Source: an uncultured Selenomonadales bacterium (GTDB taxonomy: Bacteria; Bacillota; Negativicutes; Selenomonadales; Selenomonadaceae). Taken from it: a stretch of 43,805 bases of DNA. A program made the position numbers and the translations under genes. How positions within the stretch are numbered: the first letter of the stretch is position 1; every line of letters starts with the position of its first letter. This document shows positions 1 through 43,805 of the stretch, piece by piece. The stretch spans positions 1 to 43,805 of the forward strand of contig CAMJRX010000020.1 in assembly GCA_946408355.1 (NCBI GenBank), in the 5' to 3' direction. Under the pieces are notes generated by a model, which saw only the letters and a list, made by a program, of their open reading frames with translations, was not told the DNA's origin and ran no database searches.

Positions 1-63
1 GACGGGCGTCCGACTTTTTTGGGGACTTCAAACACGAATTTTATTCTGTTCTTTTACTTGACT

Positions 64-627
64 TTACCAATAGCCCCTAAGTAATAAGACATTTTCCATA
101 AAGACGGAAGCTTTTGTGCCGTTTGCTATATTCCGAATCAAGATTATGTCTACGTGGTCGCCAGCCTTTATAAGTCCTGATATAGCGGTTATATTGTTAA
201 CGGGAATTGTTACGGCGCGGCAATCATCGGGAATCATTCCAATAAAACCGGCTTGCCTGTAATCGGTAAAAACTTTATCAGTTGTCAAAATATCGCCAGC
301 GAATATTTCTAATTTTGTCGGCAGGTTTAGGAACATTTCAATTTCGCTAGACGTTCCCTTAGGCAAAGAGTCAACAACGAGTTCTTTAACCCGCAACATG
401 TCTTTTTGGATAACTACGCCACGCGGAATATCGACTTTTGCCACGACAATTTTTGTAAGTTTTATTTCTTTAGGTTGCGCGGCTTTCAAAGTATTTTCCA
501 TATGAGTGAGCGTAAAGTAGACCATTAAGACTACCAAAGCTCCGACGATTGCCGCTCCTGCAAGTAATTGTCTCGGCGTAAATTGTTCTATTAAATTGTT
601 AAGAACTCTTATGATTTTGGTAAACAA
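64..627 (-). pseudogene. CpaB/RcpC-like Tad pilus assembly protein, 3'-truncated
   Basis: The 187-residue product has a cytoplasmic start, one membrane segment (about residues 20-42), a SAF-like domain (VAKVDIPRGVVIQKDMLRV, about 62-80) and the start of the RcpC region (GFIGMIPDDCRAVTIPV). This is the CpaB layout; CpaB proteins act at the periplasmic or outer-membrane side of Tad (Flp) pilus machines. Family members usually run to about 250-300 residues. Here the frame closes at VLLLRGYW. One base fewer near 78 would restore the family-like VLLLGAIGKV, but that frame also stops at once, so the 3' part looks decayed. The start is TTG at 627 with GGAGG nine bases upstream. It lies just downstream of the broken TadE/G-like gene in the same direction. 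Family is fairly sure; loss of function is inferred. Confidence 0.65.
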
Positions 628-653
628 GAAACTATGCCTCCAACATCAAGGTG

Positions 654-1242
654 TTACTCTACTTTTATCCAATTATCGGTGTCACTGCCTGGAGGTTCTA
701 TGGCTTCTATTTCTATTTTTTTGATAGGTGTTAATTTTTCTTCGGTTTTCAACACAGTCGCACGAGCAGGGAGCGTGGATCCGTCTTTATCGAATACCCT
801 TTCAAAAAAGGATTCAACTTTCTTTTCCAGCTTGATATAAAATTTGTTGCTATCAGAATATACAAAAGGCGTTATCGGAAAATTTTTGTTGATGTTATCC
901 ATATTGGCGATTTTAATGATGAATTCTTTATCTTCATCAGATAGATTTTCAATATCAACTGTACTTTCTAGTTTTTTACTTACAGCGACAGCCGTTATAT
1001 CAGCGGCATTTTGTAATTGCGAGTAGTGCACGTAGAGATTGCCTGCCCATTTCAACGAGCAACGCCAAAATTCCGAGCACCAGCGGCAACGGCAAAATTG
1101 AGAAAACTAAAACTTGACCTTTTTCGGGGCGAAGTCTCTTCTTAATCACGTTGAGCATTTCAATCATTCCCAGAAAGCCATTAGTGCTAAAAAAATTGTT
1201 TCTATCCTCTTTACCCTTCAAAAAATTTAAAACTAACTTCAT
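654..1242 (-). pseudogene. TadE/G-like pilus protein, frameshifted
   Basis: Two overlapping frames make up one TadE/G-like protein. The upstream frame (1242 to about 1050) carries EKGQVLVFSILPLPLVLGIL followed by ALLVEMG, the hydrophobic N-terminal anchor. The downstream frame (from about 1055 to 654) continues with NLYVHYSQLQNAADITAVAV, the conserved SRLQNAAD-type stretch after the anchor. The same junction is uninterrupted in the two large paralogues at 35266 and 38481 (GQVLALYGLLIPF ... YYLNVSRLQNAADAAALAG). A one-base change around 1045-1055 explains the break. The total would be about 195 residues, much shorter than the two large paralogues. No clear ribosome-binding site precedes the ATG at 1242; an internal start is possible. 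Confidence 0.7.
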
Positions 1243-1580
1243 GTGTATAATACGATATTAAAAAAGGGGGGTATGGCAAGAGTTTTGAAAAAATTTTTTA
1301 TTAAAAGTTGCTAAGAGAAATATATTTACCGAGCTTGACAGTGGCGAATTAAATCATATATTTTTTTGTAGATTTTATTAAATAATAGCGGTAAAAAGCT
1401 CGTTGCTAAATAAACTCTGCGCGGTAACTTTTAATCGCGTCAAAAATTTTTCATTGAAAATAAAAATAGCTTTCCAAATGCGGAAAGCTTCAGCTCATAG
1501 AAAAAGTTCGCTACGGAAAGTGACGGACTTTCTTTATGGTTAATTCTGTACATAACTTTATTAATCATTTAACTATTAAT
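1243..1580. other. Gene-free stretch
   Basis: No convincing coding frame is seen in these 338 bases. They hold a terminator for the UxaA-type gene (1459-1489) and an AT-rich remainder. A TTGACA (1335-1340) and TATATT (1357-1362) spaced by 16 could form a plus-strand promoter, but nothing recognisable follows it. Confidence 0.5.
1459..1489 (-). terminator. Rho-independent terminator after the UxaA-type gene
   Basis: On the minus strand AGCTTTCC and GGAAAGCT form a perfect 8-bp stem with a 6-base loop, followed by ATTTTTATTTT. It lies about 90 bases downstream of the UxaA-type stop. Confidence 0.75.
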
Positions 1581-1865
1581 TCAAATAATCTCGCTTGAAT
1601 AATCTCTTGGAACGCTGAAAATATTTTCGTGCGACACCCAACCGCCCGCTGCAATGTCAGAGGAGGCCTCGCCGATAATTTCTCCGTACTTAAAAATTTT
1701 ATCGCCCTTCGCAATTTTTTTCAGCGCAACCTTGTGCCAAATCGGAATGTCCTCGCCGCAGATAATTTCGCCGCCGCCGAGTATTTTAATCGCGTCGCCC
1801 GCCGTAGCAGCCGTTGTGCACGTTGCGACATTATCTTTTTTGTCAAGCAAAATCGCGTTCGTCAT
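1581..1865 (-). CDS. UxaA-type SAF domain protein (small dehydratase subunit-like)
   Basis: This 94-residue protein is a stand-alone SAF domain of the kind found at the N-terminus of altronate/galactarate dehydratases and as the small subunit of sulfolactate lyase-type enzymes. Typical features are VATCTTAATAGD, the central IWHKVALKKIAKGDKIFKYG (residues about 42-61) and IGEASSDIAAGGWVS near the end. The start is ATG at 1865 with AAGGAG upstream. In known systems this domain works with a large catalytic subunit, which is absent from this window, so the substrate cannot be named. It is transcribed alone and ends at a good terminator. Its ATG overlaps the stop of a possible leader reading frame. 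Confidence 0.8.
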   Translation of the reverse strand: MTNAILLDKKDNVATCTTAATAGDAIKILGGGEIICGEDIPIWHKVALKKIAKGDKIFKYGEIIGEASSDIAAGGWVSHENIFSVPRDYSSEII

Positions 1866-1951
1866 GGTTTAATCTCCTTGAAAAAATTATGAACGTATGC
1901 TAGGTTGTAGCTCATTCTCAGCTTGATCCAGACTGTTCTGATGTTGCTCAC
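1862..1951 (-). CDS. Possible 29-residue leader peptide coupled to the UxaA-type gene
   Basis: A GTG-started frame encodes MSNIRTVWIKLRMSYNL and 12 more residues, ending in KEIKP. Its TGA overlaps the downstream ATG as ATGA, the usual arrangement for translational coupling. The first part (MSNIxxVWIxL) recurs in a second upstream copy starting at 2112. The ribosome-binding site is poor (AAGGAAC directly before GTG), so translation is unproven; it may be only a DNA repeat. Confidence 0.3.
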   Translation of the reverse strand: MSNIRTVWIKLRMSYNLAYVHNFFKEIKP

Positions 1952-1960
1952 GTTCCTTGA
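1922..1960. repeat. Imperfect 39-bp direct repeat, copy 1
   Basis: This copy matches 2084-2121 with about six differences or gaps (shared core GATGTTGCTCAC and ATCCAGACT). On the minus strand both copies can be read as MSNI(R/K)xVWI(K/R)L. The 120 bases between the copies contain a terminator-like CCGCAAATGCGG plus T6 on the minus strand (1977-1994). Confidence 0.7.
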
Positions 1961-2083
1961 CTAATCTAGGAACGAAAAAAGCCGCATTTGCGGACGCGAC
2001 CTTCTTCAACCACTATTTGATTAACGATAAGGCGTCGACGCTCCCAAAAATCGATCGCCATTAAAATCTTATACTTCACAAGT

Positions 2084-2121
2084 CTTATCCAGACTATCTT
2101 GATGTTGCTCACATTCTTGAA
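2084..2121. repeat. Imperfect 39-bp direct repeat, copy 2
   Basis: Distal copy of the repeat at 1922-1960. A minus-strand TTGACA at 2154-2159 lies upstream and could drive transcription through both copies into the UxaA-type gene, although the matching -10 (TAACTT, 17 bases on) is weak. Read from GTG at 2112, the minus-strand frame runs 48 codons to 1966 without resembling a known protein. Confidence 0.65.
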
Positions 2122-2162
2122 GTGTAAAAAAAGTTACCACACGGCTAAGCTTTTGTCAAATA

Positions 2163-2191
2163 TTGAACGTCTGAAATATTTCTGATATAAT
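2163..2191 (+). promoter_or_regulatory. Strong sigma-70-type promoter of the candidate small RNA
   Basis: TTGAAC at 2163-2168 and TATAAT at 2186-2191 are separated by exactly 17 bases. The direction is opposite to the flanking genes, and transcription would start near 2198. Confidence 0.7.
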
Positions 2192-2197
2192 TTCGCC

Positions 2198-2376
2198 GAT
2201 GCTACACTCCTCTAACACCAAACAGCAGAACACATTTACGAGAAGAGGTGTTAGTATGATAAGGACAATTTTGTCTTGTGCAGATAATTTACCACAAGCC
2301 CAGCTCTTTGTCAATCATTCGGTAAAACGAAACCCTCGTACAGCGTCCCAATTCTGTGCAGGGGTTTTTCGTTTGT
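2198..2376 (+). ncRNA. Candidate structured small RNA (or leader with a 40-codon frame)
   Basis: Between a strong promoter and a strong terminator lie about 180 bases with two further stems: CTAACACC (2212-2219) with GGTGTTAG (2247-2254), and CTTGTG (2275-2280) with CACAAG (2293-2298). Inside is a 40-codon frame, ATG 2256 to TGA 2378, preceded by AGAGGTG; the first stem would pair with part of that site. The frame runs through the terminator stem, which argues against real coding. It does not match the SRP RNA, tmRNA, RNase P or T-box landmarks I could check by eye. 6S RNA is a similar size, but the ends do not obviously pair. Identity is unknown. Confidence 0.5.
2325..2374 (+). terminator. 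Terminator of the candidate small RNA
   Basis: The arms AAACGAAACCCTCGTACAG and CTGTGCAGGGGTTTTTCGTT form a long, slightly bulged hairpin, with T-rich sequence in the 3' arm. Confidence 0.65.
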
Positions 2377-2430
2377 GATTACTGTTAATTTCAACGATAT
2401 TATTTTATCAGTTAAAAATTTATCACGCGC

Positions 2431-5175
2431 TTAAGCTCTTGTCAACGCTTTGTACATTTTCATTAGCTCCGCCACTACTCGCGCCTCGTCTAACAAAAAT
2501 TCCTCGAAACCATATGCCAACGCTACCGCAAAATCGTTTGACTTGTGCGCCAAGCGTAATTCGTCGGGCATTGTCTCTTCGTCGTAGAGTTTCGCTAACG
2601 TCCAATCCGGAAATTTTTTCCGCACTGCCAATATCTTTTCCGCCGTCTCCTCTATCATGCGCCGATGTCGCTCCGTTACCGCCGCTCATATAAAATTGTT
2701 GTACACCATTTTTGCTGAATAGCGATAGCGACTTTCCAAACGCCCGCCAACTACCCTAAGCCACGCCATATGTATTGAACTCGTTAATATTCCAAAGTGA
2801 TAAATTTCTGCGTCGGGGATAATGTGTAATGAATTTGTCGTAATTGTATTTGCGTCAATAAAACTCATTGCCACATAAACGCGACGTTCGGAAAAAGTTT
2901 CAGGTACAACAAGACAGCGGTCGGGATTTAAAGTTTCGCGGAAAAGGTGCGGCGTCTTAGCTAATTTTTGACGGTCAGGCGCGCCCTTCAATCGGTCTTG
3001 ACGGCAAGCCTCAACTCGTTCATCAATGAGCGGGAAATTTTTTATCTCGTCAAGCGGAAAATTTTCAAGCCATAAGCAATAGCGTTTCTTGCCTTTGATA
3101 AATTCTTCCGCGCCGATTAATCGCTTAATATATTTTTGGGCGGCGGGTTCAAGTCGCAAGAACGTATCCAAGTCGTCAGCCTCGATAATTAAATTGCCGC
3201 CGTCAGCAGGGCGATTGCCGGTTATCATTTTCGGAACGCCTTCTTGTACGGGATTGGCACGCGCCCCTACAAAAACAATTTCGCCGTCGGTGAGGTAAAA
3301 ATTAATGTTGTCAGCGATATGAACTTTGTCACCGTCGAAAATTTTTTTAGGCTTGAGATTGGGCGCAGAGCTGAACCCGACAACGACACAATAAACCTGT
3401 GCCATATTATCTGAGTCGCTAATCCATTTGAAAGTTTGGTGCGCGAAATCGATATGAATCCAAAATTGCTCGTGAAGATTTTTCCAAAGATAAGCGCATT
3501 GCTCGCCCTGCGTGATAGAATTTGTTGACACGAACGCGCAACGAATATCTGTGCCGCGAATAAATTCAGTAGCTTTTTTAAACCAGCAACAAACGTAATC
3601 CATCTTACCAGATTTAGGATTATCAAGAAAAATAAATCGCATGTCGGATTTCTGTTCTGGAGTTTGATTTGAATAACCTCGATAGGGCGGATTGCCGATA
3701 ATATAATCGACATTTGGCGCGAAATTTTTCCAGTCGACGCGCAGGGCATTAGCGCAAATAATTCGCCCGTATTTTTTGAGCGGGAAAGCGTCGAGATTAA
3801 TTCCGAGTTCGCCTTCGGTCTCTTGGAGCATTTGATTTTCGGCACTCCAAAGGGCAATCTGCGCGACGGCGACGGCAAACGAATTAATTTCAATGCCGTA
3901 AAACTGATTGATAGAAACTTTGACGGGGTCGGCAGGCAATGCGACGTTCAAAGCGCGAAGTTCTTTAAGGATTTCGTTTTCGAGACGGCGCAGGCTCAAA
4001 TAAGTTTCAGTTAAGAAATTGCCGCTACCCGCCGCCGGGTCAAGAAAAGTCAACGCGGCGATTTTGTCTTGCAAGGCGAGCAAAGCTTGCGCACGATTTT
4101 TTAGGCGTTTATTTTTAGCGGCGATAAATTCTTCGTGGAGGTCGTCGAGAAACAACGGGTCAATAACTTTGTGAATATTTTCGACGGAGGTGTAGTGCAT
4201 ACCACCTGCGCGGCGGGTTTTGCCGGTGATAATTGATTCAAACATTGCGCCGAAAATGGGCGGGCTGATTTTGCGCCAATTTAATTTTTCGGGATTATCT
4301 GCGGCAAAAATTGTATCGATTGGGTCGCCGTCAAAGCGATTAGACGTTGGCAATAAAATTTTTTCTTCAAAAAGACCGCCGTTGACGTGAGGGAAATTTT
4401 TAAGTGCGTCGTCGAAATTATCGCGCTGATTCTCCGGCGTATTGAGCACGTCGAAAATTTTTTGCAAAGCGTCGAGGCGTTGCTGAATACTTGTGGACTT
4501 TTTAAGATAGCCGAAAAATTTTTCTCTATCAAAAATCTGCGCATAGGCGGCATAAAAGCAAAAAACTAAGCGTGTACAAAGTTTATCGAGAAAATTTTTA
4601 TAATCGTCGACGCGGGCGCGCTTATAATTTTTTTCAAAGGCAACGTAAATGGTATCGACAATGCGGGCGGCGTCAGTCGAGATTTTAATTTCGGGCTTAA
4701 CGTCGGTAATATTCGGGTCGACAAGAAATTTCAGCTTAGGATAAAAATAGCGCAGTTCGTACAGCTGAAAATGCATTGGCTGATAAGTTTCAAGCCCCAA
4801 AAGATATTCAAGCGAATACATGTCAACGAGGTCATAAATATAAAATTCGGCGAAGTTGCAAGTAACAATCCAGCGCGGGCGTTCGGAATAAGGCAAGTTG
4901 TCAGCGTAATTTTTCCCCTGCTCAAAAGCTCCGTGCAACAAATCCTCGCCGAGTTTTTTTTGTTCGATTAAAACTTTCGTCCTTGCAATGTAGCCGTCGA
5001 TATATTTTGTTTGCTCGTCGATTTTAACGGGCTTTTCAAAGTCGATAATTTTTTCAGGTTCTGCGACGTTCAAAACTCTGTGGAGCAACGCCAGCCAAAA
5101 CTTTGAAGTTTCGCCTTTCTCGTAGCCGCGCTCGTGCCAATAGCGTGCAAATTCTCTTGCGGCGTCTTCGCTCAT
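2431..5175 (-). pseudogene. MmeI-like type IIG restriction-modification enzyme with an in-frame UGA
   Basis: Read through one stop, this is a 914-residue protein, close to the length of MmeI (about 919). Order of parts: an N-terminal nuclease region with a PD-(D/E)xK-like pattern (KYIDGYIARTKVLIEQKK, about 57-74), a helical spacer, adenine-methyltransferase motif I (FLDPAAGSGNFLTETYLSL, about residue 380), the catalytic motif IV NPPY (IGNPPYRG, about 497), a target-recognition region, and the C-terminal helical domain. The first frame ends VYNNFI-TGA at 2686-2688. The same frame then continues MIEETAEKILAVRKKFPDW and DELRLAH, typical of the family C-terminus. In relatives this site reads NNFPWP, so TGA stands where Trp (TGG) is expected. 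The ATG overlaps the stop of the acyl carrier protein gene (ATGA). The truncated 829-residue product could retain some activity. Confidence 0.8.
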
Positions 5176-5396
5176 TTTTTATCCGTTGCCAACTTGAATA
5201 AATCTTCGACGGTTTGCGCGGATTTAATTTGTTCAGGCGCGAGGCGTCGTCCCAATGTAGAATCGCAGAACGAGAAAAACGATACCATGCTCAACGAGTC
5301 CCAATCTTCCACGTCAGCCAGTTTTGTCGACAAATTTAATTCGGCGTCCGTATCCATCAAGTCAGCAAGTTTTTTAACGAATTCTTCAGCTGTCAT
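5172..5396 (-). CDS. Acyl carrier protein-like
   Basis: A 74-residue acidic helical protein with the phosphopantetheine attachment motif in VEDWDSLSMVSFF (Ser about 35) and the family layout. Carriers of this kind hold acyl groups as thioesters. A dedicated carrier next to a NeuD-like acyltransferase suggests a role in acylating a glycan or another small product rather than bulk fatty-acid synthesis. The start is ATG at 5396 with TAGGAGG upstream. The stop TGA overlaps the start of the restriction-modification gene, and the NeuD-like gene ends 12 bases upstream, so it sits inside a tight operon. The partner pathway is not visible here. Confidence 0.8.
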   Translation of the reverse strand: MTAEEFVKKLADLMDTDAELNLSTKLADVEDWDSLSMVSFFSFCDSTLGRRLAPEQIKSAQTVEDLFKLATDKK

Positions 5397-5408
5397 AAAA
5401 TTTTCCTC

Positions 5409-6044
5409 CTAAATTTCGATTGCGGGGTTGCCAAAAACGGTTGCACCTGCGCGGACTTTTTTTAATACTACACAACCCGCACCAACCGTTGAGCCGTCAC
5501 CGACTTTAGCTTTTGGCAGAATTACCGCACCGCTCCCTATAAAAACTTCCGCGCCGATTTTACAGCCGCCCGAAATCGCGACATGAGGCATTATGCAACT
5601 AAAATCTCCAATTTGAGCGTCGTGCCCGATAATTGTCTGAGCATTAACGGCAACAAAATCGCCAATCTGCGCTCGTTCACTTATCCCGACAAAAGGCGAA
5701 ATTATCACGCCGCGACCAAGTTTAGCCGTCGGAACAATTTCTGCAAGCATATTGATAATGTTAATGAATTCGCCGCCGCGAGCCAAAATTTTTTCGACGA
5801 AAACTTTACGCGCCTTAGGCGAACCGACTGCGCAAGTAAAAACATCGTCCGCGCAGATTTCGTAGGTGTTCACGTCGCCCAAAACTTCAGCGGGCAAAAG
5901 TTCATAAGCCGCCGCCTCAAGCTTAATGTCGCCGTCGAGAAAACCTTTTATCTGCCAGTCGACGCCAAAGCCTAAAGCTTTTTGCGCGTGCCAATAAACT
6001 TCGCGGGCAAAACCTCCAGTGCCGATTATTATTAAATTTTTCAT
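5409..6044 (-). CDS. NeuD/PglD-like sugar O-acyltransferase (left-handed beta-helix)
   Basis: The 211-residue protein starts with the nucleotide-binding-like fold MKNLIIIGTGGFAREVYWHA typical of the NeuD/PglD N-terminal domain. A hexapeptide-repeat beta-helix follows (VIISPFVGISERAQIGDFV, IIGHDAQIGDF, GCKIGAEVFIGSGAVILPKA, VGDGSTVGAGCVVL). Such enzymes transfer acetyl or other acyl groups from CoA to amino or hydroxyl groups of sugars used in surface glycans. Its ATG shares one base with the TAA of the DUF4405 gene, and GGAGGTGG precedes it. The neighbouring carrier protein may be its acyl source, which is an inference. Confidence 0.8.
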   Translation of the reverse strand: MKNLIIIGTGGFAREVYWHAQKALGFGVDWQIKGFLDGDIKLEAAAYELLPAEVLGDVNTYEICADDVFTCAVGSPKARKVFVEKILARGGEFINIINMLAEIVPTAKLGRGVIISPFVGISERAQIGDFVAVNAQTIIGHDAQIGDFSCIMPHVAISGGCKIGAEVFIGSGAVILPKAKVGDGSTVGAGCVVLKKVRAGATVFGNPAIEI

Positions 6045-6670
6045 TAGCCACCTCCGAAAATTTTTCTGTCAACAAAGAACGTTATCAACGCGAAAAAAAT
6101 TACACCGCCAATAATCAACAACATAAACAACGGCGCAATTAAATCCGTCGCGGGCGTCGCAAAAATATGTTTCATTAAAATTCGGTCGTGAACGCGATTA
6201 AAGAACAGCCCGAACGCCCCGATTATTGATAACGCCACGATTGCCACGTTGAAAATTTTTACTTTGAAAAATCGTTGCCGTAGTTCCTGCGCGTGAAATC
6301 CGACGTGCGCTCCGATTAAAATCATTAGCATGTAAGGTATTGCGACGTGCAGTTGATGAATCGTCATGTCGCGTCGCAATTCAAAACTCACCACGTCTGT
6401 AAAAAGATAATTCGACATGCAAACGCCCGCGAATAAAATTATCACCGCGCCGATTGCCAATGCAAAGTCTATCGTGACGATAAAAATTTTTCGCGGCGTC
6501 ATTTTTTTGAACAGCGACTTAAACCGACGAAAATTTATCGCGACGTGTACGACAATCGCCAAAGCCATTGCCATGCCTAAAATTTCGTGTAAAACTTTTG
6601 GCAAGTGGTGAAAGCTCAACTCTGCAACGAACAGCATAAATAAAATTACATCTAGCAAAAATTTTTTCAT
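6044..6670 (-). CDS. DUF4405-type membrane protein, possible cytochrome b-like
   Basis: The 208-residue protein has about five hydrophobic segments (about 4-18, 30-46, 62-85, 110-128, 140-158, 180-200). Histidines at segment ends (HHLPKVLHEILG, IVVHVAINF, IHQLHVAIPY, GAHVGFHAQEL) fit the heme-ligand pattern of small cytochrome b-like families. It is likely an inner-membrane electron carrier. The gene overlaps the flavodoxin lipoprotein stop as ATGA, so the two are translationally coupled and may work together in electron transfer. Heme binding is inferred from residue pattern only. Confidence 0.65.
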   Translation of the reverse strand: MKKFLLDVILFMLFVAELSFHHLPKVLHEILGMAMALAIVVHVAINFRRFKSLFKKMTPRKIFIVTIDFALAIGAVIILFAGVCMSNYLFTDVVSFELRRDMTIHQLHVAIPYMLMILIGAHVGFHAQELRQRFFKVKIFNVAIVALSIIGAFGLFFNRVHDRILMKHIFATPATDLIAPLFMLLIIGGVIFFALITFFVDRKIFGGG

Positions 6671-7260
6671 AGTTTCAACGAATCAAGCCAGGCTTTGACA
6701 TCGTCTTTTGAAGTAATTCCGAGCCGTTTACCTCCCGTGACAGTTGCGCCCTTGCAAAGTTCACGAAGATTATTTACGCTAGCTTGAATGTCTGAACCGC
6801 CGCTGGTGCAAACGGGGACAATCGTTTTGCCCGCCAAGTCATAGCTCTCAACGAACGTATCGATAATGCGCGGCTCTGCTCCCCACCAAATAGGGAACGC
6901 AAGGACAATCGTTTTATACTGCGAGGGGTTTTCGAGCTTACTTTTAATGGCGGGACGAGCGGCGGAATCTTTTTGCTCCAAATTGGCGCGGCAGTCTTCA
7001 ATGTTGTAATCCAAATCAGCGGGCGTGTAAGCTTGCGCCGGAACAATTTCAAACGTCTCCGCCTTTAAAAGTTCGGCGACTTCCATAGCGGCTGTCTTCG
7101 TGTGACCTGTGCAAGAAAAATACGCGACCAAAATTTTATCGGCGGGTTTTTCAGGTTCGGAAGTTTTTTCGGGCGCAGAAGTTTTTTCAGCTGAACCGCC
7201 GCAAGCCGTAAATAAAATCATAGTCAAAGCGGAAAGAAATATTATCGAAAGTTTTTTCAT
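6667..7260 (-). CDS. Flavodoxin-like lipoprotein
   Basis: The 197-residue precursor starts with a lipoprotein signal (MKKLSIIFLSALTMILFTAC, lipid-modified Cys at residue 20) and a short Ser/Pro/Glu/Lys-rich spacer. A flavodoxin fold follows: the FMN phosphate loop ILVAYFSCTGHTKTAA (about 44-59), AFPIWWGAEPRIIDTF and CTSGGSDI. It should be an extracytoplasmic, membrane-anchored FMN protein. The start is ATG at 7260 with AAGGAG. Coupling to the DUF4405 gene suggests a membrane-linked redox pair. The gene follows dapB by 12 bases. Confidence 0.85.
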   Translation of the reverse strand: MKKLSIIFLSALTMILFTACGGSAEKTSAPEKTSEPEKPADKILVAYFSCTGHTKTAAMEVAELLKAETFEIVPAQAYTPADLDYNIEDCRANLEQKDSAARPAIKSKLENPSQYKTIVLAFPIWWGAEPRIIDTFVESYDLAGKTIVPVCTSGGSDIQASVNNLRELCKGATVTGGKRLGITSKDDVKAWLDSLKL

Positions 7261-7272
7261 GATAGTTGCTCC

Positions 7273-8037
7273 TTAATCTAAAATTTTATCTAAACCAATA
7301 GTCAAGCCCTTAAGCCCGCGAACTTTTTTGCAAGCGAGGACGACGCCAGGCATAAAAGAATCTCTACCTATCGAGTCGTGGCGGATTGTGAGCGTCTGAC
7401 CAAGCCCGCCGAAAATAACTTCTTGATGAGCGACATAACCGGGCAATCTGACGCTGTGAATTTTTATGCCGTCAAAATCTGCGCCGCGAGCGTGCGGAAG
7501 GCGTTCCTCTTCTTCGGGGTGCCCTTGCTTGTGCGACGGACGAACTTCAGAAATTAATTTGGCAGTAAGTTCAGCGGTACCAGACGGCGCGTCAAGTTTT
7601 TTGTCGTGGTGCAGTTCGATAATCTCAACGTCGGGCATATACTTTGCAACTTTTTGCGAAATTAACATCATCAGCACCGCGCCCAATGCAAAGTTCGGGG
7701 CGATAAATGCGGGCGTGTCATTAGCCTCTGCCGCCGCACGAATTTTTTCCTTAGCCTCGTCGCTTAAACCAGTCGTACCGACAACCGGCGAAACTTTATT
7801 GGCGAGCGCAGTCATCACGTTATCGAAGACGACATTTGGGCGCGTGAAGTCAACCATAACATCGGGCGAAAATTTTTTCAGAGCGGCGTCGAGGTTCGTT
7901 TCGACTTTCATGCCGTCAACTTCGCCCGCGAAAGCGTCCACTACCCCGACAAGTTCCAATTTCGAATCTGACTTGACTGCGGCAACAACCGTGCGCCCCA
8001 TGCGACCGAGTGCGCCATTTACCAAAACTTTAATCAT
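7273..8037 (-). CDS. dapB: 4-hydroxy-tetrahydrodipicolinate reductase
   Basis: The 254-residue protein is full length for DapB, which reduces 4-hydroxy-tetrahydrodipicolinate with NAD(P)H on the route to diaminopimelate and lysine. The dinucleotide-binding loop VNGALGRMGRTV is at residues 6-17, the GTTGLS loop at about 87-92, and the signature ELHHDKKLDAPSGTA at 141-155 carries the catalytic His and Lys and the substrate-binding GT. The start is ATG at 8037 with AAGGAGG. It is the first gene of a six-gene minus-strand run ending in the restriction-modification enzyme. Confidence 0.95.
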   Translation of the reverse strand: MIKVLVNGALGRMGRTVVAAVKSDSKLELVGVVDAFAGEVDGMKVETNLDAALKKFSPDVMVDFTRPNVVFDNVMTALANKVSPVVGTTGLSDEAKEKIRAAAEANDTPAFIAPNFALGAVLMMLISQKVAKYMPDVEIIELHHDKKLDAPSGTAELTAKLISEVRPSHKQGHPEEEERLPHARGADFDGIKIHSVRLPGYVAHQEVIFGGLGQTLTIRHDSIGRDSFMPGVVLACKKVRGLKGLTIGLDKILD

Positions 8038-8068
8038 TTTAAAGCCTCCTTACATTTTTGTTGATTAA

Positions 8069-8096
8069 ATTATAATTCAAGAATTCTGATTTGCAA
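8069..8096 (-). promoter_or_regulatory. Promoter of the dapB operon
   Basis: On the minus strand TTGCAA (8091-8096) and TATAAT (8069-8074) are spaced by 16 bases, about 30 bases upstream of the dapB start. Confidence 0.55.
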
Positions 8097-8174
8097 AGGG
8101 GCAAAAAGTGCTTGCGCCGATTGATTTTTAACTGTTAAAATAGCGACAAAGAATTTTAAGCGAGGCGACTGAAT

Positions 8175-9197
8175 TTGAGACTGACAAGCGGTGAGGCGTT
8201 GAAACTTTTTACGGACGGCGATTTATTGGAGCTGGGCAAGGCGGCTGACGCAATTCGCAAAAAAAAATTCGGCGACGTGACAACTTTTATCATTGACCGA
8301 AATATAAATTATACAAATATCTGCAAGAACGAATGTAAATTCTGTGCGTTTTGGCGGCGTGCTAATCAGAAGGGCGCGTATCTTTTAAGTCATGAAGAAA
8401 TTTTGCAAAAGGTTTGTGAGACTGTCGCGGCGGGCGGTACGCAACTTATGATTCAAGGTGGCTTGCACCCCGATTTACCCTTGAGCTACTACGAAGATAT
8501 GCTCCGCCTTATCAAGAAAAATTTCGATATAACAATTCATTCGTTCACGGCGACGGAAATTCAACACTTTGCTAACTGCGCGGGCTTGTCAATCCTCGAA
8601 ACTCTTAAGCGTCTGCAGGCGGCAGGTTTGGACAGTTTACCCGGCGGCGGCGCGGAAATTCTTGTCGACGAGGTTAGAAAAAAAATTAGCCCGAAAAAAA
8701 TCATGACGGACGATTGGTTAAATGTTATGCGGGCGGCTCATTCAATCGGCATGAAGTCAACCGCGACTATGGTTATCGGTTTTGGTGAAACTTTATCGCA
8801 ACGTCTCGAACATATGGAAAAAATTCGCAACTTGCAAGACGAGACCGGCGGCTTTCGTGCGTTTATCACGTGGACTTATCAGCCGAAAAATACCGCGCTC
8901 GGCGGCGAAAAAGTTTCCGCGCAAGATTACATGAAAACTTTGGCAATGACGCGAATTTTTATGGACAACGTCGAACATATTCAAGGCTCGTGGGTTACGC
9001 AGGGCGAACGAATCGGGCAGTTGACGTTGGCTTTTGGCGCAGATGATTTAGGCTCAATTATGTTAGAAGAAAATGTTGTGAGGGCGGCGGGCACGTCCTT
9101 TGAAATGTCTACGCGAAAAATGGTTGATTTAATTCGCTCGGCAGGAAAAATCCCCGCGCAACGAAATACTAAATATGAAGTGCTGAAAACTTTTTGA
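8175..9197 (+). CDS. mqnC: Cyclic dehypoxanthinyl futalosine synthase, radical SAM
   Basis: The 340-residue radical SAM enzyme has the cluster motif CKNECKFC (Cys 50, 54, 57), a Gly-rich GGTQLMIQGGLHP and a family-typical C-terminal half with HIQGSWVTQGERIGQLTLAF and DDLGSIMLEENVVRAAGTS. These features favour MqnC over the related MqnE. MqnC cyclises dehypoxanthine futalosine in the futalosine route to menaquinone. The chosen start is TTG at 8175, giving MRLTSGEAL, with a weak GAGGCGA upstream. Other mqn genes are not in the window. It ends 14 bases before the next gene, probably in one transcript. Confidence 0.9.
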   Translation: MRLTSGEALKLFTDGDLLELGKAADAIRKKKFGDVTTFIIDRNINYTNICKNECKFCAFWRRANQKGAYLLSHEEILQKVCETVAAGGTQLMIQGGLHPDLPLSYYEDMLRLIKKNFDITIHSFTATEIQHFANCAGLSILETLKRLQAAGLDSLPGGGAEILVDEVRKKISPKKIMTDDWLNVMRAAHSIGMKSTATMVIGFGETLSQRLEHMEKIRNLQDETGGFRAFITWTYQPKNTALGGEKVSAQDYMKTLAMTRIFMDNVEHIQGSWVTQGERIGQLTLAFGADDLGSIMLEENVVRAAGTSFEMSTRKMVDLIRSAGKIPAQRNTKYEVLKTF

Positions 9198-9211
9198 GCG
9201 GAGGTGAGGCG

Positions 9212-10276
9212 TTGGACGATAAGGAAAAAAAATCTTGCGACATACAGGAAAACTTGAGAAAGATGATGCAGACAACAAAAAAATCTGACCTTGAGCGTGC
9301 GTTGCAAAAGATGATGCAGACAACTAAGTCAACCGATTTAAAAAATGCATTCGAGAAAATGATTCACGTTACGCGCTCTTTTGACCAGGAAGTTGAACAG
9401 CGGCAGAAAGAAAGCGAAAAAAATATCGCCGACGCCTTCCAAAAAATGATTCGGCTGTCTCGTTCGCTGGAGCTTGAAAACGAAGAGCAACTTGCAAAGG
9501 AAGAGGCACGCGCTAAGCCTCACGAGAAAAAACTTGATAAAGTAAAGAAAAAAGTTCCGCGCAGAATTCGGAGCTTTCCCGCCGCATTTAAGCGCAATCC
9601 TAAAGCCGTCATAAAATATTTTCTAGGCATGGCATTAGGGCGCGTGTTGGCGATTGTGCTTTACATTTTAATGGCGTTTATCCCCGCGTTGCCGATACCC
9701 GACGCCGTAGCAAACATGAGCAAGCCGCCGGCAATTTTCGGGACAGCATTTAATTCAATGCGCTCATTTATCACGGACGTAAATCCGCAAATGATAATGG
9801 CGACGATAACAAGCATTCCGACAGACATAAACAAACTTTTGCAGAAAGTCGGCGAGTTCTTTACGTTTTATGCAAAGCGGGCGGGTGCGTTCGCAGTAAA
9901 AGCAATTCGACACCCAAAACTTGCCTTTCAAGACGTGCGCCAAAAATTTCGCGAAAAAGCCCCGTTGTTTATCAGATTGGCGCGGGCGGCGTTCGGTGTG
10001 GTGTTCTCATTTATCTTGATAAAGTTGGCGATGATTTTCTTGTTGCCGCTGTTCGGAGGTATCGCGATAACAGTTTTAGGAATAAAAGTTTCGATAATTT
10101 TGTTCGTAATTGCGCGAATGATTGCGGATAAAGTCGGCGAGCTTATCGGCAAATATATTTTTAAAGGCGGCGTGAAACTTTTCAGCGTGGCAAAAAGAAT
10201 TCGCGAGGCGCAAATCGTAAAAATAATCGGCGACTATCTTAAGGAATGGCTTAATCAGGCTACAAATAAAAAATGA
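9212..10276 (+). CDS. Membrane protein with N-terminal 16-residue repeats, function unknown
   Basis: I do not recognise this 354-residue protein. Start TTG 9212 is chosen because GGAGGTG lies five to six bases upstream. Residues about 14-90 hold four related units: NLRKMMQTTKKSDLER, ALQKMMQTTKSTDLKN, AFEKMIHVTRSFDQEV and, after a 13-residue insert, AFQKMIRLSRSLELEN. A Lys/Arg-rich stretch follows, then a hydrophobic segment (GMALGRVLAIVLYILMAFIP), a long amphipathic middle, and a second hydrophobic block (FGVVFSFILIKLAMIFLLPL and VSIILFVIARMI). The C-terminus is basic. The repeats look like amphipathic helices. It is probably co-transcribed with mqnC. Confidence 0.75.
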   Translation: MDDKEKKSCDIQENLRKMMQTTKKSDLERALQKMMQTTKSTDLKNAFEKMIHVTRSFDQEVEQRQKESEKNIADAFQKMIRLSRSLELENEEQLAKEEARAKPHEKKLDKVKKKVPRRIRSFPAAFKRNPKAVIKYFLGMALGRVLAIVLYILMAFIPALPIPDAVANMSKPPAIFGTAFNSMRSFITDVNPQMIMATITSIPTDINKLLQKVGEFFTFYAKRAGAFAVKAIRHPKLAFQDVRQKFREKAPLFIRLARAAFGVVFSFILIKLAMIFLLPLFGGIAITVLGIKVSIILFVIARMIADKVGELIGKYIFKGGVKLFSVAKRIREAQIVKIIGDYLKEWLNQATNKK

Positions 10277-10297
10277 CGCGCACGGCGTCCAAAGCTA

Positions 10298-10588
10298 TCA
10301 AATTTCCCTTAAAAATCCGCTGACCATTAAAAAACTTACACCCAAGAAAACTATGCAACCGAGAACGAAAACTATCCAATCGGGCTTGTAGCGCCAAATA
10401 ATTTCACCGCTCAATTTTTCAAGCGACAGTTCAGAATTTTTTTCGGCAACAGGAAGATAAATTAATGCGCCGAGCATAAGTCCAAAAAATAAAATGCCAA
10501 CCATGCCGATGATTACGTCCATTGGCGGCATTGAAAACAAACCCGAAAATGCCTCGCTCACAGAGCTCCCTGCAATGTCCTTCTCCAT
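10298..10588 (-). CDS. Small two-segment membrane protein, unknown
   Basis: This 96-residue protein has two hydrophobic segments (VIIGMVGILFFGLMLGALIY and WIVFVLGCIVFLGVSFLMV) joined by a charged loop containing EKLSGEIIWRYKPD. No family is recognised. The ATG at 10588 uses GGAGG located inside the end of nrdG (stop at 10592), so the two are co-translated. It may be a membrane accessory protein; no function can be assigned. Confidence 0.7.
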   Translation of the reverse strand: MEKDIAGSSVSEAFSGLFSMPPMDVIIGMVGILFFGLMLGALIYLPVAEKNSELSLEKLSGEIIWRYKPDWIVFVLGCIVFLGVSFLMVSGFLREI

Positions 10589-10591
10589 TAG

Positions 10592-11086
10592 TCAACCTCC
10601 GATTTCTGACCAAAGTACAATTTTATTTTGCTCATAAGTTTTTTTAACGTCAATGATTCGCTGATTGCGCGAGCCGCAAAATTGTAATTCTAAATCGCGC
10701 AAGCTAAAAATAAATTCTCCGTCAATCAGCACGTCGATATTTTCAAGCAAGGGCGCGGCGTCGGTGGGCAAGTCCTCAAAAGTATATCCCGTGTAACACC
10801 AGACACTTAATCCGAGATTTTTAGCGGCGCAAGCAAGTTCCGTAGCCGCGCAGATTTGCAAAAACGGTTCGCCGCCCGTCAAAGTTATCCCGTCTAAGAG
10901 CGGATTTCTTTTTATCGCGGCAATAAGTTCTTCCGTATCAACGAGCCGCCCGCCGTTTAAATCGTGCGTGTCGGGATTGTGACAACCCTCGCAATTACGT
11001 TGACAACCTTGCATAAAAATTGCAAAACGAATTCCGTCGCCGTCAACATAACTTTCAGGCACCAACCCCGCAATACGAATTTGCAA
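10592..11086 (-). CDS. nrdG: Anaerobic ribonucleotide reductase activating protein
   Basis: A radical SAM activase of about 164 residues with the motif CQRNCEGC, followed by HNPDTHDLNGG and the SAM-binding ITLTGGEPF. NrdG makes the glycyl radical on NrdD, allowing dNTP synthesis without oxygen. The start TTG at 11086 (MQIRIAGLVPESYVDG) fits the usual N-terminus and lies eight bases after GGAGG; an earlier TTG at 11095 abuts that site and is less likely. NrdD is not in the window. Confidence 0.9.
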   Translation of the reverse strand: MQIRIAGLVPESYVDGDGIRFAIFMQGCQRNCEGCHNPDTHDLNGGRLVDTEELIAAIKRNPLLDGITLTGGEPFLQICAATELACAAKNLGLSVWCYTGYTFEDLPTDAAPLLENIDVLIDGEFIFSLRDLELQFCGSRNQRIIDVKKTYEQNKIVLWSEIGG

Positions 11087-11190
11087 ATCAATCAACCTCC
11101 GCCGTCGATTATAATTCTTCGCCCCGTTAGCGTCAACGAAAAAATCTCCTCGCCAAATGACGGGGAGAAATTTTTTTGCTAAATCACGGA

Positions 11191-12975
11191 TTATTTTTTC
11201 TTGACAGCAGTTTTTATATAAAGCTCACGCAGTTGTTTATCGTCGACTTCGCTGGGCGCGTGGCTCATCGGGTCAATCGCGCTTTGCGTCTTCGGGAAAG
11301 CAATCACGTCGCGAATTGATTTTCTTTTTGCCATTAACATAATCAATCTATCCAAACCAAACGCAATACCGCCGTGCGGAGGCGTCCCATACTCGAAAGC
11401 GTCCATTAAGAATCCGAATTTCGCATAAGCTTCCTCGTGCGTCAAGCCGATTGCCTCGAAAACTTTTTCCTGAACGTCGCGTTGATAAATTCTCAAGCTA
11501 CCGCCGCCGACTTCCACGCCGTTTAAAACTATATCGTAAGCGTTCGCCTTAACTTTATCGGGCGCAGTCAGCAAAAGTTCTATATCTTCCTCGCGCGGCG
11601 ACGTGAACGGGTGGTGCATTGCCTTATAACGCTTGTCCTCTTCGACGTATTCAAACATCGGGAAATCGACAATCCACAGGAAACAAAGTTTATCCGCGTC
11701 GATTAAATTTCTGCGGCGTCCCATTTCCAAACGCAATTCGCCTAAAGCTTGCGCGACAACCGACGCTTTATCGCCGACAACCAAAAGTAAATCGCCCGTC
11801 TTGCAACCCGTCGCCTGTTTAATCTGCTCAAAAGTTTCGTCGCTGTAAAATTTCTTGAACGGAGACTTAACGCCCTCTTCCGTGTATTGAATCCACGCCA
11901 AACCTTTTGCGCCGTAAATCTTTACATACTCAACAAGCCCGTCAAGTTCTCTGCGCGGAATGTTTGCATAATCATCGACACGAATAACTTTAACTTGCCC
12001 GCCATTTTCAAGCACGCTGTTGAAAACTTTAAAGTCCGAGCCTTTGACGAATTCGGAAATGTCCTGCAGTTCCATACCAAATCTTAAATCGGGCTTATCG
12101 GTGCCAAAGCGCGTCATAGCCTCTTCCCAACTCATACGTAGGAATGGCGTCTCAACTTTAACGTCAAGCGTTGTTTCAAAAATTTTCTTAACCAGCCCTT
12201 CCATAATCGTTAAAATTTGGTCTTGGTTAAGGAATGAAGTTTCAATGTCGAGTTGTGTAAATTCAGGCTGACGGTCGGCGCGTAAATCTTCGTCTCGAAA
12301 ACAGCGCACAATCTGGAAATATTTTTCAAAGCCGCTGACCATAAGCAACTGTTTAAAAATTTGCGGCGATTGCGGCAGAGCGTAGAATTGTCCCGGATTT
12401 AATCTGCTCGGTACCAAAAAGTCGCGAGCACCTTCTGGCGTCGAACGACAAAGCATCGGCGTTTCAATCTCTAAAAAGCCGTTTTCGTCCAAATAATCGC
12501 GCATAATCTTTGTAACGCGGTGACGCAACATAATATTTTTCTGCATTTCGGGACGGCGCAAGTCCAAATAACGATAACGCAGACGAACCATTTCATCAAC
12601 GTCAACGCCGTCTTGAATGTAAAACGGCGGAGTTTTCGCCTTGTTAAGGATGCGCAATTCTTCGACGAGGATTTCAATTTCGCCCGTCGCCATTTTTGGA
12701 TTGATTGTATCTTCAGAACGCGCACGAACTTTACCGCGCACGCCGATAACAAATTCATTGCGGAGCGTTTCAGCCTTAGCAAAGTCAAGCCCTTCCGTCG
12801 AGCCGTCAAAAACAATCTGAACTATTCCGCTCCTGTCGCGCATGTCAACAAAAATTAATCCGCCGTGATCGCGTCGACGAGAGACCCAGCCCGCCAATTT
12901 AACTTCCTTGCCAACGTCTGAAGTGCGCAGTTCGCCGCAATTAGCCGTTCGCTCCATGCCTGTCAATGTTTCCAA
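11191..12975 (-). CDS. aspS: Aspartyl-tRNA synthetase
   Basis: At 594 residues this is full-length bacterial AspRS. It has an N-terminal OB-fold anticodon domain (KLAGWVSRRRDHGGLIFVDM), class II motif 2 (FRDEDLRADRQPEFTQLD) with the insertion domain after it, and motif 3 (GIAFGLDRLIML) near the C-terminus (HAPSEVDDKQLRELYIK). It charges tRNA-Asp. The TTG start at 12975 lies seven bases after GGGAGGT; the in-frame ATG six codons later has no such site. Whether it also charges tRNA-Asn cannot be judged here. Confidence 0.95.
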   Translation of the reverse strand: METLTGMERTANCGELRTSDVGKEVKLAGWVSRRRDHGGLIFVDMRDRSGIVQIVFDGSTEGLDFAKAETLRNEFVIGVRGKVRARSEDTINPKMATGEIEILVEELRILNKAKTPPFYIQDGVDVDEMVRLRYRYLDLRRPEMQKNIMLRHRVTKIMRDYLDENGFLEIETPMLCRSTPEGARDFLVPSRLNPGQFYALPQSPQIFKQLLMVSGFEKYFQIVRCFRDEDLRADRQPEFTQLDIETSFLNQDQILTIMEGLVKKIFETTLDVKVETPFLRMSWEEAMTRFGTDKPDLRFGMELQDISEFVKGSDFKVFNSVLENGGQVKVIRVDDYANIPRRELDGLVEYVKIYGAKGLAWIQYTEEGVKSPFKKFYSDETFEQIKQATGCKTGDLLLVVGDKASVVAQALGELRLEMGRRRNLIDADKLCFLWIVDFPMFEYVEEDKRYKAMHHPFTSPREEDIELLLTAPDKVKANAYDIVLNGVEVGGGSLRIYQRDVQEKVFEAIGLTHEEAYAKFGFLMDAFEYGTPPHGGIAFGLDRLIMLMAKRKSIRDVIAFPKTQSAIDPMSHAPSEVDDKQLRELYIKTAVKKK

Positions 12976-13032
12976 ATTTATTACCTCCCTTTAAGTCAAT
13001 CAATCATAATTAACAGCGGCGATTCTGTCAAC

Positions 13033-13062
13033 AAAAAAGCCGCCGACCAATCAGCCGACGAC
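13033..13062 (-). terminator. Terminator after rtcB
   Basis: On the minus strand GTCGTCGGC and GTCGGCGGC form a 9-bp stem with wobble pairs, followed by six T. Confidence 0.75.
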
Positions 13063-13075
13063 TTTAAATCTTGAA

Positions 13076-14284
13076 TTAGCCTTCCGCTTTAAAATTGTAA
13101 ACGGGTTTCATAACGTCGATAATGTCAACAGTGTCGCCAATAACGTCAATAATATCGTCAAGCGACTTGTAAGCTTGCGGGCTTTCATCGAGCGTTCCCT
13201 CGCTGATTGAGGTCGTGTAAATGCCCGCCATAGAATTTTTATATTCGTCCATGTTGAGCTGTTCTTTAGCCTCTGAACGCGACATGATACGCCCTGCGCC
13301 GTGCGGAGCCGAAAAGTTCCAATCAGCATTTCCCTTGCCGATTGCCAAAACGGAGCCGTCGCGCATATTTATCGGGATTAAAACTTTTTCGTCCTTATGA
13401 GCGGCGATTGCGCCCTTGCGAATAATTAATTCTTCCACGTCAATATAGTTGTGCGTCGTATGAAAAGCTTCGCTGTAAGAAATGCCCGCTTTGCCGAGCA
13501 AAATTTTCGCGATAAGTTCACGATTGCACCGCGCAAATTCCTGGCAAAGTTCCATGTCGTGTAAGTACTGATAAAAATATTTTCCGTAGACGTAGCACAA
13601 ATCTTCCGGCATTGACGCCTGCTTGCCGCGATATTCTTTTTCCAATTCCTTAAGTTTCGATTGAATTTCTTTCTTGCGTCCAAGTGACTTGTAAACGGCG
13701 ATAATATTTTCCTTTTGCTCAAAAAATTTATCCTTGCCCTTAGCCAAATCAATCGCGAGCCGCTGATAAATTTCTGCGACCTGCTTGCCTAAGTTCCTAC
13801 TGCCCGTGTGAATCACCAGATAAAAAGTTCCGTCACTTGCACGGTCAATTTCGATAAAGTGATTGCCGCCGCCGAGCGTGCCCAAACTCTTTTCAATGCG
13901 GCGCGTCTCTTTTAGCGAGCGATAACAATTTAGCTCCGTCAAGTCAAATTTTTCCTGCCGGAAGTCCCAAACATTTCTGCGCGACGGAATATAATGCGCC
14001 GCCTCGTCGATTTTTTCAAAGTCAAGCGAATCAGTTTCAAGCTTAACGGTGTACATGCCGCAACCGATGTCGACGCCGACGATATTCGGAACCGCCTTAT
14101 CCGTCACGGTCATAGTTGTGCCGATTGTGCAACTTTTGCCGGCGTGCACGTCAGGCATAATGCGGATTTTGCTGTCTTGGGTAAATTCATAGTTACACAT
14201 GCGGCGAATTTGTTCGCGAGCCGAGTCTTCAATAATTTTCGCAAAAGAAATCGCCGTGTTGAACTTGCCCCTAATCTCTTCCAT
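13076..14284 (-). CDS. rtcB: RNA ligase RtcB
   Basis: The 402-residue protein joins 2',3'-cyclic-phosphate (or 3'-phosphate) RNA ends to 5'-OH ends using GTP and Mn2+. Landmarks are the metal-binding VGVDIGCGMYTV (about residue 70-81), LGGGNHFIEID, HTTHNYID, the guanylation-site His in FSAPHGAGRIMSRSEA, and DESPQAYKSLDDII at the end. The start ATG 14284 lies after AAGGTGACAGTTATC; a GTG four codons earlier overlaps that site. No archease is next to it. Its leader is partly duplicated at 15352-15417, beyond a two-gene insert. Confidence 0.95.
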   Translation of the reverse strand: MEEIRGKFNTAISFAKIIEDSAREQIRRMCNYEFTQDSKIRIMPDVHAGKSCTIGTTMTVTDKAVPNIVGVDIGCGMYTVKLETDSLDFEKIDEAAHYIPSRRNVWDFRQEKFDLTELNCYRSLKETRRIEKSLGTLGGGNHFIEIDRASDGTFYLVIHTGSRNLGKQVAEIYQRLAIDLAKGKDKFFEQKENIIAVYKSLGRKKEIQSKLKELEKEYRGKQASMPEDLCYVYGKYFYQYLHDMELCQEFARCNRELIAKILLGKAGISYSEAFHTTHNYIDVEELIIRKGAIAAHKDEKVLIPINMRDGSVLAIGKGNADWNFSAPHGAGRIMSRSEAKEQLNMDEYKNSMAGIYTTSISEGTLDESPQAYKSLDDIIDVIGDTVDIIDVMKPVYNFKAEG

Positions 14285-14293
14285 GATAACTGT

Positions 14294-14360
14294 CACCTTT
14301 CAAAAATTTTCGTGCAGCCGCGTTTAAAAATAATAAAGGAGCCTGCCGTTTTTGGCAAGC
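14294..14360. repeat. rtcB leader, copy 1 of a diverged duplication
   Basis: Reading the minus strand, this leader (GCTTGCCAAAAA ... CTTTATTATTT ... CGGCTGCACGAAA ... GAAAGG) matches 15352-15417 at roughly three quarters of positions, in the same order and orientation. The two copies flank the genes at 14392-15343. Confidence 0.7.
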
Positions 14361-14363
14361 TCC
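14338..14363 (-). terminator. Terminator after the 14392-14745 gene
   Basis: GGAGCTTGCC and GGCAGGCTCC form a stem around AAAAAC, followed on the minus strand by TTTATTATTTTT. It separates the insert genes from rtcB. Confidence 0.7.
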
Positions 14364-14391
14364 CGAAAAAATTTTTCAGCCGTATTGATTG

Positions 14392-14745
14392 TTATTTAGA
14401 GAAAAACCAGTAAATCATTCCAATGAAACTTATTAAAGCTAATGCGCTGGAAATATTCTCTCCTGCTACTCTTAATGCTTGTGCTTCATCAAATGACATT
14501 TCGCCTTTACGAACACTTTTTACCAAAGAAACGATGCCGCATTCAAAAAAAAGATATTGAAAAAGTAAAAGGTCATACCACCACGGAAGACCAAAATAAA
14601 TCGGAGTAATCATCCAAATTATCGCAATAATAAAATCACCTTTAGTAAACAAAAAAATAATCTGCACCGCAAGATAATATAATGCCCAGCGTATATCAAA
14701 AATAACGGCGAGGATAATTACCGGCATAAGTCCAAAAGGATTCAT
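14392..14745 (-). CDS. Small multi-pass membrane protein, unknown
   Basis: This 117-residue protein has about four hydrophobic segments (VIILAVIFDIRWALYYLAVQ, IIAIIWMITPIYFG, WYDLLLFQYLFF and, after a polar helix SVRKGEMSFDEAQALRVAGE, a C-terminal ALALISFIGMIYWFF). No family is recognised. The start is ATG at 14745 with AAGGAG. It lies downstream of the HTH-protein gene in the same direction, and both lie between the two copies of the rtcB leader, so they probably arrived together. Confidence 0.65.
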   Translation of the reverse strand: MNPFGLMPVIILAVIFDIRWALYYLAVQIIFLFTKGDFIIAIIWMITPIYFGLPWWYDLLLFQYLFFECGIVSLVKSVRKGEMSFDEAQALRVAGENISSALALISFIGMIYWFFSK

Positions 14746-14833
14746 GAGAACAATCTCCTTCCGAATTGATAAAATTTTTTATTTTAACTTACCACAACTC
14801 GTCAGAGAATTGGTCTCTTTTAAAGCGACATTT

Positions 14834-15343
14834 TTAATCACCTAAAGTTTTAAAGCCGAAATGGTCGAGCACTTCATTTATCAAAAACAAATCGTAAATC
14901 CGATTCTCAATAAAATAACCAATAATGACATCTTCCTTACTGCCCGCCGTCAAATGATAGCCCGCGCGATTCAATAAGCTTAAAGTTTCTTTGCGATCCA
15001 ATTCAAGAGCAATCGCCAAAACTGTCCGCTTGCTAGGCGTATAATTTTTTTCGTTGCGAATCTTGGAAAAAATTCTTCTGTCAAGATGTGCCTTCTTATA
15101 AACTTCAACATCTGTCATATTTTTTTCATCAATTAGTTTCCAAAGATAATCTGAAAAATAATTGCCCGTCATGCCAATCATATCTTTAAGCTTGCGGATT
15201 ATTTTTTCGGCAGTTCCAATTTCATCTTTAGCCGCACTACCGCCGTAAGAGAACTTAACTCCGCGTTTACGTAACGCCTCAAAGTCAATGAAATTTTTGT
15301 CGATATAATTTTTTATTTGCTGAAGAATTTCGGTGTTTATCAA
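14834..15343 (-). CDS. HTH (XRE-like) DNA-binding domain protein, unknown
   Basis: The start TTG 15343 follows GAGAGG, giving 169 residues; frames further upstream run into the duplicated leader. The N-terminal third is a short charged helical region (INTEILQQIKNYIDKNF). Residues about 75-130 form a helix-turn-helix-like domain, FSDYLWKLIDEKNMTDVEVY then AHLDRRIFSKIRNEKNYTPS, followed by LAIALELDRKETLSLLNRAG. Such domains occur at the C-termini of varied accessory proteins in Firmicutes. It could be a regulator of the linked membrane protein, which is an inference. Confidence 0.65.
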   Translation of the reverse strand: MINTEILQQIKNYIDKNFIDFEALRKRGVKFSYGGSAAKDEIGTAEKIIRKLKDMIGMTGNYFSDYLWKLIDEKNMTDVEVYKKAHLDRRIFSKIRNEKNYTPSKRTVLAIALELDRKETLSLLNRAGYHLTAGSKEDVIIGYFIENRIYDLFLINEVLDHFGFKTLGD

Positions 15344-15351
15344 AAAAATTT

Positions 15352-15417
15352 TCCTCTCAAAAAATTTCGTGTAGCCGAGTGTAGAAATAATAAAGAAACC
15401 CTCAACTTTTAGCAAGC
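15352..15417. repeat. rtcB leader, copy 2
   Basis: Second, diverged copy of the rtcB leader (14294-14360), now in front of the HTH gene. Shared blocks on the minus strand include GCTTGC, TCTTTATTATTT, CACGAAA and the SD-like GAGAGG. The former terminator stem has lost its pairing. Confidence 0.65.
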
Positions 15418-15418
15418 T

Positions 15419-15446
15419 TTTACAAAGAATCTTCAAGTGATATAAT
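15419..15446 (+). promoter_or_regulatory. Promoter of rnmV
   Basis: TTTACA (15419-15424) and TATAAT (15441-15446) are spaced by 16, with an extended -10 (TGATATAAT). Confidence 0.6.
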
Positions 15447-15476
15447 ATCCGCGAAAAATTTTAAGGAGGAAATTTT

Positions 15477-16046
15477 TTGATTAAAGAAGTTTTGGTAGTC
15501 GAGGGTAAAGCGGACGTTATCGCCGTCAAGCGGGCAGTCGAGGCGGAATGTATAACGACGGGAGGTTTTCATATTACGCGGCGAACATTGGAAAATATCG
15601 CGGCGGCTTATAAGAAATGCGGAATAATTATTTTGACTGACCCTGATTCGGCGGGCGAGAACATTAGAAATTTTTTGTCGAAGAAATTTCCCGAAGCCAA
15701 ACACGCCTACATACCTCGCGACGAGGCAACTGCTAATGACGACGTTGGAGTTGAGCAAGCGTCGCCCGAATCAATCAGAAAAGCTTTGAGCAAAGTCCGC
15801 ACGCTTGAGCTTAATCCTCGCGAAGAATTCACAGCGGCGGAAATGATTAACTTCAAACTTGCGGGCGGCAAAGATAGTTCTAAGTTGCGTGATAAAATCG
15901 GGGCGGCTTTGGGTATTGGTTACGGCAATGTAAAAACTTTTGTGCGGCGGCTGAATAGTTATGGCGTGACCCGCGAAGAATTTCTGGAGGCTGTCGCTTT
16001 AGAAGCGACGGAACAGCGGACGCGATTTACTAATAGAAATTTTTAG
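15477..16046 (+). CDS. rnmV: Ribonuclease M5
   Basis: The 189-residue protein begins with a TOPRIM domain (IKEVLVVEGKADVIAVKRAV, then IIILTDPDSAGENIR) and has the M5 C-terminal region. RNase M5 matures 5S rRNA in Firmicutes. TTG at 15477 follows AAGGAGG. The position just before rsmA is the usual Firmicutes arrangement. Confidence 0.92.
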   Translation: MIKEVLVVEGKADVIAVKRAVEAECITTGGFHITRRTLENIAAAYKKCGIIILTDPDSAGENIRNFLSKKFPEAKHAYIPRDEATANDDVGVEQASPESIRKALSKVRTLELNPREEFTAAEMINFKLAGGKDSSKLRDKIGAALGIGYGNVKTFVRRLNSYGVTREEFLEAVALEATEQRTRFTNRNF

Positions 16047-16090
16047 CCAATCGCCGCGTTTTAAACGTAAACTTTTGGAGGCTTTAGAAA

Positions 16091-16909
16091 ATGTTACACC
16101 CGTTGATAGCTAACCCGTCGGCAACACGGCATATTTTAAAAAATTTTAAATTGCGTGCAGTCAAAGGACTTGGACAAAACTTTTTAATTGACGCGGGCAT
16201 TGTACGCCAAATTGTCGAGGCGGCGGAAATCTGCGCGGGCGAGGAAGTTTTAGAGATAGGCGCGGGCATAGGAACTTTGACGCAAGGATTGCTTGAGGCG
16301 GGCGCGAATGTCACGGCAGTTGAGCTTGATAAAAAATTACCCGCCGTGCTAAAGGAAACACTTGCGGGCTACGAAAATTTTCGGCTCGTCGCGGGCGACA
16401 TTTTAAAAATAAATTTATCGGAGCTCATGCCGCGCAGATTTAAAGTCGTAGCGAATTTGCCATATTACATCACGACGCAAATCTTATTGACGTTGCTGGA
16501 AAAAAATTTGCCGGTAACAAAAATCGTGACGATGGTGCAAAAGGAAGTTGCCGAACGCATGACAGCCGCGCCAGGCTCCAAAATTTACGGCGCATTGTCG
16601 GTTGCAGTTCAATTTCGTTCGGAGGCGCGAATTGCCTTTGAAGTGCCGCCCGAATCTTTTTTGCCGCCGCCCGAAGTTACAAGCGCAGTCGTAGTCTGCA
16701 ACGTTCGTAAGCCGCCCTTTGAAGTAGACGAGGATTTTTTCTTTAAAGTTGTACGCACGGCATTTGCTAAGCGGCGAAAAACTTTGTTGAATTCTTTGGC
16801 GTGCTTTGATAGGGAAAAAATTTTGGCATCTGGCATTGACGGCCAAAGACGCGCTGAAACTTTAAGCTTGGAAGAATTCGCCACGCTTTGTAAATTTTTG
16901 AAAGGTTGA
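16091..16909 (+). CDS. rsmA: 16S rRNA dimethyladenosine transferase (KsgA)
   Basis: The 272-residue Rossmann methyltransferase dimethylates two adjacent adenines near the 3' end of 16S rRNA. Seen are GLGQNFLIDAG near the N-terminus, SAM motif I EIGAGIGTLTQ (about 56-66), the catalytic motif NLPYYITTQ (about 119-127) and the C-terminal helical domain with FAKRRKTLLNSL. ATG at 16091 follows GGAGG. It ends with TGA five bases before a degraded mutS2 fragment, showing where mutS2 once followed. Confidence 0.95.
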   Translation: MLHPLIANPSATRHILKNFKLRAVKGLGQNFLIDAGIVRQIVEAAEICAGEEVLEIGAGIGTLTQGLLEAGANVTAVELDKKLPAVLKETLAGYENFRLVAGDILKINLSELMPRRFKVVANLPYYITTQILLTLLEKNLPVTKIVTMVQKEVAERMTAAPGSKIYGALSVAVQFRSEARIAFEVPPESFLPPPEVTSAVVVCNVRKPPFEVDEDFFFKVVRTAFAKRRKTLLNSLACFDREKILASGIDGQRRAETLSLEEFATLCKFLKG

Positions 16910-16913
16910 TTTA

Positions 16914-17265
16914 ATGATTCAAGACGCATTCAAGCCAGTTGACGACTTCGACACGGTTAAAGAAAATTTATCGTTGACAACGGAGGCGGTAAAAATTTTC
17001 GCGGTAAGTGCGCCACCGCTTTGCGGATTTTGTGACGTTAGCGAGACGTTTAATAAAATTAAAATCAATAGCGTTGCTGATTCAGAGGAACTCCTTGACG
17101 TGATTTCGATGATGTACACCATGCGGCAAGTCAAAATTTTTTTCAGGGAGACGCACGACGGAAATTGAAATTTTGGGTACCCTAGAACGTCAATTAGATA
17201 ACGCCATTGATGAGCACGGCAAAGCCATGATACGGCAAGCATTAAGCTGAAAAAAGTCTTCGGGA
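16914..17265 (+). pseudogene. Degraded 5' fragment of mutS2
   Basis: A frame of 84 codons starting at 16914 matches residues about 35-105 of the intact MutS2 encoded at 18461: DDFDTVKENLSLTTEAVKIF and MYTMRQVKIFF are shared. DNA identity is about four bases in five. After a deletion of about 33 bases near 17155 the match continues out of frame (LERQLDNAIDEHGK region) to about 17265. There is no MutS2 start, ATPase or Smr part. It is a relic left upstream of the transglutaminase-like insert. Confidence 0.85.
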
Positions 17266-17345
17266 ATTGTGTGCAGCAATATTGACAAAAAAACAATTAA
17301 TTTAAAATGCATTCGAATTCTATTAATCATTGGGAGGTGAACATC

Positions 17346-18351
17346 ATGCTCAAGAAAGTTTTTGCCGCCGCTATCCTCGCCCTGTTCATGCTGTCTTCGC
17401 AAATCGCTCTCGCCGCCAACAACTACTACGACTGGAACAAAGTCAAGCAAATCAGTAGCAAATCGGAATTGGCGCATTATCTCGAAAGTCAAAGTCAGGC
17501 AGAGCAAACCGTCATTCACGTCGTACTCACCAACGGTTTGAGCATAAATATTTACGAAGCTATCAACATCTGTCCGGGCTCCAGACTTATGCAGGAAATT
17601 GTCTCCGGCGACGGACAGACCACGTTGATTGTTTACACGCTCAAGGAATATCCGGGCACACGCGTCGCCAATGCTTATCTCAGCGGCGATACGGGTTGAC
17701 TTTCGCAGGACGAGATGAAACTTTACAAGGTATCAAAAGAAATCGCCGACAAGATAAACAAAGCTGACGAAAAAGAGAGTCCCACCGCAATGAGCATCTA
17801 CTTTGAAATCATGAATCGTGCGACCTATGTTTCGGGAGACATGAGTAATCAGCCGCGTTTCGTCACCGCAATTGGTGCGCTCCTCGACGGTAAGGCGAAC
17901 TGTCAGGGTTACAGCGACGCGTTTTACATGCTCGGCAGAATTGGCGGCACGGCGAATGGCGGTCTTCACGAATGGAACACGATTACCTACGGGGACGGAA
18001 AAACCTACTTCATTGATGTAACTGCGGGCGACGATGCGATACAAAAAAATGATGCCTGAAAAAAATTTGTATATATTTACTTCAACCGAGTGTGGACTTC
18101 AGATACTCTTACAGCGGAATTGGAGCGTCAACCTTGCACGAACGACCAACGCGGATGCAGGAATTAACCTCGTTGCCAAAAAACTTGCCGAATGAAGCAA
18201 ATGGTTTTCCGTAATGACGCCACTTGAGGAAAAATATTTCACGAATTCGCAAGACGTTGCCAATTACATTTCAAATCAATCCGGCAAAAATATTTACTTA
18301 AATACTCGTAAGTACGGAAAATACATGTTCTTCACGGCGCATTTGCGCTGA
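17346..18351 (+). pseudogene. Secreted transglutaminase-like protein, multiply interrupted
   Basis: ATG 17346 after GGGAGGTGA opens a signal peptide (MLKKVFAAAILALFMLSSQI ... ALAA). The frame meets TGA at 17697 (GDTG-stop-LSQDEMKLY) and continues in the same frame through a transglutaminase core: Cys in GKANCQGYSDAFYML, His in GGLHEWNTI and Asp in YFIDVTAGDD, so the triad is intact. An apparent extra T at 18057 makes a TGA and shifts the frame; in the shifted frame coding continues (LYIFTSTECGLQILLQRNW) to another TGA at 18193 (KKLAE-stop-SKWF) and ends at 18351. The last part (FTNSQDVANYISNQSGKNI) resembles the N-terminal KSELAHYLESQSQ region. A weak promoter (TTGACA 17282) precedes it. Confidence 0.7.
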
Positions 18352-18373
18352 TTCGCAACGAAAAAATTTTTTT

Positions 18374-18397
18374 CCCGTCACGTTGGCGGGATTTTTT
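18374..18397 (+). terminator. Terminator after the transglutaminase-like gene
   Basis: CCCGTC and GGCGGG form a 6-bp stem (one G-T pair) followed by ATTTTTTATTT, just after the last TGA of the decayed gene. Confidence 0.65.
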
Positions 18398-18404
18398 ATT
18401 TCTG

Positions 18405-18433
18405 TTGACGGGTGATAAGAAGTCATTTACAAT
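18405..18433 (+). promoter_or_regulatory. Promoter of mutS2
   Basis: TTGACG (18405-18410) and TACAAT (18428-18433) are spaced by exactly 17 bases, ending 27 bases before the mutS2 ATG. Confidence 0.65.
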
Positions 18434-18460
18434 TTGAAGAAAAACTTTCGGAGTGATTCA

Positions 18461-20830
18461 ATGCTGAAGGATTTATTAAAGACGCTTGAGTTTGATAAAA
18501 TTTTGGCGCGGCTCCGGGATTGCGCGACAAGCAATTTTGGCAAGGAATTAGCGATAAAATTGGCACCGGCTGACGATTTCGATACGGTTAAAGAAAATTT
18601 ATCGCTTACGACGGAGGCAGTAAAAATTTTCACAGTAAGTGCGCCGCCACTCGGAGGATTTCGCGACGTTCGAGAGACGTTTAGAAAAATAAAAATTGGT
18701 AGCGTTGCCGATGCAGAGGATTTGCTTGACGTGCTGTCGACTATGTACACCATGCGGCAGGTTAAAATTTTTTTCAAGGAGACCGAAATCGACGCGCCAC
18801 AATTAAAATCACGCGCAACCGAGATTGAAATTCTTGGAAATTTGGAACGCCAATTAGATAACGCCATTGATGAACACGGCAAAGTTCGTGACACAGCAAG
18901 CGTTGAGTTGCAAAAAATTCGTCAAGACTTGCGCAGTGCTCAGAACCGAATCAAGACTGAAATTTTTAATATTCTTCACGACGCGGGCAAGCAAAAATTT
19001 TTTCAAGACGCGATTGTAACTATGCGCGGCGATCGTTATGTTTTGCCCGTCAAACTCGAATATAAATCGCAATTTCAAGGTATCGTTCACGACCAATCGG
19101 CAACGGGCGCGACTGTTTTTATTGAACCGCTCGCCGTCGTCAACTTAAATAATAGCGTTAAGGAACTCGAAGCCGCCGAACGTCACGAAGTCATGAGGAT
19201 TTTACGCAACTTAAGCGACGCCATAAGGAAAAATCTGGACACGCTAACTAACAACATAAAAATTTTGGCGGACGTCGATTTACTTTTTGCTAAAGCCAAA
19301 CTTGCCCGCGATTTGAATGCTACAGAACCACAGCTTGAAAGTTTTACTGATTTAAAATCTGCGCGGCATCCGTTAATTGATTCAAACGTCGTAATTCCGA
19401 TTGATATTCAACTCGGCGAAAATTTTTCAATGTTATTGGTTACAGGTCCGAATACCGGCGGTAAAACCGTTTCCATGAAAACTTTGGGGCTTTTAGCTTT
19501 GATGACGCAATCGGGATTGTATATTCCAGCGGCAAGCGGATCGCGTATTGCAGTCTTCACGAATATTTTTGCCGATATTGGCGACGAACAGTCCATTGAG
19601 CAAAGTTTATCGACTTTCTCCGCGCACATGAAAAAAATTGTCGCGATTCTCGACGAAGTTACGCCGACAGATTTAGTTTTACTCGACGAAATCGGCGCAG
19701 GTACCGACCCCGACGAGGGCGCGGCTCTCGCAATGTCAATTTTGGAACGGCTTTTGCAAATCGGCACGGCTACCATTGCCACAACGCACTATTCCGAGCT
19801 GAAAACTTTTGCCTACTCGACTGACGGTATCGAAAATGCTTGCGTGGAATTTGATTCTGAAACTCTTCGCCCAACGTATCGCCTGTTAATCGGCATTCCA
19901 GGCGCGAGCAACGCTTTTGCTATCAGTCAACGCTTGGGATTACCGCAAAGTTTAATTCTCCGTGCTAAACAACTTATAACTGCTGACCATGCAAATTTTG
20001 AGCAAGTTATTTCTGAACTGGAGAACGAACGCATGACTTTTGAACAGCGCAACGCAGAAATTTTTGAACGTCAACAACAAGTTATTAAGTACGAGAAAAA
20101 AATCGCCGAAATGCGCGACGAAATTGCTAAAACTAAGGGCGATATAATTCGCAAGGCTAAAGAAAAATCCGCCGCCATGATTCGCGAAACTAAACGCGAG
20201 GCAGAGGAAATTATTGCCGCCCTTAAAGAACAATTCGACGATTCGGGCGTTAAACGTCGTCAACAAGTCATTCAACAGGCGCGGGATAAGTTGCGCGAGG
20301 CTGAAATTGATTCGTCAACGGGCATTATCGCTGATAAATATATTGGCACGCGCATTAATAAAAAAAATCTTGCCGTCGGCGATACAGTTTATGTAAAATC
20401 TCTCGACCAAAAAGGAACTATTCTTGCCATTGAAGACGATTCTTTAAGCGTTCAAATCGGATCCATGCGCACCAAAGTTAAAATTTCTGCTTGCAGATTT
20501 GTTAGCCACAATCAGCAGAAAAATATTTCTCCACCTGTCACGAATCAAAATCGCGGTTCGTTCGGCTTATTACAAAAAACTGCAACCGCTACCAGAAGTT
20601 TGGATATTCGCGGAATGACTGTTGACGAGGCAGAGCAAATTTGCGGTAAATTTATCGACGACGCGCAACTTTCCAGTCTCAAGCAAATTTTAATTATTCA
20701 CGGTAAAGGAACGGGCGCACTTCGCAGGGGTGTACATGATTTTCTGCGAATAAATAATTCCGTCGCAAGTTTCCAGTTCGCCGACCAAGACGAAGGCGGC
20801 ACGGGCGCAACTCTCGTTACGATAAAATAA
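18461..20830 (+). CDS. mutS2: Endonuclease MutS2
   Basis: The 789-residue protein has the MutS2 layout: N-terminal core and clamp, an ATPase with Walker A GPNTGGKTVSMK (about residue 330), Walker B LVLLDEIGAGTDPDEGAAL, a long charged coiled coil (about 500-610), a KOW-like stretch, and a C-terminal Smr nuclease domain (LDIRGMTVDEAEQ ... HGKGTGALRRGVHDFL). MutS2 acts on branched DNA and in ribosome rescue rather than mismatch repair. ATG 18461 after GGAGTG gives the usual MLKDLLKTLEFDKIL start; nine upstream in-frame codons are unlikely to be used. Confidence 0.95.
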   Translation: MLKDLLKTLEFDKILARLRDCATSNFGKELAIKLAPADDFDTVKENLSLTTEAVKIFTVSAPPLGGFRDVRETFRKIKIGSVADAEDLLDVLSTMYTMRQVKIFFKETEIDAPQLKSRATEIEILGNLERQLDNAIDEHGKVRDTASVELQKIRQDLRSAQNRIKTEIFNILHDAGKQKFFQDAIVTMRGDRYVLPVKLEYKSQFQGIVHDQSATGATVFIEPLAVVNLNNSVKELEAAERHEVMRILRNLSDAIRKNLDTLTNNIKILADVDLLFAKAKLARDLNATEPQLESFTDLKSARHPLIDSNVVIPIDIQLGENFSMLLVTGPNTGGKTVSMKTLGLLALMTQSGLYIPAASGSRIAVFTNIFADIGDEQSIEQSLSTFSAHMKKIVAILDEVTPTDLVLLDEIGAGTDPDEGAALAMSILERLLQIGTATIATTHYSELKTFAYSTDGIENACVEFDSETLRPTYRLLIGIPGASNAFAISQRLGLPQSLILRAKQLITADHANFEQVISELENERMTFEQRNAEIFERQQQVIKYEKKIAEMRDEIAKTKGDIIRKAKEKSAAMIRETKREAEEIIAALKEQFDDSGVKRRQQVIQQARDKLREAEIDSSTGIIADKYIGTRINKKNLAVGDTVYVKSLDQKGTILAIEDDSLSVQIGSMRTKVKISACRFVSHNQQKNISPPVTNQNRGSFGLLQKTATATRSLDIRGMTVDEAEQICGKFIDDAQLSSLKQILIIHGKGTGALRRGVHDFLRINNSVASFQFADQDEGGTGATLVTIK

Positions 20831-20835
20831 AAAAA

Positions 20836-20864
20836 CTCCTGCCATTATCGACAGGAATTTTTTT
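20836..20864. terminator. Bidirectional terminator between mutS2 and the LCP gene
   Basis: TCCTG and CAGGA form the stem; T8 follows on the plus strand and A-rich sequence precedes it, so it can serve both converging genes. Confidence 0.7.
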
Positions 20865-21951
20865 ACAATTTATTATCCGATAAATCAAATTTTCGCCGCT
20901 CCATATAATCCATTAGTCGCATATCTTTTTCCGGATTGAAATTCACATCGTAATAATCTGCGTCATTTCCGGGCGTGTATTCGTAGGCAAGCTCCTCGAA
21001 ATGCCTTTTATCAACTTTGAAGTCAAGATTTTTCCGCATGACTTTGCCGAGCCGTTCGCCGTCTGGAATCAGATAACTCACGCCGTCTATATATTGCAAC
21101 CAGCCAGGCACGACGCCCGTTTTAACATTTCCTGCCGCCTCCGCGCTTTTTAGTGAACCGGCAACCGCTAACATTTTCCCTGAACTTAAATCCGTATCAA
21201 TCGCTTTGACTGCCACGCTTAAAAGTTCCGGAATTTTAATCAGCATAGACGGTTCAGTTAATCTGTCCGCGCAGGCTCGCATAAATGCCTGTTGACGACG
21301 AACGCGCCCAACATCGCCCTCCGCATCGCGAAATCTAACAAATTCTATTGCCGTTTGTCCGTCGAGGTGTTGAAGTCCTTGCTTTAAGTCAATATAAAGT
21401 CCGCCGTCGTCGTCCCAAGGGTCTTCGTAGTGCATATCGCGTTCAACGTAAATATCAACGCCGCCCATCGCGTCAATCACTTCAGCAAAGCGCGATTTAT
21501 TTATCGTCACGTAGTAATCAATATCAAGTCCAAGAAAATCTTCCACAGTTTCACGCGCTAATTTTGCTCCGCCGTATGCATACGCCGCATTTATTTTTTG
21601 GTAGCCGTGCCGTTCGATATAAACCAGCGTATCTCGCGGAATCGTCAACAGCGACGCTTTATCCTCCGATAAATTTAAAATCATTAGCGTATCTGAACGC
21701 CCCACATCATCTTTGCGCTCGTCAACGCCCATTAACATTATCGTTGTTGACTTGCTAAACGTCGGCAATACTTTTTCCGGTGCAATTTTTTCCGTCAACC
21801 CGTCTTTTATTCGCGTGAAGTCCGAATTAAATCCTAAGTGCGCCAGCGAACACATTATTATTAAAAAACAAAGTATGAATGACCAAAATAATTTCCGATT
21901 GCGCATTTTGCATAAAAATTTCTTCCGCTTTTCCTCCAATCGTTCGCGCAT
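20863..21951 (-). CDS. LytR-CpsA-Psr (LCP) family protein
   Basis: The 362-residue protein has a short basic cytoplasmic start, one membrane segment (FWSFILCFLIIMCSLAHLGF, about 19-38) and an extracytoplasmic LCP domain with GVDERKDDVGRSDTLMILNL, the catalytic-region Arg in LLTIPRDTLVYI, INAAYAYGG and the conserved RFRDAEGDVGRVRRQQAF. LCP proteins transfer lipid-linked glycopolymers to peptidoglycan. ATG 21951 follows GGGAGGTGA. The acceptor polymer in this diderm is unknown. Confidence 0.9.
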   Translation of the reverse strand: MRERLEEKRKKFLCKMRNRKLFWSFILCFLIIMCSLAHLGFNSDFTRIKDGLTEKIAPEKVLPTFSKSTTIMLMGVDERKDDVGRSDTLMILNLSEDKASLLTIPRDTLVYIERHGYQKINAAYAYGGAKLARETVEDFLGLDIDYYVTINKSRFAEVIDAMGGVDIYVERDMHYEDPWDDDGGLYIDLKQGLQHLDGQTAIEFVRFRDAEGDVGRVRRQQAFMRACADRLTEPSMLIKIPELLSVAVKAIDTDLSSGKMLAVAGSLKSAEAAGNVKTGVVPGWLQYIDGVSYLIPDGERLGKVMRKNLDFKVDKRHFEELAYEYTPGNDADYYDVNFNPEKDMRLMDYMERRKFDLSDNKL

Positions 21952-21969
21952 TATCTCACCTCCCGTCAG

Positions 21970-22500
21970 CTAAAATCTAAGGGAAGTTTTCAGCTTTGTC
22001 AAGTCTATATCTGTTTTTATTTCAGGGTGCTTGCGCAGAAAAAATTGTTCGTCATCGGGCGCGGCGACAAAATTTATCAGCCGTCCGACTTTAACAAAAC
22101 ATTTCCGAACAACTTTATCAATATGCGGGTCGTTAATCGTCAAGCACGCTTTGGAAACGACGGGTTCCTTGCCGCGATTAGCTATAAAATTCAAATGCAA
22201 CTCAACTTGTGGCTCGTCTTCGCTCGAATTGTAATAAACGCCCAAATTATTTTCGACGTATGGATTGAGCACATTGAACAGAACGTCCATTAACATCGAT
22301 AAATCCATTTTCTTTGGATTGAATTCAATTTCGACGCTCGGAATATTTTCCAAAGTTTGCGGCTCGTGATTTACGTAGCTGTGAACGTTCCGCGCAGATA
22401 ATTTCCCGATTAAAACGCTCACGACGCCTGGCACGTCAATAAAAATTTCTTGCAACTCGTTGATGTTGCCGCCGCTGAAGTAAATTTTCTTAGTGTACAT
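21970..22500 (-). CDS. MsrA-like protein lacking the catalytic residues
   Basis: The 176-residue protein (ATG 22500 after AAGGAG) follows the peptide methionine sulfoxide reductase A pattern along its length. KIYFSGGNINELQEIF matches the MsrA motif GGCFWGLExxF, then PGVVSVLIGK, VEIEFNPKKMDLSMLMDVLF (MsrA: V.YDPxxISYExLLxxFW), NPYVENNLGVYY, and near the end FVAAPDDEQFFLRKHPE (MsrA: FYxAEDYHQxYLxKNP). The catalytic Cys is Asn, and the Phe, Trp and Glu of GCFWGxE are Ile, Asn and Gln. It cannot act as a normal MsrA and may be a binding or structural protein. The family assignment is by eye. Confidence 0.6.
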   Translation of the reverse strand: MYTKKIYFSGGNINELQEIFIDVPGVVSVLIGKLSARNVHSYVNHEPQTLENIPSVEIEFNPKKMDLSMLMDVLFNVLNPYVENNLGVYYNSSEDEPQVELHLNFIANRGKEPVVSKACLTINDPHIDKVVRKCFVKVGRLINFVAAPDDEQFFLRKHPEIKTDIDLTKLKTSLRF

Positions 22501-22601
22501 AGTTTTATTCTCCTTAATTCCAGTTGCGAAGATTATACAACGAATACCGCATTTTGCAAACAAAAAAGCCCGCTCCAACTTCGGAACGCGCCAGATAAAA
22601 T

Positions 22602-23026
22602 TTAATCATTCAGTTCATATTCTTTTTTATACCAGTCTCTCAGCATTTCCATCTTTTAGCGAAGTTCATTTTGAAAATTTCGCGCTCGGTAATCTTCAAA
22701 CGACAACGATCTTGAACAATCAATGAGAGTATCAATACTGTTCATAAGACATTCTTTGGTAAATTTATTGAGCTCTTTTTCCAGCGGGAAAGTCCACTTG
22801 CTGTCTTCGTCGGATTGTTTCATATCGTTCATTTCATCCAATGCGCAACCAAAAATATTCTCTACTGTCATGAGGTTATGAAGGGCAACCAATTTTTCTC
22901 TAAAGACAGTATTGTTCTCCAATCATTTACGTCAGAGCCATTAACCATTTTATCTATAATCGACCGGGAATATTTTACCAAATCGTTCACAATAGCAACT
23001 CTGTCACGTATATAGTCTAAATTCAT
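22602..23026 (-). pseudogene. Hypothetical protein, broken by a frameshift and a TAA
   Basis: ATG 23026 after AGGACG opens MNLDYIRDRVAIVNDLVKYS ... VNGSDVND; one missing base near 22922 shifts to the frame LENNTVFREKLVALHNLMTV, which runs to TAA at 22656. The same frame then continues KMEMLRDWYKKEYELND to a second TAA at 22602. Joined, it would be about 140 residues, helical and charged. No family is recognised. It follows the 57-residue gene and the AAA ATPase remnant in the same direction. Alternatively these are separate small frames. Confidence 0.5.
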
Positions 23027-23043
23027 AATTAAATCGTCCTCAT

Positions 23044-23217
23044 TCAAATTCCGTCTTCGTTTTCGGCGTCATAGTCTCGACCGTTCGGGAACATGTCGCT
23101 TTCGTCTGTCAAGTCGTCTAAAAGCTCTTCCAATTCAGCTTTGGTCATTTTCTTAAGCTCGGATTCGTCTTGCCAATAATCGGAAACAAGAAGGTCAATA
23201 AGTTCTGCCTTTCTCAT
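23044..23217 (-). CDS. Small acidic protein, 57 residues, unknown
   Basis: ATG 23217 follows a good AAGGAGAGG. The product, MRKAELIDLLVSDYWQDESE then LKKMTKAELEELLDDLTDES and ending YDAENEDGI, is acidic and probably two helices. The ribosome-binding site lies just after the end of the AAA ATPase remnant, so the two were one operon. It is intact, unlike its neighbours. It may be a partner of the ATPase, which is inferred from position only. Confidence 0.6.
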   Translation of the reverse strand: MRKAELIDLLVSDYWQDESELKKMTKAELEELLDDLTDESDMFPNGRDYDAENEDGI

Positions 23218-23233
23218 AAAATCCTCTCCTTTA

Positions 23234-24030
23234 TTAATTTAGGCAATAAATTATATCAGATTTGGCAAGCGTCGACAAGTCATCGGGGATTTCTTTCATG
23301 CTCATGATTCTGTTGGCGTGAAAAGCAATGCATTGTTCAAAAATATTTCGCATGGCGCGTGCGTTGCCGAATTTTTCGTCCTTGTGCGCAGTCAACTTGT
23401 CGATAAAGTCTCTAAGAATCTGCGCGGCGGCGTCAAGGCGGTAGGAATTTTTCGTGCAGGTGTATCAAAAATCTGGAAAAGTTCTTCGCGGTTGTAGTCA
23501 TGAAACTCAATGTACTTGTTAAAACGCGAGGCAAGTCTCGGATTTGACGCAATAAATTTTTCCATAAGTTGAGGATAGCCTGCGACGATAACAAACAGAT
23601 TGTCCCGATAATTTTCCATAAGCTTAAGTAAGGTATCGATCGCCTCTTGTCCGTAGTCGTCATCGCTGACAAGGGAATATGCCTCGTCGATAAACAGAAC
23701 GCCGTCGACAGCTTGACGAACAACTTCTTCCGTCTTGAGAGCAGTTTGACCGACATAACCAGCGACCATTCCTGCGCGATTCGTTTCAATCAAATGACCT
23801 TTGGACAAATAACCCAACTCAAATAAAATTTTCGACATTAGGCGGGCAACAGTCGTTTTGCCAGTACCGGGATTGCCGGTGAAAACCATATGCAAAGAAA
23901 TTGTCGGGATATTCAAGCCGCGTTGACTGCGCAGACGTTGGAGCTTGACGAAGTTAATTAAGCTGTCCAATTCCTTTTTGATATTTACCAAACCTTGATT
24001 CTGATTGTTAAAATTTAACTTTGTTTTTCC
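23234..24030 (-). pseudogene. CbxX/SpoVK-type AAA ATPase, truncated and frameshifted
   Basis: The core is a AAA ATPase of the CbxX/CfxQ-SpoVK type: Walker A FTGNPGTGKTTVARLM, Walker B GVLFIDEAYSLV, and the arginine-finger region NPRLASRFNKYIEF. The frame from about 24030 has no ATG and no good ribosome-binding site (only TTG at 23991), and the usual entry sequence ahead of VKKEL is altered, so the N-terminus is missing. Near 23460 the frame breaks after EELFQIFDT; the family C-terminus continues in another frame as CTKNSYRLDAAAQILRDFID, then KFGNARAMRNIFEQCIAFH to TAA at 23234. It is a relic of a larger chaperone-like ATPase. Confidence 0.75.
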
Positions 24031-24114
24031 TTATAACATGGGCAATGAGAAAAAACAATACAACTCACATAATTTTTTCGACAATAATTGGATAAGAGGT
24101 TACGAAAAAATTTT

Positions 24115-24145
24115 AATCTGTTGTTGAAGGCGGCAGATTTTTTTT
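24115..24145 (+). terminator. Orphan terminator-like hairpin
   Basis: AATCTGTTG and CGGCAGATT form a 9-bp stem (two G-T pairs) followed by eight T on the plus strand. No plus-strand gene ends upstream; the next promoter lies only 12 bases further on. Confidence 0.55.
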
Positions 24146-24156
24146 GCGCCGTGTGA

Positions 24157-24162
24157 TATAAT
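24157..24162 (+). promoter_or_regulatory. Extended -10 promoter of the TPR protein gene
   Basis: TGATATAAT is a full extended -10. There is no good -35, which extended -10 promoters can do without. It lies 30 bases before the ATG at 24192. Confidence 0.45.
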
Positions 24163-24191
24163 TGACAAAATTTTTTTGGGAGGTGCGAGTC

Positions 24192-25280
24192 ATGAAAAAA
24201 GCCGCTTTAAAAGCGGCGGAACAGCTGTCGCGTTCAGCGTTAAAAAGTTTACAGCTAATCGCCGCGCTCAAGAGAGGATTTATTGTGAAAAAATTTTTAA
24301 CTGTGTTGATTATGAGTTTGCTCGTTGCCTCGACGGTTAACGCTGAAATAAAAACTTATGAAGGAGTCGGCGAATATCTCATGAGCGACTTTGAAACTTT
24401 CGACGTGGCTCAACAGCGGGCTAAACAACGCGCCGAACAAAGTGCTTGCGAACAGGCGGGCGTTTACGTTGAGAGCCGCACTGAAGTTATTGACGCACAA
24501 GTTAAGCACGACGAAATTTTAACTATGACTAGCGGCATTTTAAAAATCGTTGACGTGAAGTTTAAGCGTGAATTCGTTGACGACAACACAACGCGGATTC
24601 GTGCGACCGTCAAAGCAAATATCGACAGCGACGACATTAATAAATGGCTCGCTAAAGATAATGGAGAGCGTGCGTCTCTCGTTGAGCAAAATGAACAACT
24701 TCGTCGCGCTAACGCCGAACAGGATAAACAAATCGCCGCACTTAAACAACAACTTGCTGATGTTAAAACTCAACAATACCAAGCCCCAATTACTCAAAAT
24801 TTCGTTACCGAAGATAAAGTTTTTCTTTCCAACAAAAAATATGAGTTAGCTTTGACCTTCTTGGAGAAAGGCGATTATCGTAACGCTGAAGTTTTTTTTG
24901 GCGACGCTATCGAACTGAATCCCAATAACGCCCTTGCTTATGGTGCTCGCGGCACAATGAATTACAATATTGAGGATTACAAAAAAGCTATTGCCGATTT
25001 CAACCGCGCCGCTCAACTCGATCCGAATTGGATTCAAATGTATTTGCTTATCGGCTATTCCTACTACAGTTTGAACAATTACCCTATGGCTATTGCCAAT
25101 TTAAGCAAGGTTATTCATATGGCGACAAATTTTTCCTTTGATAAAAAATACGTCTTAACTGGAAATAAGCTAATGGCGACGGCTTGTTACTATCGCGGAA
25201 TTATGTATCAGGCAATCGGCGACCATGAACGGGCGCGAGCTGACTTCGCTAAGGCGCGTCGATTCGGTTACAACGGCTAA
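24192..25280 (+). CDS. Secreted or periplasmic TPR protein with a repeat-derived N-terminal leader
   Basis: ATG 24192 has a strong GGGAGGTG site. The first 31 codons (KKAALKAAEQLSRS ... LIAALKRG) come from a dispersed repeat. At codon 32 a GTG (24285), with its own AGAGAGGA site, starts a normal signal peptide, MKKFLTVLIMSLLVASTVNA. After it come a region resembling the FlgT N-terminal fold (YEGVGEYLMSDFETFDVAQQ ... ACEQAGVYVESRT), a coiled coil (LVEQNEQLRRANAEQDKQIA) and TPR units (ALTFLEKGDYRNAEVFF, AYGARGTMNYNIEDYKKA, and a final ACYYRGIMYQAIGDHERA). I infer that GTG is the ancestral start and that the module was inserted between duplicated TGAAAAAA ends. The role is unknown; it precedes the LPS fusion gene. 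Confidence 0.7.
   Translation: MKKAALKAAEQLSRSALKSLQLIAALKRGFIVKKFLTVLIMSLLVASTVNAEIKTYEGVGEYLMSDFETFDVAQQRAKQRAEQSACEQAGVYVESRTEVIDAQVKHDEILTMTSGILKIVDVKFKREFVDDNTTRIRATVKANIDSDDINKWLAKDNGERASLVEQNEQLRRANAEQDKQIAALKQQLADVKTQQYQAPITQNFVTEDKVFLSNKKYELALTFLEKGDYRNAEVFFGDAIELNPNNALAYGARGTMNYNIEDYKKAIADFNRAAQLDPNWIQMYLLIGYSYYSLNNYPMAIANLSKVIHMATNFSFDKKYVLTGNKLMATACYYRGIMYQAIGDHERARADFAKARRFGYNG
24201..24273. repeat. Dispersed module, copy A (encodes AALKAAEQLSR)
   Basis: Begins with the near-perfect palindrome GCCGCTTTAAAAGCGGC, then GGAACAGCTGTCGCG, and ends near ATCGCCGCGCTCAAG. The inverted copy B lies at 35003-35076. Here it is in frame with the TPR protein and is flanked by TGAAAAAA on both sides. 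Confidence 0.7.
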
Positions 25281-25306
25281 AAAATTTATAAAGAGGAGCG
25301 CGTTAA

Positions 25307-27796
25307 TTGCAAGTACTTTACAACCTCGCGGCGATACTCGTCGTGATTCTAATTATTCCAGTGTTCATGATTCGTTCAATACGTGAGCGCGGTTTCGTCG
25401 AGCGAATCAAGCAAAGTTTCGGATTTTTCCCGAAGGGCGCACTTGACCCCGTCGCGAAAAAAAATTGCATATGGGTACACGCGGCGTCCGTCGGGGAAAT
25501 CGTAGCGACAAGCCCACTTATTAAAGAATTTCGCCGCGAATTTCCTAAATCGCCAATTTTAGTTTCTGTCGTGACAACTTCGGGCTACGAAATGGCGAAC
25601 CGAATTATCAAGGACGCGGACAGCATAATTTATTTCCCGTTGGATTTGCCATTCGTGTCGGCGTCGGTGTTTAAAAAAATTTCCCCGCGAGTTTTCTTGA
25701 ATGTCGAGACGGAACTTTGGCCAAATTTTTTAAAGGCGGCAAGAGAAAATCACGTGCCAGTTATGATGGTAAACGGGCGCATTTCGGAAAAAAGCGTTAA
25801 GCGTTATAAGTACATGTTTTCAATCTTGCGCGACATGATAAGCACCGTTAAACTTTTTGCTATGGCGTCGCCGGTCGATGCGGGTTATGTTAAACAGCTC
25901 GGCGCACCGGAGGAACTCGTCACTATCACCGGCAACACGAAATTTGACCAGACGTATACAGACGTGACAACCGAACAGCGCGAAAAAATTTTATCGGACA
26001 TGGGCTTGACGGACGCGACGGAAATTTTTTTGGCGGGCAGTACCCATCGAGGCGAGGAAAATTTTGTACTCAAAGCTTTTAAAGCGATTCGCGAAAATCA
26101 CCCAAAGGCGCGGCTCGTCATTGCTCCACGTGAACTTTTAAGAACTCGTGAAGTTGTCGCGTTGTGTAAGGCGGCAGGTTTTACCGTCGGCACGCGAACT
26201 GAATTGCAGAAACGTCCGCCCGCTAACGAAGATATTATTATCCTCGACACAATCGGCGAACTCGGACAAGTTTACAGCGTCGGCAATGTGATTTACGTCG
26301 GCGGCAGTTTAATTTCGCACGGCGGGCATAATATTTTGGAACCGGCAGCGCACGGTAAAGCGATTATCGTCGGGCACCACATGGAAAATTTTAAGGACTT
26401 GCACGCTCTCTTTAAAAATCGCAACGCTTGCATTACAGTTAACGACGCTGATGAACTCGCCGCGCAGGCTAAGAAACTTTTCGACGAACCAGACGAACGC
26501 CGCCGCCTTGAGGAAGAGACGATTAAAATTGTTCATGAAAATCGCGGTGCCTCTCGTAAATCGGCAATTCTTTTGCGGCAAATGCTCACCGAATACGAAG
26601 CTAAAGAAAATGCGCGCCGCCTTCGCACGACGGAAAAAATTGAGAACGTCCAAACATATTTTCTGAAACTGATTCACGACGAGGAAGTTCGCGGAGTATT
26701 TACGCCGCTGATAATTTTTATTTTGTATATTGCCTCGCTGATTTATAAAGGACTTGTAAATTTGCGCTTGCTCGGCTATCAATTAGGTTTTTCTGGCAAG
26801 GAACGCTTAAATTGTTTTGTTATAAGTTTAGGGAATATAACGGTCGGCGGCACGGGCAAAACTCCTACAGCTCAACGGCTGGCTAAAGAAATTCGCGACA
26901 TGGGTTATCGCGTTGTTATTTTAAATCGCGGCTATCGTGCGAAATTTTATGGCGAAGTCGGCATTGTCAGCGACGGTAAAAATTTAAACATGGACGCGAC
27001 GGAAGCGGGCGACGAAGCTTATATGCTCGCTAAACATTTACCGAACGTTCCAGTTTTAATCGGGGCGCGGCGTGCAGTCACCGGACAATACGCTATAGAA
27101 ACTTTTGGCGCGGAAGTTGTGATTCTCGACGACGGCTATCAACATTGGCAAGTTATTCGCGATTTAGATATTTTGTTGATTGACGCGGTGTCGATTTTCG
27201 GCAATGGGCATTTGCTCCCGCGCGGAATTCTTCGTGAATCTTTGTCGCATATTAGCCGCGCAGATGTTTGCTTAATGACTAAAGTTGACCAAGCTCGCGA
27301 AGGCTCCTGTGATTTGATTCGTCAAACTATTCGTAAATATAATTCTGCCGCGCAGATTGTCGAAAGCATTCACGAGCCGCGTTGTTTGATTCCGCTTGCC
27401 GAGTGGTCGATTGATTTGTCGGGCAAAGGAATTTCCGTTAAAAATATTTCAGGACGAAAAGTTATGGCAGTATCGGCTATCGGCAATCCCGCCTCGTTTG
27501 AACGGACGCTTAGGGATTTGGGCGCAGAAATTATTTCAAGTTTGCGCTACCCAGACCACCACGACTATACGATTATGGAAATGGAAGATATTTTGCGGCA
27601 AGCTGATTCATTCGCGGCTGAAATGATTATTGTCACGGAGAAAGACGCCGTTAAAATTCCCAACGAGGTTGCTAAAGAAAATTGGGACATTCCGATTTAC
27701 GTTATCTGCGTCGAAGTCAAATTTCAATCGGGCGAGGAAGAATTTAAAAATTTTTTACGCAATCGCTTAACAAAGAAGGTTGGCAAAAAAAATTAG
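25307..27796 (+). CDS. Fused Kdo transferase (WaaA) and lipid A 4'-kinase (LpxK)
   Basis: The 829-residue protein joins two lipid A enzymes. Residues 1-430 are WaaA/KdtA: an N-terminal membrane anchor, WVHAASVGEIVATSPLIKEF (acceptor-side Glu in the SVGE motif), then a GT-B C-terminal half with YVGGSLISHGGHNILEPAAH. From about residue 460 LpxK follows: a membrane-proximal helix, the Walker A loop in LGNITVGGTGKTPTAQRLA, LNRGYRAKFYG and VILDDGYQHWQVIRDLDILL. The first half adds Kdo to lipid A; the second phosphorylates the 4' position. Start TTG 25307 follows AGAGGAGCG. No frameshift marks the junction, so the fusion looks real. It gives strong evidence for an outer membrane. Confidence 0.92.
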   Translation: MQVLYNLAAILVVILIIPVFMIRSIRERGFVERIKQSFGFFPKGALDPVAKKNCIWVHAASVGEIVATSPLIKEFRREFPKSPILVSVVTTSGYEMANRIIKDADSIIYFPLDLPFVSASVFKKISPRVFLNVETELWPNFLKAARENHVPVMMVNGRISEKSVKRYKYMFSILRDMISTVKLFAMASPVDAGYVKQLGAPEELVTITGNTKFDQTYTDVTTEQREKILSDMGLTDATEIFLAGSTHRGEENFVLKAFKAIRENHPKARLVIAPRELLRTREVVALCKAAGFTVGTRTELQKRPPANEDIIILDTIGELGQVYSVGNVIYVGGSLISHGGHNILEPAAHGKAIIVGHHMENFKDLHALFKNRNACITVNDADELAAQAKKLFDEPDERRRLEEETIKIVHENRGASRKSAILLRQMLTEYEAKENARRLRTTEKIENVQTYFLKLIHDEEVRGVFTPLIIFILYIASLIYKGLVNLRLLGYQLGFSGKERLNCFVISLGNITVGGTGKTPTAQRLAKEIRDMGYRVVILNRGYRAKFYGEVGIVSDGKNLNMDATEAGDEAYMLAKHLPNVPVLIGARRAVTGQYAIETFGAEVVILDDGYQHWQVIRDLDILLIDAVSIFGNGHLLPRGILRESLSHISRADVCLMTKVDQAREGSCDLIRQTIRKYNSAAQIVESIHEPRCLIPLAEWSIDLSGKGISVKNISGRKVMAVSAIGNPASFERTLRDLGAEIISSLRYPDHHDYTIMEMEDILRQADSFAAEMIIVTEKDAVKIPNEVAKENWDIPIYVICVEVKFQSGEEEFKNFLRNRLTKKVGKKN

Positions 27797-27819
27797 ACTC
27801 TCCAAATTTTGGAAGAGCC
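27785..27819 (-). terminator. Terminator after pcrA
   Basis: On the minus strand GGCTCTTCC and GGAGAGTC pair around AAAATTT, followed by TAATTTTTTTT. It overlaps the end of the converging fusion gene. Confidence 0.7.
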
Positions 27820-27838
27820 AATCGGAAATATTTATAAC

Positions 27839-30079
27839 TTAGATTTTGTTAATGGGTGCGACACTTTTCATAAGTTTTTTTATGCCAATTTCGGGATTCG
27901 CGAAAGACACGGTGACGGTTGAATTATCCGTTGCCATGACAGTACCGAATCCCCATTTTTTATGATTAAGTTGATCTCCGACTTGCCACACGACACGCGA
28001 CGAAGATTTTTTCTCGTTGGGTATCATCTGCGCGGGGCGATAAGCCGTCGGTGGTTTATATGTAGATTTTGGCGGCGAAGAATTTTTTTTAGCAGATCGC
28101 AAAGCACTGCCAGCAAAACAGCTTGGAGGGATTTCCTCGACAAATCGCGAAATTTCTTGCGGTCTCATTTTTCCGAAAAACATTCGCTCTGCCGCCGCCG
28201 TGATATAAAGTTTTTTCTTAGCGCGAGTTAAGGCAACATAACAAGCGCGTCGCTCCTCCTCAAGCTCGGTGTCGTCGTCTCTGTCTAAGGCGTTCGCGTG
28301 CGGGAAAAGTTTTTCTTCCATGCCCACGACGAACACCACAGGGAATTCTAAGCCCTTCGCCGCGTGAACTGTCATAAGCTTGACGCGGGAGTCTTTTTCG
28401 TCCACTGCGTCGAGGTCGGTTATTAAAGCGACGTGATTTAAAAAGTCTTCAAGCGAGGCATTCGGATTTAATTCAACAAACTCTTTCGCGCTGTCGACAA
28501 ACGCCCCCAAATTTTCTTCGCGTGAAATATTTTCCTTCTTGCCGACTTCGGTGGTCTCGTGCAACATTTTTGTATAACCGGATTCGTCAAGCACAGTTGT
28601 TATCAGCTGGTCAATCGAAAGATTATTCGCCGATTCCGTAAAACTCATCATCATTGCCGCAAAATTTTTGACACCTGCGCGGAACCGTGTATTAAGCCCT
28701 TCCACTTGCCCTAAAAGTTTTTGGTCGGCAACGACTTCAAAGATTGAAAGCCCGTGACTTTCCGCAAATTCCATAATTCTAGCGACATTAGTTGAGCCGA
28801 TTCCGCGTGTTGGCACATTGATTATCCGTCTAAGGTGGAGGTCGTCGCGAGGATTGGCGATAACATGCAAATAGGCGACAATGTCTTTTATTTCCTTACG
28901 GTCATAAAATTTCAGCCCGCCGATTATGAGATACGGAATTTCTTCCTGCATAAATTTTTCCTCGAACATGCGCGATTGGGCATTCGTGCGATAGAGCAAT
29001 GCAATTTCGTTGTAAAGAAAATTTTCGCGCTCAACCAGCCGCCTAATTTCACTGGCAACAATCGCCGCCTCTTGTCTGTCATCCTTGCAATGCAGGAATT
29101 TTATTTTTTCGCCGCTCTCGTTTTCTGTCCAAAGTTCTTTAGGCTTGCGGTCAATATTGTTTTCGATAACGGCATTGGCGGCTTGCAAAATAGTTTTCGT
29201 CGAACGATAATTTTGCTCCAAAAAAACGACATGCGCCTTTGGATAATCTCGCTCAAAATTTAAAATGTTGCGCATATCCGCGCCGCGCCACCCGTAAATT
29301 GATTGGTCAGCGTCGCCGACTACGCACAAATTTTTATACTTAGCGGCAAGCAAATTCGTCAACACATATTGCGCAACGTTCGTATCTTGATATTCGTCAA
29401 TTGAAATGTATTGGAACCGCTCTTGATACCTCGCCAACACGTCGGGATAATCTTTAAAAATTTTCACAGTGGCAAAAATCAAGTCGTCAAAGTCCAACGC
29501 ATTATTTTTCCGCAATTTTTTTTGATACAGCTTGTAAACTTCGTAAACGCCGTTGCGATAAAAAGGCGGATAATCGGCAAGAACTTTTAAGCATTTTTCC
29601 GGCTCAATCAAATTGTTCTTAAGGTCGGAGATTTTTAAGTGGATATTGGAGAAAATATTTTCGCCCAAATCCATTTCGGCGGCGCATTGCTTAACAAGAT
29701 TTCTGCTGTCACTCGCGTTGAATATGGCGAAATTTTTATTAAACTGCCCCGTGGTTTCAATTTCCCGCCGCAAAAGTCGAGCGCAAAAAGAATGAAACGT
29801 ACTCAAAATCACGCCCCGTGCAGATTCGCCGATTAATTTTTCTGCGCGGGATTTCATTTCATTAGCCGCTTTATTCGTAAAAGTTATTGCCAAAATGTTG
29901 AAGGGCGAAATTCCCTGCGCGATTAAGTTTGCAATGCGGCAAGTTAAAACTCGCGTTTTGCCGGAGCCAGCCCCCGCCATTATCAAAAGTGGTCCGTCGA
30001 GGCATTCTACTGCCTCTTTTTGTTTAGGATTTAAATCTTTGAAAATTTCTTTCGTATTAAAAAAAAGTTGCTCATTCAA
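27839..30079 (-). CDS. pcrA: ATP-dependent DNA helicase PcrA/UvrD
   Basis: The 746-residue superfamily 1A helicase has the Q motif LNPKQKEAVE, motif I AGAGSGKTRVL (about 35-45), motif II DEYQDTNVAQ, motif III GDADQSIYGWRGAD, motif IV QNYRSTKTIL, motif V VKLMTVHAAKGLEFPVVF and motif VI EERRACYVALTRAKK. The C-terminus (WQVGDQLNHKKWGFGTVM) is the Tudor-like domain typical of PcrA. It acts in repair, replication restart and transcription-coupled repair. ATG 30079 follows GGGGGAT. Confidence 0.95.
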   Translation of the reverse strand: MNEQLFFNTKEIFKDLNPKQKEAVECLDGPLLIMAGAGSGKTRVLTCRIANLIAQGISPFNILAITFTNKAANEMKSRAEKLIGESARGVILSTFHSFCARLLRREIETTGQFNKNFAIFNASDSRNLVKQCAAEMDLGENIFSNIHLKISDLKNNLIEPEKCLKVLADYPPFYRNGVYEVYKLYQKKLRKNNALDFDDLIFATVKIFKDYPDVLARYQERFQYISIDEYQDTNVAQYVLTNLLAAKYKNLCVVGDADQSIYGWRGADMRNILNFERDYPKAHVVFLEQNYRSTKTILQAANAVIENNIDRKPKELWTENESGEKIKFLHCKDDRQEAAIVASEIRRLVERENFLYNEIALLYRTNAQSRMFEEKFMQEEIPYLIIGGLKFYDRKEIKDIVAYLHVIANPRDDLHLRRIINVPTRGIGSTNVARIMEFAESHGLSIFEVVADQKLLGQVEGLNTRFRAGVKNFAAMMMSFTESANNLSIDQLITTVLDESGYTKMLHETTEVGKKENISREENLGAFVDSAKEFVELNPNASLEDFLNHVALITDLDAVDEKDSRVKLMTVHAAKGLEFPVVFVVGMEEKLFPHANALDRDDDTELEEERRACYVALTRAKKKLYITAAAERMFFGKMRPQEISRFVEEIPPSCFAGSALRSAKKNSSPPKSTYKPPTAYRPAQMIPNEKKSSSRVVWQVGDQLNHKKWGFGTVMATDNSTVTVSFANPEIGIKKLMKSVAPINKI

Positions 30080-30093
30080 AAGAGCATCCCCCT

Positions 30094-30127
30094 TGTTAGT
30101 GATTGGTGGTCAGTTGTTAGTAGTTAG
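30094..30127. repeat. TTAGTGATTGGTGG-type degenerate repeat
   Basis: A run of G/T/A-only short units (TTAGTGATTGGTGG, GTTGTTAGTAGTTAG) between pcrA and the ABC transporter. It resembles the inverted tracts at 38269-38331. Confidence 0.5.
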
Positions 30128-30129
30128 AT

Positions 30130-31854
30130 TTACGCGGCGGCATTGGTCGAAAGATTGTAGTAAACGCCGCGTTGTTCCATTAAATTTTCGTGCGTGCCTT
30201 CCTCTGTTATGTTGCCGTGTTCTAAAACTAAAATTCTATTAGAGTTGCGAATCGTAGCCAATCTATGAGCAACAGTTATCGTCGTGCGATTTTCTGAAAG
30301 TTTCTGCATGGCCCGCTGAATTTGGCGTTCCGTCTCGTTATCAAGTGCGCTGGTCGCCTCGTCGAGAATTAAAATTTTCGGATTGCGTAAAAACATTCGG
30401 GCGATTGCAAGGCGTTGTTTCTGCCCGCCGCTAAGTTTGACGCCGCGTTCACCGATAAAAGTATCATAGCCGTTCGGAAGCTCGCTAATAAACTCGTGAG
30501 CCTCTGCAAGCCGCGCCGCCTCAAAAATTTCCTCGTCGGTTGCGTCTTCGCGTCCATAAGCAATATTGTCCTTGACGCTCGCCGAAAACAGAAATGTATC
30601 CTGTTGAATCATGCCAATTTCTTTGCGCAAACTTTCAGTCTTAACGGTTTTAATGTCGCGCCCGTTGATAGAAATTGTCCCGCCGTTGAGGTCGTACATG
30701 CCCAAAAGCAATTCGCACAAAGTAGTTTTGCCGCCGCCCGTCATGCCGACAATCCCTACGTGTTCGCCCGCCGCTATGCTAAGATTAAAATCGTTAAAAA
30801 TCGGCGCGTTATTCTCGTAGCCAAAGTTCACGTGGGAAAATTCAATTTCCGACGCAGTTTCAAGTTTAGCGACACGCTCGGCAGAAAGTTCGCTACTTTC
30901 GGGCAAGTTCATCAGCTCGTGATAACGTTCAACGCCCGCCATGCCCCGTTGATAAACTTCCGTCAACATCATAAGCTGAAAAACCGGTCGCATGCAAAGC
31001 ATCATATACAGCAGGAACGCAACCAAGTCGCTGATTTTCATTAAGCCGAAACTTATCAACGCGCCGCCCAAAATGATTATCGTTAAGTTCATGACGTTAG
31101 AAAAAAAGTCTACACCGCCGTGAAGTTTACCGACCGTGCGAAAAGAATTTTCCTGTACCGACAAAAGATTTTCACCTGCGCGGAGCATTTTATTAAGTTC
31201 CTTATCCTCGTTGCTGAAAATTTTCACGAGGCGAATACCCTGCAAGCTTTCGGAAATTTGCCCGCTCAAGTTGCCGGTATTTTCTCGCGCCTGCATGAAC
31301 ATTTTTTTCATATCGCCGTTGAGCTTGATTGTCGATAAAGTTTTAAAAATCAGCAGAGCCGTTACGACGATTGCCAGTTGCCAATTCAGATAAAACAGCA
31401 ACGCAACCGAGCCGAGCATTGTAATTGAGCAAGTTACAAACAGATGAGGGATTGCGAACATGAGGTTGCCGACTTCCGCAATGTCATTGACGAGCCGCGA
31501 TAAAAGTTGTCCACTTTGCGCGTTGTCGTAGAAGGAATAGCCCATGCGCAGTAAGTGCCGGAAAAGTTTTTCGCGCATTGTGAATTCAATCTTTGCGCCC
31601 ATGCCGCGCCCGACAACTTCAATCTTGTAATTCAAGAAATAATTCGCCGCGTAAATCGTGAGGAGTGCACCCGCCGTCAAAATCATTTCCGTAGAAATGC
31701 CGTGCGGTAAAAGTTCGTCCATGACGTGGCGAATCAGCATAGGCGACAAAAGTCCGAGCCCCGCGCCGATAAGCGACCCAATTACCACGAACGAAAACGC
31801 TTTCTTGTGCGCCGAATAACTTTCCGCAAAAAATTTCAGCCTGTCCTTGACCAT
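30130..31854 (-). CDS. MsbA-like ABC exporter (fused membrane and ATPase domains)
   Basis: The 574-residue half-transporter has a six-helix type I exporter domain (residues 1-320) and an ATPase domain with Walker A VGMTGGGKTTL, Q-loop IGMIQQDTFLFSA, signature LSGGQKQRLAIARM, Walker B ILILDEATSALD and switch His in ITVAHRLATI. It functions as a homodimer. Position near the lipid A fusion suggests a lipid substrate, but the gene follows marR by 27 bases, so a MarR-controlled drug or lipid exporter is equally possible. ATG 31854 follows GGGAGGG. Confidence 0.88.
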   Translation of the reverse strand: MVKDRLKFFAESYSAHKKAFSFVVIGSLIGAGLGLLSPMLIRHVMDELLPHGISTEMILTAGALLTIYAANYFLNYKIEVVGRGMGAKIEFTMREKLFRHLLRMGYSFYDNAQSGQLLSRLVNDIAEVGNLMFAIPHLFVTCSITMLGSVALLFYLNWQLAIVVTALLIFKTLSTIKLNGDMKKMFMQARENTGNLSGQISESLQGIRLVKIFSNEDKELNKMLRAGENLLSVQENSFRTVGKLHGGVDFFSNVMNLTIIILGGALISFGLMKISDLVAFLLYMMLCMRPVFQLMMLTEVYQRGMAGVERYHELMNLPESSELSAERVAKLETASEIEFSHVNFGYENNAPIFNDFNLSIAAGEHVGIVGMTGGGKTTLCELLLGMYDLNGGTISINGRDIKTVKTESLRKEIGMIQQDTFLFSASVKDNIAYGREDATDEEIFEAARLAEAHEFISELPNGYDTFIGERGVKLSGGQKQRLAIARMFLRNPKILILDEATSALDNETERQIQRAMQKLSENRTTITVAHRLATIRNSNRILVLEHGNITEEGTHENLMEQRGVYYNLSTNAAA

Positions 31855-31881
31855 TGCGAATCCCTCCCTGTTAACAAATAC

Positions 31882-32334
31882 TCAATAAAAATCGTCCTCG
31901 TTTTCCCGCTCAATTAATTCAGTAAGTTGCGCCGAAATTTTTTCCAGCGACTTCTTAAAGGCTCTCTTTTCTTCAAAGCTAAAATCAGCAAAAATTTCGT
32001 CGTAATCGGGCTTTTGCACTTGAAATCTTTCGCCTTTATCCGTAAGCTCCACAATAAGTGCCCGCTTATCGGTCGTCGAACGGTGCCGCGTGATGTAGCC
32101 GTTGCTCTCCAACTTCTGCAGAAGCTCGCCCAACGACTGCGGACGAATATCCAAAATAAAGCCGAGTTCTTTTTGGCTAATGCTATTCATGCGCCGCAAT
32201 GCCGTCAAAATTCTTCCTTGCCCCTGTCGAGGATCCAGCCCGCCGAATTTTTTTCCATACCAGATCATGTTGTAGCAACGCAAAAGATGATGCGTCTCAA
32301 GTAAAGCGTTCGTCAAATTATCTTTGCGATCCAT
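31882..32334 (-). CDS. MarR-family transcriptional regulator
   Basis: The 150-residue winged-helix protein has ILTALRRMNSISQKELGFIL, the recognition region RPQSLGELLQKLESNGYITR and the wing RHRSTTDKRALIVELTDKG, typical of MarR. It is the first gene of an operon with the ABC exporter and probably represses it until a ligand binds. ATG 32334 follows AAGGAGG. The palindrome-like TAGGGTACCTTA at 32357-32368 just downstream of its -10 is the likely operator. The same promoter and operator recur upstream of the acetyltransferase. Confidence 0.88.
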   Translation of the reverse strand: MDRKDNLTNALLETHHLLRCYNMIWYGKKFGGLDPRQGQGRILTALRRMNSISQKELGFILDIRPQSLGELLQKLESNGYITRHRSTTDKRALIVELTDKGERFQVQKPDYDEIFADFSFEEKRAFKKSLEKISAQLTELIERENEDDFY

Positions 32335-32443
32335 ATTTAAAGCCTCCTTGATAATCTAGGGTACCTTACGAATTAATTGTATGATACACCGTCCCCTAAA
32401 TTTAATCAATATAAACTCAAAACTTTTAACAAAATTTTAAGTT
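32315..32443. repeat. marR promoter/5'-end duplication, copy 1 (functional marR)
   Basis: About 129 bases covering the first marR codons, ribosome-binding site, operator, promoter and sequence behind the promoter. They match 33503-33626 in the same orientation at about four bases in five, including the run TAAACTCAAAACTTTTAACA. Confidence 0.85.
32357..32409 (-). promoter_or_regulatory. marR promoter with a candidate operator
   Basis: On the minus strand TTGATT (32404-32409) and TATCAT (32381-32386) are spaced by 17. The near-palindrome TAAGGTACCCTA (32357-32368) lies around the start site, where MarR binding would block transcription. Confidence 0.55.
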
Positions 32444-32475
32444 ATTTGCCTTGTAATGATTTCTGTTGTGAAGTT

Positions 32476-32807
32476 TTAAAAAATATCGTCATCAAGCGCG
32501 GAAATAATTTTAACGTTTGTGTTCCAAAGATAATCCAAAGCTTCAAGCGTCGTCATTTCGCGTGTTGTTATAAAGTGCGTACCTTTTCTGAGCGCGGCAG
32601 GAGAGAATAATTTTTCGTGTTTGAATATAAAAATGTTGCTGTCAAAATCAACTGCTTTAACGAGAGAATTTATATTTTCCTCTGTTGCGTCGTTGCCGAG
32701 CCAAATGACGAGCGAAACGTCTTTCAAATCCGTCTGACGAAAATTCTTAACGACATTAGGCCACAGAGGATTCGTAGCGATAAAATCCGGAATAAAATGA
32801 TAAAAAT
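32476..32807 (-). CDS. Out-of-frame C-terminal domain of the acetyltransferase
   Basis: Immediately after the 12-G tract, a frame shifted by one relative to the acetyltransferase reads [20 protein letters not shown] ... [20 protein letters not shown] ... [15 protein letters not shown] and ends LDDDIF. This is protein-like, whereas the current frame gives a low-complexity tail ([14 protein letters not shown]). A tract of 13 or 10 G would fuse it to the acetyltransferase. At present it might still be made by reinitiation at TTG 32727, which overlaps the stop (TTGA). No family is recognised. Confidence 0.6.
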
Positions 32808-33488
32808 CCCCCCCCCCCCGGTATACCTCTCAAGTTGACGACTGAAAGTATCTTCCGGAAAAAATTCAAGTTCGGGCGAATAATTAATTTCCAAAAATTT
32901 TTCAAAATCGTTCATGAGAGGGAAATTGTCGGCAATTTTTTCCAAGTCCCAATTCCACCACTTAACAGCGAGCATTTTTCTAATCGTCTCTTCGTCAAAA
33001 CGATACTTGATAACTCGTGCAGGATTGCCAACAGCGATTGCATAAGGAGGAATGTCCTTTGCTACGACAGAATTTGTACCTACAACCGCGCCATTGCCAA
33101 TCTTGACGCCGCCCATAATCGTTACACCCATCCCAATCCACACGTCGTGCCCGATGATAATTTGACGCGGATTATGTCGAACATTTGGAAGAGGACTAAG
33201 GTTGGGGCGAACTTTATCGAACATTTCTTTGACAACGCCACCTATATCAAGCGGAGAGGTCGAAACAACATTTTTGAGGGGATGATTACCACCTATGAGA
33301 AAAGTAATTCCGCCCGCAAGCGAGCAAAAACGTCCGAACAAAACGTTTGCTTTTGGTTCATGGAAAAATGTAATGTTGCCTCCTCCGTAAGAACCTCTGC
33401 CAGACGTTACAACATTTTCTTCCTTACCAGCAACAGGCTGAAAAAGTTTCTCGTCATTCGGCGAACGTTTAATGTTAAAAGCAGCCAT
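32724..33488 (-). CDS. CatB-related O-acetyltransferase, currently in the short frame
   Basis: The protein is a left-handed beta-helix acetyltransferase of the CatB/xenobiotic type: [20 protein letters not shown] (about 52-71), [20 protein letters not shown] (His is catalytic in the family), [20 protein letters not shown] and [17 protein letters not shown]. Such enzymes acetylate sugars or antibiotics using acetyl-CoA. About residue 224 the tract of four GGG codons is reached; the present frame then ends 27 residues later. ATG 33488 follows TAGGAGG. It sits under a duplicate of the marR promoter and operator. The substrate is unknown. Confidence 0.85.
32808..32819. repeat. Homopolymeric G tract (12 G on the coding strand)
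   Basis: Twelve uninterrupted C on the plus strand, inside the acetyltransferase gene, at the exact point where the coding-like frame changes. Tracts of this length slip readily during replication. Confidence 0.95.
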
Positions 33489-33502
33489 AAGTATTCCTCC
33501 TA

Positions 33503-33626
33503 AAATTATCTTTGCGATTCATATTTAAAGTCTCCTTGATAATAGGGTACCTTATAAATTATATATTACACTACCCCCTAAAGTTAGTCAACATAAACTC
33601 AAAACTTTTAACAGAAATCTAAGATT
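33503..33626. repeat. marR promoter/5'-end duplication, copy 2 (drives the acetyltransferase)
   Basis: Diverged copy of 32315-32443. It keeps the first marR codons (ATG AAT CGC AAA GAT AAT, MNRKDN), which then run into the acetyltransferase ribosome-binding site. Confidence 0.85.
33543..33591 (-). promoter_or_regulatory. Promoter and operator copy upstream of the acetyltransferase
   Basis: TTGACT (33586-33591) and TAATAT (33563-33568) are spaced by 17, and TAAGGTACCCTA (33543-33554) is identical to the marR operator candidate. The acetyltransferase is therefore probably controlled by the same MarR protein. Confidence 0.55.
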
Positions 33627-33638
33627 ATTAACGAAAAC

Positions 33639-33671
33639 AGCCTCCGAAGCTCTGCAAAACTTTGAAGGCTG
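33639..33671 (-). terminator. Terminator after serS
   Basis: On the minus strand AGCCTTCAAAG and the AGGCT-ending arm pair imperfectly, followed by GTTTTCGTT. It separates serS from the acetyltransferase promoter. Confidence 0.55.
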
Positions 33672-33702
33672 AAATATTCTATATTTATTACTGTCAATGA
33701 TT

Positions 33703-34974
33703 TTAAGCGCGAATCTCTTCGACGCCCATGTACGGAATCAAAGCTTTAGGAATTTTAACTGAACCGTCAGCTTGTTGATAATTTTCTAAAATCGCGGCAA
33801 CCGTTCGACCAACTGCAATTCCTGAACCGTTCAAAGTGTGTACGAATTCGGGCTTAGACTTGTTATCGCGGCGGAATTTTATATTGGCACGGCGAGCTTG
33901 ATAATCTGTGCAGTTAGAGCAAGAAGAAATTTCGCGATATTTATTTTGCGCGGGCATCCAAACTTCAATGTCGTAAGTTTTGGCGGAAGTAAAACTCATA
34001 TCGCCGGTACAAAGCAAAACGACGCGATAGGGAATCTCCAAAATGCGCAAAACGTCTTCGGCGGCATTAACCATGCTTTCTAATTCGTTCCAAGAATCCT
34101 CTGGCTTAGTAAATTTAATCAATTCAACTTTGTTAAACTGATGTTGACGAATCAAACCACGAGTGTCACGACCTGCCGCGCCCGCCTCCGCTCTGAAACA
34201 CGCCGTATAGCAAGAATAATATTCCGGAAGAGTTTCAGCAGATAAAATTTCGTCGCGATGAAAATTAGTCATGGGAACTTCAGCAGTTGGCACGAGATAA
34301 TAGTCCAAATTCTCAAGCTTAAACATATCCTCAGCGAATTTGGGCAGTTGACCGGTTCCAATCATGCTGTCACGATTGACAATGTACGGCGCGAGCATTT
34401 CTGTATAACCGTGCTTGTTGGCGTGCAAATCCATCATGAAATTTATACAAGCGCGTTCCAAACGAGCACCCAAGCCGCGATAAAAAGTAAATCTTGCTCC
34501 CGTAACTTTACCTGCGCGGTCGAAGTCGAAAATATTTAACGCGGTGCCAAGTTCCCAATGCGCTTTAGGTTCAAAGTCAAAACTGCGTGGCGTGCCCCAT
34601 TTGCGAATTTCGGGATTTTGAGTGTCGTCTTTGCCAATGGGAACGTCAGCGGCGGGAATGTTCGGAATATGCAAAAGTAAATCGCGCAAATTATTTTCAA
34701 CGTCGCGGAGTTGGGCGTCGAGTTCAGAAATTTTATTGCCCATTTGGCGAACTTCAGCGGAAATTTGGGTTGTATCTTCGCCAGCTTTTTTCATTGCGCC
34801 GATTTTTTTTGAAGTCGAATTGCGTTGGCTTTTAAGTTGCTCCGTTTCAGCTAAAATGGCGCGACGTCTCTGCTCCAAGTCGCTGAAGTCATCGAGGCTC
34901 AAAGGATTGTTGCGATTTTTTAACATTGCGCGAACTAAATCAAGATTGTCACGTACAAATTTCATATCAAGCAA
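33703..34974 (-). CDS. serS: Seryl-tRNA synthetase
   Basis: The 423-residue class II synthetase has the N-terminal coiled-coil arm (about 25-105), motif 2 region [20 protein letters not shown], the serine/ATP site ([12 protein letters not shown]) and motif 3 [20 protein letters not shown]. It charges tRNA-Ser. The chosen start is TTG 34974, nine bases after AGGAG, giving the usual [10 protein letters not shown]; the ATG at 34983 abuts the ribosome-binding site. A second copy of the start region lies at 35080-35119. Confidence 0.95.
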
Positions 34975-35002
34975 GTAAATCATCTCCTAAAAAGTTTTTA
35001 TG

Positions 35003-35076
35003 TTTAAGCGCGGCTATAACCTTGCCGTTACCGTAACATTGAAGCGCGACAACTGTTCCGCCGCTTTTAAAGCGGC
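35003..35076. repeat. Dispersed module, copy B
   Basis: Minus-strand sequence GCCGCTTTAAAAGCGGC, then GGAACAGTTGTCGCGCTTC ... GTTACGGTAAC ... ATAGCCGCGCTTAAA. It matches module A at 24201-24273, nearly identical for the first 33 bases. It can be read as AALKAAEQLSRFNVTVTARL. It lies between the two copies of the serS start region. Confidence 0.75.
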
Positions 35077-35079
35077 TCG

Positions 35080-35119
35080 CGTACAAATTTCATATCAAGC
35101 AAAATAAATCATCTCCAAA
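35080..35119 (-). repeat. Second copy of the serS start region
   Basis: Matches 34952-34991, with 23 identical bases in a row at one end, and includes the ribosome-binding-like GGAGATGATTTA and the codons for LLDMKFV (here interrupted). It is not followed by the rest of serS. Confidence 0.8.
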
Positions 35120-35191
35120 ATAAAAATTTTAATTATTCTAGCAAAGGCGGCGTCGTAAATCAAATTAAACAACAAATTTCTTGACTAAAGC

Positions 35192-35221
35192 TTGAATGAT
35201 TATGGCAGTTTAATATATAAT
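35192..35221 (+). promoter_or_regulatory. Promoter of the first large TadE/G-like gene
   Basis: TTGAAT (35192-35197) and TATAAT (35216-35221) are spaced by 18, 45 bases before the ATG. Confidence 0.55.
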
Positions 35222-35265
35222 ACTCAAAAATTCGGATAGTTTTTTAGGAAAGGAGCGTGTCAATC

Positions 35266-38265
35266 ATGAAGTTCAAAATAATAATTCAGCGTGGGCAAGT
35301 TTTAGCTTTGTATGGATTGCTTATTCCTTTTTTGCTTTTGTTTGTAGGCGTTGGTTTAGATTTGGGCTGGTACTATCTGAATGTGTCAAGGCTCCAAAAT
35401 GCGGCTGATGCGGCGGCGTTGGCTGGTGCGTTTGAACTAACTGAAAAAGATAAAACAATGAGAGATTATTTTGTTGACGGCTTGACAACCGAGCCGAGCG
35501 GCGTAAAAGACGACACTTATTACAGTAGCTTTAATATTGATACGGGTGAAACCGACGAAAGCGGTAACACCATAATCAACAAAGTAGACCTCGCTAAGAA
35601 AAATGGACTTTCAGTAAGTGAACTGCAACAGAGCAAAACGGAAGCCCTTTCATACGTCACCCAAAATCTTTACGATGTAACCAAAGAACATGCCGAAATT
35701 AGCGGTACGGCAAAAAAAACGATTAACGAGTGGACAAGCGACAAAGATGTTACGTTCAGTGCGACATTGTTCACGAGAATTTTGGACGCGGATCGCGAAA
35801 AGTTATCTAGCACTGAAAGTACGGGTTTCAGATACTATAAAGTTCAACTCACCGAAAAAATTAATCATTTGTTTATGCCCGGTTGGTTTGAACCGATGGA
35901 CGCTATAGTTGTTGCTTGGGCTGTTATTAAACCTCGCGACCTCGACTTAGTTAAAAATCTCAACGACCTTTCACTGTCGCAAGTAATTCAAAACGTTATT
36001 TATCAAGACAATACTAAAAACAATCCGGAAGCAGGTTATAAAGGCAAATGGGCACATTTCCAAGAATCAGACCAAGATGGTGTTCATTACACAACCGGAG
36101 ATGTTAATCGTACGGAAGTTGTAAATGTTCATAACGACTTACGTACCAAAAATTCCAAAAGCGACCGTACACAAAATCAATACACGACTGGCGGCGGAAA
36201 CGATAACGATACAGATATTGACTCTTTAAATCTCGACTTCAGAGTAGAATATACCTTTACCAATAAATTCGCAGGTAAAGACTGGGATTTGCGCTCCGAA
36301 TTGCCGAATGGCGGAACAATAGGCACCACTCAGTATGCAAAAGGTTGGAATGCAGATTCAAAGGCAGCCTATATGCGCTTAATCACTTCGTTTAATTTTA
36401 ATTATGCGTGGACAGATCGCAACAGTAACGACTTAGTGCCCGATATTTTGTGGACACATATTGAGAGCGATCCTTTGTGGTTTGAATACGGTGGCAGTTG
36501 GAACTCCGTTCATCAGATAGTTTTAAATGCACATGTATCTAACACAGCTTACGAAACTATTAACGGGCAAAAAGTTTATAAGCAACGACCGTTTGTCATA
36601 TTTTATGATGGACCAGAAGTTTACACAAACAGCGCGGTTAGAGTATCGCAACCTGTCATCTTAAATCTTTACGAAGATTGGAACGCTATTTTGTACCTGC
36701 CCAATAGTCCCGTCATCATAAACGGCAACGGGCATAAATTAACGGGCTTTGTTGTCGCTAAAGAATATCGCCGCCTCAAAACTGCAAAGGATATGGAAGA
36801 CGAGGATTATACGACAATTACGGATATGTACGGCAAAAAGCTCTTTACTAAGCAAGACCTCTTAACCGAGACTCAATTAAACAAAATCGCTGAGGACAAA
36901 AATTACTTAAAAAAAACTGACGCAAAAGGCAATATTTCCTTTTACGAGAAAGTAGAGGCTACCGAACATCCGACTTTAAGCACTACCAAAGCGGAAGCCA
37001 ATCAATATAACAGCTTTACCGAATACGTCAATGCCACTTACAAAGCAAAGTTTATGGCGGCTACGGGTCTTTCCGAATCGGAAATTGATACAGTTACTTT
37101 TCCGACTGGAAAAAATCTCTGCGATGATGAAAAATACGTCGTCGCCAAAACCGACATTAAAGACGAGGCTCCCGACAATACAAAAATTAAATACGTCGAA
37201 ATACTGCGGCATTTTGTTGATAACGGCGAAGAAAAAACTGAAACAAAATATATCCCTAAAACAAGTTTGCCATATGTTAAAGTTAGAAGAAACGAAATCC
37301 GTGCATATGTTTCTGTATACGATCTTCAAAAAACAAGGAAAAGTGATGTCTACGGTCTAAACACGGTAGATGAAAGTCTCGGTAAAACGGGCAACGTTTC
37401 GGGCGATGAACTCTGGCAACCGACCACAGATACATATAAAAGCGACAAATTTATTCAAAAATCATTATGGGACAATACTTACAGTAAAGAATATATTGAT
37501 AGCGAAATTAAATTTGTAGAATCGGACGGCTTTAATTGTTTCATTATCATAAGTAAAGTTCCTGTGGTTGCCGAGTACCGCAAAGTAACGGACGACGAGG
37601 GCAATGTTTTCTACGTTGAGGAAAAAGAATGGACAAATGGCGAAGCGGCTTATTATATGGAGGTGCTCCCCGACGGTGCCACAGGAAAAGACGCCGCCGG
37701 CAATGATGTAACCAATCCGATAATCGTCGACAACTGGGGCGATTTGCAATCAGTGCTCATCACGCCGCAGGAAGTTCAGACTGTTGAAACTGAAACGCAG
37801 AATACTGTCTTGGAAGAAGAAGATGAAAAAAAAGAACCATCTCTGACAGATTCGGAATTAAGTAAATACTACAACGCATATACCCGCCGGACGACCGAAT
37901 CCGAAGACGAAATTTCAGGCTATCCGGTTAAAGAACAGCCCGGAGATCCTGGAAGAACTACTGATAGCGGCAAATATGTAGGGACGAGTGGCAATCGCGT
38001 AAAAGAGTTGTATAAAGTACCGGCATTGGAACGCGTTTATTATCCATCTGTAAAAGTTGACAACAGGGAAATTGGTTTCAACCTTGACTCTGATTCTTGT
38101 TACAGCTATTTCCAGATTGAGGAATTGCGACGTGTCAATTACACTTATCTGAACGTTGACGAGCTTAACGCGAGAGTGGAGAGTAGCAATCCGAACGAAG
38201 ACGAAGACGCTTGGAAAGTTGATGATATGTTTTTCACTACAAAGCGCGGCAAATGGATAGACTGA
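35266..38265 (+). CDS. Large TadE/G-like surface protein, paralogue 1
   Basis: The protein has 999 residues. ATG 35266 is preferred over GTG 35257 because GGAAAGGAG lies ten bases upstream. Residues about 5-60 are the TadE/G-like N-terminal domain: QRGQVLALYGLLIPF, a membrane segment, YYLNVSRLQNAADAAALAG. The rest is a large extracytoplasmic region with blocks shared with paralogue 2: FMPGWFEPMDAIV, LWTHIESDPL, PVILNLYEDWNAILYLPNSP, INGNGHKLTGFVVAK, and a C-terminus with CYSYFQIEELRRVNYTYLNV and KVDDMFFTTKRGKWID. Tad pilus TadG proteins share only the N-terminal part. It is probably a surface-exposed or pilus-linked protein; the large domain has no recognised fold. Confidence 0.8.
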   Translation: MKFKIIIQRGQVLALYGLLIPFLLLFVGVGLDLGWYYLNVSRLQNAADAAALAGAFELTEKDKTMRDYFVDGLTTEPSGVKDDTYYSSFNIDTGETDESGNTIINKVDLAKKNGLSVSELQQSKTEALSYVTQNLYDVTKEHAEISGTAKKTINEWTSDKDVTFSATLFTRILDADREKLSSTESTGFRYYKVQLTEKINHLFMPGWFEPMDAIVVAWAVIKPRDLDLVKNLNDLSLSQVIQNVIYQDNTKNNPEAGYKGKWAHFQESDQDGVHYTTGDVNRTEVVNVHNDLRTKNSKSDRTQNQYTTGGGNDNDTDIDSLNLDFRVEYTFTNKFAGKDWDLRSELPNGGTIGTTQYAKGWNADSKAAYMRLITSFNFNYAWTDRNSNDLVPDILWTHIESDPLWFEYGGSWNSVHQIVLNAHVSNTAYETINGQKVYKQRPFVIFYDGPEVYTNSAVRVSQPVILNLYEDWNAILYLPNSPVIINGNGHKLTGFVVAKEYRRLKTAKDMEDEDYTTITDMYGKKLFTKQDLLTETQLNKIAEDKNYLKKTDAKGNISFYEKVEATEHPTLSTTKAEANQYNSFTEYVNATYKAKFMAATGLSESEIDTVTFPTGKNLCDDEKYVVAKTDIKDEAPDNTKIKYVEILRHFVDNGEEKTETKYIPKTSLPYVKVRRNEIRAYVSVYDLQKTRKSDVYGLNTVDESLGKTGNVSGDELWQPTTDTYKSDKFIQKSLWDNTYSKEYIDSEIKFVESDGFNCFIIISKVPVVAEYRKVTDDEGNVFYVEEKEWTNGEAAYYMEVLPDGATGKDAAGNDVTNPIIVDNWGDLQSVLITPQEVQTVETETQNTVLEEEDEKKEPSLTDSELSKYYNAYTRRTTESEDEISGYPVKEQPGDPGRTTDSGKYVGTSGNRVKELYKVPALERVYYPSVKVDNREIGFNLDSDSCYSYFQIEELRRVNYTYLNVDELNARVESSNPNEDEDAWKVDDMFFTTKRGKWID

Positions 38266-38268
38266 TTC

Positions 38269-38331
38269 CAGTGGCTAGTAGTTAGTGGCTAGTGAACTGC
38301 CTAATCGCTAACCACCAACCACTAATCACTA
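38269..38331. repeat. Inverted TAGTGG/CCACTA repeat
   Basis: AGTGGCTAGTAGTTAGTGGC and, after a short spacer, CTAACCACCAACCACTAATC can pair over about 24 positions with a few mismatches, making a long hairpin just after the stop codon. The same unit type lies at 30094-30127. Confidence 0.6.
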
Positions 38332-38337
38332 AAAAAA

Positions 38338-38374
38338 TCGTTGCAGGGAGAAATTCCTTGCGGCGATTTTTTTT
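38338..38374 (+). terminator. Terminator after paralogue 1
   Basis: TCGTTGCAGG and CCTTGCGGCGA form a stem with G-T pairs and an 8-base loop, followed by eight T. Paralogue 2 has a close relative of it. Confidence 0.8.
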
Positions 38375-38409
38375 ATGAATGACATAGATTAATTGCATAG
38401 TTAAAAAAC

Positions 38410-38438
38410 TTGAAAAAAATTTTTTTGCTGGTTATAAT
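38410..38438 (+). promoter_or_regulatory. Promoter of the second large TadE/G-like gene
   Basis: TTGAAA (38410-38415) and TATAAT (38433-38438) are spaced by exactly 17. Confidence 0.7.
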
Positions 38439-38480
38439 GAAATTGAGGTGAACATTTATAGAGAAAGGAAGCGCGTATCC

Positions 38481-41400
38481 ATGATAAGGATCAAGATGAA
38501 GTAGCGCGGGCAAGTATTGGCTTTGTACGGATTACTTATTCCTTTTTTGTTTTTGTTTGTTGGTGTAGGAATTGATTTAGGTTGGTACTATCTGAATGTG
38601 TCGCGCCTCCAAAATGCGGCTGACGCGGCGGCTTTAGCGGGTGCACGCGCTCTTGTTAAAGAAAATAGAGCTTTTGAAAATTATTACCCCGTGCAACTTG
38701 CCAGTAATCAGTTGCCGGCTGATTTTGACAACTACGAAAACGTTTATAAAAATACTTTTGGTGCCGTTACCACAGGCACATTGTACAGCTACAAGACATT
38801 GGAAAAAGTTGCAGACACGCTAAAAGAAGGACGCGACTTGGCGGAAGAATATGTGCGGAAAAATTTGTTGGACGACGATACAGTTGACACTTCCGCCACC
38901 TACCAAAATACTTTAAACGCGACGGACGGTTGGAGCACCGAAGCAGATTCGGCAGTTAAAGGTACCGTCGAACTTAAATACAAAATCGTTGACGGCAAAA
39001 ACGACGTTCTCGGTCCTTTGTATTACGTGGTCTCCTTAGACGAAAAAATTAAGCATTTCCTCATGCCAGGTTGGTTTGAAGATATGGACGCGCCGGTTAG
39101 GGCTGTCGTGCTGTTGCAACCCCATGATAGAGGCTTGATTACGCCAATGGAATCGCTGGAACGCTCAATGGTCATCGACAACTGGGAATATACAAAAAAA
39201 TATTTACTTGAAACAGGCGGACAAATTTCGGGCGGCAAGTGGAATCACTACAAGGCGAAAGACGGTGTTGGTGTCGAATATGCAAATAATAACCCATACC
39301 GAACGGAAAGCGTTGTCGTAAAACCGACATCAAGAAATGACGATAAAAGTAGTAAAAAAAGCGACGGTCAATCGACTGCTGCAAACGGCAACACATGGTA
39401 TTCAGAGCTTAAAGTTGATTCTATAAATATTGACTTTCGAGCTGATGTAGGAGTTAATTCCATGTTCACGACGGACTGGGATTTAGGTTCGGGTGTCGCT
39501 TCTAAACTTTCTAATTTTTCAGCATACACTAACGTAAGCAATAGTTATCCTTGGAAAGAAGGTAATGGCGAAGATAAGCGAGTTTTATTCAATGTAGATT
39601 TTGAAGATAGTTTTAAGACACGTGACCCCTCAAAGCGAGCCGATGTCCTTTGGGCGAGAATTGAGAGCGATCCGATAATTCGCCAGTTACAGTACGATGG
39701 AAATCCTGTTAAGAATTATAACTCCGTGCGGCAAGTTACTGTAAACTTTAGTAGCGACAACACTGCATTAACTAGCGACGGAAAAAGTTATGCCTATCGC
39801 CCGTATGTCTTGTTCTATACAGGTCCCGAAAATATTGACTATGCAAAAGACTCAAACGGCGTATTGATTCGTCATTCGCAACCCGTCGTTATAAATTTTA
39901 ACGAAGACACGAACGCGATTATTTACATGCCTGAAAGCCCCGTAGTCATTAACGGCAACGGTAACAAGTTAACTGGCTTTATTATCGCTAAATGTTATTT
40001 GTCTTCCGTGACGCAAGAAGAAATGACGAGCGGCAGCACTATTAAATTATATGACGGCTTTAACACACCTGAGAATTTCAAATGCGACTTTGAGAAAGGC
40101 AAAGATAGTAGCGAGCAAACTGTTTTCTTCCACGAAGACGATCTCGTTGATATGAGTTATATCAATAGAGAGCATGCCGGTGAAAACACCGAGATAGTCG
40201 AAATAAATTCGGGCGACATTCACATTAAAGAAGCAAGTACCGCTCCACAATATATCCTGCTTGAATACACCAAAGCCGATTCCGAAAACGAAGCATACAA
40301 AGTTATAGAAAACGGCAAGCACAATGAAAATAAAACCTTTGGCAAATACGTCAACGCAACTTACAAGGAAAAGTTCAAAGCGTTTAGCGGATTAACTGAT
40401 TCGCAAATTGTGGCTGTCACCTTCCCAGATGAAGATTACAACGAAACCACAGCGACCTATTACGTTGAAAACAGTTCCGAAATTATAAGTGACACTGCCA
40501 CTACAGATAGCAATTACGTTAAAGTTCTTATCGACGGCAATGTAAAGTATCTCGACAAGAGAAAGTTGCCGTATGTCAAAGTTAGAAGCGATAAAGAATA
40601 TTTCTATGTCAATGTCTACGACCTCAAACTGACAACTAGCGGCGGCAAGGGCGTTAGAATGATTGACGACAGTTACACTGACAAACAACTTGACTCTTCC
40701 TATAAAAAGACGGGCAATATTACGACGACTGACGGAGACGTACACGTAAATTTGAATGATGCCATCTACAACCAATATGGTGACAGCTGGGCAATCGACA
40801 GAACTTGGTATAGCAATCAACGTGGCAACTGGAAAAAAGATAAGTTAGAGTGGGGCAAAAAAAACGGCGTCACTTATTTCACAAGTAAAGTGGAAACAGC
40901 TACTTTGCCGAAGGAGCCGCAGATTATCGCAAAATATCACAAGATTACTATGCTTGACGAAGACGGCGAAGTTTTACTAGACGACGATGGCAAACCGGTT
41001 GTTAAATACGTTAAAGACGATGACGACGACAAAATTGAGTACTACACGAAAGTCCAAAACAATGATAAAAATTCGGACAACTATATAATCGTCGACAAAA
41101 AAGGCAACATGCTGACAAAGCCGCTTACGTCGCCTGATGTCCTCGATGTCGATACCGTAGCCGAAAATACTTTCGTTCATGCACAAGCCGCAGCTGGAAG
41201 TTCGATTTTGAGCGATTATTGGAACACCTACACCCGCGCCCCGAAAGACCCCTATGAAATACCTCTTGACTACAAGCCCAACGCAGAAGCTCTTCTGGAA
41301 GGCAAATATAGAGGCAACTCTAAATCGCATAAGGAAAAAGATTATCGAATTCCGGCATTGGAGCGCGTTTATAAAGCAGAAAAATCTTTCAATCTAAGCG

Positions 41401-41570
41401 AGGATTCTTGCTACAGCTACTTTGGCATTGAGGATTTGTGGCGTATCAACTACACTTATCTGAACGTAGACGAAATCAATCAAAAAGTATATAACGATGA
41501 AACCGAAAGATATAACTGGAAAGTTGACGATATGTTCTTCACGACAAAGCGAGCCGAGTGGATAGACTGA
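38481..41570 (+). CDS. Large TadE/G-like surface protein, paralogue 2, with an amber codon after codon 7
   Basis: The ATG at 38481 lies after AGAAAGGAAGCG and opens MIRIKMK, then TAG at 38502-38504, then RGQVLALYGLLIPFLFLF in the same frame to 41570. Paralogue 1 has CAG (Gln) at the matching place. The remaining 1017-residue frame from TTG 38517 is intact and keeps SRLQNAADAAALAGARALV, FLMPGWFEDMDAPV, VLWARIESDP, QPVVINFNEDTNAIIYMPES, INGNGNKLTGFIIAK and the C-terminal CYSYFGIEDLWRINYTYLNV and DDMFFTTKRAEWID. The whole frame beyond the stop shows no other lesion, so the stop is recent or bypassed (reinitiation at TTG or suppression). It was probably duplicated from paralogue 1 or the reverse. 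Confidence 0.75.
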
Positions 41571-41609
41571 TTTTAGCTGATAGTTTCTAGCTTTTAGAAA
41601 GTTAAAAAC

Positions 41610-41644
41610 CGTCGCAGGGCGAAAAACCTTGCGACGATTTTTTT
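41610..41644 (+). terminator. Terminator after paralogue 2
   Basis: CGTCGCAGG and CCTTGCGACG form a 9-bp stem, followed by ATTTTTTT. It matches the paralogue 1 terminator in design and most bases. Confidence 0.85.
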
Positions 41645-41645
41645 G

Positions 41646-41826
41646 CCTGTGTATAAGTGCGACGCCAACGGTAAACAAATATTTCTGCGAGGATTATGTT
41701 AGATTGACGGGTACTTACGAAGTCTTCACGCTCGACAGAGTGGCTGACGGTACACGCGCCCCGAAAGAATTCTTATTAGTAAAAACTAACGAGTTGAATA
41801 TATCTAACACGGACGATTGGAAATAA
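41646..41826 (+). pseudogene. Possible gene remnant
   Basis: Within the 331-base gap before the SPFH gene, a frame reads EDYVRLTGTYEVFTLDRVAD ... FLLVKTNELNISNTDDWK and stops at 41826, without a ribosome-binding site or plausible start after the terminator. It looks like the 3' end of a lost gene. The remainder of the gap holds the promoter at 41836. Confidence 0.35.
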
Positions 41827-41835
41827 TTTAAAATA

Positions 41836-41864
41836 TTGACCTTGATAGATAAAAAGCATAAAAT
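41836..41864 (+). promoter_or_regulatory. Promoter of the SPFH gene
   Basis: TTGACC (41836-41841) and TAAAAT (41859-41864) are spaced by exactly 17, 37 bases before the ATG. Confidence 0.7.
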
Positions 41865-41901
41865 ACATCTATAAATAATGGATTAAAGGAGTGATTATTT
41901 T

Positions 41902-43197
41902 ATGGGATTGATTCAAGCGGCATTAGCGGCGGCGGGCGGCGTGCTCGGTGACCAGTGGAAAGAATTTTTTTACTGCGACAGTTTATCGTCCGAAATTTTG
42001 GTTGCCAAAGGTCACAGGCGCAAAAGTCACAGTTGGAGCTCCAACGACGGCGACGACAATATTATAACCAACGGCTCGAAAATCGCTGTCAATGACGGGC
42101 AGTGTATGATGATCGTTCAGCAAGGCAAAGTTCTTGAGCTCTGCGCGGACAGCGGCGAATATATTTACGACAAATCAACTGAACCGTCGCTCTTCAACGA
42201 CAACAAGACTGTCGCGGAGAGCATTCAAGATATTTTCTTTGCCATGAAAGAACGCTTCACTTTCGGCGGCGACACCGGACGCGACCAACGCATTTATTAC
42301 TTTAACACCAAAGAAATTATCGGCAACAAGTACGGCACGCCAACTCCGGTTCCCTTCCGCGTCGTCGATTACAATATCGGGCTTGACGTAGACATTGCCA
42401 TTAAATGTTTTGGTTCTTACAGTTACAAAATCGTCAATCCGATTCTTTTCTATACAAATGTTTGCGGTAATGTTAAAGATACTTACAACCGCTCGGAAAT
42501 TGACGCGCAGTTGAAAACAGAACTTTTGACGGCTCTGCAACCCGCCTTTGCAAGGATTTCGGAAATGGGGATTCGTTACAGTGCCTTGCCCGCTCATACT
42601 CAAGAACTTGCCGACGCTCTTAACCAAGTCTTAAGCAAAAAATGGGGCGAACTGCGCGGCTTGCAAGTCGTATCGTTCGGCGTGTCGAATGTCAGCGCGA
42701 GCGAAGAAGATGCCAACATGATTAAGGAAATGCAACGCAACGGCGCGTTGAGAAATCCGGCAATGGCGGCGGCTCACTTGACGGGGGCGCAAGCTTCAGC
42801 AATGCAACAGGCAGCTCAAAATACGGCGGGCGCAATGACAGGTTTTATGGGTATGGGAATGGCGGCGCAAGCTGGCGGTATCAACGCAGGCAATTTATTC
42901 GCTATGGCGCAACAGCAACAACAAGCGGCTCAACAATCTCAACAACAAAAGCCGCCAACGTGGAAGTGTTCAGCTTGTGGGCACGAAAACAATCGAGGTA
43001 ACTTCTGCGCGGAATGTGGCGCACCTAAACCCGTCGTTAACGAATGGAAATGTCCTGATTGCGGCGCAGTTAACAAAGGCAAATTCTGTTCCGAATGCGG
43101 CAAGCCTAAACCCGTTAGCGACGAATGGAAATGTCCTGATTGCGGCGCAGTCAACAAAGGAAGATTCTGTTCCGAATGTGGCAAACCTAGAGCTTAA
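41902..43197 (+). CDS. SPFH-domain protein with C-terminal zinc ribbons (YdjI-like)
   Basis: The 431-residue protein matches the YdjI-type SPFH family: an N-terminal SPFH domain (IIVQQGKVLELC-like MMIVQQGKVLELCADSGEYI, IYYFNTKEIIGNKYGTPTPV, LDVDIAIKCFGSYSYKIVNP), a helical region (ELADALNQVLSKKWGELRGL), and an Ala/Gly/Gln-rich linker with Q runs. Three zinc ribbons of about 27 residues follow (WKCSACGHENNRGNFCAECG, WKCPDCGAVNKGKFCSECGK, WKCPDCGAVNKGRFCSECGK). In Bacillus the relative is linked with membrane-stress proteins of the PspA type. ATG 41902 follows AAAGGAG. Further ribbon units lie beyond the stop. Confidence 0.85.
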   Translation: MGLIQAALAAAGGVLGDQWKEFFYCDSLSSEILVAKGHRRKSHSWSSNDGDDNIITNGSKIAVNDGQCMMIVQQGKVLELCADSGEYIYDKSTEPSLFNDNKTVAESIQDIFFAMKERFTFGGDTGRDQRIYYFNTKEIIGNKYGTPTPVPFRVVDYNIGLDVDIAIKCFGSYSYKIVNPILFYTNVCGNVKDTYNRSEIDAQLKTELLTALQPAFARISEMGIRYSALPAHTQELADALNQVLSKKWGELRGLQVVSFGVSNVSASEEDANMIKEMQRNGALRNPAMAAAHLTGAQASAMQQAAQNTAGAMTGFMGMGMAAQAGGINAGNLFAMAQQQQQAAQQSQQQKPPTWKCSACGHENNRGNFCAECGAPKPVVNEWKCPDCGAVNKGKFCSECGKPKPVSDEWKCPDCGAVNKGRFCSECGKPRA

Positions 43198-43343
43198 AAT
43201 TTTAAATGCGGTGCGTTAACAAAGGCAAATTCTGTTCAGAGTGTGGAAAGCCTAAACCCGTTAGCGACGAATGGAAATGTCCCGATTGCGACGCAGTCAA
43301 CAAGGGCAGATTTTGTTCTGAATGCGGCAAGCCTAAGAATTAA
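43198..43343 (+). pseudogene. Two stranded zinc-ribbon units beyond the stop codon
   Basis: After the TAA of the SPFH gene the same frame continues NFKCGA; one base is then missing (about 43212), and the next frame encodes VNKGKFCSECGKPKPVSDEW and KCPDCDAVNKGRFCSECGKP ending KN and TAA at 43341-43343. The gene once had at least five ribbon units. A change in the linker between units 3 and 4 made the stop. Confidence 0.75.
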
Positions 43344-43360
43344 TTGAGTTTAAAGCAAGC

Positions 43361-43390
43361 AAAAAGCCCTCGTCGATTTTGACGGGGGCT
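43361..43390 (-). terminator. Terminator after rpsI
   Basis: On the minus strand AGCCCCCGTC and GACGAGGGCT form a 10-bp stem with a 6-base loop, followed by five T. Confidence 0.85.
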
Positions 43391-43404
43391 GAAATATTTT
43401 CTGA

Positions 43405-43797
43405 TTAACGTTTTGAGAATTGGGACGCCTTACGAGCTTTCTTGAGTCCGTATTTGCGACGTTCCTTTTCACGCGGGTCACGAGTTACGAAACCCGCTTT
43501 TTTAAGTGCAGGACGCAAGTCGGCGTCGAGTTCCATAAGTGCGCGGGTAATGCCGTGACGAATTGCTCCCGCTTGACCTGTGGTGCCGCCGCCTTTAACG
43601 TTGGCTATCACGTCGTATTTATCGTTCATTTCGGTGAGGACGAGCGGTTGACGAACAATCAGTTCCAAAGTCTTCAAGCCGAAATATTCTTCCATTGCGC
43701 GATTATTAATCGTAACTTTGCCGTCGCCCGGAACTAAGCGGACGCGGGCAACTGAACTTTTGCGGCGACCGGTGCCGTAGTAGCTTACTTGTGCCAT
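43405..43797 (-). CDS. rpsI: 30S ribosomal protein S9
   Basis: The 130-residue protein is full length for S9: [20 protein letters not shown] at the start, [20 protein letters not shown] in the middle and the basic tail ending ASQFSKR, which reaches the ribosomal P site. ATG 43797 is eight bases from the window edge. rplM is usually just upstream, outside the window. Confidence 0.97.
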
Positions 43798-43805
43798 AAT
43801 GTCAT

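Follow-up and report, generated by a model that had tools for sequence, protein, structure and literature searches.

Genes and repeats in the window

The window –the whole stretch of DNA analysed here– comprises 43,805 nucleotides of contig CAMJRX010000020.1 (assembly GCA_946408355.1) from an uncultured Selenomonadales bacterium, probably a rumen bacterium. It contains rtcB, marR, serS and a TPR gene, together with genes that we take to be rnmV, ksgA and mutS2; these names, like those of a U32 peptidase gene and miaB used in this analysis, come from the first-pass annotation or from recognition of the protein. The rnmV protein has Toprim and DUF4093 domains.

The first-pass annotation, made from the sequence alone, had described four loci where a diverged 5' part of a gene is followed by extra DNA and then by the intact gene. 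All four pairs are present where it had placed them, and none of 1000 dinucleotide shuffles reached the score of the real pair at serS (45/49 identical positions), rtcB (61/83), marR (112/126) or mutS2 (240/290 aligned positions, the two copies also differing by 29 bp in length).

At serS, the extra DNA is a structured hairpin repeat of about 69 bp (69 positions), hereafter the module. It is also present at the TPR gene and between rnmV and ksgA, a site that had not been listed before. The features of these three sites are:

35007..35076, minus strand: module upstream of serS (R1 match, 69.5 bits, E 8.8e-26)
35077..35131, minus strand: left copy T1, 55 bp, covering the serS leader, its RBS and the first codons (85% identity in the anchored alignment, which scores 35)
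34949..35000, minus strand: right copy T2, the present serS 5' end (anchored alignment and shuffles; single copy in G014 and G017)
24201..24268, plus strand: module at the 5' end of the TPR gene (R1 match, 81.1 bits, E 1.0e-30)
24192..24200, plus strand: possible left copy ATGAAAAAA at the TPR gene, with partner GTGAAAAAA at 24285-24293 (read from the sequence)
15993..16060, plus strand: module between rnmV and ksgA, supplying a new rnmV C-terminus (R1 match, 80.1 bits, E 2.6e-30; absent in G014 and G015)
15979..15992, plus strand: left copy AATTTCTGGAGGCT at rnmV/ksgA, with partner at 16070-16083 (comparison with relatives, and shuffles)

The rnmV/ksgA module is flanked by AATTTCTGGAGGCT and AACTTTTGGAGGCT, and 7/1000 shuffles reach the score of this pair. 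For the TPR gene, a smaller form of the same arrangement had been proposed: the module is indeed there, whereas its flanking repeat is not clearly above chance, being weak alone (27/1000 shuffles). A profile search (E up to 1) found these three modules in the window's contig, plus reverse matches of their palindromes, and an Rfam search of the window gave no match above the gathering score.

Structure and distribution of the module

The left end of the module is fixed and consists of a hairpin, with several unrelated hairpin sequences occurring on one body that ends in TCGCCGCG; part of the copies have an extra 3' hairpin. In the consensus (A2 columns), positions 1-7 pair with 11-17 and positions 29-32 with 65-68, and the left terminus does not pair with the right one, so the consensus has no terminal inverted repeats. 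The G+C-rich stem of the body is followed mostly by C/T and then by A. Hairpin 1 is conserved through paired changes: both sides had changed in 84 cells, compared with 17.5 for shuffled data (0/500), with two of the five measures not above shuffles –pairs with double changes (107/500) and pair types (161/500).

The window's own genome (G000) has 31 full-length R1 matches above 40 bits. Across the genus, each member has from 1 to at least 124 module matches, the maximum in one sister species, and a lone weak match may be fortuitous; in 16 genomes from other families, 0–4 weak matches each were found. When 84,980 species genomes were scanned for an exact pattern, all module records (79/79) fell in Selenomonadales, Quinella among them. 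The same exact pattern gave 0 stretches in viral_contigs, which argues against carriage of the module by phages. The left end, with up to 3 mismatches, was found in 14 places and its reversed pattern in none; a long autonomous version with the same ends was not seen among those 14, one of which (L043) lacks the usual right end. Partial matches to the model were mostly module copies with another hairpin.

Repeats flanking the module

We collected 166 module matches from the window's own genome and ten relatives, using 31 of 66 (full-length, >43 bits, each place once), 67 of 127 (>39 bits) and 68 of 70 (>36 bits). One was dropped for short flanks, leaving 165 modules that are the best-scoring ones rather than a random sample, with tandem copies in one locus counted separately.

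A repeat lying directly left and just right of the module (anchored score of at least 12) was found in 81/165 modules, compared with 8/798 cross-locus and 6/421 shifted controls. At a score of at least 20, 67/165 modules remained, against 0 cross-locus controls and 1 shifted control. The duplication spans 18–120 bp in the 72 strongest cases (median 51.5). Tandem arrays of module plus target (M+T) occur at L096, L108, L109, L139 and L151. For the second hairpin type, represented by the 14 of 19 partial or weak matches with a GTGACG-type hairpin, 7/14 scored at least 14, while 56 controls reached at most 12. No duplication was detected at score 12 in 84/165 modules, perhaps because it has decayed or is very short, or because the module entered by a different route.

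In an unanchored test, 43 cases scored at least 15; the left copy runs right up to the module edge in 37 of them, and to within 3 bp of it in 42. The right copy begins 0–87 bp after the module and often well past it; thus, the 3' end of the element is not sharply defined. In the 72 strongest cases, the penultimate base of the target is C at a frequency of 0.71 and the last base is G at 0.69; when all 165 modules are included, these values are 0.51 for C and 0.53 for G.

Assigned by the lengths of stop-free runs rather than by annotated genes, 22 of the 72 repeats carry a gene 5' end, 27 a gene 3' end, and 23 were left unassigned. The first-pass annotation had suggested, as one of two alternatives, a recurrent process at gene 5' ends, and that equal genome-wide numbers of 5' and 3' fragments would speak against the pattern. 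Among module-flanking repeats, the set in which we counted them, 3' ends are as common, and the 5'-end process fails there. What stands of that proposal is that a small element inserts and seems to duplicate its target. The gene-start repeats are real, but they are neither one phenomenon nor specific to 5' ends.

Module-free relatives

G014 and G017 have a module-free serS with one T, and G014 and G015 a module-free rnmV/ksgA with one T. The L024 locus is empty in L390, with 52 bp, as many as T has, separating U from D, and the L113/L133 locus is empty in L336. Single copies in relatives without the module (at serS, rnmV/ksgA and one other gene) therefore argue for insertion at the module sites, accompanied by a target duplication that is long and of variable length. 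At serS, T1 and T2 match at 46/50 positions, much as T2 does with G017 (44/48), and for this reason the age of the insertion cannot be read from sequences this short.

Homologous import would be another way to build such sites: a donor segment with module and gene recombines within the core gene, its other end joins illegitimately, and the native gene end stays behind as a remnant, all this with no transposition or target duplication. In the window it suits rtcB and possibly mutS2, and it could also yield the right copy at L024, whose leader differs from the empty site and carries an RBS and an ATG that are new relative to it. However, the left copy stops precisely at the module edge in those 37/43 strong cases, irrespective of the gene; gene 3' ends are among the repeats; and, given the contiguity of U, T and D in relatives, only M plus T needs to be added. 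Moreover, GGAGATGATTTA is common to both serS copies and missing from G014 and G017, although GGAGATGATT occurs in some other relatives (G018, G047). We regard import as distinctly unlikely for the module sites, and insertion with target duplication as the better reading.

The cargo sites at rtcB, mutS2 and marR

The profile search (E up to 1) detected no module at the cargo sites of rtcB, mutS2 and marR. One weak match of 15.2 bits (L018 268-337, window 14760-14829, minus strand) lies between the two rtcB cargo genes; it has a similar hairpin and lacks the CGCCGCG end. The features of these sites are:

14296..14378, minus strand: rtcB leader, copy adjoining rtcB (compared with relatives)
14392..15346, minus strand: rtcB-site cargo, a 117-aa gene and an HTH_26 gene
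15353..15435, minus strand: rtcB-type leader adjoining rnmV, native-like (85/98 to G014)
16914..17225, plus strand: mutS2 fragment, with start codons like G014 and then homology from about codon 36
17340..18350, plus strand: mutS2-site cargo, a broken transglutaminase-like gene (Transglut_core E 0.0005, below the curated cut-off)
32315..32443, minus strand: marR leader and start, copy adjoining marR
32476..33488, minus strand: marR-site cargo, a hexapeptide acetyltransferase gene with a poly-C tract and no module match
33503..33626, minus strand: marR leader plus six codons, upstream copy (also in G017, 117/124)

G014 has a single rtcB leader, which adjoins rnmV. The two leaders of G000 are 61/83 identical to each other, versus 85/98 and 70/83 to G014; the T2 copy at rtcB is also 75/87 identical to G055, and G047 has a related HTH gene (68%) upstream of rtcB. 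At mutS2, the start of the fragment resembles G014, where the mutS2 start comes after ksgA, while by eye the leader of the intact gene resembles G047 and G049, and its coding windows are closest to G017.

From these comparisons, rtcB and, less surely, mutS2 most likely hold DNA imported from related species via homology in the core gene. Joining of imported DNA by homology at one end, the other process put forward in the first-pass annotation, thus fits rtcB and, with less certainty, mutS2, and the module sites appear to have arisen otherwise. The marR pair would be an older duplication that G017 also has.

The three cargo sites seem to differ from each other in history. The single process that had been envisaged, in which cargo of any kind is placed at the 5' end of a gene and the start is then remade, matches the order of fragment, insert and intact gene at the four window loci. 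It is contradicted at the module sites, where 3' ends are duplicated as often as 5' ends, and by cargo sites that lack the module and have differing histories. On these counts and histories, one process for all four loci is unsupported, and we give the any-cargo process almost no credence.

Search for a mobilising enzyme

No recombinase had been visible in the window, and in agreement none of the three enzyme families searched (RVT_1, Y1_Tnp and DDE_Tnp_1) occurs in every module-rich genome; as the genomes are incomplete, this is weak evidence against each family as the mobiliser. RVT_1, the one family searched of its kind, had three matches in G000 and none in module-rich G010, G005 and G014 nor in G012 (16 incomplete genomes of genus members outside G016-G024). 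Y1_Tnp had one partial match, in G014, and was absent from nine of the ten relatives: none was found in the incomplete genomes of G000, G010, G021, G024, G022, G016, G005, G017, G020 and G012. DDE_Tnp_1 had 21 matches in G010, 14 in G000, nine each in G016 and G017, and one each in G024, G005 and G020, with none in module-bearing G021, G022, G014 and G012 (incomplete genomes); among module-poor genomes, five had none and four others had some. G010 and G000, with the most DDE_Tnp_1 matches, both carry modules, and the Pfam model may not cover IS1634 transposases.

This pattern would suit template switching at replication forks, in which the nascent strand, having left the gene at a CG-rich position, is extended on a module located elsewhere and then anneals again upstream, giving T-M-T with no dedicated enzyme. 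The variable length of the duplication, the CG at the switch point, the hairpin-rich module and the tandem arrays also agree with it. The precise left end does not, since chance switches should give truncated modules more often, and we consider this process unlikely.

Target-primed reverse transcription of a small structured RNA, in a SINE-like manner, would start at an AT-rich nick that primes on the RNA 3' end, with a second nick downstream leaving a variable duplication. It would account for a fixed element with variable duplications, for the G+C-rich stem end followed mostly by C/T and then A, and for the covariation of the hairpin. Given left ends free of truncation, and no RVT_1 match in module-rich G010, G005 and G014, we find it very unlikely.

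Proposed explanation

With a probability of roughly 0.78, a short non-autonomous mobile element has inserted at the module sites with long target duplication, and the three cargo sites are a separate matter. The target often ends in CG, and some 14–120 bp leading up to that point recur on the right of the element: an ancestral U-T-D turns into U-T-M-T-D, with relatives keeping U-T-D. Judging by stop-free runs, T would mostly span the edge of the gene on the right, in either orientation; this gene would stay intact, and a 5' or 3' end fragment would be left behind. One nick in each strand, with tens of bases between them, may open the target, the element being joined as a hairpin-bearing strand and gap filling producing the long duplication. 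Nicking and joining would be the work of a putative trans-acting enzyme.

More tentatively, at clearly less than even odds, this could be a new class of bacterial mobile DNA: a hairpin element of about 70 bases, with interchangeable hairpins on one conserved body, inserted in a polar manner into gene boundaries at CG-ending sites by a putative enzyme or replication process. Its duplications of up to 120 bp would keep the invaded gene whole, and over a hundred copies would be tolerated, some inside operons.

The 72 natural cases, all in one genus, have a single defined end and a preference for certain targets, and for some of them there are empty sites. Since a spare gene end comes with the duplication, insertion at the margins of housekeeping genes (serS, ksgA) can leave those genes unbroken. 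Insertions at 5' ends leave short open frames and a structured leader before the gene. This would explain part of the repeated gene starts, as well as fragments of gene ends that might be taken for pseudogenes or for errors of assembly.

Comparison with known systems

Small mobile DNA of this kind looks undescribed, and it shares features with several known systems. IS1549 and IS1634 (IS1634 family) are reported to generate long direct repeats of variable length, 8–514 bp, when they insert, and the part of PMC2266710 that describes them proposes no mechanistic model. The module shares such repeats (18–120 bp in the 72 strong cases), whereas IS1634 family elements are larger, 1500–2000 bp (PMC2266710), and have their own transposase; the module has about 70 bp and no gene.

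MITEs, such as Correia elements, are described as short, multi-copy, located near genes and flanked by direct repeats (PMC10969869, relevant passage). The module is likewise under 500 bp, multi-copy and located close to genes, with direct repeats from an apparent target duplication. Unlike a MITE, its termini do not pair, and its duplications are of 18–120 bp in strong cases.

REPs have 20–40 bp, and REP/REPIN sequences have a GTAG or CGTC tag at one end, according to the abstract of PMC3733652. The module resembles REP/REPIN with RAYT (TnpA-REP) as a short hairpin repeat of high copy number and conserved structure, and it differs in its 69 bp, its long target duplications and the lack of Y1_Tnp in G000 and nine of the ten relatives.

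Finally, Rickettsia palindromic elements are repeats that can add peptide to genes, as summarized in a passage of PMC10969869. Compared by description only, the module is similar, since it extends the rnmV C-terminus and also lies in frame with the TPR ORF.

Probable module insertion and target duplication

The module is an element with a defined left end, a preferred target and a flanking duplication of variable length, and its empty sites are found in related genomes. In our consensus, it starts with a hairpin (GCCGCTTTAAAAGCGGC), followed by GGAACAG, a TCGCG box, a variable AT-rich middle, and a right end (..TCGCCGCG). Across 104 copies, double changes affected five of the seven pairs of this first hairpin, and both sides had changed in 84 cells, vs. 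17.5 in shuffles (0/500) and 13 or fewer in slid controls; this alignment was fitted to the covariance model, which biases it towards structure. By two further measures, the count of doubly changed pairs (107/500) and the pair types (161/500), the hairpin did not exceed the shuffles. The same body also occurs with other left hairpins (CTACTTTTAAAAAGTAG, GCAACTTTTAAAAAGTTG, GCAACGTGACGTTGC). By a strict pattern that scores near-variants as short, 38 of 158 copies are followed by an extra 3′ hairpin that starts with CCGATACGAAATGC or a similar sequence. At locus L033 (1501-1658), two modules are consecutive and the second apparently sits within the extra 3′ hairpin of the first, apparently a nested insertion.

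The left-end pattern was found at 14 places in the window's own genome (G000) with up to three mismatches, and its reversed form at none. A covariance model built from 13 copies retrieved 31 full-model matches above 40 bits in this genome, plus weaker and partial ones. Members of the genus (G001-G024) presented from 1 to at least 124 matches per genome at E 0.01, where lone weak matches may be chance, and 16 genomes from other families presented 0-4 weak matches each. When 84,980 species genomes were scanned for the exact pattern, 79 stretches matched, all of them in Selenomonadaceae, Selenomonadales or Quinella records; the exact pattern was absent from viral contigs. From this distribution, the host is probably Quinella or one of its close rumen relatives.

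We aligned the sequence ending at the left edge of the module with that beyond its right end. Anchored scores of at least 12 were reached by 81 of 165 modules, vs. 8/798 cross-locus pairs and 6/421 shifted places; at 20 or above, the figures were 67/165, 0/798 and 1/421. For the 72 modules scoring at least 15, the repeat spans 18-120 bp (medians: 51.5 bp in length and 0.90 in identity), and its right copy begins 0-87 bp beyond the module. In these 72, the two bases immediately preceding the module are C (0.71) and G (0.69); over all 165 modules, the frequencies are 0.51 and 0.53. When the test was not anchored, 43 of 98 modules scored at least 15, and the left copy ended precisely at the module in 37 of these 43 and within 3 bp in 42. 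The second hairpin type presented a flanking repeat in 7 of 14 cases, with controls at 12 or below (n = 56). Tandem arrays of module plus target were observed at seven loci (L096, L108, L109, L139, L151, L294, and L316); in five of them (L096, L108, L109, L294, and L316) both modules score the same number of bits, suggesting that they were recently amplified between duplicated target copies.

Empty sites were retrieved from relatives. The serS gene has a single leader in G014 and G017, and two flanking the module in G000. The rnmV/ksgA site lacks the module in G014 (..GAATTTCTGGAGGAATTAAAAATG..) and G015 (..GAATTTTTGGAGGCTTTGAAAATG..). Compared with locus L024, the left flank in L390 stops 52 bp ahead of the right flank, which is the length of the target; the right copy in G000 carries a ribosome-binding site and an ATG, both missing from L390. 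Locus L336 is an empty version of L113/L133. Comparisons at L102, L111, L095, and L294 were not clean, and the remaining orthologues compared carry modules or align poorly in the left flank and decide nothing.

Repeat pairs and gene ends in the window

The four repeat pairs named in the first-pass annotation do exist: each aligned better than all 1000 dinucleotide shuffles (identities of 45/49 at serS, 61/83 at rtcB, 112/126 at marR, and 240/290 plus a 29-bp length difference at mutS2). A smaller form had been proposed for the TPR gene; the same module as in serS is indeed there, but the flanking pair alone is weak (matched by 27/1000 shuffles). This module of about 75 bp was also found at rnmV/ksgA (15993-16060), a site not listed before. 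Within the TPR gene (24192-24293), it lies in frame between ATGAAAAAA and GTGAAAAAA and would lengthen the protein by 31 residues ahead of a signal-peptide-like start.

A process specific to gene 5′ ends had also been put forward, with equally common 3′ fragments as the finding that would speak against it, and at module sites it does not hold. With orientation judged from the lengths of stop-free runs, the gene into which the right edge of the target extends ran rightward (5′ end duplicated) in 22 of 72 cases and leftward (3′ end duplicated) in 27, with 23 unassigned. Open runs of at least 240 nt lay on the right side in 64/72 and on the left in 37/72, thus insertion looks polar relative to gene boundaries, not to 5′ or 3′.

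For the rtcB, mutS2, and marR arrangements, the best reading is import or old duplication, independently of the module. In G014, rnmV and rtcB are divergent with one leader between them. The G000 leader copy beside rnmV matches it at 85/98 and the copy beside rtcB at 70/83 (75/87 against G055), and the two copies are less alike mutually (61/83) than to the G014 leader. In G047, a gene related to the HTH cargo gene (68%) is located some 0.8 kb upstream of rtcB. At the HTH cargo position of G000, locus L185 (G017:C12:78724-81153) instead carries a tandem pair of rtcB genes, with identities of 95% and 83% to the RtcB of the window. The interval between the rtcB cargo genes contains a single weak match to the model (14760-14829, 15.2 bits), with a hairpin (GTCGCTTTAAAAGAGAC) and without the right end of the module; in both G047 and G010 (L213, L217), the HTH gene is followed by similar CTTTCAAAGAGACC hairpins.

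For mutS2, the gene adjoins ksgA directly in G014 and after a short spacer in G015. By eye, the G000 fragment starts like G014/G015 and then skips to about codon 36, and the intact gene has a leader like G047/G049. Its coding windows are nearest to G017, not G047, so any imported tract would be short. The duplicated marR arrangement is also present in G017 (upstream copy 117/124); in G014, no second copy appeared within 1.5 kb. The acetyltransferase reading frame at this locus, listed as two ORFs, contains a run of about ten C (32809-32820; G on the coding strand), also present in G017, that looks like a phase-variation tract.

Beyond these loci, two adjacent large genes (35257-38265 and about 38503-41600) have several common stretches at 77-84% identity, and the start of the first presumably resembles that of a TadE/TadG-type secreted pilus protein. 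A 121-nt repeat occurs three times at 42988-43335; relative to the copy taken as reference, the other two have identities of 79% and 90%.

Possible mechanism and known systems

Widely staggered nicks or a template switch, with subsequent fill-in, could account for the duplications. The module-rich G010, G005, and G014 yielded no RVT_1 match, and Y1_Tnp was not found in G000 and nine of the ten relatives sampled, with one partial match in G014; since these assemblies are incomplete, such absences are moderate evidence against both families. On contigs C29, C51, C5, C9, and others, the own genome has three RVT_1 matches and 14 to DDE_Tnp_1, the latter often just short pieces, none tied to the module. 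Among these incomplete assemblies, DDE_Tnp_1 was found in G010, G000, G016, G017, G024, G005, and G020 and not in G021, G022, and G014.

We recognized no published description of this repeat in the literature searched, which took in few subscription papers. A word search of the Quinella genome paper (PMC9585023) gave no occurrence of transposase, insertion sequence, palindrom, mobile or intergenic; its single "repeat" has a different meaning. Terminal inverted repeats are a MITE feature according to a review (PMC10969869), and the module differs from MITEs in having none. Long direct repeats of variable length (8-514 bp) are described for IS1549 and IS1634 in PMC2266710, according to which no mechanistic model had been proposed for them.
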